DNA from: Buxus sempervirens
Lineage: Eukaryota; Streptophyta; Magnoliopsida; Buxales; Buxaceae
DNA length: 64,000 nucleotides
Assembly (NCBI GenBank): GCA_947561395.2
Contig: OX387187.1
Span: forward strand, 28,873,829-28,937,828
Direction: 5' to 3'
Shown here: positions 1 to 64,000 of the stretch, in pieces
Position numbering within the stretch: position 1 is the first letter of the stretch
Layout of the letters: every line of letters begins with the position of its first letter
Made by a program: the position numbers and the translations under genes
Notes under the pieces: model-generated
The model's input: the letters and a program-made list of their open reading frames with translations, nothing else
What the model was told of the DNA's origin: nothing
Database searches by the model: none

Positions 1-1421
1 GGTTTCTTACATGTGGTGACCCTCATGCCATGAAAATGGAGATAAATACATGCTTAGCATGGTAGGAACATGACCCCATGCAGAAAGAGGAATCCACACA
101 GAAATATTTTTAGAAAAATATGGATTTAATATATGTTGAATCTAACATGGTGAGGAGTCTTACCTGATTTTTTGGCCTCTTGTGCAAGGTGGTGATGTGC
201 CTTGGAGGTGGTACAGCAGCTGGAGACCTCCTTGGAGCACCAACAGCAACTCAAGTCCTTCTTGCTTCAGTCGGAATAGAGAGGAGAAGGAGTAGATGAG
301 AAGGCTTGGGGTGGTATGGGGAGGTGATGGAAGGCAAATGGGGTTGGGAGGGATGGGATTCGAGGTGTGCAGGTGAGAGAAGAGAGCAGGAGAAAAGCTA
401 AAATAAAAGCCAACCCCGGACTGAGCTACTGTTGTCTATTTATAGAAAACTTAATGTATTCGGCAACTCAGGCCGGATACATTAAAGCCTCCCCTTATCC
501 GGCCTTCAAGGCCGGATACACTAGCCTTCCTTTGTATCCGGCATTCAATACCGGATACAAAACTCAATCATTTCAAAATTTAATGCCGCCGCGAATGTGT
601 CGGGCAATCGGCGCGAATCTCGCGCGAAAATCTCCTTGTATCCGGCCTTCAAGTCCGGATACAAAGGGAAGTATGTGTATCCGGCATATATGACCGGATA
701 CAAGTTGAAAAATTACGGATTTGCCCCTCGACTTGACCGATTCGACACTTTTGAACAATTACAGATTGGTCCCTGCGAATTTCAGTTTAGTCCCTGGGAT
801 TTTTATTAAATTTTGGATATTCAAGATTTAGTCCCTGAGATATTTCGCTGCGTTGGCTGCCACGTGTGCAGCTTCTACGCCACGTGTGCAGCTTCCGGCT
901 TTGCTGCTCGGAAACTTTGACAGCTCATATCTCACTCATCTGAACTCCGATTTGAGCAAACTCAATTGTGTTGAACTCATATCGGAGCCCTCTATTTAAT
1001 GACATGGGGCTAAGCACTTGGCACGGGGTTCGAGGAAATGTCAACTTTTGGCCTTCCCTTAAGTTTGACTGCCCTTAGAACTTTCAATCGGACTCCGATT
1101 CCTGCAAACCCAGTTGCGTTGGAACCGTGTCGAGATTCTTTATCCAGTGGTATAGAGCAATGTACTTGGCACGGCAATCGAGGAAAAGTCAACTCTTGGC
1201 TTTTCCTTAAGTTTGACCGTCCGCAGAACCTTCATCCGGACTCCGATTCCTGCAAACCCAGTTGCGTTGGACTCGTGTCGGGATTCTCTATCCATTGAGA
1301 TAAAGCAAGGTAGCCAAATTTTATCTGATTAAAAGGTCAACTTTCCACCCCTCAGGGTTTGACTTTTTAGCCGGGTTTTGCATTTCTGGCTTTTCGGGAG
1401 CGCAAAAATGAGGTTCTTACA
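1..1421 (-). mobile_element. T-family LTR (copy T1), runs off the left edge
   Basis: The LTR reads on the minus strand and begins at 1421 with TGTAAGAACCTCATTTTTGC; its far end lies outside the window. Parts seen in order from 1421 downward: three degenerate copies of a roughly 160-bp internal repeat (motif GGACTCCGATT..GTTGCGTTGGAA), paired G-boxes at 861-890, a palindrome array at 456-701, a TATA box (CTATAAATA, near 437-445) and a splice-donor-like CAG|GTAAGA near 163. It interrupts the DUF7745-type ORF at 1422. The family boundary is confirmed by other copies with target-site duplications. Confidence 0.8.
456..701 (-). repeat. Palindrome array P1 of T1 (25 bp / 39 bp, 3+2)
   Basis: Five 25-bp palindromes start at 456, 495, 534, 638 and 677. 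Neighbours are spaced exactly 39 bp apart, apart from one roughly 79-bp linker between the third and fourth. The consensus is GTATCCGGC, a 7-nt centre, GCCGGATAC. Centres differ (AACTCAG, CTTCAAG, ATTCAAT, CATATAT). The array ends about 10 bp upstream of the LTR TATA box. Confidence 0.9.
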
Positions 1422-2310
1422 ACAGGGGTATATGCTTGGTCAAATGTGTCTCCCCATCTTATATCAATTTTTCCACTTAGTTGGAGAAAGTGGTCAAACC
1501 AGTCCTCTCTGGAGGGTAAGTCTAGTCTAATCTCTCTTCGGGCCATCAAGGTGACACTGTCACGGACGTACCCATAATGTGGGCTGACAGGTTCAGCAAC
1601 CATCAGGTGATCTTGAAGCCAAATGTGTAGCAGAGGAGCGCATCCCTGAAACCTCCTAGTTCCGTTCTTGGTCATAGTCAAGGCATGGTATAGCTGAGCA
1701 AGAATCAACGGCGCAATTCGGAATTTCACTTGGAGTTGGTCTACAATTTCCATGAGGGCCAAATTAATGGTGTCCCCCCCAGTAAGAAAGAAGAGCTGTG
1801 ACAGAACCACGAGGGTGAAGGTGTCCCACCAAACACGGGGTCTTTCCTGCTTTTTGTCCCTTATCTTTTCAGCGAGGAAGGTTTTAGAGACCCGCGTGAA
1901 GGCTTGGTCACCTCCTAAAGTCTGGAATTCTCCTCTGGGTAGGCCAAAGAAAGTACAAGCTTCATTCTTGTAGCTATTTTTGAGGTTTGGCTTGGCTGGT
2001 TCTCCATGGTCACGGAATCGGAGGAATAATTCAAATTCCTCAATTGTAGGGGTCAACTCATTAGTCCCAAATCTAAAGAGGGAAAGTTGGGGATCCCAGA
2101 AAGGCAGGTCTGCCTGAATCATGTCCCAATTAATGGGCACATTTAACAGGGACAGAGTTTGTCCCATATGGTAATTCTGTTCCCATTTAATCTGCTCATC
2201 TCCTTGCAATTGCCTTGTCCAAGAACGGATCCAAGGGGGTATCACAGGCACACTTTTCTATCCTGGGGAAGCGAACTTTCTTAGTCGAAGATGAAGATGC
2301 CATGCCGACT
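1422..2310 (-). mobile_element. DUF7745-type ORF of a Ty3 Tat/Ogre-like element (fossil)
   Basis: A long minus-strand reading frame of about 290 residues, rich in W, F and L (for example LLNVPINWDMIQADLPFWDP and ARREIRLDLPSREDWFDHFL). It resembles the plant retroelement-associated DUF7745 family found as an extra ORF in Tat/Ogre-type Ty3 elements. It lies downstream of a 5' LTR (3613-6028), a primer-binding site (3593-3610) and a leader, all on the minus strand, so it is that element's first ORF. LTR T1 interrupts it at 1421. The family call is from memory of the motif style, without a search. Confidence 0.6.
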
Positions 2311-3592
2311 ATCCGATTGAAATTCCAAGTCAATTTAGGGTTTTCCACCAAAAACTCTAAATTAGTCTAAAGCATGCAATAGGATATGCAAAAATTAAAT
2401 CAATGCCTAAGCATTTTAATTATGAAAATTAAATCCGAATATTCAAGTTATGTGGTCTTAAGGATTATGTCATTTAAATGTTTGGAAAGTACATTCAGGT
2501 TTTAGTCGGCCTTTTCTTTCATCTGTCCTTTCATCTGGTCTTTCATCTGCCCCTGGTGTCGAACTGAAAACAATATTTACAACTTGCGTTCGAGGGCGAA
2601 ATTTACAAAAATAAATCTGCAAATAGAATCACCTTTAGGGTTGTTGAGAACCCAAAAGGAGGGTACAAGTTTGCCGCTTGGCAGGTGGACCGAAATCCTA
2701 TCTCTAGGGTTTTTCTACCTCTGTTCTGACCTATTTCTGTCTGATCTGGCCGGCTTTCATCTGAACCAAGACCGACTTGGATACACGGATTAAATCGAGT
2801 TAATTTCCTTAAATTAGGGTTAAGACAAACAAAGGCGGGGGTTAATGCCCCAGATTGATTTTACCCAATTTTGTTCATTCATGTTCATGTTCACATCAGG
2901 GTTTATCAGAAATGATAGGTGGGGAAGGATACCCAGCCTGAGGCACCTGCCTGCAAGGGTCTGAGCCAAGTACTAGACCCCTCGCGTACCATGGTAAGAA
3001 ACCAATGGCGCTTAAAGAGTCCAGAAACCTGGGGATATGAGTTTACCCTGCTTTCCCTGGCAAGCCACAGGAGCGTAGGGCTAATACCATCCCAAAAGTA
3101 AGTTTCTCAATTGAAGAAGGGTGGCTGCTAGAGAGATCTAGGTTTTGGTTAAGAAGAGCATGTGCAGACAGCATTCAGTTCGGATCATCCATGCAGACTC
3201 CCTCGTGCATGTCACCCTATGCAGTTAAAGAATTCATTCACGGTGTATTGAGGTGCTTGTATGTGCAGTGGGGTCAAGTGCTGTGTCTGTTCAGGTGATT
3301 CTCGGATAAGAGTCAACAAAGGGTTCCTTAATGTCGCATTTATAGTAAGAGTATAGAACAACAAGTAATACAATGTTTGGGTGGATCCTCAGGTAAGTGG
3401 AGGGTCAAAGGGAACCACTTAAATTCCACTTTCCTTAGGCAATTATCTCGTCCCTCTGACAGGATCCCCCAATATCATGTAATTACATGTGTTCCATACC
3501 TTACTAAGGTCGAACAAAAAGTACTTTCTAAGTTAACTCATATCCTCCTAGTTGACTCACTTGATAACCAGGGTCCAGCTGGGTTGAGGGGT
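2311..3592 (-). mobile_element. Non-coding leader of the Tat/Ogre-like element
   Basis: About 1.3 kb between the primer-binding site and the DUF7745-type ORF. There is no convincing ORF; the short ones present are scattered in both strands. A long untranslated leader is usual in Tat/Ogre elements. Nothing else is recognised here. Confidence 0.5.
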
Positions 3593-3610
3593 CCCCAGTG
3601 GAGTCGCAAA
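3593..3610 (-). other. Primer-binding site, tRNA-Arg-like
   Basis: On the minus strand, directly after the LTR end at 3613, the sequence reads TTGCGACTCCACTGGGGA, one base off TGGCGACTCCACTGGGGA. That matches the 3' end expected for a tRNA-Arg primer, the primer type reported for Ogre elements. It fixes LTR 3613-6028 as a 5' LTR rather than a solo LTR. Confidence 0.6.
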
Positions 3611-4352
3611 GCTGTGCGCACCTAAATCTGGCCTAGATCGCATACGGGGCGCACAAGGAGGTTCGTGCGTGCCTCGGGACTTTCGGAGTCGCCACTGCCT
3701 GAGAGGTGCAGGCAGACACGGTGATTGCCCTATCCGGGTCTAAGTCTGGTCTGCGGCTTTTCATAGTTCTAGCTAAGTCCTCGGTTACGTCCGGGGAAGC
3801 CCTAAGACACCCCGGCCTGCCCCGTCGGTTTGACGGGTCCCTCGGGTCTCCCTGGTTTATGAGTCAATCTCATCCTTCCTAGACCAGCATGCTGTTTATT
3901 GGGTCTGGCAGGGCCCTCTGAAAGTGTGGGTCCCTTTTACTTTGATTTTATCTTCTCATTTAGTGGAATGGGTCGGACCCGGGTCCCGTCGGAAGACCCA
4001 TGGGTTGCCATGATTGGGCCTGGGGCCCAGTTGGGTTATTGGGTAACCCATTTGGTTATTTAAATTTTATTTATTTACAATTTATTTGGGCTTGATGGGC
4101 TGAGAATGGGCCCATGAGCCAAAGATCAAGTGGCCTGGAGCCCGTTTGTTGAAAACGGGCCCGGTATGGGCCAGTCAAAGGTGGGCCCCATAAGTAGGCC
4201 CAATGTGGTCTTGATGGGCCCATCCGGGCCCATGGTCCAAAAGGAGACTTAAAGAAGTCCAAATTAGTTATTGGGTCGGGTTTTAAGTTTTCGGGTCGGA
4301 CCAAATCCAACCAGGCCAAAAAATTATATTCTTTTTAAGTTATTTCACAATC

Positions 4353-4457
4353 TCCCGTATTTGCTATACGGGCTAGCCTTGCCCGTAAGTACAATACAGG
4401 TCGGACTCGCCCGTGTAGTAAATACGGGCACATCCAGCCCATTCTGAGTATACGGTA
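4353..4457 (-). repeat. Palindrome array P2 of T2 (CCCGTA, 21 bp / 28 bp)
   Basis: Four 21-bp units start at 4353, 4381, 4409 and 4437, exactly 28 bp apart. The first is TCCCGTATTT-G-CTATACGGGC; the last is degenerate. The core is the same as in array P1 of this LTR nearly 1 kb away. Confidence 0.85.
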
Positions 4458-5275
4458 CACCCAATTTTGCGTTTTTGGTGCCAATTTTGGTCGGGATCAA
4501 CTTGGTCGGCTTCGTGGATCTTCTGTTGAGATTCTCAATTTATTAAGGGTGCTGCATTTACTTTGTTTGGCCTAAATGACCTCTTTTTCCTTTTCTCTTG
4601 CATTCTTTGAAGCCATCCTCTTTCTTAACCTTTCATGACTGTTAACCTTTCATGACTGTTCTCAAGAAGGGAGGGAGAGGGAAAGAACGTGGGGATACAG
4701 CAGACTTATATGGAGGACAAATCCCTCATAATAAACAAAACAAAAAAAATGAGGTGGGGTACATTAAAGTTAATCCCAATGTTCCTTTCTTATTTAGGAT
4801 TGTTCTTTTCCATTTATAGGGAAACCACCTTGTATCAAGCCTCTCGTAGTGCACAATAAACAGCAAATGGGTTAGAAATGTTATGGTAACAATAGAACGT
4901 AGAAAGGAAACAAGAAGAGATATTAACAGAAATTACATTCTACTTATGTATCAGAAATACTTACAATATAGTCTCTTTGCTTGTTTTACACTTTTGTGGT
5001 TCTCCAGAAATTTTGACAGCGCTTCCGTGCCCCGTTGGATTCTTAGGATTGGTTTTGAAAGGGTCTTGAAAGGTTGATTATGCTTACAAGGTGAAAGGAG
5101 AGGTTGGGCAGTACTCCAGGGGCAAAATGGGTATTTTTGGGTTAGGTATTGGGGTGGCGAGGTTTGGGCAGAGTTTGGACGTGGTAATAGCAAGGAAGAG
5201 AGGGGGTGGAGGCCCTTGGGGGTTGCTTCTTCGAATGGGAGCCTGGCCTCTCTATTTATAGGCAAAAAAGGTCGT

Positions 5276-5489
5276 GCCCGTATTTAAATACGGGCATGCC
5301 TTGCCCGTACTTCAAATACGGGCATGCCCTGCCCGTACTTCAAATACGGGCGAAAAACGCACATTTGCAAATCTCGCAAAATCGGACGTACAGGACGCGT
5401 GTCCCGCCATACAATGACGTGCGTCCTCTTCTAGAAGCCTGCCCGTATTTCAAATACGGGCATGCCTTGCCCGTATTTCAAATACAGGC
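5276..5489 (-). repeat. Palindrome array P1 of T2 (CCCGTA, 21 bp / 28 bp, 3+2)
   Basis: Units start at 5276, 5303, 5331, 5441 and 5469: three at 27-28 bp spacing, a roughly 90-bp linker, then two at 28 bp. The type unit is GCCCGTATTT-C-AAATACGGGC. The 3+2 layout with a linker matches array P1 of T1 and T4, although the palindrome sequence is completely different. The array abuts the TATA box at 5252-5261. Confidence 0.9.
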
Positions 5490-6028
5490 CAGCAAGTTTT
5501 TAAAATGTTTGGATTTCAAACCTTTATTCAATTTGATTTTTTTTAAGATTTCTATTTGATTTTTCCGATTATTTTATTGAAAAGCGAGATTCCCTTTATT
5601 AAAATATTAATAAATACATTTATTTTATTTATTTTATTGGTTTATTCCCTTTTTTGCTGCCTTTTTGCCACATGGGCAGTTTTTCTAAAACTTCAACTGC
5701 CCATAACTTCTTCGTCCGGTGTCCGATTTCAGCAAACTTAGTGTCGTTGAAACCGGCTCAGAACCACCTATCTATTGGGATCAAGTTTGGCAGCTGAATT
5801 GGGGTCAAGCAAAAAGTCAATTTTTCATTCCCCAAAAATTTGACCAGCTTATAACTTTCTCATCCGGACTCCAATTCCAACAAATTCAGTTGCGTTGGAA
5901 CCATGTCGAAATTCTCTCTTTAATGAGATGAAGTTTGATGGCCAAATCAAAAATTCAATTTTTGGACCCCCTCAAGGTTTGACTTTTAGTTTGACTTTTC
6001 ATTTTTCTTCATTTTGTGAGTGCTAACA

Positions 6029-7689
6029 ACCTCCTCTTCTTCTTTCTCTTGGAAGAAATGGACCTTGACCGAGGTCCCCACGGGTGCTATCAATTGAGAT
6101 GGGTCAAAGGCCCTTCTCATGGCGGATATAGCAGTGATAGATTTGGACCGGCCTGCCCCATTGTGGTAAGGCAGAGGGTTTTGCCCGATATCATTTTCTA
6201 ACGGGCAGGCGCAGTAGTATTAAAGAGCAGGGCCTTCTGATCCAATAGATCCTGGACCGTGTGCTTTAGAACCCAGCAAGTGTCTATAGAGTGCCCTGGT
6301 GCACCCATGTGAAAGTCACAAGTGACTGTTGGATCGAAATTCCTCCCTTTTGAGGCATTCGGGCTAGGCTCCTTCAAGGCCACGTACTCCCCTTTCAGCA
6401 GGGTTGGCAACTGTTGAGAAAGAAACACAGGAAGGGGGGTAAAGACTCTGCTCCTCTTTGCTGCCATCCAGGAATCCTTTTCTTCCTTAATGAAAGCCCT
6501 CCTCTGATTTGCAGGCATGGAGGGGGAGAAACTGACATTGAACGGGGTCTGGTATGACTAGTGGGCTTGTTGGGCCTGTTGGGGTGCAGAAATATTGACA
6601 TGGAGCGGTTTCTTAGACGGAGGAGCCTGTACTAGGTTTACTTTTCCTTCTTTTCTTGCCTCGTTCTTCTTGAACCCAGTTCCCTTCTTCTATGCCAGGG
6701 AAGCGGAGGAATCTGATTGCCCGGCCAAAGCAGAGTAATCAATAAGTTTTCCCAACCTGACCCCTTCCTCGATCCTGTCGGCCACCTGTACCAGGGCTGC
6801 AAAATTGGTGGTGATCTGACCCACCAGATGATTATAGAAGGGCTGCCCCAGTGTACCCATGAACGTTGAGATCATTTCGGGTTCCAACATAGGCGGCCTG
6901 ACCTGGGAGGCAACCTCTCTCCTCTCTCCATCTCTTAGCATACTGCCTTACAGACTCCTCCTTTCCCTTGCTCATTCTCATCATGTCGTACCGATCTGGC
7001 ACGATCTCTGAGTTGAATTTATATTGGTCCAGAAACGTGTCGGCCAAGTCCTTCCACCTTCTGATCCTTCTGTGGTCCACCGGCAAACCACCTCAGAGCC
7101 GATCCTGTCAAACTCCTCTGGAAGAATTGGATCAGTATGCCATCATCCCGGCAAAACTGGCACAAAGCCCCGCAGTATAACTTCAAGTGGCTCATTGGGC
7201 AACCCGTGCCATCATATTTATCGAAGTCCAGGCACTTAAACTTGGTCGGTAGGCATGCATCCGGGTATATGCACAGGTCGTCGAAGGTGGTGCCTCCATA
7301 GCTGTTTCCCCCCTTCACCTCCTTGAGTTCTTCCTAGATCCTCTCTATCTTGTGCAGTAATTTCCTTTCCATCTCCTCCCTAGCTTTTTCTTTTTCCATC
7401 TCTTTCTCATACTCCACAGTGTTTTCCCTTATCAAAATAGGCTTAGGGACAGGTTCAGAAATGGGCTCAGGTATGGGTTGAGCCGGAGGTGGAATGTAGG
7501 CTTGAGGTGGCGATGTTTGATGGGAAGTAGAGGCTTGGTTTTGGGCCTGAGCCGCCAGTAAGTCTCCCAGCATCTTGGCTAGTCCGGCCACCTGCTTTTG
7601 CAGCTGAGCAAAGTCCTAAGCAAGGACAGTAGCTTGGGCTTAGTTCTCTTCAGTATTCATTGCTCGAGCTTTAGATCTGGTCACGGGAG
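6029..7689 (-). mobile_element. Gag region of an older Tat/Ogre-like Ty3 element (fossil)
   Basis: Minus-strand Gag reads in several pieces. The retrotransposon Gag domain is clear near 7020-7320 (FKCLDFDKYDGTGCPMSHLK, SLTGSALRWF), with an N-terminal proline-rich region near 7334-7660 and a C-terminal part at 6198-6518 (CDFHMGAPGHSIDTCWVLKH) typical of Tat/Ogre Gag. The element is broken in several places and is split by LTR T2 on its low-coordinate side and LTR T3 near its start. Confidence 0.8.
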
Positions 7690-8666
7690 CAATGTGTGCG
7701 CATAGGAAATCGCACGGCGAGGCGCACAGATTCTCGTGCGTGCCTCCGGGAGGGTAAAACAGTAATTTGGAGTCGCCACTGCCTGATGGGGTGCAGGCAG
7801 ACACCTGGGTGCCTAAGTTTGTCTATTAATGCTTGGTCTGCGGCTTGAGATTCTAAGTAAGGTCTCGGTTACGGTCCGGGGAAGTCCATAAACACCCCGG
7901 TCAGCCCCGTCGGTTGACGGGTCCCATAGGTTTATCTTGGTTTGAGTCAACTTGGTCTTTCACTCACCCGTTTCCCAATCCAGCATGTATTTTTGTTAGG
8001 TCTAGCAGGGCCACCTGAGTGGTGTGGGCCCCTTTAATTAATTTTATCTTGTTTAATTAGTGTGAACTGAGTCTGATTGGGTGGGCCTCATTGGAAAGCC
8101 CACGGTGTCCTTGATGGGCTTTAGTCAAGCCCACATACCCCTTGGTGGGCCTCAGTCTAAACCTGGGAGGCCTTTTGGGCTTTTGGTTAAGTGTATTGAT
8201 TTTATTTAATTGCTCAAATTGGGGGTTTAAGTGACTTCATGAAAAAGTGAGTCGGCATTGGTTTGCGGGCCCTTGGGTGGGCCCACATGAGGGTGACCAA
8301 AAGCTTTACGTTTATCTTACTTATGTTTGCCACAATACCTGGGACACTGGGCTTGGGGCCCGTTAGTCCAGACTTGGGCTAGAAAGCCCAAGGTTCCCTT
8401 GGAGTTAGGGTTTGAACCCTTACTTGGTTAATGGGCTTTGGTGGACCCGGAAGGCCCTTGCCCTGGGTCTTGGCCAAACCATGCTTCTTAAGCACACATC
8501 GTTCCATAAATCAAGTTCGGGTGGGCTACATTGGGTTTGGCCCACCCGGTTTGGTTAGATTGCTTAAGTTGCTTATTTTCGTGCTTTAGGGTTTGTTGGG
8601 CTTGGTGGGCCCCATTGGAAGGCCCACTAATGTTCCAAATTGAACCGGTGATCCAAGTCCTATGTT

Positions 8667-8691
8667 GGGTTTCCAGGTGACCTGGAAACCC
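8667..8691. repeat. Fixed hairpin of T LTRs, variant CCAGG
   Basis: A perfect 25-bp palindrome, GGGTTTCCAGGT-G-ACCTGGAAACCC, about 100 bp from array P2. It differs from the copies at 59576-59600 and 63556-63580 by one base in each arm, and the two changes pair with each other. Confidence 0.9.
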
Positions 8692-8788
8692 TATTGGTTC
8701 ATCTGGCTTTGTTGAAAACATCACAAAATTCAGCAAGACATAGAACAAACAAAGAAATGGCATTTCTGCCATGTAGCCGACCTTTAGT

Positions 8789-8852
8789 GTATCCGACCAT
8801 TATGGTTGGACACAAACAGAACAAGGGTGATCCGACCTGAGTTGTCGAATCA
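8789..8852 (-). repeat. Palindrome array P2 of T3 (25 bp / 39 bp)
   Basis: Two 25-bp units start at 8789 and 8828 (39 bp apart), with a partial third before them near 8773. The unit at 8828 carries the AACTCAG centre on the minus strand, like the first unit in other copies. Confidence 0.8.
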
Positions 8853-10370
8853 CCACCAGTTCGCATTTTTTTTAGGTTTGGCCATTGGAGTGGCTTCATG
8901 GGCTTTTTAAGGCTTTTGTGGGCCCACAATGGTTCAAAGGAAGGGTGAGAGCCTCATTTGGCTTCTTTTGGAACAATAAGAGTGAGGCTAAGGCTTGGGG
9001 CCTTGCCTCTCCTCTTGGAGTCAGAACTCATGGGATAACAGGGACCAAGAGTGTCCCTGTCATAGTAGTGAAGTCCTCCCACCCCTCTTTCATGGGAGAA
9101 AGTGAAGAAGTGGCCCGATAGGCCATGGACTTGGTCTTTTCGGCCAAACCATTGACACATGCATACATAAATCAATCCACATCATACAAAACATCTTCTA
9201 TCATGCTTAAGGAACATTAAAATAAGGTATGTGGGTGCAATCAAACTTATCATGCATGTGGGGCGAGAAACATGGGATTTAGGCATGCTCCTTGGGTGAG
9301 ACCAACATGGGCTGGGTTTGATGTGTTTTGGGAGTATAGAAGCATGCAAGATGACACGGGAATAGCACCTATGGGGGGAGCCTACCAAAGGGGTACAAAA
9401 CAGTAGGTGAGGGGAAAAAGATCATGGCATTGGGGATTCATGCATACCTACGCCAAAGATTCCTAAGGAGAGAAGAGAAGGGGTAGGATCATACATTACA
9501 TATCACATCAGTGGCTGGAATCACCATGGGAAAAAGGGGTATGGGAGTCATGCCATATAAAATTAAGACAACAAGAAACCTAGCACCCAACATGCATGCA
9601 ACTCATGATAAAGAGACAGATAAGATGACATGCGTGATGCCCAGCTACAAAAAACATTAAGAGAAGGGAAGCATGGGGATTAGGGCTACATTGGACATTA
9701 GAGAGGAGGGCATACCCTCCTTTAAATAATAAGAAAAGAAAGATGGAGGGGAGCATGAGTATTGAGACCTAAACTTGACCCTAGGTGAAGACATGATCTC
9801 TCATTTCCCATTTTACACCAATCAACCAACCACCCCTTACCATGGGATCATGTTCTCTTGAAGAAAATAGTGAGAAGTGGAGGGAATGAAGAGAGATCAT
9901 ACCCAAACATGGAGAACCAATACGTAGACAGTGCAAAAGTAACAAAAAGTACTCATATCTCATTCATTTTAAAGTATGTTAAATGAGCAATTGTGGGGAT
10001 GCTTACCTTGAGGTGTAAGATCCCTTTGGGTGTGTGTAGATCACCCTTGGAGCACAAATATCTGCTGGAACAGCAGCTTCAAAGCACCTCCAGCAACTGA
10101 TTGTCTCCTTTTGCTCCTCCAAGAAACACTTCCAAGCTTTTTCAAGGCTTACAATGAAGGAGAAGAAGGAAGGAGGGGGTTTGGGGTAGGCTTCAGCATG
10201 ATTTGGGAGGATGGGAGAGCTACAAGTGAGCTTGGGAGATGGAGAAGAAGAGGGTTTTTGGGAGGGAAGCCATGGGAGAGATGGAGAATGGGAGAGAATG
10301 GAAGAGAATGGGAGAATGAAAAGTGAGCTCCCACCCTTGAACGTATGGGTGTTTGGGGTTTTTATAATGG

Positions 10371-10409
10371 GGGGTGATACATGGGAGGTGCTCATGCATA
10401 CATGGGGGG

Positions 10410-10469
<60 letters not shown>

Positions 10470-10575
10470 TGCATGCATAGGATTGCCTAGGGATGGAAAA
10501 AAGTGCTTGGAGGTGGGTCCCACATGAGTCATGAGAGAGAGAGGGATTCATGATGGTGGTGCATGATGGTGGGGG

Positions 10576-10606
<31 letters not shown>

Positions 10607-10640
10607 GCATGATGCATGGGGTGCACATGGGGAACATGCA
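10371..10640. repeat. P1 region of T3: (GA)n and CATG-rich repeats
   Basis: Where other T copies have palindromes upstream of TATA, this one has two GA microsatellites (about 10411-10463 and 10571-10602) among CATG and ATGCATGC motifs, themselves short palindromes. Confidence 0.75.
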
Positions 10641-11333
10641 TTTATGAAGGAGAAAGAGAGAGAGGAAAAGAAGATGTGGTGGAGAATTAAGCATATGGGG
10701 GATGAGTTATGGAGGAGAGAGAGGGAGAGAAAGATGTGGTGGGGAATTAAGCATGTGGGGGTGATTTTCTTAGTAATTGCAGATTAGTCCCTAAGCTATT
10801 TTCACATCAACTTGATATTCACAGATTCGTCCCCAGGTAATTACAGACATGCCATCAGATATTTTTGACTGTCCTGATATTTTACAGTTTTGCCCCCAGA
10901 CACCTTTTTCTGCTGTTTTCTCTGCTGTTTTTGCCACGTGGGTAGTTTTTAGGGTTTCTCGTTTTAGAACTTCAACTGCTTACATCTTCTTCATCCGAAC
11001 TCTGATTTTGGCAAACTCAGTTGCGTTAGAATCGTATCGAAGCCCTCTATCCATTGGCATAGGGTTAAGCAGTTGATTCGTGGTTTAGCAGAAAGTCAAC
11101 TTTCAGCTCCCCCTTAAGTTTGACCGGCTCATAGATCCTTTATACGGACTCTGATTCCAGCAAACTCAATTGTGTTGGAACCGTGTCGGGATTCTCTATC
11201 CATTGAGATAAAGCAAGGTGGTCAATTATCAATTGATCAAAAAGTCAACTTTTGTCCCCTTGGGGTGCACTTTTCAACTAGGTTTGCATTTCCGGTACTT
11301 CCGGGGGCGCAAAAATGAGGTGCTTACACAATG

Positions 11334-11484
11334 ATTGCAAGTAAGTGTACCTGGGTTAGGAAAAGCAAAGAAACATGTTAGCTCCCATTTAATTTGGGTC
11401 TCACACCTATAAATGTAGATAAGTGGGTTAGGTGAACACAAGTCCGGATTTATTTGTTTTCTATATTTTTTTTTGTTTTTTTTA
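11334..11484. other. Short segment right of T3, no gene seen
   Basis: Continuation of the older Tat/Ogre element upstream of its Gag. It holds a T-rich tract near 11466. No ORF or RNA gene is supported. Confidence 0.4.
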
Positions 11485-12250
11485 TTGGAATATTCTAGGG
11501 CTTCCGAGTGTCCCACAAAATTTTGATTTGATTGGAAAATAACCAACCAAAGGTTTTTTTGGAATATTCTAGGGCTTCCAAGTGTCCCACCAATTTTTGA
11601 TTTGATTGGAAAAAATAACCAACCAAAGGTTTTTTTTGGAATATCTAGGGCTTCCAAGTATTCCACAAATTTTTAATTTGATTGGAAAAAATAACCAACC
11701 AAAGGTTTTTTGGAATATTCTAGAGCTTCCAAGTGTCCCAGAAATTTTTGATTTGATTGGAAAAAATAACCAACCAAAGGTTTTTTTGGAATATTCTAGG
11801 GCTTCCAAGTGTCCCACAAAATTTTGATTTTATTGGGAAAAATAACCAACCAAAGGTTTTTTTTTTTGGAATATTCTAGGGCTTCCAAGTGTCCCACAAA
11901 ATTTTAATTCGATTGGAAAAAATAACCAACCAAAGGTTTTTTGGAATATTCTAGGGCTTCCAAGTGTCCCACAAAATTTTGATTTGATTGGAAAAAATAA
12001 CCAACCAAAGGTGTTTTTTTTTTTGGAATATTCTAGGGCTTCCAAGTGTCCCACAAAATTTTGATTTAATTGGAAAAAATAACCAACCAAAGGTTTTCCT
12101 GGAATATTCTAGGGCTTCCAAGTGTCCCACAAATTTTAGATTTGATTGGAAAAAATAACCAACCAAAGGTTTTTTTGGAATATTCTAGGGCTTCCAAGTG
12201 TCCCACAAATTTTTGATTTGGTTGGAAAAAAAACCAACCAAATGTTTTAT
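11485..12250. repeat. Minisatellite, about 76-bp unit, 10 copies
   Basis: The motif GGAATATTCTAGGGCTTCC recurs about every 76 bp from 11487 to 12176. Each unit carries CAAGTGTCCCAC, a T-rich stretch and AATAACCAACCAAAGG. Copies are nearly identical and differ mainly in T- and A-tract length. It sits upstream of the old Tat/Ogre Gag, where long non-coding leaders often hold tandem repeats. Confidence 0.95.
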
Positions 12251-12372
12251 TTTTTGATCACTTGAATTATCTTTTCATACTCTCCTTGGGGTGCCTAAAG
12301 ATTATTCACAATGTTTTAGGCATTTTATTCTAAAAATTTGGGATGAAAAATCAGTTTGTACCTTTCCTAGCT

Positions 12373-12514
12373 GTATCCGACATGACATGTCGGCTAAGGC
12401 TATGTCTTATTGTATCCGACATAAATAATCGTATACAAGCATAAAAGCCTTTTACCGATGACATACGTCGGATAAGAAGGAAACTCTGTTTAACCGACTT
12501 GAGTTGTCGGTTAA
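12373..12514. repeat. Orphan palindrome array (25 bp / 39 bp, 4 units)
   Basis: Units start at 12373, 12412, 12451 and 12490, exactly 39 bp apart. The last is TTAACCGAC-TTGAGTT-GTCGGTTAA, changed symmetrically from the usual GTATCCGAC arms. No complete LTR surrounds it, so it is probably left from a decayed LTR. Confidence 0.85.
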
Positions 12515-13475
12515 TAGCGAAATGGCCCTTGTTGAATCATTTTTTTCACTAGATCAGGTTATTTTCATTCCCACTTGATGTTCACCTTGACTTGGCCTTC
12601 AAAAACAGTCTCCAATTGGACTTTGACACCATATTTGCAAAATATATGGCCATTCATGAGGGTACATGCCCTTTTGACAGCTAGACACCAATTTATAGAT
12701 CTTGTACATTTGGTTTCCTCCTACATGGACTTTGGGTAGGATGACTTTTAAATTGAGTTGGAAACTCATCCCATAAGTTACACCAGCCTTAGGCTATAAA
12801 CACTTTCGGGAAAAAATTTCATCCCAAGCATATGGACACCATGGCTTTTAATTTACATGAAGATAAATAAAAAAACGTGGCTTTACCTTGCCACCTTGTG
12901 TTACCTTCAATATGGTATTCATATTATACCTTGGCCTGTGAAACATGCAAACGGCCTTCCCACATTTACACCCAATTCCCCAGACGCAATTGTTTACTTT
13001 TGCTGAAAACGTGTTTCTCCACCTTCAAGCGTATGGTTTTTGGGTTTTGGCTTAATTGGCAACTTAGAACTCAAGTCTAGTGATGCCCGGAATCAAATCA
13101 CAGATCCCATTGTCATCACATCATTGACTCAAATTCTAAGGTAAATGTTTTCACTTTCGCTTTCCAAAGTATCGACCTCGGTGCGCCAAGCTGCACACAT
13201 TCGGGTTCAACTTCCTATAGGTAATGGGTAGGCTATGCAAAGTGTTTAAAGTGCTCAAGTGCATTTAAAATGGAGGTGCATTCATAGCGTCCCAGCCCTT
13301 TGCCACTCTTTTTGTAGCTATGCATACAATTTCAAGCCAAGGCAAATATGACAACCATATTGGAATTGAAAATACAAGCACAAGATAATAAACACCCAAA
13401 CATGCTCATGACCATCATATACACAAAAATGACACCCAAAACATGTTATCACATTGTACAAACAACAATTAAAAC
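12515..13475. other. Anonymous repeat-region DNA
   Basis: No coding, RNA or clear repeat structure was found over about 960 bp. It probably belongs to the surrounding retroelement remains. Confidence 0.4.
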
Positions 13476-13985
13476 ATGGAAAGCATACTTGAAAAACTCA
13501 AAAACATCCCCATAATTTTCAGATTTCATGTTTTTTTTTTCATGCTCAAAGTGCCTTATTCATGCCCAAATGGAAGCCTAAAAATACAGCAATTAGATGT
13601 ATTGTACAAGAAGCTTTTAACCGGGAAAAACATGCTTGAAAATCCCTCAAAACATCTACTGAATTCTAGGTTTTATGGTTCTCATTTTCATGCTCAAAGT
13701 GCCTTATTCATGCCCAAATGTAAGCCTAAAAATACAGCGACTAGATGTATTGTACAAGAGGTGTTTTGTTGGGGAAAACATGCTTGAAAACCCCCAAAAT
13801 GGCTACTGAATTTTCAGATTTTTTGCTCATTGCTTTCATGCTCAAATCATGTCCTCCCATACCCCAAATCAAAGGCATGCCATAAAAAAAATTAAGCACT
13901 AGAAAGTATAGTTCATGGGAATCATGTTTGAATACCCCCAAAAGTTACACTAAATTTCCAGATTTCATGTTTAAAAATTCTTTTT
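13476..13985. repeat. Tandem repeat, about 150-bp unit, about 3.5 copies
   Basis: CATGCTCAAAGTGCCTTATT recurs at about 13540 and 13690, with a diverged copy near 13838. CTAGATGTATTGTACAAG-like text recurs with the same period. Copies have clear mismatches, so this is older than the 76-bp minisatellite. Confidence 0.8.
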
Positions 13986-14044
13986 ATGTTCAACTCATGG
14001 CATTGAAACCAAAATTAGAGCATGTTATCACAAAACTACTTCAA

Positions 14045-16216
14045 AATCATGTTACAAGAAAGGTGTGAATGGGCACCAAAAATCATCACAATAAACAAAA
14101 AGGCAAAAACTAGAGTAAAAATAACTCTACTTGAAAATAAAATCCAGAGATGGGTAAGGGGATTAGATTATGAACGGGGGAATGTGTTAGGCACCCCCAC
14201 TCACCCACACAAGGTGGTTGCCAAGTGTTGTTCATGCTGAAAAATAAGAAAGCTTGCTAAAATCATCAAAAACCTTGAAAAAGGATTAAACAAATGTATG
14301 ATACTTTCACATGAGAAATCCAATGAATTCCAGATCCTCTTTTATGTCACTATCACTTTTGGGATATCACCATTAAATGGAAATCAAAGCAAGACTTGAA
14401 CAAAACCAAGTTGAGACAAATCCGGAAAATTCGGTAAAAGATAGAGCCATTTGTCTTGAAATCATTCAAATCAAATTTTAATTAAGTCAAACCAAATCCA
14501 TTTGAAAGATTATGATAAATATAAGACTCATGCAAATTTTCAATCAAATCCGGTTAAAATCCTAGGAGTTATGCTCTTTTGAATTCTGCTGTTGGAAATT
14601 GTTAAAAGTAACAAGTGAATCAGTCACCCACGACACAAATGGAATCAAAAAATTATGAAACCAACTGAATTCGAAATTATACTCCTGAAGGAAAACACAA
14701 AAACAAAAATAACTCAAATCGGACTTAAAACGAACACATGGTGCTCATTCGAAGTGACAGGTTCAGCAATTAGACCTGAACTGTCCTGTCAACTTCGACT
14801 GAATGGTATCAAAAATCCCCTTCATAAAAATCAATGAACTTTTATGGAAATAAACTAGACAGACTCACCTTTTCCATGGCTTTACAATCACTCCAAAATT
14901 CATCCGGATGATAAAGTTATGAGTGTCCGAATTTAGGGTACAACTGCTGTCCAGTTTAGACCTTCTTAAGTAAAATCAATCCAAAACGGTGATCAAATGT
15001 GTGTGATCCGTGCAATATGAATCAAAATCATTTGAAAAATTGTTAAAGAACCTCTAGGTGGAAATAGGGCACAAGGTTGGCTCACCATCCTCTCCGATTG
15101 GAGAGAATATGCAAAAAACCTTCAAATTGAGCAAAACGCCCAAAACTGAGAGGTTAGACCATGAGGTCTTCAATACGTGCTTGAAATCATGTTGAAAACC
15201 ATTGAAAAATGTTCCAGAACTGTTTGGGGCTATTTATTTCAGATCTACCACAATGATTGCATTAAATCCGAAATACAAGCCGATTCGACAAAAACGGGTG
15301 CTATGTGTATATGTGTAAAAATCCACTCTTCAACAACATATAGCATTTATATCAATCAAATGGGGTTCTAAAAACCTAGGGTTCCGTTCCATTCTCGTTT
15401 CTCTTAGTTCTCTCTCCCCGTTTTATGGTTCTTCGAGATAGTCTTGGGGTACTTTGAGTATGAAACGGTTTTCATAGAACAAAAGGCTTTTCAAAAGGAT
15501 TCTAACACTAAGGATCAATCCTCAGTCTCGTTTCCCCTAGATCCCTCTTCACGTTTTACGGCTAAAGGGAGTCTTGAGGTACTTTGAGTAGAGAAAGGGG
15601 TTGCATACACAAAGATTAGGCCATTATTCTACAGAAAGGTAGAAAAAAAGAGCTAACCCTAGAATGTAAAGACAGAAAAATAAAAAGGGTTTTAGGCTTA
15701 CCTAGGTTTCTGGAAGCAGTACGGCAGCGGTTCCCTTCTCCACTCGGAGCTCTTCAACCTCAAACTTCTTGGTCATTTGCTTTAGGAGAGGCCTCCTATT
15801 TATAGGCAAAGGCTAGGGTTAGGGTTTGCATGATGCTAGACACAAAATGATGTCTAGAATCCACCAACTTAAACCCTAAGGCTATTTCCGAGATTTCCAT
15901 TTCTAAAATGAAGGATATGATGGTAAAAAAGTGAAAACTCTCGGAAAACCCTAATTTTGAGCAAAAACCTTGTATCGGACAACTCCGGTCGGCTATAAGG
16001 GCACCTATATGTATCCAACATATGTCGTCGAATACAATAATACCTGCTTGTATCCGACGACTTGTGTCGGATATAAAAAGGTCTTCTTGTATCCGATGAC
16101 TTGTGTAGGATACAATAAAGAATGCTTAAATCTGAATTTTTGTGTTGGTTACAAATGAAAGAATGATTTTTGCCAATTATTCATTATTTTCTCAGCAAAA
16201 TTTTGGGGTGTTTACA
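14045..16216 (-). mobile_element. A-family LTR, truncated (copy A5)
   Basis: On the minus strand it begins TGTAAACACCCC at 16216. It carries a palindrome array at 15972-16152, TATA CTATAAATAG at 15796-15805 and donor CCTAG|GTAAGCC near 15711, then matches copies A3 and A4 to about 14045. The terminal CATGTCTCACA part is missing, so no target-site duplication can be assigned. Confidence 0.8.
15972..16152 (-). repeat. Palindrome array of A5 (25 bp / 39 bp, 4-5 units)
   Basis: Units start at 15972, 16011, 16050, 16089 and a decayed one at 16128, all 39 bp apart. Arms vary around GTATCCGAC / GTCGGATAC. Confidence 0.85.
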
Positions 16217-18397
16217 AGGCCATCCTTCATACATCCTGAATTTTAAGAACCACTAGTCAAAACACTTAGGGCTTGATCGTATTATTCAAAAACCCATGTT
16301 GTGTCTAGCCACCCCATACTGGGGCAAAGCCGAAAAAGAAAATAAAACGGATGAATAGATTCCTGAATAAATTTGCATGAACATTTCAACTAAGTTGTCA
16401 CAACTTCTGCAAAAGGATGAAAGGCCATCCTTGCTTTATTTTCCCAGTTTTCAAAGTCATATCTCTAGTCAAACCATTTGAGCCTAACTTTCTTCTTTCT
16501 AACCCATTGAGTCATGAGCACTAAATACGATGCCTGGTAAAGAAGAAAATAAATGGATGAGCAAAAACAAAGAAAAAGAAAAGGAAGTAGAAAATACACT
16601 GGGGCATGCTAATCAAAGCAAAAGGCCAAGATGACCCTAGAGCAAAGGAAAGGAAAAGTAAAAATGCTAGTGGAAAAAGTGAATGTCACAAAAGGCCTCA
16701 AAAACAAAAGGAAAGAAAGTGAAAAGGCATTGGCAAAGCTCAAGCAATCAAGAAAAGGGTAGCACATGACTCGACCCATTTACAAAAAGACTTTGAGCTG
16801 TTTTCCCTTTCCTTCATAAACCAAAAACCTCAGCCTTCGTTTCTTCCCATTATAAAGTTCTCTCTGATTGCAGAAAATGTGGCGATTAAATTCATGCAGA
16901 TCTATGATGAAGGAATCAAAAAAGAAGAATAGCTCCGGCAAGACACAAAGTAAAACCTGAAAATGAAGAGATAAGAACTTGAGCCTTATATCCCATCATT
17001 TCTCAGACTTAAAACTAGCCAATGTTTCGTCCTAATGTGAAGACCTCTTTGATCTATGGGACATGATGCATACAAGTCGACCGAAATACCTTAAACTAGG
17101 GCAGGCATTAACCCCAAGGGAAAAGACAAAGGGAAAACCCTCAATTACAAAATCCTGCAACCACCCTAAATGGTAGGATCAAGGTGAGAGAAACCAAAAC
17201 TGGGGAAGTGAAAACACTCCTTGAGACATCCCTCATCTTCTGAACCTTTGCAGAACCTTGAGCCAATGCCAGCACAAGTCAAGAATTTCATGGGAATATG
17301 TGTCAAACACACTGTCCCTGAACACTTCAAGTGAACAAGGCAAATCACCATGATCACTGGTCCGGCCATTTCTTTTAAAGTGCTTGTACAAAATTATTGA
17401 AAAAGCTTTTGAAAAAATATTTCATTTCAGTCATGTGCACTCGTACACACAATAAAACCAAGTAAGCCACAAGTGCTTACAGTGTGAATTTCAGATACCT
17501 CACCACACTGTGAGAATTTTGTAGGAACATGCGAGGAAGAAAAAGTCAGAGGATATCAAGAAGCATCCTCAAGTTGGAAAAAAAAAAGAAAAAAGAAAAA
17601 AAAGAAGAAAAGAAAAGCAAAGCGGTGGAAAGCCATGCTGTAATCCAAAGCATACCAAGAGGGAGTTTGCAGAAAGCTCACCCATCCCCTGCGGGTTCTT
17701 TCCCAAATAAAGAATCCCCACATCCCCAACGAAGAACCATCGAGAACAAAGCTTAAGCAAGCTCAAGAACAAGAAGAGAAAGGCATGTTTTGAAGACAAA
17801 AGAGCAAATTGGCCCTCTATGTAATTTTTGATTTCCCACTTTTGTAAGTAGAGTAGGACAGGTGTGTGAGTTCCCTTGAGGCACCAGACAGCACCAGGAG
17901 CACCTCCTCACCAAGAGCACCTCCTCCTTCCTCTCTCCTTCCGTTCCTTGGTCCACCTCCAGCCGCCATACCAAAAAAAAAACTAAAAAAAAATGTTTAC
18001 ACCCTCACTAAAATCTGAAAATTGCATCCTCGCTGAAATCTGAGAAGCAAAGTCATCCAGAAAACTCAAAACCAGTGTACCGACATTAAAGCAATGCATA
18101 GGCACCCCAAAACCTGAAAGATGTGCAAAGTGTCATTTCTTTCTCAAAAACCGAAAAAGTGCAAAACATCACTTATGCCCAAGAACCAGAATCTAGAAAA
18201 GGTGATAATCACCACCTATTTCTAAGAACCAGAAATGGAAAAAATACCACACGCGTAACAAGCTCGCGTTAATGTGCTTTATCCCACAAACCAAAAATCA
18301 ACTCCAAGGCTCTCTCAAAAAAATGTAAGGAATACAAAATTTGGGTTTCTTTCAACCTTTGTCATTCGTCAACAAGTGACTCCGACAAAGAGGCAGC
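16217..18397 (+). mobile_element. Probable 3' non-coding region of a Tat-like element
   Basis: About 2.2 kb without coding capacity, A-rich in places (17578-17610), lying directly before a T-type LTR head at 18398. The last bases (GACAAAGAGGCAGC, about 18384-18397) resemble a polypurine tract next to a 3' LTR. A long non-coding 3' region is usual in Tat elements. The assignment rests on position and the tract only. Confidence 0.45.
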
Positions 18398-18794
18398 TGT
18401 AAGCACCTAAATTTTGATCAAACCAAAAAAAAACTGTGCTAAAAGACAGCAAAACAGCTCAAAACCCTGAGGAACACAAATTGGCTTTCTGATCAAAGTC
18501 AAATTATAAGCACCTCATTTTTGCATCATCGGAAGTGCCGGAAATGCAAACCCTAGCTAGAAAGTCAAACCCCAAGGGGACAAAAGTTGACTTTTTGATC
18601 AAGTGATAATTGGCCACCTTGCTTTATCTCAATAGATAGAGAATCCTGACATGGTTCCAACGCAACTAAGTTTGCTGGAATCGGAGTCCGGATGAAGGAT
18701 TTACAAGCCGGTCAAACTTGAGGGGGAGCAGAAATTGACTTTCTTCTACACCCCGTATCAGCTACTTAATCCCGTCCCAATGAATGGAGGACTC
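18398..18794 (+). mobile_element. T-like LTR head, truncated
   Basis: It starts TGTAAGCACCTAAATTTTG. A second LTR-head-like motif, TATAAGCACCTCATTTTTGC, follows 107 bp later at 18505. It matches copy T4 (19504) until about 18794, then breaks into unrelated sequence. Confidence 0.75.
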
Positions 18795-19448
18795 CAAGAG
18801 ACATTTAGCCCACTACATATCGATGCATGGAAAAAAAAAATTTCAAAATTTTGGTTGGTTGAGGAACACAAAGAAGAAAGCAAAGAAAAGTCATGCCAAT
18901 ATAATTAATCCTTTATATAATCAACACATTAAATTAAACAAGGATGAGGAAGTCATTAAGGCGACAAGAAAAAACCTTGAAATTCCAACCGGATAAGAGA
19001 GACAGGTACTAAACACATTTTGGCGGATTAATGAATTTCAAAACATCGAAGAAAGAAAATTAAATAAAAGTTTCAAATCTGTTCAAAAAGGAACTTTGGT
19101 GCAATGGCCAATGAAACCTTTCTTCATAGATAATATCGAAGGCTTGACCTCTCAAAATCAACAAAATTTATATAGGAAAAAACAAATAATTAAGTTATTA
19201 AATGAGGATAACTAGATCATTCAAATAAAAAAAAGTAAAAATAAACAGAAAGAGAACAAAACGCCTACGTAAGCAAGTTAGATATAAGAAAGCTAAACGA
19301 GAGGCTGTTTGGTAACAATTTTTATTAAAACAATTTGAAAACCATTTGGTAACATTAAGTTAAAATCAATTATGACTTTAAAAATCAGCAAAAATATGGC
19401 TGTAGTTAATGTTAATGATAGTGATTGTGATGACGTTGATCGTAGATT

Positions 19449-19494
<46 letters not shown>

Positions 19495-19503
19495 CATGCG
19501 TGC
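18795..19503. repeat. Dispersed repeat E with (TG)n
   Basis: It matches segments at 33770-33905 and 34880-35290 (shared text such as AAAACGCCTACGTAAGCAAG and CAAAATTTTGGTTRGTTG). It ends in a TG microsatellite (about 19450-19490) into which LTR T4 inserted; the TG tract resumes after 26089. The element class is not recognised. Confidence 0.65.
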
Positions 19504-20188
19504 TGTAAGCACCCAAATTTTGATCAAACCCAAAAACAAATATGCTAAAAGACAGTAAAATAGCTCAAACCCCTAAAGAACAAAAGTTGGCTTTCTGATC
19601 AAAGTCAAATTATAAGCACCTCATTTTTGCATCCTCGGAAGTGCCAGAAATGAAAACCCTAGCTGAAAAGTCAAACCCTAAGTGGAAAAAAGTTGACTTT
19701 TTGATCAAGTGATAATTGACCACCTTCCTTTATCTCAATGGATAGAGAATCCCGACACAGTTCCAACGCAACTGAGCTTGCTGGAATCAGAGTCCGGATG
19801 AAGGATTTCCAGGCCGGTCAAACTTGAGGGAGAGTAGAAATTGACTTTCTTCTAAACCCCGTATCAGTTGTGTAACCCCATCCCAATGAATAGAGGACTC
19901 TGATACGGTTCTAACACAACTGAGTTTGCCAGAATCGGATTCCGGATGAAGAAGAAATGAGCAGTTGAAGTTCTAGGGCAGCGATGCTAGAAACTGCACA
20001 CGTGGCAAAAGAACTGCACACGTGGCAGGGGAGCAGATAAATATCTCAGGGATTAGTCCGCGAATACGCAATTGATATAAAAATATCCCAGGGGGCAATC
20101 TGCAATTATCTCAGTTGTCAAATCAGTCAAATTAGTCAAATCGATCAAATCCGGGGGCAATTTGTAAATATAAAAAATTCACCTTTCT

Positions 20189-20427
20189 GTATCCGACATA
20201 ATATGTCGGATACGAATATTTTTCTTTGTATCTGATATAATATACCGGATACAAAAGATTTTTTCCAAAATCTCCCCGGATTTTCCGACAGATTTTCTGA
20301 GCGCATTTAATGTTTGAAATGATTGTGTTTGTATCCGGCATTTTATGTCGGATACAAACGGGGCTTAGTGTATCCGACATAGTAATACACACCAAATAAT
20401 GTGTATCCAACATATTATGTCGGATAC
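20189..20427 (+). repeat. Palindrome array P1 of T4 (25 bp / 39 bp, 2+3)
   Basis: Units start at 20189, 20228, 20331, 20370 and 20403: two, a linker of about 78 bp, then three, ending 11 bp before the TATA box. The type unit is GTATCCGAC-ATAATAT-GTCGGATAC. The linker is recognisably like that in T1. Confidence 0.9.
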
Positions 20428-21892
20428 AAAATGCTGCCTATAAAAAGGGGGCAGCACCCCCTTGGTCGAGGTTGGCTTCCCTTGGCTGGTTTTCACCCCT
20501 TTTCCCCCACACCCACTAGTTCGAATCCCCTCTCTTCCATCTCTCCTTGCCCCCATACCACTCAAATAACATTCGAAGTCTAATCTCTTCCTCTTTTCCT
20601 CTCTTCTTCTTCATTCTCACCCAAACAAAAGGAGGAGGACATGCTGTTGGTGGCCAAAGAAGGAGCTCCAATCCCTTGCCTTGCTTCAAGGAACCTCAAC
20701 CACACCACTCCAGAGTTTGTATACACCAAGGTAGTGTTTCCCACCATCTTTTATTACATATATGTGAAAATGGGATGATTTCATGAATGTTCTAGAGGCT
20801 TCGTAGATCTTTGCTGTAATCCGTTATTCAACATGATCTTTGCATGTTCTCTCCTCTTTTTCCTCACATACACATCTCCTATGGTATGAGGAATACTTAT
20901 GGCTTCAAGGGGCGGTTGAGATTCCACCCGTATATGATTTTCATCGTCATTGGGTTGCTATTTTGCCATCCTTTACTTCTCATTCAAATGGGGGGAGGGT
21001 GTTCCCCCTTTGTTTATTCATCTAATGTACCCCACTTAACCCCCCCTCTTTCCCTTCTTTAAATAATTTTGCTTTGATGATCTTATGCATGTTTTGAGCA
21101 TGAAGGTAATGGTAAGGTTGGTTGGTTTGTTTAGGTTAGATCATATATGCATGTTGTAAGCACCTCATTTTTGCACCTCCCAAGATGCAGAAAATGATAT
21201 TTTAATGGAAAAGTCAAACTTGAGAAAGTCAAAAAGTTGACTTTTTATCTGGTGCAAATCAGTTGCCATGCTTCCCACCATTGGAAAGAGGATTCCGATA
21301 CGATTCTAATGGAACAGAGTTTGCTCAAATCGGAGTCCAGATGAAGAAGTTATGGACTAGTCAAATTTGAGAAAAGCAGAAATTGACTTTCTGCTAAACC
21401 CCAGATCAGCTACCTCATTTGATACCAGCAGAAAGAGCATCTCGACACGATTCCAAAGCAACTGAGTTTGCTGGAATCGGAGTCTCGGATAAGGAAATAT
21501 GAGCAAAATCGGCTCCCGGACACGGCCCGGCACTTCTGCTAAAAAACTCGAATTTGCTGCTAAACTGAAATTCAGTGGATAGGGAATCTCGCACTGATTC
21601 CAACGCCACTAAGTTTGCTAAAATCGGATATCAGACGAGCGAGTTGTGAGCAGTTAAAGTTTCTGAAAATCTGCACACGTGGCAAAACAGTGAAGAAAGA
21701 GCAGCAAAATGAAAAGTTTTGAATTAAAAAATAATATTTTTGCTAAAAATCTAATTAAAGTATTTAAAGTAAAAGAAAAAGAAAAGAAAATTAAAAGATG
21801 CATAAAACAAAGATCTTAATAAAATAATAACAAAAGCAAATGAATTAAGTACATAAAGAAAAAAAAAGAAAAATAAAAAATAAATGATTGGA

Positions 21893-21956
21893 CGAATTCT
21901 CCATGTGGAGAATTCGTTCAAGCAAACTTGGCCTCCAAGTTTACTTGGAGGCTAAG
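21893..21956 (+). repeat. P1 of T5: two unrelated palindromes
   Basis: CGAATTCTCCA-TG-TGGAGAATTCG (21893-21916) is perfect. CTTGGCCTCCAAGT-TT-ACTTGGAGGCTAAG (21927-21956) has 13 of 14 arm bases matching. They lie about 100 bp upstream of TATA, in the slot that holds the five-unit array in T1, T2 and T4, but with sequences found in no other array here. Confidence 0.9.
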
Positions 21957-23433
21957 AAAAAATGCAATCATGGCTTTTCTTAAAAAAGGGTGGCATGAAA
22001 TGAAAGGATTAGGGTTTTGGTGATAAAGTAAGAAAATAATTGCTTTTTGGTCAAGCACTATAAAAGAAACCCTAGCACATTTTTGAAGGGGGCGGCTGAT
22101 TTTTTTTGGGCATCTCTCCCATCTTCTCCCATCTCTCCCATGGCTGCCCCTTGTAGTGCACCTCCATTGGTCACTTCCACTTACCCCAAAGCTCACCCGA
22201 ATTGATCTCAAGACCATCCAACCCCTTTCTTGCCTCTTCCTCTTCATCTCCATTAAACAAAAGCTTGGAGGAGGAACTTGGTGATCTTGGAGAGGTGCTG
22301 CTCCAGCAACCTTTCGTGCTTCAAGGAGGTGCTTGTACCTCCTTAGCACCCTTTGTTAAATATACTTGAAAATAAATGAAATATGAGCATTCCCATCCTC
22401 TTTTGTGCCATATACCTACTGTTCTCTCATGCTATGGTGTGTTGGTTCATTTCCCGGTTGTATATTAACTCCCATGGTAAGGGGAGGGTTTGTGTTTAAC
22501 CGGAAAGGAGAGAAAGGGGCTGCCCATGACCATTTAAGTGTTACTTTTCAGCATATGGTTCCTTTTCCTTGTTTGTGTATTGCTATTATTTATACGGGGG
22601 AGCATGTTCCCTCTTCCATTCCTTAATCCAACGCATCCCCATGTAATCCCCACTACCCCGTTCCTTGGTCGATTTCGCCTTTTTATTATGTTTTGGTTTG
22701 TGTTAGTAGCATGCTCCCCCTTCCCCACGTCATGGTTTTCGTATGTTTTCAGTTATTGTCATAGAAAGCATGAAGGTTTCTTCCCCTTTTTGATCTCATG
22801 TTAACATGCGTAGGCTCCTTGGGGTCTACACCCTCCTTTATGTTGCTCCCACCCCCATTAGCATGCTTCAATCTTGTTTAAACCCTGATTATTGGCGGCT
22901 GTTCTCATTACCTGCAGCATGTTTTGTTGTGTTAAACTTGCCTAACATGCTTGACTTTGGAGCCCTTGAGTGCATGCCTGAGTTCCCTCACCTTAGTGCT
23001 ATGATTAGGACCCTTCCCGCTCATGTTGGCCTTCTTTTTTACATAAATCCGAGCCCCAAACATCCGCTGCCCCATGCATGTCGGATAAGTGATCTTGTGT
23101 GTGCATGACATGGCATGGAGTACAGTTGAGTCCTCACTTAGTTAGAAATCCCTTGCTTTGAATCATTTGCTGATTTGAGGATTTAGTAGGACCAAAGGCA
23201 GGTGCACCCCAGCCCTGTTTTGCTGCCACGCGGTTCAAGTGGGAGGAGGCTACCTCCCATGCCTCCCCCCTCCTCCCTTTGTTGTAAAAACCCCATAAGA
23301 GACCAAAAGTGTGGTCTTCCGCTTCCCTAAACCACTATGGGCCCACACAGAGGCCCACACCATTGCTAGAACACCCTAAGAAGCCTAGAAACCCCACCCC
23401 CATGCAAAAATCCAGGAAAAGGCTTCTGTATGT

Positions 23434-23536
23434 TGATCTGGCAACTCAGGCCGGATCAACAGAGTCCCATTCGTAGCCGGCAATAGATGCCGGATACACA
23501 GAACCCTGTGCGTAACCGGCATCTTAGGCTGGCTAC
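23434..23536 (+). repeat. Palindrome array P2 of T5 (25 bp / 39 bp, 3 units)
   Basis: Units start at 23434, 23473 and 23512, 39 bp apart. The first has the AACTCAG centre; the second is GTAGCCGGC-AATAGAT-GCCGGATAC. Confidence 0.9.
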
Positions 23537-24941
23537 ACTATCAGACTGCATTTTTGCTAATTTTCTGATCTTGTGCTGTTTTTTGGTTTGTTTGATCAAA
23601 TCCGGGCGAACCAGTAGGGCCTTGGACCGACCCGGTCCAAATTGATTTCCGGTGGGCCTTCCAACGGAGCCCACCAAGCCCGACACACCCACTTTTGTTA
23701 AGTAAAGATAATCAAATTGATTGAGTGGGCCAAACCCATTGAGGCCCACCCAAGCCCATTTTGAAGCATGTTGATCATATTTATGCATGGTTTGGCCGAG
23801 ACCACGGGCAGGGCCTATCGGGCCCGCTAAAGCCCATTGAACCAAGTTAACTTAGGGTTTCCAAACCCTAATTCAGGAAGCCTTGGGCTTTCAAGCCCAA
23901 GCCCGGGTAAAGGGCCCCAAGCCCAAAGCCTGGTTCATTTTTGGTGAATTTAAATAAAAGATAAATTAAATCATTTGGCAACCTATTGTGGGGCCCGCTC
24001 AAAGGCCCACAAAGCAATCCCGGCCCGCTTTGCATGGAAACCACTTAATTTCCAATTTAAACCACTAAATAAAATCAATTCATTTGAACCAAGCCCAAAG
24101 GGCCTTTCAGGCTTGACCGAGGCCCACCAGGGGACACGTGGGCTCAACCAAGCCCACCGAGGAATCAAGTAAAGGGACCCACACCGCTTTGGCGGTCCCG
24201 CCAGACTTAACAAAATTGAATGCTGGAATAGGAATCAAGTGATTGAGAGACCAACTGAGTTGACTCAAACCAAGGAAACTTACGGGATCCGTCACTTGAC
24301 GGGGTGGACTGGGGTATCTACGGACTTCCTCAGACCACAACCGAGAACCTACTTAGAATCTCAAGCCGCAAACCAAGCCTTAGTAGAAGAACTTAGGCAC
24401 CCAGGTGTCTGCCTGCACCCCATCAGGCAGTGGCGATTCCAAACAATCCCGAGGCCCGCATCGTTTTTTGTGCGCCTCGTCGTGCGACCGAAATCGGGTG
24501 CGCACACATGTCTTCTAGGATATATGCTCTCTAACATCGTCATGTTAGTACTTTCTAGCTACTGTTATAGGCAATGAGCATGCTTCTCCTTTTTAGCACT
24601 TGCATACGCATCAAACATGTCCTCATGTACATGCATTTTCTCACTAGAATCATGCTAGGCTGTTCCTTTGTTTGTTTGCCATTAGATCTCTACACATGTG
24701 AGCACACACAGCCTTATGAATGCATATAGTATGTAGGAATGCATATATTTCCATCATTCCTTAGAGTACGCAAGCTATCTTCGATCATTGGGTTTTCATT
24801 TTTTTTTATGTGTTTGTTGGCATGTTGAGTATGAAGAGCTGAAACAGGGACACTTAGGTCCCTATCCCATTGCTGGAACACCACAAGAGGCCCAAAAACC
24901 CAAGCCCCTTTGAGAAATCTGGAAAACCCCTTTCTGTTTGC

Positions 24942-25083
24942 TAATCCGACAACTTAGGTCAGATCAACCTGTGTTTGTTTGTAGCCAACATCCAAGGTTG
25001 GCTACATATAATCTTGTGTGTAGTCGACAGCTAAGGCCGACTACACTGGTTCCTGTGTGTAGCCGGCATCTCAGGTCAGCTAC
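24942..25083 (+). repeat. Palindrome array P2 of T4 (25 bp / 39 bp, 4 units)
   Basis: Units start at 24942, 24981, 25020 and 25059, exactly 39 bp apart. Examples are GTAGCCAAC-ATCCAAG-GTTGGCTAC and GTAGTCGAC-AGCTAAG-GCCGACTAC. Several changes are mirrored in both arms. Confidence 0.9.
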
Positions 25084-26089
25084 ACTGCCAAAATTTCATT
25101 TTCTTATTTTTCTGGGTTTTGTGCAATTTTCTTGCTTTTCCAATCGAACCAAATAAACCAGTAGGGACCCGGAAACCCAAAATGGGACTCAGACCACTCG
25201 GTCTAACTTGATACACAATGGGCCTTCCAACGGGGCCCACCAAGCCCGACAGATTCCCTTGAATGTAAATAAGAGAAATAAGTTAATTGAGTGGGCCGCA
25301 CCATTCGAGGCCCACTAAAAGCCCAAAATGAAGCATGCAGGCTTAGACTAGGTGTGGTTTGGCCGAGACCGCGGGCTAAGGCCTATCGGGCCCGCCAAGC
25401 CCATTAACCTTATTTGAAAGGTCAAAACCCTAATTTCCTAGGTAACGGGCCCCAAGCCCGTGCCTAGCCCATTTTGGCACAAAGCAACCAAGATAATTCA
25501 AATCACTTGGTTCCCATTGTGTGGCCCACCCAGGGGCCCACAAAGTCAATCCAGACCCGCTTTGCATGAAAATCAACTTAATTTTAAACTTGAATCCTAA
25601 GTAAAACCAATTCATTGAACCAAAGCCCAAAGGGCCTCCCAGGCTTAGACTAAGGCCCAACAAGAGCCATGTGGGCTGGACTTAGCCCATCAAAGAATCC
25701 GTGGGCCTTCCAATGGGGCCTACCCAATCAGACTCAGATCACCTAAATTAATCAAGATAAAATCAAATGAAGGTACCCACACCACTCAGGTGGTCCTACC
25801 AGACTTAACAAAATGTGCATGTTGGCTTAGGAACCGGGTGAGATAGACCAAGTTGACTCAAACCAGAAAACCCATGGGACCTGTCATTTGACAGGGTGGA
25901 TTGGGGTGTCTACGGACTTTCCCGGACCGTAACCGAGACCCTGCTTAGAATCTCAAGCTACAAACCACCTACTAGACAAACTTAGGCACCCAGGTGTCTA
26001 CCTACACCCTATCAGGAAGTGGCAACTCCAACCTTCCCGAATTACCCTTTAGGAGGCACGCCCACCCGTGTGACCATGCGCACACGTGT

Positions 26090-27828
26090 GTGCGTGCATG
26101 GGTGTGTGTGTGTGTGTAAAATATACTTAATACAGTTTATGACACTTAATATTAATAATAAATGATATATCTATATAAGTGCATCTTAAGTATAATAATA
26201 TATATATACGAAATTATGTTAAGTATGACAACTACTTAATTATACTAAATAATAATAATTCCATCAAATTACAAGGGGCATCATTAAAAAAGTTAGTATT
26301 ATTTTTATTTCAAGGTACATGCATAAGAGTTTCAAGTGTTTTATTAAATTTTAAATAAGTTATTTTATCAAATTTGGAATCATTTCTTTAGTACATTCAT
26401 TTTCTTGAATCCAAATATGTCAACATCATTTATTTTAGTATATTTTCTGGAATCCGAATATTTCAGCATAATTTATTTAATCCGAAGATGTTACAATATA
26501 TATTTTTTTTAGGTACATTCATTTATTTTATTAAATTTTTTTAGTATTAATTTTTAGTGTATTTGACTTGTCAACATCCCTAATTACAAGGCATAACGTA
26601 CCCTGAAAGGGCACTTTTTTAAATTTTCTTTTGGAATAAAATTTGATTGTGAAAGGATCATAGCACCTAGGTTTATTAAAAGCAAACATTAACAGAAATA
26701 AAGTATAATAATACTCTAGGTTTATTTGAAGAACATCAATGAAGAAGATACCAAAAAAGATTCGTTTATCGTTACTCTTTTATATTAAATAAAAACAAAA
26801 TATCAAGTAGGTGAGGCATATGAAAATATGGACACAAGATGGACACAGGCGTTGGTGGTCCTATTGTAAGGGGCCCATTAGAGCGTTAGAGGAAACTCGG
26901 CAAAGGATTTCATCAGGGATGAAGCAACTTGAAATTCTTTTTTAACTTTTAATTTTTGGACTACATTAACAATTATAGATTCTCCCATATAAATTGAATA
27001 TTTATTTACTTAACGATCACCCTTCATAATATTTAATAACATTTTTACCCCTAAGTTATCTTACAAGGCTAAAAACTCAATGACAAATTTATTTTAAGAA
27101 AAATAGGTGTCACAAAATTTAATTTTTCCAAAGCGCTATGCAAACTAAGAGCAAATTTTGGTACTTTTGCTGGGAACTAGAAATTTGGTTTCTAGATCAG
27201 ATCCAAATTCGAATTGGACGAAGCCAATGGAACTAACCCTCGGAAAGAGAGAAGAACCTCTATCATGGTGGAAGTCTGAAAATGCTGATTGATTAATGGG
27301 TTATTAGAAAAGGAGAAAATTATGGTTATTAAAGTTTCTTAAATGATACTTATCTCTATTGTTAGACTTATAAAATGTAATTTGACTATTTTATCCTTTA
27401 TCAATTTTTTATTTCAAATAAGAAAATTTTAAAATTTTAAAAACAAAATCATGCACCCACGATTTTAAATCAATTATTAAGACTTTTAAGCATTAAAATT
27501 TTATTTTTTAAGAAAATCTCTAAATCATATACTTTTTGTACTTAAAGAAGAGTAAATTTGTCAAAACGTATTTAAATTTTGATAAACTTTGTACAAAAGA
27601 GGGGGATATGAAGCAGACGACAAAAAATACAAGGGAGGCAAGTATCATTTCAGAAAACCTTAGGGGAGGAATTTGTAGTTGTCAAGAACTAAAAGGGAAG
27701 CAAGTGTAATTTCTCTAAAATAAAAAATAAGAAAATGGTTCTACTTCCAAAGTTTAACCACCTCCATTATAATAGATCGAACCTAGCTAGGCTCAACATT
27801 TTCATCAGAGATTTCTGACAAAAAGGAT
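26090..27828. other. AT-rich upstream flank of the ankyrin gene
   Basis: After a TG tract (about 26090-26118), 1.7 kb of AT-rich DNA with no supported gene. It must contain the promoter of the ankyrin gene, but no element could be placed with confidence. Confidence 0.5.
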
Positions 27829-28413
27829 ATGCAAAAAATGGACCCGGGGTTCAAGAAGGTTGCAGAGACTAGAGACACTGATGGTCTGTACTCATTGATT
27901 GAGCAAAACCCCTCCATTCTTGACGGTCTTGATGCACTCCAGTTCGTTGATACTCCCCTGCACATAGCAGCAAGGGATGGGAAAGCTGATTTTGCGATGG
28001 AGATTGCGAATTTGAAGCCTTCTTTGGCCAAAAATCTAAACCAAAAAGGGCTTAGTCCCATGCGTCTGGCTCTGCAAAAGGGACACTGGAGCATAGCAAG
28101 AGGGCTAGTGCTGGTTGACAAAGAACTCGTCCGTGCCAAAGGAAAAGGAGGGAGAACTCCACTGCACAAAGTGGCTTCTACTGGGAATTCAGCTTTGTTG
28201 AGTGTCTTTCTTGATGCTTGCCCAGATTCTGTTGAGGACACAACAGTTCAGCTCGAGACTGCTCTTCACCTTGCCATGAAATCCAGCAAGTTGAAAGCGT
28301 TTTTGCTTGTGTTGGAATCACTCAGAAAGCAAGATAAAAGTGAGATCCTAAGCTGGGGGGATAACCATGGCAACACCATGTTGCATCTGGCAACCTCAGA
28401 AAATCAGCATAAG
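27829..28413 (+). CDS. Ankyrin-repeat/PGG protein (BDA1-like), exon 1
   Basis: This exon encodes the ankyrin part of a plant ankyrin-repeat membrane protein of the BDA1/ITN1-like class (Ank plus PGG domain), whose characterised members act in immunity or stress signalling at membranes. It reads 195 residues from ATG 27829; a second Met (MDPG) at 27838 is also a possible start. Ankyrin helix-turn motifs: DTPLHIAARDGKADFAMEIA (about residues 45-64), SPMRLALQKGHW, GGRTPLHKVASTGNSALLSV, ETALHLAMKSSKLKAFLLVL and GNTMLHLATSENQHK. It ends at AAG 28413 before GT, in phase 0. An A-family LTR begins only four bases into the intron. The function is known only by family. Confidence 0.85.
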
Positions 28414-28417
28414 GTAA

Positions 28418-30873
28418 TGTGAGACATGGAAAAATCACCAAGATGATTCCCTCCGTCATCACACGGGCTCAATAGAAATGGGAGAGTCGCCACCATTCAA
28501 TTTTAGGTGTGAATGGACACCAAAAATCATCAAAATAAGCAAAAAGGCAAAAACTAGAGTAAAAATAACTTTACTTGAAAATAAAATCCAGAGATGGGTA
28601 AGGGGATTAGATTATGAATGGGGGAAGGTGTTAGGCACCCCCACTCACCCACACATGGTGGTTGCCAAGTGTTGTTCATGCTCAAAAAATAAGAAAGCTT
28701 GCTAAAATCATCAAAAACCATGAAAAAGGATTAAACAAATGTATGATACTTTCACATGAAAATCAAATGAATTCCAGATCCTCTTTTATGTTAGTATCAC
28801 TTCTGGGACATCACCATTAGATAGAAATCAAAGCAAAACTTGAATAAAGCCAAGTTAAGACAAATCCGAAAATTTTGGTAAAAGCTAGAGCCATTTGTCT
28901 TGAGATCATTCAAATCAAGTTTAAATTGAATCAAACCAAATCCATTTGAAAGATTATGATAAATAGAAGACTCATGCAAATTTTCAATTAAATCTGGTTA
29001 AAACCCTAGGAGTTATGCTCCTTTAAAAGTTGTTGTTGGAAAGTGTTAAAAGTAACAAGTGGGAAACTTTGGAAATTCATTTAGAAAAACTGGCTCCATA
29101 TAAATCCGTGAAATTTGGTATGAATTAAGTATGTAGGGCCATCTTTCAAATGAAACTAGCCTCATACAAAAATTCATCCAGATGTGCCTTGGGTGACCTC
29201 CCGAATAGGCCCCGAAGATCACAGATTTACCCAGCAATGTGCTGTTGAGCAGTTCTGAGTAAATCTGTTACCCACGCCACAAATGGAATCAAAAAAATAT
29301 GAAACCACATAGATTTAAAATTATACTTCAGAAGGAAAACACAGAAACAAAAATCACTCAAATCGGACTTAAAACGAACACATGGTGCTCATTCGAAGTG
29401 ACACGTTCAGCAATCGGACCTAAACTGTCCTATCAACTTCGACAGAATGGTGTCAAACATCCCCTTCATAAAAATTGATGAAATTTTATAGACATAAACT
29501 AGACAGCCTCATATTTCCCATGGCTTTTAAATAACTCCAAAATTCATCCGGACGATGAATTTATGAGTGTCCGAAGTTAGGGTACAGCTGCTGTCCAGTT
29601 TAGACCTTTTTAAGCAAAATCAATCCAAAATGGTGATCAAGTGTGTGTGATCCGTGGAATATAAATCAAAATCACTTGAAAAAGAGTTGAAGAACCTCTA
29701 GGTGGAAATAGGGCACAAGGTTGGCTCACCATCCTTTTCGATTGGAGAGAATATGCCAAAAACCTTAAAATTGAGCAAAACGCCCAAAACCGAGAGGTTA
29801 GACCGAGAGGTCTTCAATGCTTGAAATAAACTTGATTGAAATCAATAATAAACATCCCAGAAATGCTTGGGGCTATTTATTTCAGATCTATCACAATGAA
29901 TGTAATAGATCCCAAATACAAGCCGATTCCGACAAAACAAGTACTATATGTGTGTATGTGTAAAAATCATTTCTTTAATCACAACATAACAACATATGGC
30001 ATTCATATCAATCAAATGGGATTCTAAAAATCCTAGGGTTCCATTCCATTCTCGTTTCCCTTAATTCTCTCTCCCCGTTTAATGGTTCTTCGAGATAATC
30101 TTGGGGTACTCTGAGGATGAAACGGTTTTCATAGAATCAAAAGGCTCTTCAACAAGGTTCTAGCACTAAGGATCAATCCTCAGTCTCGTTTCCCCTAGAT
30201 CCCGCCTTCACTTTTTACGGTTAGGGGGAGTCTTGAGGTACTTTGAGTAGAGGAAGGGTTTGCATACACAAAGATTATGCCATTATTCTACAGAAAGGTA
30301 GAAGAAAAGAACTAACCCTAGAATATAAAGACAGAAAAATAAAGAGAGATTTAGGCTTACCTAGATTTCTGGAAGTAGTGTGGCAGCGGTTCCCTTCTTT
30401 GCTCGAAGCTCTTCAATCTCCAAAATCTTGGCCATTTGCTTGAGGAGGAGCCTCCTATTTTTAAGCAAAGGCTAGGGTTAGGGTTTGCATGATGTTAGAC
30501 ACAAAATAATGTCTAGAGTCTACCAACCTAAACCCTAAGGTTATTTCCGAGATTTCCACTCCTTTAATGAAGGATATGATGTTAAAAAGTGAAAACCCTC
30601 GGAAAACCCTAATTTTGAGCAAAAACCTTGTATCCGACAACTCAGATCGGATACAAGCAATTATTTTTGTATCCGACACATGTCATCGGATACACTAATA
30701 TCTGCTTCTATCTGACGACTTATGTCGGATATAAAAGGATTTGCTTGTATCCGACCTGAGTTGTCTGATACAAGAAGAAATGCATAAATCTGAATTTTTG
30801 TGCTGTTTTCAAAGGAAAGAATGATTTTTGCTAATTATCCATCATTTTTTCTGTGCAATTTGGGGTGTCTACA
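28418..30873 (-). mobile_element. A-family solo LTR (copy A4) in the ankyrin intron
   Basis: From TGTGAGACATGG at 28418 to GGTGTCTACA at 30873, 2456 bp. The flanks GGTAA (28413-28417) and GGTAG (30874-30878) match in four of five bases. It carries a palindrome array at 30630-30771, a degraded TATA region near 30455 and a donor-like CTAG|GTAAGCC near 30360. It lies antisense to the gene. Confidence 0.88.
30630..30771 (-). repeat. Palindrome array of A4 (25 bp / 39 bp, 4 units)
   Basis: Units start at 30630, 30669, 30708 and 30747, exactly 39 bp apart, with arms close to GTATCCGAC / GTCGGATAC. Centre order matches copy A3. Confidence 0.92.
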
Positions 30874-31064
30874 GGTAGGCTTGGCTTGTTGAGATCGTAT
30901 TAAGGCACTTTGATTTACATAAATATACCTTCACTTATCAGCTTAATATGAGGTGTGACTAACTTTGTGGGGTGAGTTTGCATTAGCATTTATTTGTTTT
31001 TTGGGGGTTTTTCCTCTCTTCTCGTGGTGTGGGGGTGTTGCGACACCGTATCTGGGGCTGTTAT

Positions 31065-31422
31065 GATCCTAGATGTTAAGTGTTTAACTGATGAAGTCTT
31101 CGTAAGCCTTGGGCTTTTGGAGCAACAGTTAGGCACGTAATGGTATCAGAGTCAGGTTCCACATCCAGGGTTTTAGTCTCGGAAGGGGCGGCCTATAGGC
31201 TGGATTAAATATCATGTATCAGCACCATGCTAAGTCATTGAATACCAATAGATTAGTGAAGCCTTCAAAAGGGAAAGAACTACCATTAGGTTGGTGTCGA
31301 TAGAGCGGACCACCATAAACATTGGCTAGCTAATGAAGCAGGGTGAATTTTACAATCCTAGATGTTAAGTACTTAACTGATGAAGTTCCCATAAGCCTTA
31401 GGGCTTTTGGAGCAAGGGTTAA
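31065..31422 (+). mobile_element. TRIM-like mini-element in the ankyrin intron
   Basis: A direct repeat of about 70 bp (motif ATCCTAGATGTTAAGT..AACTGATGAAGT..GGGCTTTTGGAGCAA) occurs at 31065-31140 and 31354-31422. The first copy is followed directly by TGGTATCAGAGTCAGG (31141-31156), a good initiator tRNA-Met primer-binding site. Roughly 215 bp of non-coding DNA lies between. This is the layout of a terminal-repeat retrotransposon in miniature; outer ends were not fixed. Confidence 0.6.
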
Positions 31423-31505
31423 CAAGGGCATAACCATGCTCTTTAAACATTCTTCTTTCCCTTTATCTTCATATATCATTTTTTTTTACTTCATTCTCTT
31501 ACGCA

Positions 31506-32285
31506 ATTTGTTAAGTTGCTGCTAAGCAAGATATACTTCAAGGGTTCGCAAGTAAATCCCATGAATTCAGAAGCATTGACAGCCCTGGACATATTGGAAG
31601 AAGGAGCAAGCAGGCAAGGGCACAAGCTGAAGCTAACGAGCCTCTTTCATCAAGCCGGAGCTTTAAAGTCCAAGGAGATTTTATCTAATAAGAGTGGCTT
31701 TGTGTATGCGAAGGCGTAGGTCCGAAGGACTCTCTTTCATGGAAATCCATCAGCTACTTCCAATACAATCCGTATAGAGACTCCCCTGATAGTGTGCACA
31801 GTGCACTTCTGGTGGTGGTGGGGCTGATCGCCACCGCCACTTATGAATTGGGGATCACCCCTCCCATCAATAATTGGCAGCAAAACTTCAAACCCGATCA
31901 TAACAGCACCATCACGTTTAATGGCGGAAGACTTGCCAGACCCTTTGGTCTAAGCTATAGAGACTTTCAATTTTATGGCTACTTGTTTCTCAACTCTTTG
32001 GGGTTTTACATGTCTCTTGCAATGCTGATGATCCTCACAATGGGTTTCCCTCTGCAAGTTGTGCTAGTATTCGCTCTACTGTCCATGGTGGGGAATTATA
32101 GTTATTCACTGCTGAGTATAGCACCACAAGGACACCCTATATTCTTCTTTCTTTTCAGCCTTGTTTTGCCAATTCTCTACACATTCTGTCTTTTGTTCAT
32201 GTGGGAACTAGTGCAGTACGCAGCAAAATTGTTGTGGATATTTGCCAGCAGATCAATTTATGAACAAGATCCAGAAGATTTTTAG
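31506..32285 (+). CDS. Ankyrin-repeat/PGG protein (BDA1-like), exon 2, frameshifted
   Basis: It continues exon 1 with the last ankyrin repeat (QFVKLLLSKIYFKGSQ.., NSEALTALDILEEG), a linker and the PGG membrane domain (VHSALLVVVGLIATATYELG, ITPPINNW). About four hydrophobic segments follow, ending at 32285 (YEQDPEDF). The reading frame shifts once between about 31690 and 31716: upstream text reads in the frame of 31516, downstream (KDSLSWKSISYFQYNPYRDS) in the frame of 31713. The expected acceptor before QFVKLL reads TTACG instead of an AG; the nearest AG lies a few codons inside. Together these suggest a decaying allele or pseudogene, although one sequencing indel could explain the shift. Confidence 0.75.
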
Positions 32286-32954
32286 CAGCAGGTGAATGAT
32301 GTTAGGGATGTAGACTCCTCCATGGAAACACCTTTGCTGGTGACAAATTAATTAATCTCTCTCTCTCTCTCTCTCTCTCTAAGTCTGTAAATTTGGGTTA
32401 ATTGACTAGCTAGCTAGATGCATCTGTGTTTACTTGTCTTTCTAAAGTCCTTTAATTGAATCTTCAAGCATTACCAATGGGCACTTCCTTGATTATCCTG
32501 ATCTGTACATATAATGAAAAAAAATGGGGTTCAGATGCTTGGTAACAACTTCCACCATTAAGCTTAGGAAAAGGATTATATATCTATTGGTTTATAAGCT
32601 ATTTGATATAACTGAATTACTCTTTGCTTGTTCAGAGTCCATTAGCTATGCTCTCATGTTGAGTTGTGTGGAGCCTGATATTACTGAACACTCAGCCATA
32701 GCTTTAGCGAAAATTGACAATAAGAGGGTATTTCAGGCATTTTCATTGTGTTAAAGTTATATTTCCCTAGTTGTTTATCCTTGTTAAGCTTCTTCCATTA
32801 AAAAATATAGTGAAACAGCCAACAGTTGTGGACGTAGCCCTATTTTGGGTGAACTATGTAAAAATCTCTGTGTTTCTTCTTCTTGTGTAATTCTTTCTAT
32901 GGTTTCTTATCTCTAGAAATCATCTTAACATCTCATGGCTCAAGGTCAAACTTC
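32286..32954. other. 3' flank of the ankyrin gene
   Basis: Contains a CT microsatellite (about 32356-32380) and AT-rich DNA. No gene seen. Confidence 0.5.
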
Positions 32955-33560
32955 TGACGGTGAATGAGGGGTTGTGTTCAGCCGTTCAATTTATATGTAG
33001 AAGGGGTAAGAGAGAGGGCCATGGCCTGTTGGGAAAACGATGACCGTTGGACCCATATATCATAAGAAATGGATAGACTGCTGTAAGAAATAGATCAATA
33101 TCCTGAAGAGAACAGTAATGGAACGGATACAAAGAACAATAAGGAGATAGATACAAATTTATGTGGTTTTGCCTTAAATGTCTACATCCACGGTCATAGC
33201 ACAAGTGAAGTTATTCCACAAGAGAACAAGACGAATAAAATCCAAGCGCCATCACTACTCTTTCGGAAAACCTAAACCTTTCTCGAAACAACAAAATGCA
33301 ACATGCACCGAAAATGATCTAATTTCCTTCCTTATATAGCATCAAAACTTCGTGACTCCCATTGTTAAATTCTAGACATCAACATCACAAGGCCAGCGTC
33401 AAAAAATTCAAATTTGTCTTTTGCTTTTTTTTATTTTTATTCGTTTTGAAGGCAAAATACAAACAAAAAATCAAATTTTTCGCTAGTTTTATTGGTTGGA
33501 AAGAACACAAAGATTTAGAACTTAGAAGTGATTACAAAGAAAAGGGTATAACTGTTTCTA
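32955..33560. repeat. Dispersed repeat, first copy of a pair about 1 kb apart
   Basis: It matches 33955-34560 along its length (shared text GTTCAGCCGTTCA, CCTTAAATGTCTAC and AAAATGCAACATGC), offset about 1001 bp. No coding capacity; class not recognised. Confidence 0.7.
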
Positions 33561-33769
33561 GTTTTTTTCCCCCTTTTTTTAGGAGAATATCGTAGCACAT
33601 AAAATATATAACAATAAAGTAAACACTGGTGGAGCTACTCCATGAAAGATTTGTTGGTCCAACAGTAAAGCATGTGTGTGCGCTAGCTTCATATGCGAAC
33701 TTGTACACATGTTTCATCTTTGATTAATCAAAATAGTCAATGCTCGAAGTGATATTTAATTCCCTTTTT

Positions 33770-33905
33770 CATCCCACTACATATGGATGCATGAGAAAAA
33801 TAATAAAATTCAAAATTTTGGTTAGTTGGATAACATTAAAGAAAAGTCTTATATCATTAATTCTTTATTTAATCAACACATTAAATAAAAACAAAAAAGA
33901 TGGAC
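33770..33905. repeat. Dispersed repeat E, fragment
   Basis: Matches 18805-18940 (CACTACATAT..ATGCATG, CAAAATTTTGGTTRGTTG, AATCAACACATTAAAT). Confidence 0.6.
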
Positions 33906-33954
33906 ACCAAAAGAGATCACATGATTTGATCGTTTACTTTTTTGGCAAAAAAAT

Positions 33955-34560
33955 ATTATGTTCTATGAGCGGTTGCGTTCAGCCGTTCACTTTATCTGAA
34001 GAAGGGGCGGGAGAGAGGCCTAATGGGAGACAATATCGTAAGAAATTACTAAACAGCCATAAGAAATAGATCAACCGCCAAGTAAAAATGCCAACAGAAC
34101 AACAGTGAAATGGAAACAGAGAAAAAGATGCAGAGACAATTTACAAGGTTTGGCCTTAAATGTCTACGTCTATGGGTATTTAAGGTGAAGTTATTCTACT
34201 AGAGAACAAGGCAAATATAATAAGATCATCTAAGCACCATCACTGCTCTCTCAGAAAACCTAAACCTTTCTCAAAACAATAAAATGCAACATGCGCTGAA
34301 AATGACCTAATTTCCCCACTTATATGGTACCCCCAAAACTTCGTGACCCCAACAAACTAACCTTCCAATATGTGAAATTCAAGACATGTACATCACAAGG
34401 CCAGCATTGGAAATTAAAATTTGTATTATGGTTTTTGCTTGGAGGAAGAATAAAAATAGAAAATCAAATTTCTCTATGATTTTGTTGCTTGGGAAAAAAA
34501 AATAAGGCACAGAGATTTAAAAGTTATTACAAAGAAAAAGAAATAAATGTTTCCTTTTTT
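33955..34560. repeat. Dispersed repeat, second copy of the pair
   Basis: Second copy of the 32955-33560 repeat. It diverges by substitutions and small indels, so the duplication or paired insertion is not recent. Confidence 0.7.
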
Positions 34561-34684
34561 TCTTTTTTTGCAAGAGGAAGAAGACGCCTCGCTTCCTCCC
34601 CTCCTTGTGAACAGCCCCCTCTCTCTCTTTCCTCAAAGGATGAACAACAAATAAGATTTGAGAGTGATTCTTTGAAATCAATGT

Positions 34685-34870
34685 GTGAGGTCTCGAAATC
34701 CCACATTGCTTGGGGAGGAGAAAGTGAATATCCATATATATAAGCTTATGACTCTCTCAAGCGACCAATCCTTTTGAGATAAAAACCGAAAACAAAACCG
34801 TGAGGCTCAGTATTGTTGCTTGTGGGATTGGGGCATTACCAAATGGTATAAGAACCAGACCCACAATGGG
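34685..34870 (+). mobile_element. Copia/TRIM-like LTR fragment
   Basis: TGAGGTCTCGAAATCCCACATT.. followed by TATATATAAG and, near 34843-34858, TGGTATAAGAACCAGACC, a degenerate TGGTATCAGAGCC primer-binding site. This order is typical of small plant copia or TRIM LTRs. Boundaries are approximate. Confidence 0.45.
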
Positions 34871-34879
34871 GCATTACCA

Positions 34880-35290
34880 AATAGTTAAGTTATTAAGTAA
34901 GGATAAGTAACTCATTCAAATAAAAAAAAAGTAATAATAAACAAAAACAAAACAAAACGCCTACGTAAGCAAGTTAGTTGTAAGAAAGCTAAATGGGAGG
35001 ATACTTGATAACAATTTTTATAAAAACAATTTGAAAATCAAAAACTTTAAAAATTATTTTTGTGCTTTTTGGAGACAAATGAAGACAAACACCACCCCCC
35101 CCCCCCCCCCCCAAATTTGGTAACATTTAGTTAAAATCAATTATGATTTTAAAAATCAGCAAAAATGTGTTTGGTAAAGTTTCTAAAATAATTTGTAAGC
35201 AAAAATGTGTTTGGTAAAGTTTTTAAAATAATTTGTGTTTATAGTAATTGTGTTAGCTACAGTTATATAGCAATAATTGATGTTAGTGAT
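34880..35290. repeat. Dispersed repeat E, larger fragment, with C18 run
   Basis: Matches 19180-19440 (CAAAACGCCTACGTAAGCAAG region). A pure C18 run occupies 35095-35112. Downstream, 35320-35500 is rich in GGT/GAT triplets. Confidence 0.65.
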
Positions 35291-35611
35291 AATGGTTCTG
35301 ATAATGTTGATAGTGGATGCGAAGATGATGATGATGGTGGCAGTGGCAGTTTTAGAGGTGCTGGTTACTATGGTGGTGGTTATAAAGGTGGTAGTCATGG
35401 TGGTGGTAGAGTTGATATGGTGGTGGTTGAGGTGCTCCTGGACGTGGTGATGAAGATGGTGGAGGAGGTGGTGATTGTGGCGGTGGTGGTTGCAATTTCT
35501 CCACTCATAAGGGAATTCCAAAGAGATGTAGATACTAAATTCCCCAGTTGCATTCCATTGATGAAAATATAGTTATTTATATTACAAGAATGTCTAATAG
35601 AACATAATTAA

Positions 35612-36721
35612 GGCTGCGTTTGGTAACGCTTTTCAGAAGTACTTTTTTGCTTTTGAAAGCAAAAAATTGCTTTTAAAAGCAAAAGTACCGTTTGGTAACG
35701 CACACGAGAAGCAATTTACTAAAAGCAAAGAAGCAATTTTATTGCTTTTCACCGGAAGCAACAAAACGTTGCTTCTCAATTTTTTTACAAAATTGCTTTC
35801 AAAACCCCTCGATACCCTATTGCTTTATTCCTATATTAAAGATGATGCCTCTATACTCACTTAAGAAGCAACAACGTATTGTTATTGCTAGAACCGGCAA
35901 AATGCCACCCGACCCGACGGGTCAACCTGATTATAAATGGGTTGGGTTGACCCGTTTATTAATTGGGTTTCCCCAACCCGCCAGTAATCGGGTCAACTCG
36001 ATTATGACCCGCCAACCCGACGGGTAACCCGATTAAAAAAAAAAAAGATGGCAAAAGTATCATGTTTCAACCTAATTAACCCCAAAACCCAACCCGAACC
36101 CGATCCAATTAACCCCAACCCTATTTTAATAATATTTTTTGAAAAATAAAAATAATAATAAACACGTTTATTGGCGGGTTGGGTTTGGGTTTGGGTTGGG
36201 GGTTTCCAACCCGCCTTAATTTAGTCCAACCCGATTATGACCCGATTAACCCCAACCCAATTATGATGCAACCCGAGATGAGCTAGCAGGTTCAAGTTCA
36301 GAACAACCCATAGAGATTGATGTGATGGCTAGATCTCGATGAAAGATGTTATAATTAAGAGACTCAATTGCACGTAGACTAGCTAGTGCATATGGATTAG
36401 CACAATGGTGATATTAGATACTTGTTTAGTTATTTGAATGTAATTAAATGACTATTTTATGAATCTTTTATAATATTGGACTTATATTTTTTAGTATATT
36501 TCTAAGTACAATACATAAATTATGTACAATACTTTTATGGAAGCAAAAAGCAATTTCTATGTTATTGCAATTACCAAACATGCTTTTTTGCTTCTTAGAA
36601 GCAAAGCAAAAGTTTACCAAACGCATTTGCTTCAAGAAAAGATCTTTCAAAAAGCATAAAATTGCTTTTTTGCTTTCTTGCTTTTAGAAGCAAAAAAGCA
36701 AAAGCGTTACCAAACGCAGCC
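35612..36721. mobile_element. MITE, Tourist/Harbinger-like, TSD TAA
   Basis: Terminal inverted repeats GGCTGCGTTTGGTAACGCTT (35612 on) and its complement ending at 36721 are flanked by TAA on both sides (35609-35611, 36722-36724). Each end has several subterminal GCAAAAGC/GCTTTTGC and GTTTGGTAA copies. The interior 35900-36290 is made of AACCCG/CGGGTT repeats in both orientations. No transposase. The TAA duplication and GGCTGCGTTTGG ends fit PIF/Harbinger-derived MITEs. Confidence 0.85.
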
Positions 36722-36816
36722 TAAATCTTTTTCAAATATGGTACAGCATAAAATGAGGAATCCAGAAGAGGGTAGCTTAAAACCATGCAAGCAGTAACAA
36801 GACATACAAGTAACTT

Positions 36817-39800
36817 CTACCAGCTCAATGAATTCTTCGACTGCTGAACTTTTGCATTATATGAAGCTTCCATCTCCTCCTGCAGCAAGTAGCAACCACC
36901 AAATTTCATTCAACAGAAACTTTTACCCATTTTTCAGTTTGTCAATTGTTTTCTTGTCTAGATATAAAAATGTTAAGTACTGGTATATAATGCCTCTGCA
37001 ACATAAGGGCTATTTGCATTTTAAGTGACTTTGTAGGACTACTAGTTTATTTCACCAAATACTCAAACACAAAGAAATTTTAAGGAGGTAACGGTGACCT
37101 TGCAAGATTTCAGTAGGGGTTTTAGGAATGCTGATCTGAAAAACCTTACTGATTTGTTTAGTGAAGTTTTCTCCCATTCTGCCATCAAACACAAAAATTT
37201 GTAACAATATAAGGTCATAAAGCAAATTTCATGTATCCATGTCGGTGTTGACTACGCTAGTAAATGTGTAGCACTTATCATGGGAAATCTAAGACATCCA
37301 CCACAATAGTGTAGCAGTGAAGTATGTGCAGGACTTGGAGCACATCCTTTGATAGGCCATACCTACAGGATCTCCAAGAATGCCTAAGAATATCCAGAAA
37401 GATAATGACAATCCAGGAGAAGATTGATCCAGGGATTTGATCTGGACAGAAAGCATGTTTTGGTACTTAAATTATGGAAGAAGAGTCACACCCTTGCCTG
37501 TGGCCCTGGGTGTGGGTCAACTGCTTGAGTTTTGCCATTTAAAGGCATGCCCCTACATAAGAAATAAAAAATAAAAAATCAACAGTAAAATATCCTAGTT
37601 TTCTGTCAACATACCATCACCCTTATCTGCTCTCAAACCCCCCATGTTGAGTTCTTCCAAAAGCTGCAGATTAACAAATATTAACACATATTTCACAAGA
37701 ACAAAACTAAATCACAATATCATACTTTAAACACCAGCTCACGGGCAGAAATGTCCGAAAAATCAAACCAAAGTGCTACTCCAGAGAGATTCCAAACCAG
37801 ACAAGCAAGCATAATTTTAACTATATGGCAACAAGACAATCTACTGAATTGCAAATAATGTGACTAAGATCCGGCACACCTATTGGATGACCTATGTCCA
37901 TTAGCAAGTAAACCATGAGTCCAAAGCGAAAGGAACCGTAAGTGCTAAAATTATGTGATATTCATAGGCCACTAGCTTAAGATAATAAACTCTGCTACCA
38001 ACAACCAATTAAAAATAATTGTATGACAAAACCTTTAATACTCTGTGGTTCAGAGTTCCATGTCTCTTAATACTACTTTATCAATTCAGATAACACAGCA
38101 AACTTGCCTGCAAGAAAAGAATTACAGGATTTATAACAGACTTAATTCGGGAGCCAACTAGTTCTTGTGAAAGTAGTGATGTCTGATGGTGGAAAACCAA
38201 CAGAATTGTTCTCAAATCCCTTAACCAATGCAAACAAACCACCACCAGAAAGGCTTATTATATGATTCTAACTGATCAATTGCATTTTTGGTTTTCAGAA
38301 GAAGAAATATTGTAGAATAGAAGAGAAATAAGGAAGGGAAAACAAAAAAGTAAAGAAAAAGATTTCATGCTTTAAACAGATCATCTGATCAAGCAGCCAG
38401 TTAAGTTTATGATGGCTAGATATCTCAAATTGAAACCTCCCATTATCCAAGAGGTGCATAGCAAAATCCCACTCCTATATTCATCAATAAATGCTACCAT
38501 TCATGTATGACATTCTATGAACGCCTTTTGCAGAAGCGGTAGTGGACAGAAACACATAATATAAATATTAAATGTGTATTTACTGAAATTTCAACACGCA
38601 TTTATGTGGATTTACTGAAATTTTCTCACCAGTTGCTAACTTATGAGCAAAAAGCTTACCTTGGAAAGGGTTGGCACATTTGTAGGATCAAATTCCTCAC
38701 AACGGTCAGGATCAATTGGAACACAAACACGGCCTGACGAAAATAGCAAGAACTTAGCAAACATTGAGAAGCATACAGCTCCTGCTGACTCCAAGAACAG
38801 AAGATGCTTGAGAATAATAATTATTTAAGTTTTTTTTCCTATTAGCATGCCCTTTCTTCTGGACAACGTTTATTGTCTCAATGCCATCAGTGAACTGAGT
38901 GATTTAAATTTTAGCATGCCCTTTCTTCTGGACAACGTTTATTGTCTCAATGCCCTTTCTTCTAGACAACCTTTCTTTGGCAGCACATTGTTGATATTTC
39001 AGAAGTCCTGACTCGCTCAAAATGGTTTAAATTTTAGCAGCACGATGCAGAGTACCATGGAAATTTAGCTAGAAATAATTTTTTTTTGTTTTTTTATTAC
39101 AGAAGAAGCGTATAATGATTGTAAATTAGGAATATCATTCATAAGCTTAATCATTCATAACTGAGTGATATAATAAGAATATAACCATTCATGAGCATAA
39201 ATAAGAAAATATCAAACACATTCGTAAGGTAAAAATGCAACAAATTGAGCAAACCCAACAGAAAATGGCAACCAATGGTAGCTGGTAAAAAAAACCCATT
39301 TTATCTCATATATAATTGAAGTAGTTCTAACTAGATTAGAGCCTTAACAATAGAAATAAACTAGGATACTGAAGAATCATGTTAATTCACTCATGAAGGG
39401 GTGCAACTTGGTTATGTTCGGTCTGGGTTGGCCTCAACCCAAAACCAAACCAAACCAAGGTCACAGACTTTTAACCTAAAATCAAACCGAACCAAATGGA
39501 AAACCCAGAGCCAAACCAAAGTTAATTAGGGTTAATTGGTTTAATGTAAAAAAGTATATTTTAAGCTGGGTTCAGTTCGGTTCAATCAAAACATCAACCC
39601 AAAACGAGCCAAAGTTAATTCAGTTTACAGATTTTCAAACCAAAATCAAATCCTATGGTTTGAAACCCAACCCAAACCAACCCAAAGTCTGTTTCTGTTT
39701 GGGTTGGTCAGTTCTCAGTTTTAACCAATCCGAGTTACACCCCTACCATATTATTCAACCAACTAAAGCTAACCTAAGATCCATTCACCCAGTGTGTTTT

Positions 39801-40135
39801 TCTCCATCCTCATATTCTCCATGTTTCCCACGATGCAAATGGCTTTCCAAGGTCAGTGGTCTTTGATAAAATCATGGATTCTCAGCAAACACAATCTGAT
39901 GCACCTAATTCCATATCAAACATATTCACACTAAGTTAATTGCTTTTATCCACAAGGCATCAACTAATCAGTCAATCAAATTCCTTATCTCATGGATAAA
40001 CTCATAGCATGACATATTCTAATCTTTACAGTGAAATGCATTTTAACTACCAGGAAAAAAAATTAGCCTTTTTAAAATCATATTTGGTTCCCACATCTAC
40101 ATACCTATTTTGGGGTGCACAAAGAATGGTGCCTT
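36817..40135 (-). CDS. DNA primase small subunit, C-terminal five exons
   Basis: The small primase subunit synthesises RNA primers within the nuclear DNA polymerase alpha-primase complex. Five minus-strand exons join in phase: 40105-40135 (KAPFFVHPKI), 38660-38733 (GRVCVPIDPDRCEEFDPTNV, PTLSK), 37615-37663 (LLEELNMGGLRADKGD), 37099-37178 (EWEKTSLNKSVRFFRSAFLK, PLLKSCK) and 36817-36879 (EEMEASYNAKVQQSKNSLSW, stop). All acceptors are AG and all donors GT; the phases 0, 1, 0, 1, 0 agree at every junction. These 98 residues match the end of the eukaryotic primase small subunit. The catalytic N-terminal part is not in the window: a Tekay-like fossil begins about 100 bp upstream of the first exon. 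The exons show no frameshift, so the gene may be intact with a very large intron, or be a 3' remnant. Confidence 0.88.
38845..38958. repeat. Tandem duplication in a primase intron region
   Basis: TTAGCATGCCCTTTCTTCTGG and following text (about 45 bp) occurs at about 38845 and again at about 38914, with a partial third copy after it. It lies between the exons at 38660-38733 and 40105-40135. Confidence 0.8.
39405..39745. repeat. AACC/GGTT-rich segment in a primase intron
   Basis: Repeated AACCAAACC and GGTTCGGTT motifs in both orientations, giving strong self-complementarity. Possibly a degraded MITE; no terminal repeats could be fixed. Confidence 0.5.
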
Positions 40136-40239
40136 CTGCAAATGATTCATATGTTTTGAAACCTGAAATAAACCAGATGGATTTCATGAGAATATGATTC
40201 ACATCCACAGATTCCTAAGCAGAAAAAGGGTAGGGGAAG

Positions 40240-41582
40240 GGGTTGGTCCTTAGTCAATGTATTCATCATATATCCACAACCCAAACCAATCCTGCTGCAT
40301 TAGTACACAACCCAAACCAATCCTGGATGCATCACAATAAACAGAGAAAGGCTCATCCATGGATGGTACAATCAATACTGGGGTCGTGGTCAATCTCTGC
40401 TTCAACAACTGAAAACTCTGCTCACATTTGTCATCCCACTTAAACTGAACTGCCTTCTTAATTAAATTAGACAATGGTGCTGCTATCTTGGAAAAACCCT
40501 CAATAAATCGGTGGTAAATCAATACTGCGGACCTCTGTCACTGTGGTAGGTCTAGGCCAATCTACAACTGCCTGGACCTTGGCGGGGTCTACTAAAATAC
40601 CCTCACCTTAGATGATGTGACCAAGGAAAGAGATCTGCCTCAGCCAAAACTGGCACTTATTGAACTTGGCATATAACCGATGGTGCCTCAAGGTCTAAAG
40701 TACTACTCTCAAATGACCAACATGCTCCTCCTGGGTCCCAAAATAGACCAATATATCATCTATGAACACCAACACAAAACTATCCAAATTCTGGTGGAAA
40801 ATTCGGTTCATAAGGTCCATGAATACTGCTGGGGCATTAGTCAACCCAAACGGCATGACTAGAAACTCATAGTGGCCATACCGAGTCCGAAATGTTGTCT
40901 TCTCTATATCTTCCTCAACCACTCTCAACTGATGGTAGCATGATCTCAAATCAATCTTGGAAAACCAAGATGCGCCTCTCAACTGATCAAATAAATCATC
41001 GATCCTAGGCAAATGGTACTTGTTCTTAACCGTAACTTGGTTAAGCTGCCTGTAATCGATGCACATGCACATACTACCATCCTTCTTCGGCACAAAAAGA
41101 ACTGGTGCACCCCATGGTGATACACTAGGTCTGATGAATCCTTTCTCCAACATCTCATCTATCTGCTTCTTTAATTCGTCTTGCTCTGGCTTTGCCAGCC
41201 TGTAAGGTGGCTTAGACACAAGAGCCGTACCAGGCTGAAGCTGGATCCTGAAATCAATGGCTCTAGTGGGTGGTAGTCCTGGCAGATCATCAGGAAAGAC
41301 ATCTGCGAACTCAAATACCACTGGCACCTCAGCAAGACTAAATGTGCTACCACTGGTCTCCTCTACTGCAACTGAAGCAACTAACCCAATTCGACTATCC
41401 AATCCCTCACAGATAAAGCAAAAAGTCGGCTGCTTAGGTTTACTAACTATAACTGTCCCCTTGTGGCAGTCGATAGTGACATAGTGTCGGAACAACCAAT
41501 CTATACCCCATATTACATCAAAGCCGCTGAACTCCGGCTCAATCAAATCCCCAGGTAACTCTACCCGAGCCAACCTGATCAT
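40240..41582 (-). mobile_element. Tekay/Del-like Ty3 fossil: protease end, RT, RNase H start
   Basis: The minus-strand reverse transcriptase is clear: [77 protein letters not shown] and the FIDDILVY active-site block. An RNase H start (PFSVYCDASRIGLGCVLMQ) lies at 40250-40520. The protease end precedes RT. Integrase and the 3' LTR are absent. The element is broken and incomplete; its Gag lies at 41583-44829. Confidence 0.9.
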
Positions 41583-42125
41583 GCAATCTCTATAAACAAT
41601 CTGGACCGGTCTCCCCCAAAGGTGTGTGCACAGATAGAGAGCAATCCAATGTTGTAGGCAACAATCCTATACGATGTGCACATGTAGGCGTAATAAATGA
41701 TCTAAATGCTCCAGAATCAAAAAGACATACAGCAGATCTACCACAAGTAAAAAGTATACCTCCAACAACCTCTGGTGCTCCAGGCTCCTCCTCATGAACC
41801 TCAACTGCATATACTTTGGCTGCCTGCTTCTGGTCTGGCCTAGGTGCAGCGCCTCAGTCCTGGGGTCCTATCCTGCCCTGCTGTCTCTATCCTACAGGTG
41901 CCCTAGGTGCTGGTAAAGTCTGAGTCTGAGTCAATGCACCCGATGGCTGTGATCCCAAAGGAGGACGGCCCATCTGCAAATTCTGATAAGTGGCAGGGTA
42001 AGAACAGCCCGAGACATGGTGCCCAAACTTGCCACATCTAAAACATGCCTCGTGTGCTATGCATGGTCCTAGAACATGGAATCACTCACACCGCTGGCAT
42101 CTTGGAGGGCCAGGTCTGTAGGTCT
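41583..42125 (-). mobile_element. Tekay/Del-like fossil: Gag zinc knuckle to protease
   Basis: Minus-strand CFRCGKFGHHVSGC near 42000-42050 is the Gag zinc knuckle. It is continuous with RT downstream and separated from the rest of Gag by LTR A1. The target-site duplication GGTCT is at 42121-42125. Confidence 0.8.
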
Positions 42126-43923
42126 TGTAGACACCCCAAATTGCACTAAAAATGAGAAAATAATTGAAAATATTAATTGGGATTTGAAACAGGTCAAAAA
42201 AGTATAAAATCTGGCCAAACTGATCATGACCGTATTTTGTTTACGGTCTGGTCATACCTACAGTTGATATACGGTCACGGCGTGCCCGTATTAATAATAC
42301 GGGCAGGGCGTGACCGTAATATATATACGGGCCCGGGGGTCTTTGTGCGAATTTTACCTTTTTGATTTTTGAGCCTTATCTGCACCCAAATATCTCTCCT
42401 GGATAAGCGAATTCTCTTATTTATCTGTTCGAATTATCTCATTTATCCTTGTTGGCCATAGATGGGCATTATCCTTGTATTTAACTCAATCTGGAACTCT
42501 ATCTTGCCAAACCTTAGACCAACCATGCCCCTGTGTTTGCCTATAAATAGAGGGCCTTTCCTCAAGCAAAGGGCCACGAAATTTTGAAGTCCAAGGAACT
42601 CCAAGAGAAGAGAAGAACCCCTGCTGCCTGCCTGCTCAATCCAGGTAAGTCTCTTATCCCTTTTATTTTCTGTTCTAGAAATAATAGGATCTTCTCCATT
42701 GCTGTAGAATAAGGCCTTCTTTTATTTTGTATTCCTAAACTTGTCTCTAAGTACCTCAAGAGTCTCTCTAGCCGTAAAACGTGAAGAGAGAGCTAAGGGA
42801 AAAGAGAACAGGTGGATCCCTAGAATAGAACCCCATATCTGTTTTTTTCTTTTTTTCTAGAATAAGGCCTTTGATTGTGTTTGTATCACCAAACCTATCT
42901 CCAAGTACCTCAAGAGTCTCTCTAGCCGTAAAACGTGAAGAGAGAGCTAGGGGAAAAGAGAACAGGTGGATCCGTAGGGTAGACCCCCATGTGCTCTGAT
43001 TTGTGAGATGTGGCTGCTTGTGATATCCTGATCATGTTTTAATGGTTTTATTTTATATCTGGATGAATCCTATGAGTTCATGATGTTTATAGCATGAGAT
43101 CCCCACTTTTTTCTAAAATTTGGATTTTCACCACTTTTGCACCTATAGCACTGTTTTCGTGATTTTTGTGATTTTAGGCTAAGATCTTGGATTTATCATG
43201 ATCAATATGGTAGATCTGGATCTAGAAGCCTGAAAGTAAATTCTAGGGTTTCATGATGTGATTTTTGAGTCCTTTTCTATTTTTGAGAGAAGACCCTACG
43301 GTCTCAGTTCTTCCCTTTTGATGTTCTTCATCTATGTGGGTATTTTTGGTTTTTATTTTCTGATTTAATGTGAAATTTGGGCTTTATCTATGTCCTGGAC
43401 TGTTCAAGTTCAATTTTGAAATATTTTATAAAAATCATATTTTTCTAGATTTCTAGAATTTGACTTGAAGCCAGATTTTTGGATTTTTCACTTTAAATTG
43501 ATTTTATTTGATTTTATCTCAATTTTGTTTTGATCATGAAACCCTAGGAATGGTATGATCATATTTGAAAGTTCTGGATCAACCAGACTATTCATATGAA
43601 AAAACCATACAATTTTGTGATTTTTTGTGATTTTTATAACAAGCTTTTTCCTTTATTTCAACATGAACAATACCTGGCAACCACCTTGTGTGGATGAATA
43701 GGGGTGCCTAACACCTTCCCCTGTTCATAACCTAATCCCCTTACCCATCTCTGGTTGTTTTTTTTTAAAGAGGGTTATTTTTACCCTAAATTTGCCTTTT
43801 GTGCTTATTTGATATTTTGGTGTCCATTCACACCTAAATTGAATGGTGGCGACTCTGTGTTTTTAATTGATCCCGCGTGATGATTGAGGAAGTCATTAGA
43901 TTGATTTTTTCCCATGTCTCACA
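42126..43923 (+). mobile_element. A-family solo LTR (copy A1), TSD GGTCT
   Basis: TGTAGACACCCC at 42126 to GTCTCACA at 43923, 1798 bp, with perfect GGTCT duplications (42121-42125, 43924-43928) inside the Gag of the Tekay-like fossil. It carries a CCCGTA-type array (42228-42332), TATA CTATAAATAG at 42541-42550, donor CCAG|GTAAGT near 42645 and a TGGTGGCGACTCTG core about 75 bp from the end. Confidence 0.95.
42228..42332 (+). repeat. Palindrome array of A1 (CCCGTA/ACCGTA, 21 bp / 28 bp)
   Basis: Units start at 42228, 42256 (degenerate), 42284 and 42312, exactly 28 bp apart. The third is GCCCGTATTA-A-TAATACGGGC. Other A copies (A3, A4, A5) have the TCCGAC 25/39 module here instead. Confidence 0.88.
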
Positions 43924-44829
43924 GGTCTGCTCACCACTAGGTCTGCTGCTCTGACCTTCAGTCTTATGCTTCTTGACTACTTGAGCCAACTGCCTTTGTG
44001 GAAACCTGAATCTACCCTGATCTTACCGCTTTTCATCAATCAGGCGCTCTGCTCTCTCAGCTCGATGGACTAACTCTGAATACTTGGTGCACTCAACCAC
44101 TGACACCCGGTCTCTAATCTCAGACCTCAATCCCCTTTCAAAGTGCTCCCGTCAATCTGCCTTACTAGAAACCATATGAGGGACAAACCGGGATAGCTCG
44201 TCAAAACAGGCCTCATACTGTAATACCGTCTGTCCTTCTTGGGAGATACATGAACGCCCTCGCCTTCTGACGACGGAACTCAACTGTGAAGTAGCGCTCA
44301 AAGAAGAGCTCCCTAAATCTCCCCTATGTAATCTGCTCATCTTGCTTAGCCCTCCTCTTCATAGAACGCCACCAATGGACGGCCTCTCCCTCGACCATGA
44401 AAGTGGCCAGTCTAACCCGATGGTCCTCAGGGCACTCCATACCGTCAAATATCCACTCCATCCTTACCATCCACCCCTTGACCTCCATAGGGTCTGCCTG
44501 ACCTCCAAAAGATGGTGGTCATATCTTATGGAACCTCTCTCGCTCCCGTGCACCATAGTCATCCACATGGTCTCTCCTCGGGGCCCTCTCATCTCCACAA
44601 TTCCTCTCCACTCTGCCAATCAAGTCGGTAACAGCCCCAATGGCTCTCCGGATATCCTCGTATGTGGCAGGGGCAACAGCAGGTGGTGGAGGAGGAATAG
44701 GCTACTCTACAGTTGGAGGGTCCACATACTGCTCTACCTGAGAGGCCACAACTGGCTCTAACTCCCCATCTGGCCTCATCCTAGCAACAGATGCAGGTCT
44801 ACTTCTGGCTCTCGCTCGAGTGTTCATAT
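43924..44829 (-). mobile_element. Tekay/Del-like fossil: Gag N-terminal part
   Basis: Minus-strand Gag begins near 44829 (MNTRARARSRPA) and includes the Gag domain with CPEDHRVRLATFMVEGEAVH near 44380-44460. It is broken. It is upstream of the zinc knuckle, from which LTR A1 separates it. Confidence 0.8.
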
Positions 44830-44969
44830 CGATAAATCAGGTGCAAAAGACAAATATTTAATTAGACAAGGTGGATCTCTCATCCTAGAAAAATATTTAA
44901 GATACTATTTAGCGTATCACACATCCCCAATCCTTGCCTAAAGGTCAGCTACGTAGGGTAGGATCCTAT

Positions 44970-44984
44970 TTTGCTCTAATACCA
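44970..44984 (-). other. Primer-binding site, tRNA-Met-like
   Basis: The minus strand reads TGGTATTAGAGCAAA a few bases after the LTR end at 44989, close to TGGTATCAGAGC for initiator tRNA-Met. Confidence 0.75.
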
Positions 44985-45886
44985 TCTCTGTAACGCCCCA
45001 GATCCAGGTTTATATGAAAACATAAACCCAAACCTAATACATTAGGATAGGGCCCGGAAAATACTATTCCAGACAAAAATAAATTCAAATAGCATAATCA
45101 GAGTGTAGAAATAAAAGACATTTTCTTCAAAGAAGCACGGAATAACAAACCAAAAATAATCCAATGATAATAATCCAATGATGAAGTCTGGAAAGGGTTA
45201 ACTAATATAAAATAATCCAACATCCACCAAAATCCTCAAACATAAACCAAATCATCTATCAATGTCCTCTTGAACCTACACAGGAATGATATAATATTCT
45301 TCCTGGTAGTCACAGTAATCCCCAGAAGTATCTACCCCAGCGACATCCTCTCCAGGAATATCTGAAAACAAAACTAATAAAACAATAATGTGAGAAACAA
45401 CACCGCAGTAAGTAGTCATACAAATAGTTGGTAATAGTAAAATATGCAACGATTAATCAGGATAACCACAATGATATACAGTTCAGCAACAAATAAATGA
45501 AAATAATCAAACAATTATATCACCTCATGGGACTCATGAAACAGTAAACTAGCGAAAGAGAGTAGACATGTGCCAATATGCTACTTAACCGAATTACCAG
45601 CGGACCAACCACACCTGCTGACTAGCTATTCAATACCAACAGAAGAACTCAACCATGGGTTAGCATGTACGGCCCAACCTATCCAAGAGTGGTTAACGTA
45701 GCAACCGACCTATCTAAGAGCGGTACCATCCTCGAGATGATGGAATGCCTATGACACAGAATTCAAACCACTCTAGAAAACATTTCACTTACTAACTATT
45801 CTATGGATCCATATAACTGTTAAGCCCACTCAACAGTGAAAAACCAAACCAGGGAATGGACATACTTCCCAATAACAACCACATAT

Positions 45887-48489
45887 TGTGAGACATGGAA
45901 AATCACCTAGATGATTTCCTCATCATCACACGGGGTTTACAAAGGGTTGGAGTCGTCACCATTCAAGTTAAGGTGTGAATGGACACCAAAGGGATCATAA
46001 AAATGTAAAATAGAGTTTAAAGTAACTCTAATTCATGGTTAAATCCAGAAATCAGGTAAGGGGATTAGGTTATGAGTAGCAGAATGTATTAGGCACCCCC
46101 ACTCATCCACACAAGATGGTTGCCACATGCTGTTCATGCTTCAAAATTACTTGCTAACATAAATCCATCAAAAGTGCTTGAAAAGCAACAAACACATGTG
46201 TGATTCCTCCATAGGAGTAGTTAGTTAAATTCTGGACTCTCTCTATGGATATATCACCTCTAGAACTTCAAGATTAGGTAAAAATCAAAGTAAAGATTAA
46301 AGAAAATCAAATTAAAACAAATCTGGAAAAATCAATAAGAGATGAAGTTACATTAGCTTGAAAACTTTTACCATTCATAAATCATTCAATTCAAATTCAA
46401 TTTGAGTGAAACCAAAGCCATTAGAAAGCTGGTATGAAGTAAAATAATCAGTAAAAAAAAAATCAGCTCAGTCTGATTTAAAACCAAAGAGAAATACTCA
46501 ATCCAATCTACTATTGTAAATCTGCAAAAGCGGCGAGTAACCAACTTTGAAACTCTATTCGTGGAGACTGGCTCCATATAAATCCTTAAAAACTTGCATG
46601 AATGAAGTATTTGATGCCATATTTTGAATGAAATAGGTCTCACACAAAACTCCATCCATTTGTGACTTGTGCGACCTCTCGAACATGCCTAGAGGATCAC
46701 TGATCAACTCATAACTCTGCTAATGAGCAGCTCTGAGTCAATCAAACATACAAGACACAAGCCAAATTGAAAACTCTTGAAATTAATTGGATTTGAAAAT
46801 AGACTCATAAAGAAAAACACAGAGATTAAAATCACTTAAATCGGATTTAAAATGAGCAAATGGTGCTCGATCAAAGTGACAAGTTCAGTAATCTTATCTG
46901 AACTGACCTGTCGACTTTGATCAGATGGTATCAAAAATTCACTCCAAATAAATTGCTACAATTTAACAGACACAAACTAGACATCTTCACCTATCACATG
47001 TCTTTGGAATCATTCAAAAATTCATCTAGATGATGAAGTTATGAGTGTTCTAAAACAGGGTATAGGTTCTGTCCAGGTTTGAAAACTCAGAGTAAAAAAT
47101 GAGACAAAACAGTGAGTGTGTGCAATGGATTCGATTAAACTTGCTTGAACTCACTAACATTGAGTTGGAAAAATGCTCAGAACAACTTCAAGATGAACAT
47201 GGTGAAATAGTTGGAGAGGAAGAACTAACCTCTTATTAGTTGGAGAGGAAGAACTAAGTTCATCCACAAAAGCTTGAAATAAAGAGTTTAGACCATAGGG
47301 TCTTCTCTCAAAGATTGAAATCACTAAAATCCACTCATGAAGTCTTAGGAATTTGCTCTAAGGCCATTGATCTCAGATTTACCATATTGAACATGGTGAA
47401 TCCAAGATCTAGCATATTCTTGACAAAATGGAAGTGATACGTGTGTTATTGTGTGTAAATCAAATTTCTAGGAGAAAATGGGGATCTAAAGCTATAGAGA
47501 GCATAGATCACTGTGTTTTCTCCAGATTTAAAACACAATCACCTTAGAAAAATAACAATCACAATCAAATCAAAAATGCAATCACAAGATGGTTCTAAAC
47601 CTAAAGTTCCATTCCAGCTTCCTTTTCCCCAAGCTCTCTCTTCACTTTTTACGGCTAAAGAGGATTCTTAGGTACTTTAGAAGTGGTTTGGGGCTCCAAA
47701 CACACACTAGGGCCTTACACTACAAAAAGGTTCAAGGAGAGAATGCTGGAATGTAAAAAAATGAAGAAGAGAAGGAAGTAGTCTTACTTTAGTAGCTGGG
47801 GAGAGTTGAGACAGCAATTCGGCAGAGCTTCACTTCTTCTTCCATAGCCTTCAAGCTTCAAAATAGCAGCCCTTTGCAAAAGGAGAGCCCCTCTATTTAT
47901 AGTCATAGCCAAGGGTATAAAAGACCCAAGGGTAGGCCAATAAATCCTTCTAGATTATTCCAATTCAAACCAAAGGCTTGAATTAAAGAAATTCAATAAG
48001 TTTCGAAGGGCAAAATAGGGAGATCAAGTCTCCCAGAGAGAGGTAATATGCATAAATAAGGCTCAGATCTCGAGCCTTTTCACAAATGACCAAAATGAGC
48101 ACAACCGCATACACAGTGCGGTTTAGACCAAACCGCCCTCTACTTGTGGTTACGGCAAAACTATACTCAAACCGCACACTTAGTGCGATCAAAATTCCGT
48201 TACACGCTAATGATTGCTGCTGATGTGGCCTAACGGCCTAGGCTTCTAGAAGCCACATGGCAGCCCACTTGCGCGCACGCAAGAAGCATGAAGCTGACCA
48301 CACATCAAGTGCAGTCGCAACCGCACATCATATGCGGCCAAGACCAAATGACCAAAAATCGCATTGCATGTGTGGTCAGCACTTTTTTGAATATTTTTGA
48401 GTTTTTGACACTTGTCAAAGCTCAATTAAATCATTTAAAATTCATTTTCAATGATCTCTCATATTGTAGTGCAATTTGGGGTGTCTACA
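45887..48489 (-). mobile_element. A-family solo LTR (copy A2), TSD CATAT
   Basis: TGTGAGACATGG at 45887 to GGTGTCTACA at 48489, 2603 bp, with perfect CATAT duplications (45882-45886, 48490-48494). The TATA box (CTATAAATAG on the minus strand) is at 47893-47902 and a donor-like AAAGTAAGAC near 47789. It has an ACCGCA-type palindrome array at 48103-48377. Confidence 0.95.
48103..48377 (-). repeat. Palindrome array of A2 (ACCGCA type, 21 bp)
   Basis: 21-bp units start at 48103, 48131 (28 bp apart) and 48170, and after a linker at 48296, 48319 and 48357. Examples are AACCGCAT-ACACA-GTGCGGTT and CCGCA-CATCATA-TGCGG. Spacing is less regular than in other arrays. Confidence 0.75.
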
Positions 48490-48923
48490 CATATACAAAA
48501 CCATATCTGTAGTAATAAGAACAAACCAAGCACCTGCCTTGTCACAACTATGACCCAAGAACCCAAACAAGTGGTACCAAGTCATATGTCCAAACTCCAG
48601 GTTTCAACGGGCAACTATGTCCTGAATGTGTATCGACACCTTCGATGCACAAAATACATTCATATAACCCAAATACAGGTGTAGAAACTCTTAAAATCAA
48701 ATTTGGTTAAGAATAGAATTGTTTGGAACAATAGTATTAAGTTGAACAACCTCTTTGGTAATATCTACCCAAATTTCTTATAAAAATGAATTTTAAACAT
48801 CCGCCGGTGCAAACTATCTCTAAATACCCTAAACTTGATGGTACATAGGTTAAAAATGGATAAAAACAATTTCGTAGTGAAAAACTAGGCTGGTTGGCAA
48901 TTTTCCAAAATCTGACAGATGGG

Positions 48924-49166
48924 CGCTCGAGCAGCCAATTAGCGCTCGAACGGCCTAATAACTCAGGTTTTTTCAGGGTTGGTCGCTTGAAAAATCACTC
49001 GAGCGACGATACGGGTGGTAGTTGTTCTGAGTTTTGATCACTTTCGGGTTTTTCAGAAAATAAACAACACAGGCGAGACGCCTGAAATACCGCTCGAGCG
49101 GCCTTCAAGTGTTCTCAAACCACACTCAAGACACATATGGGTGCTCGAGCGACGGTTCGAGCGGCC
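48924..49166 (-). repeat. Palindrome cluster in the Tekay-like LTR (CGCTCGAGCG)
   Basis: CGCTCGAGC(A)G near 48924, CGCTCGAACGGCC near 48943, GTCGCTTGA..CTCGAGCGAC 48982-49007, CGCTCGAGCG 49091-49100, and GCTCGAGC..GGTTCGAGCGG 49143-49164. All share one XhoI-like core. Confidence 0.8.
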
Positions 49167-49618
49167 TATCGCAAAACAAATTTTTCTGCAACTTCCGAAA
49201 AGTTGCATAAATCAAATAAAAATCAAAAACTCACAAACCAATGCATCAAAACCCTTCTAAATCATTCAGGAATACTTTATAAACATGTTAGAACAATTTC
49301 GAACAAATAAAACAACATATAACATGCAAACAAATCATCAAAACATGCAAATAGCCTCGTTCCTCGAATAATCCAAAATTTTGTTTATGAAATTTTAAAG
49401 GGACTACTTAACTGTTTTAGGAACTTAAACCTTCTCTAAAAGCACTAAAATATCACTCCAAAGAATGTCCAATCGATCACAGCAAGCCTCCATCCTTTTC
49501 TGGATCAAAAATCACATCTTTAGGAACCCCAAAAACATGTTCTTCCTCCAAAACAGAAACTTTCTTCTAGTTTGTTCTTACCTGGGTTTTCTGAACGAAA
49601 ATCTTCCTTGTCTCCTTC

Positions 49619-52072
49619 TGCAGACACCCCAAAATTGCCCTGGGAAAATGATGAATAATTGGCATAAATCATTCTTTCCTTTAAAACCAGCACAAAATTT
49701 GAGAATTAAGCATTTTTTCTTGTATCCGACAACTCAGGTCGGATACAAGCATATCCTTTTATATCCGACAGAAGTTGTCGAATACAAGCAGTTATTAATG
49801 TATCTGACGACATATGTCGGATACATATATGTGCTCTTGTATCCGACCTGATATGTCGGATACAAGCTTTTTGCTCAAAATTAGGGTTTTCCGAGAGTTT
49901 TCACTTTTTAACATCATATCCTTCATTAAAGGAGTGGAAATCTTGAAAATAGCCTTAGGGTTTAGGTTAGTGGACTCTAGACATCATTTTGTGTCTAGCA
50001 TAATGCAAACCCTAACCCTTGCCTTTGCCTATAAATAGGAGGCTCCTCCTCAAGCAAATGGCCAATAAGTTGGAGATTGAAGAGCTCCAAGTGAAGAAAG
50101 GAACTGCTGCCGCATTGCTTTCAAAAACCCAGGTAAGCCTAAATCCCTCTTTATTTTTCTGTCTTTACATTCTAGAGTTATTTCTTTTCTTCTACCCTTC
50201 TGTAGAATAAGGCCTACTCTTTGTGTATGCAAACCCTTCCTCTACTCAAAGTACCTCAAGACTCCCCCTAGCCGTAAAACGAGAAGGTGGGATCTAGGGA
50301 AACGAGACTAAGGATTGATCCTTAGTGTTAGAACCTTGTTGAAAAGCATTTTGATTCTATAAAAACCGTTTCATACTCACAGTACCCCAAGACTATCTCA
50401 AAGAACCATTAAACGAGGAGAGAGAACTAAGGGAAACGAGAATGGAATGGAACCCTAGGTCTTTTTAGAACCCCATTTGATTGATATGAATGCTACGTGT
50501 GGTTATATTTGAAGAAATGATTTTTACACATATACACATATTGCACTCGTTTTTCGTCGGAATCGGCTTGTATTTCGGATGTATTGCATTCATTGTGATA
50601 GACCTGAAATAAATAGCCCCTAGCATTTTTGGGATGTCTCTTATTGATTTCAAATGAGTTTATCTTGACTCTTGAAGACCTCTAGGTATAACCTCCCGGT
50701 TTTGGGCATTTTTGCTCACTTTTGGGGATTTTGGCATATTCTTTCCAATCGAAGAGAATGGTGAGCCAAACTTGTGCCATATTTCTTCCTAGAGGTTATT
50801 CAACACTTTTTCAAGTGATATTGATTTACATTGCACGGATCACACACATCCAATCACTGATTTGAATTGATTTTACTTAAAAGTTGCAAAAAGGGACAGC
50901 AACTGTACCCTAACTTCGAACACCCATAACTTCATCGTCCAGATGAATTTTGGAGTGATTCTAAAGCCATAGGAAAGGTGATGCTATCTAGTTTATGTCT
51001 GTAAAATTTCATTAATTTTTATGAAGTGGATGTTTTACACTACTCAGTCGAAGTTTATAGGTCAGTTCAGGCCAAATTGCGGAACCAGTCACTTTGACTG
51101 AGCGCCATGTGTTCGTATTAAGTTCGATTCAAGTGATTTTTGTTTCTGTATTTTCCTTCAGAAGTCTAATTTCATATCCAGTTGGTTTCATAATTTTTTG
51201 ACTCCATTTGTGTCGTGGGTAACAGATTTACTCAGAACTGCTCAACAACACATTTCTGGGTTAATCTGTGATCTTCGGGGCCTGTTCGGGAGGTCACCCA
51301 AGGCACATCCGGATGGATTTTTGTATGAGGCTAGTTTCATATGAAATATGGCCCTACATACTTAATTAATGCCAAATTTCAGGGATTTATATGGAGCCAA
51401 TGTTTCTAAATGAATTTCCAAAGTTGTCCACTTGTTACTTTTAACTATTTCCAGCAGCATATTTCAAAGGGGAATAACTCCTAGGATTTTAACCGAATTT
51501 GATTGAAAATTTGCATGAGTCTTCTATTTATCATAATCTTTCAAATGGATTTGGTTTGATTCAATTTAAATTGGATTTGAATGATTTCAAGACAAATGGC
51601 ACTATCTTTTACCGAATTTTCTGGATTTGACTCAACTTGGTTTTATTCAATTTTTGCTTTGATTTCCATCTAATGATGATATCCCAGAAGTGATACTTAC
51701 ATAAAAGAGGATCTGGAATTCATTGGATTTCTCATGTGGAAGTATCATACATTTGCTTAATCCTTTCACAAGCACTTTTGATTATTTTAGCAAGCCTTCG
51801 TTATTTTGAGCATGAACAACCTTTGGCAACCACCTTGTGTGGGTGAGTGGGGGTGCCAAACACCTTCCCCCGTTCATAATCTAATCCCCTTACCCATCCC
51901 TGAATTTTATTTTCATGTAGAGTTATTTTTACTCTAATTTTTGCCTTTTGCTCTTTTGATGATTTTTTGTGTCCATTCACACCTCAAAATTGGATGGTGG
52001 CGACTCTCCCATTTTCGTTGAGCCCGTGTGATGACGGAGGGAATCATCTCAGTGACTTTTCCATGTCTCACA
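49619..52072 (+). mobile_element. A-family solo LTR (copy A3), TSD CCTTC
   Basis: TGCAGACACCCC at 49619 to GTCTCACA at 52072, 2454 bp, with perfect CCTTC duplications (49614-49618, 52073-52077). It carries a 25/39 palindrome array at 49722-49863, TATA CTATAAATAGG at 50029-50039 and donor CCAG|GTAAGCC at about 50133. Confidence 0.95.
49722..49863 (+). repeat. Palindrome array of A3 (25 bp / 39 bp, 4 units)
   Basis: Units start at 49722, 49761, 49800 and 49839, exactly 39 bp apart. The first is GTATCCGAC-AACTCAG-GTCGGATAC. It lies about 165 bp upstream of the TATA box. Confidence 0.95.
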
Positions 52073-52581
52073 CCTTCTGAAAAAGCTGCTCCAACAGGTT
52101 GTTTAAGATTAGGGTTTGATCTTTACGTTGGAGAGTTGAAGAATAGAAGAAAATGAAGGAGAAGTGCGGCTGTTCACTTGTCAAACGTGAACAGTCGCAT
52201 GCACTATTAGGTTATTTTAATGATTCTTTTCCTATTACTAAATTACCCCTAATCATTTAAACCAAACACAATCAACCCATTAAAGCCTCAAACCAATCAG
52301 ATCTGGGTCAACCTCCACTCTATGAGGTTCGACCACCCCCTCTATTCATTCTTAATATTTTTATTTTTATTCATTACATCCTGCAGTAATAACCAAATCA
52401 TTATATTAAAGTTATACTTAATCTACAATCATGAACTCACCTTAGATAGGTTCCCCAATTTCCTCCGGTTCACCTTGGACTCCTTCGGGTTGAACCAATG
52501 TCTCATCTCCTGCATATTATTAACCCAATTAGTCTATTTAATAATTATCATTATTTTATTAATAAAATCTGGGATTTTACA

Positions 52582-52750
52582 TCTGCCAATTTTAAAAACT
52601 GCTGTTGCGAGTTACAATATGAAACTCCAACCTTTGATAGCAACTCTCCTTTCTCTTCCGAGTTACACCTACTTCCATTGTAAGTTTGAAAACTCACACT
52701 TCCTTTATGGCAAATGTTTGACAAATTATGTCTTCTAATAATCTTCAAGA
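52582..52750. other. Short anonymous segment
   Basis: Between the Tekay-like LTR end and the copia LTR. No feature supported. Confidence 0.3.
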
Positions 52751-53861
52751 TGTGCAGATTAAATAATGAAAATTCAGTGAATTTAGTAAAGAAGAAGAAG
52801 ACGATGCTGCCACACAGCTACCACGCCGCTGGTAGCTCAAGGAAATGAAAGATTGTCTAAATAAAGCATCTCTTGTGAAGGCACTTGCGAGGAACAACGC
52901 CGCTGCCACTCCGCTGGCAGCGCATAAGTGAAACAGTGCTTTGAAAGTAAGGCACGTGCACTAGCGTCATAAGGTGACGCCGACACGCCGCTGGTAGCGC
53001 AGAGCGAGATTGAAGATTCTATGATCAGCTGTGCACATGCAGCGTTCTCTCCCGCTAGCAGTTCGCTGGCAGCGCGCCCTTAACTGATTCAACTTGTTCT
53101 GAGTGGGACTTGAGTTCGCTTCCAGCCGTCTACCCCGATCGCTCCATGACGCCACCAGCGCTCGACGCGATCTGAGTTTTCTCCTTTAAATAGACGTACT
53201 GTAATTTTTAGAAATGACTTTTTTCTTTTGATCAATTTGATTTCGGATCTTGAGGTGTTTGAGATTCGATCAATTATTCTTTAGAGAGTCGGTGATCGAG
53301 TGAGGGGGAGATCTGAGATAGATCGCCCGGAATTGAAGGTTGAGGATTCTTCTTCAATTCGGAACTTCACCTGATCGTGTGATCGCCTGGATTGGTGATC
53401 GACTTTGTTTGATGCATAGGTGGATTCCTACTGCATTGGATCGTCTCAGTTGACTCTGAGGTGATTGTTGCGATCTGGATTAATCGTGTTCTGCAACTTG
53501 TGGATTCAAGTTGTGTTGCAGTTCGTGGATTCGAACTGTGGATCACTGGTGAGTGATTGGTTGCGATCTGGATTGATCGTGTTCTGCAGCTTGTGGATTC
53601 AAGCTGTGTAGCAGTTCGTGGATTCGATCTGTGGATTGCTGTTGAGTGAGTTCAATTGTAAAGGTTAAGTGTGTGCTCCTTTGTAATTGTCTTTTCATTC
53701 AATAGTGGAAATTCGAAGGGTTAGTCGCCTCATATAGACTCGAGGTTTTTCCTGGATCTAGATTCAGGTTTCCTCGTATAATTCTCTGTGTGTATGTTTC
53801 CGCATTGTTAAATTCTTAATTGTTGTAGATCGTGGACCTATAGAGTAGTCCTCTACTCTTT
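52750..53861 (+). mobile_element. 5' LTR of a SIRE-like copia fossil
   Basis: The right end is fixed by the primer-binding site; the left end is approximate. A palindrome cluster lies at 52816-53074, a TATA-like TTTAAATAG near 53184, and a repeated GTTGCGATCTGGATT/GTGTTCTGCA segment at 53465-53640. Confidence 0.7.
52816..53074 (+). repeat. Palindrome cluster in the copia LTR (CGCTGG core)
   Basis: Four 22-bp units start at 52816, 52901, 52978 and 53053. The first two are perfect: AGCTACCA-CGCCGC-TGGTAGCT and CGCTGCCA-CTCCGC-TGGCAGCG. The block lies 110-370 bp upstream of the TATA-like site, the same position as the arrays in Ty3-type LTRs. Confidence 0.85.
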
Positions 53862-53863
53862 CA

Positions 53864-53879
53864 ATTGGTATCGGAGCCT
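53864..53879 (+). other. Primer-binding site, tRNA-Met-like
   Basis: TGGTATCGGAGCC follows the LTR end closely and differs from the usual TGGTATCAGAGCC by one base. It is typical of Ty1/copia elements. Confidence 0.85.
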
Positions 53880-54004
53880 ATTCACTTTGAATTGCTATAC
53901 AAAGTGTGATCTAGATCTATAGCATGGACTTTGGAAAATAAGGAGGATCTGCCTCTAGACCTCCATTATTTGAAGGTAACAATTATTCTTACTGGAAAGC
54001 AAGA

Positions 54005-56300
54005 ATGAGAGCTTACCTGAAATCTATCGATGAGCGTGTCTGGCTCTCGGTATGTAATGGTTATCATCCACCTGAGATCACAACAGAAGGAGGTGTTGTG
54101 ATCCCTAAACCTCATGATCAGTGGACTAAAGCTGAATCTGATCTATGTGGATGGAACAACAAGGCAATGAATGCCTTATTTTGTGCTGTGAGTGTTGAGG
54201 AATTCAGGAGAATTTCCTCATGTGAAGTCGGTAAGGAAGCTTGGGACATTCTTGAGGTCACTCATGAAGGAACCTCAGCTGTCAAGCTGTCCAGACTTCA
54301 AAGACTTACTACATCTTTCGAAACTCTATATATGAAAGATGATGAGTCTTTTGATGAGTTTTATGCTAAACTCTCAAATATTGTTAATTCGAGTTTTAAT
54401 CTTGGAGAAAAGATCTCTACATCTAAGGTTGTTAGAAAAATCTTGAGATCTTTGCCTGAAAAATTCAGACCTAAAGTTACTGCCATACAAGAGGCAAAAG
54501 ATGTAGATACCATGAGAATTGAAGATCTGGTAGGATCTTTACAGACTTATGAGCTAGATTTGAATATTCCTAAAAGGAGTAAAGGAATAGCTCTAAAATC
54601 TGTAAATACTGAAGAATCAGATAATTCTGATGTAGATATGGATGAACTTGTTCTCTTAGCTAAAAAGTTTAAGAGAATGTTTAAAAAGAGACAATCTAAT
54701 CCTTCATCATCCATGGACAGATCTAATAGGAGATCTTATAAGAAAATTTCTGATCTAAGAAAGGAGAAGAAATTTTCTCAGAATGATGAAGTTCAATGTT
54801 ACAAATGTAGAGGATTTGGACATGTTGCCTCTGATTGTCCCTCAAAGGATAAAAAGAAAAAGACAAATTATCAGGTTACTTGGGATGACAGTAATACTGA
54901 TAATTCTTCTCAATCTGATGTTGATATTTCTGCTAATTTTACTGCTTTCAATTCCTTTTACTCATCTTCTTCTGGTAGTTCAATCTCTGGAATTGCAGGA
55001 GATAATAAAGAGACTTTATCAGATGATGAAGAAGAATTACAAGAAGCCTACAATCAGCTCTATAAGGAATTCAATAGAGCTCAGAAGAAAGTCAAGAAAC
55101 TGAGTAAAAAATTGAAGGAATCAGAAACAGAGAAAAATAAAGCTCTTGCAGAAATAGATTCAATAAACAAGAAGTTACTTGAAAGACATACCAAAGAAAA
55201 TTCTCTGGTAACTTCTTTAACTGAAAAAACTGAAAAATTAAAAGAAAAGGAAGCTCAGATTTCTGCACTTCAAGGTAAAGTGATTGAACTTGAGAAAGTT
55301 TCAAATTCAATTAAATCTAATGCTTCAAATTCTTCTGCAGGAAACCATCAAATTGATGAGGAATCAACTTCAAAGGAAGTTCCTGAAAGCTCAAATGCTG
55401 CTGAAAAGAGAATGAGTGTAAGCAATCAAAATAAGGAATCTTCACAGAAAATTTCTGCTGGAGAAGTAAGACCAACAGGTAAATCTTCAACATCTGAAAA
55501 ATCTAAATCTGTACAGTTTAGAAATACTGTCAAATCTGGAAATGTTGATTTTTCTGAATATAGGTTCATACCTGTGTGCCATCACTGCAATAAAAAGGGT
55601 CATATAAGACCAAAGTGTTATATTTTGCATAGTTTTCCTGAGGGATATTTTGATAATAAGAGGAAAGTAAATCAAAGTCAGTCCCTGGATTTACATAACA
55701 GATTTGATTCCCTGTTAAAATTGACTGAAACATTAAATAAGGAAGTCACAAATCTGTCAAAGAAACTTCCTTCAAAATCTCAAGTAGTTGATGAAGGTAC
55801 TTCTCAGAAAACTCCTGAAAAACAGATTTGGGTTAGAAAAGATTCCTTAGTTGCTAATGTGGTTCATATAGCTTTGAAAGCTCATTATGTCAACATGTGG
55901 TACTTGGACAGTGGTTGTTCAAGACATATGTGTGGACATAGGTCTATGTTTAGTACCTTTGAAGAATACTTTGGTGGAAGTGTTACATTTGGTGATGGAA
56001 GCACTTCTCAAGTTAAAGGTAAAGGAACTGTAACTGGTCCTAATGGAGTTTGTCTAAAAAATGTTTTATTTGTATCTGGTTTAAAGGCAAACTTAATCAA
56101 TATTAGCCAGTTATGTGATTCAAGGTTGTTTGTCAATTTTACCAGAAAAGAATGTAAAATTTTGGATAATTCTGGTAGAACTGTTCTTATAGGTAAAAGA
56201 ACAAGTGACAATTGTTATGGAATCATTGGAAACAATAAAAAATCTGTTGTAATGGAATCTATTAATGTGTTAATAGATGATGAAGGAACTGACTGTGCAG
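54005..56300 (+). mobile_element. Ty1/copia (SIRE-like) Gag-protease region (fossil)
   Basis: A long readable frame with copia Gag (UBN2-type; LRSLPEKFRPKVTAIQEAKD), a zinc knuckle CYKCRGFGHVASDC near residue 266, a long coiled-coil-rich stretch (about 340-450), a second knuckle CHHCNKKGHIRPKC near residue 524, and a protease active-site block WYLDSGCSRHMCGH near residue 635. Two knuckles separated by a coiled coil suit the SIRE/Maximus lineage. Integrase and RT are absent: the element is cut off near 56300 by an A-family fragment. The last 68 residues of the open frame come from that fragment. Confidence 0.88.
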
Positions 56301-56309
56301 TCAAGGCAT

Positions 56310-56414
56310 GTCTGCATACCATACGCGGTTTTGTCCGAACCACATACCATATGCGGTTTTGTCCGAACCGCATACCATATGCGGTTTTGTCCAAACCGCA
56401 TACCATATGCTGTT
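56310..56414 (-). repeat. Palindrome array of A6 (ACCGCA type, 21 bp / 28 bp)
   Basis: Units start at 56310, 56338, 56366 and 56394, exactly 28 bp apart. The third is AACCGCATA-CCA-TATGCGGTT. The core is like that of A2 but cleaner. Confidence 0.9.
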
Positions 56415-56478
56415 TTGTCCAAAATGGCCTATCTACACAGATTCTACATAGCCTTGACCCTTACCTGCATAGGCAATA

Positions 56479-56560
56479 CTTATTTACATGTAATATCCTT
56501 TAAGTAAATGTCCTTGTATTTTTTAATCTCCATTTACTTAAGATATTACATGTAAATAAG
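56479..56560. repeat. Long hairpin, about 30-bp stem, 20-nt loop
   Basis: The left arm 56479-56510 and right arm 56531-56560 are complementary except for a 2-nt bulge (CTTATTTACATGTAATATC..TAAGTAAATG). It is AT-rich, unlike the CpG-bearing arrays. Confidence 0.9.
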
Positions 56561-57000
56561 CAAACACCCCCCATTTGAATCCATTAAAAATAGTTCCAAA
56601 CCCAAATTCCAAGTGTATAAAAAGTCAACTTTCCAGTTCAAGGCTAAATTCCGATTTTTCAGGTCCGGTAAAAGATTCAACATGTTAATACTAAGGTATT
56701 TTTCAAGATTTAAAGGCTCAAAAAATTCATTTATGCAATAACATTGCTAAAAACCTGATTACCGAGAAACATTTTCTTGAAATCTTGTCTAAAAAATATT
56801 TCATTTTTTGGGGTTAAAAGTTAACAAAATTCAACCAAAAAATTTTGACTTTGCGTAAAAGATTGAATTTGGGCCTTTTCCTTTGTGGTTTTGGATTTAC
56901 ATCAGTTAAGGATCTCAAACCCAATGCTAATTGTGAATTCCAATAAAATATTTCTCTCCTTCAAGATTTATAAAAAAATCGTGCAATTTTGGAGTGTACA

Positions 57001-57324
57001 CAAGTACATGTCACATTTTGTATTAATTGTGATGGGATTTGTAGTTCGGTCTAACCATGCCATTTAAGTATGTCCTTTGAGTAGCTAGCTGTTCTTTTTT
57101 CGTTTAAATGTATCTTTTGTTCGCTTGTCAGGAACCTCGTTTTTCTTGTTTTGCGAGGAAGAACGTATTCTTATCATGCAGTTTGAAAGTTAGACATTCG
57201 TCCATTTCTTAATGTCGCTATACATTTATGTTGCAGAAGATTTCATACTCTACGGTTTGAAAATGAGACAATCGAGTGGTTGTAATGGTTCGAATGCGTT
57301 TTCTGCTTTACTTGACTTACATTT
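57001..57324. other. Anonymous segment left of T6
   Basis: No gene, RNA or repeat recognised in about 320 bp. Confidence 0.4.
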
Positions 57325-57769
57325 TGTAAGCACCTCATTTTTGCGCTCCCGAAAAAGCCGGAAATGCAAAACCCGGCTAAAAAGTCAAACCCCAAGAGGT
57401 GAAAATTTGACTTTTTGATCCAGGGATAATTGGCCACCTTGCTTTATCTCAATGGATAGAGAATCCCGACATGAGTCCAACGCAACTGAGTTTGCTGGAA
57501 TCGGAGTCCAGATGAAGGATCTATGAGTCGGTCAAACTTAAAGGAGAGCCGAAAGTTGACTTTTCCTCGAACCCCGTGCCAAGTGCTTAGCCCTATGTCA
57601 TTGGATAGAGGGCTCCGATACGAGTCTAACGCAACTGAGTTTGCTCAAATCGGAGTTCGGATGAAGGAGATGTAAGCAGTTGAAATTCTAGGGCAGCGTG
57701 TCGGAAAGCTGCACACGTGGCAAAAGTCTACACACGTGGCAAGCAGCAGAGCAAAAAGGTCTCAGGGAT

Positions 57770-58020
57770 TAAATCTGTAATTACCCAAATCAATGAAAAG
57801 TATCTCAAGGGTAAAGCTGCAGATATCTAAGGGTATCAGGGACTAGATCCATAAGTATCAAAACTTGAGAAAATATCCCAGGGACCAATCTGTAAATATC
57901 CAAAAGTATCAGGGACTAAATCTGTAAATATAAAAAGTATCAAGGACTAAATCTGTAAATGTCCAAAGGTATCAGAGACTAAATCTGTAAAAATCCAAAG
58001 TTCCAGGGACCAATCCACAA
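57770..58020 (+). repeat. Short tandem repeat in T6 (about 30-45 bp unit)
   Basis: Variants of CAGGGACTAAATCTGTAAATA recur about eight times. Related text, one to three copies, occurs in the same place in T1, T3, T4 and T7 (minus-strand TTTAGTCCCTGGGATAT). Confidence 0.85.
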
Positions 58021-58034
58021 ATACCAAGATTTGC

Positions 58035-58235
58035 TCATGATTGATGTCTCCCATGGGCATGCATGGGCATCATCCATGCATGCAATCTCTCTCTCTCTCT
58101 CTCTCTACCACATGGGCATGCATCTCTCTTTCTCTCTCCCACATGGGCATACATCATCATCTATGCATGCAACACACACACTCTCTCTCTCTCCCATGAT
58201 GGTTGTCCCCCATGCATGCATGCACATTCACATGA
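58035..58235 (+). repeat. P1 region of T6: CATGGGCATG palindromes and (CT)n
   Basis: CCCATGGGCATGCATGGGCAT, ATGCATGC and CCACATGGGCATGCAT repeats alternate with CT microsatellites (about 58086-58107 and 58180-58193). The same CATG plus GA/CT mixture occupies P1 of T3. Confidence 0.8.
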
Positions 58236-59575
58236 CCACATGATAAAAGCCCTCCCAATCCCATACGTAGCAAGGCTCTCTCATTTGGGGTTGCTGGATT
58301 TTTTCTTCTCCAAGAGCTCCCACCTCTCTCCCAACTCATCTCTCCCAAGCTCTCTTGATCTCCCTCTCCCATCTCTCACAAGCTCTCTCCACCACTTCAT
58401 CCCTTCTTCTCCCCCATTCTCACTCAAGCAAGGAGGAAGAACTTGCTGGTGGTGCTTCAAGGTTGCTACTCCAGCAGCTGTCCACGTCCAAAGAAAGGTG
58501 AAGCACACCCCAAAACAGTTTTGCAAGCCTAAGGTGAGCTCCCTTAGATCATTTTCTTTAACATAGGTAAATATGGATTCATTTGAAGCATGAAGGATTT
58601 TAATCACATTATGGGATTTCTGGTATGAGTAGTGTGCGCGCGTGGGAAACGCGGCACGGGGTGATTCGGAGTCGCCACCGCCTGATGGGGTGCAGGCGGA
58701 CACCTGGGTGCCTAATTTTGCCTATTAGGGCTTTTTGGTCTGCGGCTTGAGATTCTAAGTCTGTTCTCGGTTGTGGTTCGGGGAAGTCCGTAGACACCCC
58801 GGTCCACCCCGTCGGATGACGGGTCCCGTGGGTTCCCTATCTTGAGTCAGCTTTGTCTATTTTGGTTATCTCCCGATTCCTAATCTCGCATGCGATTTGG
58901 TTAAGTCTGGGTGGGACCACCTGAATGGTGTGGGTCCCTTTAGTAGATTTTATCTTGGTTTATCCTTAAGTGATCTGGGTCGGTTTGGGTGGGCCCCATT
59001 GGAAGGCCCAACCGGTGTCCTGGATGGGCTTGAGTTGGCCCATGTACCCTTGGTGGGCCTCAGTCTAACCCTAGGAGGCCCTGTGGGCTTTGGTTAGTGA
59101 GTTGGTTTTATTAAGGTTTAAGTTTGCAATTTAAATGTCTTCCATGCAAAAGGTGGGCCGGATTGGTTGGTGGGCCCCTCTGGTGGGCTCACATGGTGAC
59201 CAAATAATTTTGGTTTATCTTATTTAATTTCGCCAAAGTGGGCTGGTCACTGGGCTTGGGGCCCGTGGTCCAGGTTTTGGGCTTGAAAGCCCAAGTTACC
59301 GGAAGTTAGGGTTTGCACCCTTCCTTGGTTCGATTGGCGGGCTTTGGCGGGCCCGACAGGCCCTAGCCCTTGGTCTCGGCCAAACCACGCAGTTTATGCC
59401 TTAATCCACACATCCAGGCTTGGGTGGGCCGCATTGGCTTTGGCCCATCCGGTTCAAATAAGTTGATTTTACTTAAGTGGTTTAATTGCATGCTTTTGGG
59501 TTTATTGGGCTTGGTGGGCCCCGTTGGAAGGCCCACGGGTGTTCCGAGTTGGACCGGCGGCCCAAGTCCCACATT

Positions 59576-59600
59576 GGGTTTCCGGGTGACCCGGAAACCC
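59576..59600. repeat. Fixed hairpin of T LTRs, variant CCGGG
   Basis: Perfect palindrome GGGTTTCCGGGT-G-ACCCGGAAACCC in T7. Confidence 0.95.
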
Positions 59601-59910
59601 TATTGGTTTATTCGGTTCGGAAATAGCATTCACATCTAGCAATAATCACAAAAAAACACAAGATGGACACTCTGTCAGAAAAAAAAAACCGGCTCATTGT
59701 GCTGGGTCCAAGGGGAGGTACCCGGGGGCCCCGTGGGCGAAGCGAAGCGGAGCCCACGGGGTGGGGTACCTCCCCGTACCAAGGCACGAGTTGGATGCGC
59801 AGCGAACCAAGGGGTGGGGGGTGCGGGGGGCAAAGCCCCCCGCGGTATGGTAAGGGGTATTTTTGGAATTTTCAAAAAAAATAACAATTCGGCCTGTTTT
59901 GGACCTGGCG

Positions 59911-60165
59911 CTCACCTCCTGAGGTGGGCGCCAGGTGGGCGCCAGAATCCGGGCGAAAATTTGACCTAGCGCTCACCCGATACCAGGTGAGCGCGAGCTG
60001 GGCGGGAGGTGAGCGCGAGATGGGCGCGAGAAGAGCGCCAGAATTTCGCTTGGTTTTAGGTGGGCGCGAGCTGAGCGCCAGGTGGGCGCCAGCTCGGCGG
60101 GAAGTGGGCTGAAAGGGGCGCCCACCTCCTAGGTGAGCGCCAGGTGGGCGCCAGGTGGGCGGCAG
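59911..60165 (-). repeat. Palindrome array P2 of T7 (GGTGGGCGCC)
   Basis: A very GC-rich run of GGTGGGCGCC and GGTGAGCGC units in both orientations, for example TGGCGCTCACCTC-C-TGAGGTGGGCGCCA. The same core is in P1 of this LTR. Period is irregular. Confidence 0.85.
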
Positions 60166-61258
60166 GTCACTGCTCTCTGTTTTTTTGAGATCTCCAACTC
60201 TGGCCGATTTTTTTGGGTCTGTAACTGTTCCACTAGCCTCCTAACATGCTTAGAACACTTCCCAACCAATCTTGGATTTAATCTAAACACATTTTTATTT
60301 CAAGTTTTGAAAACCCAGAAATCTCACAGTACAAACATGCATTCAAATAATATGCCTAGGACACTCCCCCGGGCTTCGACCACTCCCCAGAATGCACTCA
60401 CACTTGTATTCAAATTAGTCTAAGCATGATTCATGCTTCATCCCACAACCCAAAATCTCTCAAAAGGAAAAAACAGACCCGAAAAAAAAGCAAACAGGTA
60501 CAGACTCATGAACAGATTAAAAAAAAGGGGGGGGTGATGGGAGCATGCTCAAGGGTGCATAAGCAGCATGTTAGCAAATCCAGCAATGTAAAAAAAACAA
60601 AAAAAACAGTATGCAGACATCACATGCACTTTCCTCCAACCGACTGGACCTCAAGCATGCACACTAATATCCGAAGAAGGGAAGGAGGAGGGGGGTTTAC
60701 AGGGGTACATTAGATGGCGGGCACTTGGGGAACATGCTCCCTTCTCGACATGAACAGCACATGCATCTTCCTCTTCCTTGCTGGGTAGTATTTATCGGAT
60801 GGAAGTGAAGAGAAAAAAAAACATAGCAAGCCTTCATGGTAGAGGTTTCATACCACTGACTAAGACCGGCTTACCAAAAAAAACATTGCATATGCATATA
60901 TGTGCAACCCAATATAACAGGGATGTTTACCTGGGGTTCTTTGAGTTCTGGAGCTGAGTGGGGAGCCTCCTCGAGGTGGTACGAGCGCTGGAACTCTCCA
61001 CTTCACCGCACCGGCAACAGCAAGCTTCCTTCGTTTGGTTGTGCGGGGACGAGGAAGAAGCAAGGATAAGGGGGGGTTGGATCAAGGTGGAGAGCTTGGG
61101 GAGGCCGAAGCCACTGAGATGGGTAAGGTGCGGGTGGGGAAGGAGCTTAGGCACTGCACCAAAAAATCCTCCCAACCGAACTTCTTTTTTTTCCAAAAAA
61201 ACTTCCAACCCCCTGCGCGGAATCGCGCGCGGGTTATATAGACCAAGAAAAAAAAAGG

Positions 61259-61375
61259 TGCCGCCCACCTTGGCGCCCAGCTCAAGGTGGGCGCAAGCCC
61301 GCTCGCCACGTCCGCGCGAGCGGCAAAATGATGAAAATCATTTAATGCCGCCGCTCGCCGGACGTAAAAATCTTT
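61259..61375 (-). repeat. P1 region of T7 (GGCGCC and CGCTCG palindromes)
   Basis: TGGCGCCCA-GCTCAAGG-TGGGCGCAA, CGCTCGC..CGCGCGAGCGG and ATGAT-GAAA-ATCAT lie just upstream of TATA. Confidence 0.8.
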
Positions 61376-63334
61376 AAAATTAAGATTTAGTCCCTGACAA
61401 TTTTTGGTAAAATCCGATATTCTTGGATTTTTACAGATTTAGTCCCTGGGATATTTCGAATGTTCGGATATTTACGGATTTGATCCCCGAGATATTTTCC
61501 TGCGCAACTCGCCATGTGTGCAGCTTTTTGCCACGTGCGCAGATTGCCGGTTTTGCTGCCCGGGAATTTCGTCAGCTCATATTTCCTTCATCCGGACTCC
61601 GATCTGGGCAAACTTAGTTTCATTAGAATCGTATCGGAGCCCTCCATCCCATGACCTAGGGGTAGGCCTCTGGATCGGATTTTAGCAGAAAGTCAACTTT
61701 TGGCTCTGCTCAAGTTTGACCGCCCGCAGAACCTTCATCCGGACCCCGATTCCTGCAAACTCGGTTGCGTTGGAACCGTGTCGAGATTCTCTATCCAATG
61801 ACATAAAGCAAGGTACTTGGCACGGAATTCGAGGAAAAGTCAACTCTCAGCTTTTCCTTAAGTTTGACCGCCCGCAGAACCTTCATCCGGACTCCGATTC
61901 CTGCAAACTCAGTTGCGTTGGAATCGTGTCGAGATTCTCTATCCAATGGCATAAAGCGAGGTGGCCAAATTTCACTTGATCAAAAAGTCAACTTTTCACC
62001 CCTTAGGGTTTGACTTTCTGTCCAGGGTTTGCATTTTTGGTTTTTCGGGGAGCGCAAAAATGAGGTGCTTACAAGTAGTGTTCGAATTTTTCTCCTCTCA
62101 TTGCTCTCCTTTCATGGTCTTCTAAGCATGATTACCTTTGGAAGGTAAGAATGAAGGGGTTGGCCAAATTAGGGAGAAAATGAGAAACCTTTGGCTTGGT
62201 TTGAAGTGTTTATGGCTACTGTTGTGTACAAATGCTTTGCTGTCCCCTCTTCGTTTTAAATGGGGGAGCATGTTCCCCTTGTGCTTTTTATCTAATGTAC
62301 CCCACGAGTAACCCCCCTCTTCCCTTCTTCAAGTTTTTAGGATGAATGGATGATCTATGTGGATAGGATGATGAAAATAGCACATGAAGCATGCTGAGTT
62401 TATTCCTTTTTTATTTTATTTTTGCATAAGGTTTAGTTGCTATCATATGTGTACACGGATTAATCTTCATTTAAAGTATGGGTTTTGCTATCTCTAAGAT
62501 CATATAAGTTTTCCCTCTTACTTGCTGTTTTGTAGGTTTTCACCACGATTTTACTTCTCTTTTAATCACTATTTTGAGCCACACAAAAAACCAGCCCATT
62601 TGGCCTTGCATATGTCCCATAAGCATGCTATGCCCTCATGAATTAAAAGTCTATCTAGGTGTCTTAAATGCTTTACTATTTGATGTCATTCTATACACCT
62701 AAAAGAGGCTTTCTTTTTAGCTCCTAGGTATGAAAGATGCACACACATGCACTTCAAGGGCAAGTGGTCTCTTGGAAATTGAGTCTTTAAGTCACTTGCA
62801 CATATTCCACCGAAATTCTGTTCTTGCATGGCTTATTAGTATGTCTAGGTGCCTTCCATATCTTGTGACTTGATTTAGTTTGGTATGCAAGTAAGTAATC
62901 ATTCTGGCTCATGTACACGGCCCCCTTGAATGTATGAGGCATGTAGGGGTACACACACTTCACTTTTGGTTTGAGTTATGCATGTTGGCACACACTTCAC
63001 TTTTGGTTTGAGTTATGCATGTTGGCCTTGATTAGTAGGTCTTAGGTGGCCCTCTTTTGCTTGCTGTTGTGTGACACAAAAAGAACCAAGATAGGGATAC
63101 CTAAGTCCCTATTTCACTGCTGATCATGGTGTGAAAGGGGAGAGGCAAAACCTTAGGCTTCCTCCCCTTTACCTTGCTTGAACTTTGGAAACCACAAGAG
63201 ACCAAAAAGCATGCTCCCTCATTCTTTGAACCAATTTGGGCCCACACAGGGGCCCATACAATAACTGGAACATCCCAAGAGACCCATAAACCCAACCCCA
63301 TTGAAAAAATCCCAAAAAAGTAGACTCTGTATGG

Positions 63335-63476
63335 TGATCCGGCAACTCAGGCCGGATCAACAGAGTCATGTGTGTAGCCGGCAACAAATGCCGGATACAC
63401 TGAGTCATGTGTGTATCCGGCAACAGATGCCGGATACACTGAGCCTTATGTGTAACCGGCACCTTAGGCCAGCTAC
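63335..63476 (+). repeat. Palindrome array P2 of T6 (25 bp / 39 bp, 4 units)
   Basis: Units start at 63335, 63374, 63413 and 63452, exactly 39 bp apart. The first is TGATCCGGC-AACTCAG-GCCGGATCA; the third GTATCCGGC-AACAGAT-GCCGGATAC. Confidence 0.95.
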
Positions 63477-63555
63477 ACTGCCAGATTGCATTTTTGCTAA
63501 CTTTCTGATCTTGTGCTGTTTTTTGGTGTGTTTGATCAATCCGAGTGAACCAATA

Positions 63556-63580
63556 GGGTTTCCGGGTAACCCGGAAACCC
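63556..63580. repeat. Fixed hairpin of T LTRs, variant CCGGG
   Basis: Perfect palindrome GGGTTTCCGGGT-A-ACCCGGAAACCC in T6. Confidence 0.95.
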
Positions 63581-63788
63581 AACATGGGACCTGGACCATG
63601 GTCCAATTTGGAAACACTAGTGGTCCTTCCAACGGGGCCCACCAAGCCCGATAAATCCCAAACCATGACACTTAAGCAAGTTAAGTAAAATTAACCAATC
63701 AAACCGGGCGGGCCAAACCCAATGCGGCCCGCCCAAACCTTGATGGGTAGAATGCTATAAAATTGCGTGGTTTGGCCAAGACCCCGGG

Positions 63789-64000
63789 TGTGCGCACCCG
63801 ATTTCAGCCGCACGACGAGGCGCACGCAAACGATGCGCGCCTCGAGGTTGTTTGGAGTCGCCACCGCCTGATGGGGTGCAGGCGAACACCTGGGTGCCTA
63901 GATTTTCTATTAGACTGGTCTGCGGCTTAGAGATTCTAAGTAAGTTCTGGGTTGCGGTCTGGGGAAGTCCGTAGACACCCCAGTCCACCCCGCCGAATGA
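63789..64000 (-). mobile_element. T-family LTR (copy T8), runs off the right edge
   Basis: TGTGCGCACCCGATTTCAGC begins at 63789 inside LTR T6, after flank CCGGG. Only about 212 bp are in the window. It includes GGAGTCGCCACCGCCTGATG near 63856, as in T3 and T7. Confidence 0.85.

Follow-up and report, generated by a model that had tools for sequence, protein, structure and literature searches.

Palindrome arrays of fixed pitch in the LTRs of two retrotransposon families of Buxus sempervirens

In a 64,000-nt stretch of the Buxus sempervirens genome (GCA_947561395.2, contig OX387187.1, 28,873,829-28,937,828, forward strand; hereafter the window, the whole of the DNA analysed), LTRs of two retrotransposon families, denoted T and A, carry arrays of palindromes whose pitch is exactly 39 or exactly 28 bp, and each of the two pitches is represented in both families. 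That fixed-pitch palindrome arrays stand at LTR promoters had been claimed in an earlier note on this DNA and is confirmed here, both pitches occurring far more often than in shuffled sequences. Judging from the sequence, we think it somewhat more probable than its opposite that the arrays are modular U3 enhancers, composed of sites for a dimeric DNA-binding protein and passing between co-resident families.

Geometry and placement of the arrays

The type I unit, GTATCCGRC-N7-GYCGGATAC, is counted 38 times in the window, and 25 of the 28 steps between units measure exactly 39 bp, the other three being 104, 103 and 72. These 38 were retained from 48 matches with at most six mismatches (9.9 in shuffles), ten having been left out as isolated, overlapping or too decayed; a match among the latter, at 16128 with six mismatches, sits 39 bp past the last A2 unit. 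Type II, GCCCGTATTT-n-AAATACGGGC, is the motif common to the arrays at 4353, 5275 and 42228, with 12 units and eight of nine steps at exactly 28 bp; the loose cut-off of its search, seven mismatches, gave 16 matches as against 8.3 in shuffles, of which four isolated ones were left out while the A5 unit at 42256 was kept with 7 mismatches. Type III, GCGGTTT-N5-AAACCGC extended to 25 bp, is found at 56310 and 48103 and has CGG..CCG order, in place of the CCG..CGG order of types I and II. Palindromes of further types, neither I nor II, form the promoter-proximal (P1) arrays of Ti and Tf, where the CGG/CCG signature is indistinct. A palindrome scan free of any motif reveals an excess over shuffles at 38-40 bp (16 pairs versus 0.35 in 60 shuffles, maximum 2) and at 27-29 bp (9 versus 0.48, maximum 3); exactly 39 bp separates 15 pairs, 13 of them inside arrays and two outside (20415-20454 and 54169-54208). 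All ten array starts that the earlier note had assigned to the 39-bp pitch are borne out (the type I rows of Table 1). Its description of two geometries is right as to the pitches, but the motif types number at least three, and its 28-bp list divides accordingly, the arrays at 4353, 5275 and 42228 sharing one motif while those at 56310 and 48103 have another, the last with a single strong unit.

Table 1. Positions of palindrome arrays and associated features in the window
Feature	Description	Positions	Strand	Context
Ta P1	five type I units, 2 + gap + 3	456..701	-	Ta LTR 1421->off window
ORF	Pfam DUF7745 (E 1.3e-15) + PMD (E 4.6e-13)	1370..2257	-	downstream of Tb LTR and its PBS
Tb 5' LTR	start approximate	3613..6035	-	then PBS-like TTGCGACTCCACTGGGGA at ~3609-3592
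Tb P2	three type II units, 28-bp pitch	4353..4429	-	
Tb P1	five type II units, 2 + gap + 3	5275..5489	-	
Tc P2	two type I units, AACTCAG centre in distal	8789..8852	-	solo LTR ~11328->7703
Ax	four type I units	12373..12514	.	outside any recognised T or A LTR body
A2 U3 array	four type I units from LTR position 104	15972..16113	-	
Te P1	four type I units counted, 2 + gap + 2	20189..20427	+	
Tf P1	two unrelated palindromes, GAATTCTCC.. and CCTCCAAG.., centres 37 bp apart	21888..21956	+	
Tf P2	three type I units	23434..23536	+	solo LTR 21155-24506, TSD CATGT
Te P2	four type I units	24942..25083	+	solo LTR Tf splits Te
A3 U3 array	four type I units from LTR position 103	30630..30771	-	
A5 U3 array	four type II units, 28 bp, one very weak, from LTR position 103	42228..42332	+	LTR 42126-43923, TSD GGTCT
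A6 array	type III, one strong unit + decayed neighbours	48100..48200	-	LTR 48489->45887
A4 U3 array	four type I units from LTR position 104	49722..49863	+	LTR 49619-52072, TSD CCTTC
A7 array	four type III units, 28 bp	56314..56427	-	truncated A LTR 57002->~56300
Ti P2	GC-rich palindromes, type as in Ti P1	59903..60167	-	
Ti P1	GC-rich palindromes, GGCGCCCACC type, near TATA	61262..61325	-	solo LTR 62073->~58640
Th P2	four type I units	63335..63476	+	Th LTR 57325-.. split by Ti

In T, P1 ends 11 bp before the TATA box both in Ta (437-445) and in Te (20438) and stands 14 bp before it in Tb (5253-5261). In A2-A5 the array begins at LTR position 103-104 whichever motif, type I or II, it carries, and it is shifted in A6 and A7, whose palindromes lie at LTR positions 363 and 599-641. 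In Tc and Th, a motif search of the window detected neither a type I nor a type II array at the P1 site. The placement originally proposed, upstream of TATA boxes in T and A LTRs and at a second site (P2) inside T LTRs, is upheld save for the array at 12373, which belongs to neither body. P1 and P2 are of matching type in Tb, Te and Ti, three of six LTRs (a diagonal sum reached in 13 of 720 permutations), and mismatch in Tc, Tf and Th, which counts against the explanation we propose; Te P1 is closer to Th P2 (52) than to Te P2 (35). Rewriting of motifs within a kept scaffold, considered through homology of the Tb gap between arrays, was rejected as weak, since 31 of 500 shuffles were as good for Tb-Ta and 10 of 500 for Tb-Te; the corresponding figures are 0 for Ta-Te, 3 for Ti-Ta and 15 for Ti-Te.

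Sharing between the T and A families

Comparison of T with A LTRs yields 35 matches, of which one is left once the arrays are masked. To call the families unrelated, as had been done, was nonetheless an overstatement, given that the LTRs of both start with TGTARACACC and have, close to their end, the motif GGTGTC..CACC..GTGGCGACTC, although a profile search for T-A homology at the LTR ends gave nothing significant (best E 0.058). Both pitches do occur in both families as had been stated, type II being shared by one T copy and one A copy and type I by T with A2-A4, which are close relatives. The centre AACTCAG, allowing one mismatch, recurs in 11 of the 38 type I units, in T and in A, and all 11 are end units (hypergeometric 1.4e-4 with 20 of 38 units at ends, a test chosen after the data were seen). 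Within T, Ta and Te share their P1 type, yet a grouping of the two 5' LTR bodies is rejected (p-AU 2.2e-11, with seven rows). For the T and A copies of this 64-kb window, which are what the comparison of cassette type with LTR body covers, the T body tree and P1 type disagree, and the agreement of trees that had been named as telling against exchange was not found. In A, alignment of the A4 LTR with A5 and with A6 begins only near the TATA box, and A5 aligns with A6 over LTR positions 1-46 and then from 400/572 onward, in neither case across U3. Between cassette types, U3 is unalignable as a whole as far as the TATA box, and the unit swapped may be U3 rather than the array. Exchange of cassettes between T and A, which the earlier note had drawn from the shared types and from AACTCAG, is the reading that we favour without regarding it as proven; sites for one trans factor may instead have been re-created independently, or an ancestor with both types may have passed them on.

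Were T and A indeed descended without exchange from one LTR holding both types, only the arrays would still be recognisable, and the common LTR starts and terminal motif, like the AACTCAG end units of both families, would find a ready explanation. Two types in both families would then demand a long-kept polymorphism, and AACTCAG is shared even though centres and spacers in A2-A4 turn over faster than the LTR body; together with the Ta/Te discordance inside T and the lack of significance of the terminal homology, this makes such ancestry, to our mind, distinctly improbable.

T looks Ogre-like. This assessment comes from Tb, the sole T LTR with internal sequence in the window, where an ORF with PMD and DUF7745 matches, interrupted by the Ta insertion, lies beyond a PBS-like sequence (TTGCGACTCCACTGGGGA) that is probably of tRNA-Arg type; the window contains no tRNA for comparison with it. 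According to the parts of the sources available, Ogre elements use tRNA-Arg (PMC9289625) and 57% of them have a PMD (PMC6317226); an extra ORF of this kind is present beside Tb. The pol sequence in the window, gypsy pieces at 40253-41853, could not be attributed to any T LTR and, like a weak gag piece at 6835-7092, stands outside the family assignments. A Sirevirus origin of T was rejected through Tb, whose PBS appears to be of tRNA-Arg type and is not TATCAGAGC, and through the PMD/DUF7745 ORF. The A copies assigned are solo or truncated LTRs with no PBS or PPT beside them, and a Sirevirus origin for A, whose lineage we infer, appears unlikely.

Proposed enhancer modules and competing explanations

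As modular enhancers, the arrays would be regulatory blocks in LTRs of Ogre/Tat-like retrotransposons, each unit being a dyad-symmetric putative site for a sequence-specific dimeric DNA-binding protein. The fixed pitch would impose a constant rotation between neighbouring dimers, 39 and 28 bp exceeding a whole number of 10.5-bp turns by 7.5 and 7.0 bp, and the array, when bound beside the TATA box, would drive U3 transcription, with P2 presumably repeating the site within R/U5. Motif type would turn over fast and move between T and A, probably as a U3 block, through template switching between co-packaged RNAs or through gene conversion, a route that, like the direction of transfer, we infer. 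Among A2-A4 the arms show differences in 28 of 216 comparisons and the centres and spacers together in 57 of 210 (Fisher 2.6e-4, the comparisons not being independent), and changes on both sides of a unit fill 28 cells where shuffles give 9.4, the units being related. Against the enhancer explanation, the arms evolve no more slowly than the LTR body (28/216 versus 697/6018, p 0.52), which would suit arrays made and perfected without function by palindrome-forming slippage or templated repair; the latter could also yield the symmetric unit changes and the dyads that embrace whole arrays in A2-A4. Such a mutational by-product is nevertheless hardly credible, in view of the fixed position beside the TATA box (Ta, Te, Tb) or at LTR position 103-104 (A2-A5), arms that vary less than the remainder of the array, and arms shared by two families.

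The array-level dyads, unneeded by the protein-array model, lend some weight to the idea that symmetry is kept for folding, the arrays acting as RNA or DNA stem-loops or cruciforms in RNA processing, in packaging or in generating small RNAs. Of the 35 non-arm pairs in each array, 18 match across the mirror halves in A2, 26 in A3 and 17 in A4, as against about 10. All seven stretches folded as RNA are very stable (z -6.5 to -17.4), each beating all 200 shuffles, so symmetry by itself cannot separate a DNA site from a hairpin, and Sirevirus palindromes attract small RNAs (PMC10760457 and PMC5311732, as far as available). Yet no array-level excess over shuffles is found in Te P2, Th P2, Tf P2, Ta and Ax, folding requires neither an exact pitch of 39 or 28 nor arms shared by two families, and P1, lying upstream of TATA, would enter the transcript only in its 3' part; we judge hairpins an improbable explanation. 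A search of Rfam gave no known structured RNA at gathering score. Also unlikely is a lock-and-key relation, in which an accessory protein of the element (e.g., PMD/DUF7745) would bind its own palindromes and relieve silencing or activate transcription as VANC does, motif type following protein. The short motifs that VANC proteins bind form rapidly diverging tandem arrays in noncoding DNA (PMC5735166 and PMC10398659, in part), and besides the frequency of PMD in Ogre, the location of the ORF next to the type II Tb LTR and the equality of P1 and P2 types in half of the LTRs accord with such a relation. Against it, the ORF would be no more than a hypothetical DNA binder and is single in the window for any protein-motif comparison; its AlphaFold model from one sequence (pLDDT 36) was useless and set aside. 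DUF1985 is a domain of VANC and is not listed for this ORF at a max_evalue of 10, where HMMER filters drop most matches above ~0.1. CpG o/e is 1.16 in arrays and 0.48 in bodies, and higher in the arrays of 13 of 13 LTRs. Lasting protection of array CpGs from methylation decay found no support in A2-A4, which have lost them like body CpGs (21/27 versus 78/96 kept), and this too tells against lock and key. A bolder form of lock and key, with only a small chance of being right, is a system of Ogre/Tat-like elements in which palindromic operators, arrayed at two sites of the LTR, are recognised by a matching dimeric factor that might be PMD/DUF7745, the types changing together within an LTR and the operator set being traded so that the factor of one family serves, or is parasitised by, another.

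Relation to known systems and significance

The suggestion that such arrays were undescribed was too strong, for the repeated motifs (RM boxes) of Sirevirus LTRs are published palindromes, 8-32 copies per element, a short way upstream of the TATA box, CpG-rich and element-specific, mostly with CGG and CCG, and in some elements present again at a further site (PMC2829016, available part). Likewise, dyad repeats precede the TATA box in Ta, Tb, Te, A2, A4 and A5, with P2 arrays downstream of it, and the arrays are CpG-rich. In copy number, Te and Tb reach eight over P1 and P2 and A2-A5 four each, counted per LTR and not per whole element. Sireviruses are, however, Ty1/copia whereas Tb has Ogre-like features; the available part of PMC2829016 states no fixed pitch, whereas two to five units per array are here spaced at exactly 39 or 28 bp; and one motif occurs here in two families of one genome. 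Among the matches listed in a literature search, which covered few subscription papers and sources in part, none described fixed-pitch palindrome arrays in Ogre/Tat LTRs or palindrome arrays shared between LTR families.

Other likenesses, again from the parts of the sources available, concern the behaviour of the modules. In Tnt1, Retrolyc1 and Retrosol, U3 is a fast-evolving module whose divergence splits families amid conserved neighbours (PMC1838419, where "palindrom" is absent from the main text), but its types divide subfamilies of one superfamily, unlike a single array type in two LTR families of no other detectable similarity. VANDAL transposons have tandem, fast-evolving short motifs of several types in noncoding parts; those of VANDAL21 share one orientation and are not called palindromes (no occurrence in the main text), and binding by VANC is demonstrated there while the binder here is a putative factor (PMC5735166). 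In the fungal LTR element crapaud, subfamilies exchange U3, a process for which template switching between co-packaged RNAs was proposed, but within one family (PMC10787394, whose main text also lacks "palindrom").

If the pattern holds genome-wide, control modules of large plant retrotransposons would move between families independently of the LTR body, and co-activation would consequently be decided by trans factors and not by descent. Such a trans factor can be searched for directly, given the exact pitch, the presence of two sites in each LTR and the small number of discrete motif types, and the plant mobile domain ORF of Ogre, whose function is stated as unknown in the available part of PMC9289625, would gain a testable role.

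Palindrome arrays and their occurrence in two LTR families

The window is plant-type DNA, rich in transposons, in which two LTR families recur: T, whose LTRs start with TGTAAGCACCTCATTTTTG and end with GCGCACA, and A, with TGTAGACACCCCAAATT and CTCACA as termini. A palindrome scan without a preset motif (8 of 10 pairs), with 60 shuffles preserving local dinucleotide content as control, yielded 16 palindrome pairs spaced 38-40 bp apart versus a shuffle mean of 0.35 (15 at exactly 39 bp, 13 of these within arrays), and 9 pairs at 27-29 bp versus 0.48; a stricter cut-off of 9 of 10 left 3 and 3 pairs versus 0.02 and 0. The type I unit, GTATCCGRC-N7-GYCGGATAC, occurs 38 times, with 25 of 28 steps exactly 39 bp, a count that leaves out ten other motif matches, including one at 16128 (six mismatches, in step with the LTR copy A2). 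All ten arrays to which the earlier note had assigned a 39-bp repeat are built of such units. Its "21-bp palindrome" class retains the 28-bp pitch but not a single motif: the arrays at 56310 and 48103 carry a third one, type III (GCGGTTT-N5-AAACCGC), and the class therefore mixes two. Type II, GCCCGTATTT-n-AAATACGGGC, is found in A5 and at both array sites of the T copy Tb (P1, upstream of the TATA box, and P2, inside the LTR); its 12 units, four isolated matches left out, make 8 of 9 steps of exactly 28 bp, the match count alone being weak (16 versus 8.3 in shuffles). Two further palindromes, apart from types I-III, lie at Tf P1, and Ti has GC-rich palindromes of yet another type (Table).

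In BLASTN comparisons of nine T LTR pieces with six A LTRs (word size 7, E 0.01), 35 matches were obtained with arrays unmasked, and array masking left a single inverted match 38 bp long. The unmasked matches joined type I arrays (Ta P1, Te P1, Tc P2, Th P2) to type I A LTRs, and Tb to A5, both type II; none was found at E 0.01 between Tf P2 or Te P2 and A LTRs. Local alignment scores were 55 for Te P1-A4 and 60 for Tb P1-A5, when 200 shuffles of one pair gave no score above 28; Tf P2 was at noise level (27) against A3 and A4. Type II is common to T and A on one copy each, and type I sharing involves, on the A side, A2-A4, which are closely related to each other. Around the array at 12373, which matches both A and T arrays, there is no T or A body; a third sequence context for type I arrays therefore exists.

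The T family is most likely Ogre-like, because the open reading frame next to Tb contains, besides Pfam DUF7745 (1.3e-15), a PMD domain (4.6e-13), which 57% of Ogre elements are reported to carry (PMC6317226). Tb failed the Sirevirus element test, so T was rejected as a Sirevirus; no polymerase linkable to any T LTR was found in the window, the gypsy pol pieces and the weak gag piece (Table) being assigned to neither family. After the Tb LTR lies a primer site, probably of the tRNA-Arg type. No internal sequence accompanies the assigned A copies (A2-A7), all of them LTRs. In both families a GGTGTC..CACC stem followed by PBS-like GTGGCGACTC stands some 60-90 bp upstream of the LTR end, and could be what remains of a former primer site, the LTR having been extended at its 3' end. 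The ankyrin/PGG pieces between transposons are probably host-type gene remnants.

Coordinates and target duplications of features in the window (5-bp duplications of solo LTRs identified by eye)
Feature	Position	Detail
Tc, solo LTR		target duplication CATTG
Tf, solo LTR		target duplication CATGT
Ti, solo LTR		target duplication AGTAG
A4, solo LTR		target duplication CCTTC
A5, solo LTR		target duplication GGTCT
A6, solo LTR		target duplication ATATG
A3		5-bp target duplication with one mismatch
GTGGCGACTC motif with preceding stem	24431, 43847, 51998, 58668, 63854, 45949, 28483, 7769, 3685	
Ti P1 GC-rich palindromes	61262-61325	
Ti P2 GC-rich palindromes	59903-60167	tandem periods 11 and 22 bp
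Tandem repeats near T LTR 5' end	1016-1312, 10984-11266, 61728-62009, 21262-21650	~148 bp, copy number variable
Tandem repeat shortly before array 12373	11480-12248	76 bp, about ten copies
Gypsy protease, RT, RNase H pieces	40253-41853	minus strand; solo LTR A5 nearby
Gag piece	6835-7092	weak
Copia open frame (gag, Pol_BBD)	53942-56503	853 aa; chimeric, continues into A7 type III array
Ankyrin-repeat and weak PGG-domain pieces	27787-28422, 31692-32285	

Array type against LTR body and position

The earlier note proposed that cassettes were exchanged between unrelated LTR families, which agreement of LTR-body and cassette trees would make unnecessary. In the tree of the first ~340 bp of seven T LTRs (Tf branch long, one fork without resolution), Ta groups with Ti (support 100/99), and a Ta + Te clade is rejected (p-AU 2.2e-11) though both have type I at P1; body and cassette hence disagree over Ta/Te, a pattern that loss or replacement in other lineages could also produce. 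Among A copies, A5 (type II) and A6 (type III) have two alignable blocks, one at LTR positions 1-46 and one beginning at 400/572. A4 (type I) can be aligned with both copies from 397-403/574 onwards, close to the TATA box (412-417 in A4 and A5); a plus-strand search found no match among the three in the U3 between aligned blocks, and the A4 start matches other A starts only within a short LTR-start pattern. Regardless of type, the first array unit sits at LTR position 104 (A2, A4) or 103 (A3, A5); the A6 and A7 palindromes lie elsewhere (363 and 599-641).

A common P1 layout is seen in two type I copies, Ta and Te, and in the type II copy Tb: two units, a gap of ~80-90 bp and two or three units, the last 11-14 bp upstream of the TATA box. 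The Ta gap is related to the Te gap, the Tb gap not clearly to either. Six T LTRs have both sites, and in these the ~450 bp preceding the TATA box were compared with 301 bp around P2. Tb P1 scores 49 with its own P2 and no more than 25 with any other, and Ti P1 likewise 40 and no more than 22; Te P1 scores 35 with its own but 52 with Th P2, and Tc, Tf and Th have no P1-P2 match within the LTR. The summed diagonal was equalled or exceeded in 13 of 720 permutations.

Symmetry, constraint and CpG content

The recurrence of AACTCAG as palindrome centre was borne out: 11 of 38 type I centres lie within one mismatch of it or its complement, all 11 in end units and 10 reading inwards, a pattern spotted first and tested afterwards. 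In A2-A4 it belongs to a larger symmetry, since non-arm positions mirror-pair across the whole array in 18/35 (A2), 26/35 (A3) and 17/35 (A4) cases against about 10 in shuffles (as good in 4, 0 and 64 of 5000), amounting to little more than one independent case; no array-level symmetry above shuffles was seen in the 12373 array, Te P2, Th P2, Tf P2 or Ta.

Differences among A2, A3 and A4 number 28/216 in arms, 57/210 in centres and spacers (Fisher 2.6e-4 for arms against these, comparisons being non-independent) and 697/6018 in the body, than which arms are no better conserved (p 0.52); the array is therefore a fast-changing block in which the arms change more slowly than the remainder. Paired two-sided changes within units fill 28 cells versus 9.4 in shuffles, an excess inflated by unit relatedness, and 12 of the 28 are A.T to G.C at the eighth arm position. 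In all 13 LTRs compared, CpG observed/expected in the array exceeds that of the body (pooled 1.16 versus 0.48), yet array CpGs in A2-A4 are lost at the body rate (21/27 and 78/96 kept); the richness therefore reflects the motif rather than protection.

Possible function and relation to known systems

The units most likely form an enhancer bound by a dimeric DNA-binding protein, as suggested by their dyad symmetry and regular pitch, their place next to the TATA box, and arms that change more slowly than the rest of the array. By arithmetic, pitches of 39 and 28 bp exceed whole helical turns by 7.5 and 7.0 bp, and would therefore rotate the next dimer by a nearly equal angle. The main structural rival is function as a hairpin, and 7 of 7 stretches folded far better than shuffles; the boldest alternative would be a putative element-encoded array reader, by analogy with VANC (PMC5735166). 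The cassettes may have moved by template switching between co-packaged RNAs, a route put forward to explain U3 recombinants in other LTR elements (PMC10787394).

Palindromes with a CGG-CCG core occur in many copies in Sirevirus LTRs, where they precede a conserved TATA box, and some also lie ahead of the envelope-like gene (PMC2829016); small RNAs concentrate on them (PMC10760457, PMC5311732). These RM boxes resemble in layout the T/A arrays, which probably work in a similar way, although the T arrays sit in an apparently Ogre-like, non-Sirevirus element (tested on Tb). In Del elements, a Ty3/gypsy lineage, the 5' part of the LTR is described as holding CpG islands that vary in length (the word palindrome is absent from the main text of that paper; PMC4029996), and in the Tnt1 superfamily U3 modules separate subfamilies (PMC1838419). 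As far as the literature searched goes, what is new is the Ogre-like setting of palindrome arrays, their exact pitch classes, the partial P1-P2 concordance, and the presence of identical array types in two LTR families within a single genome.
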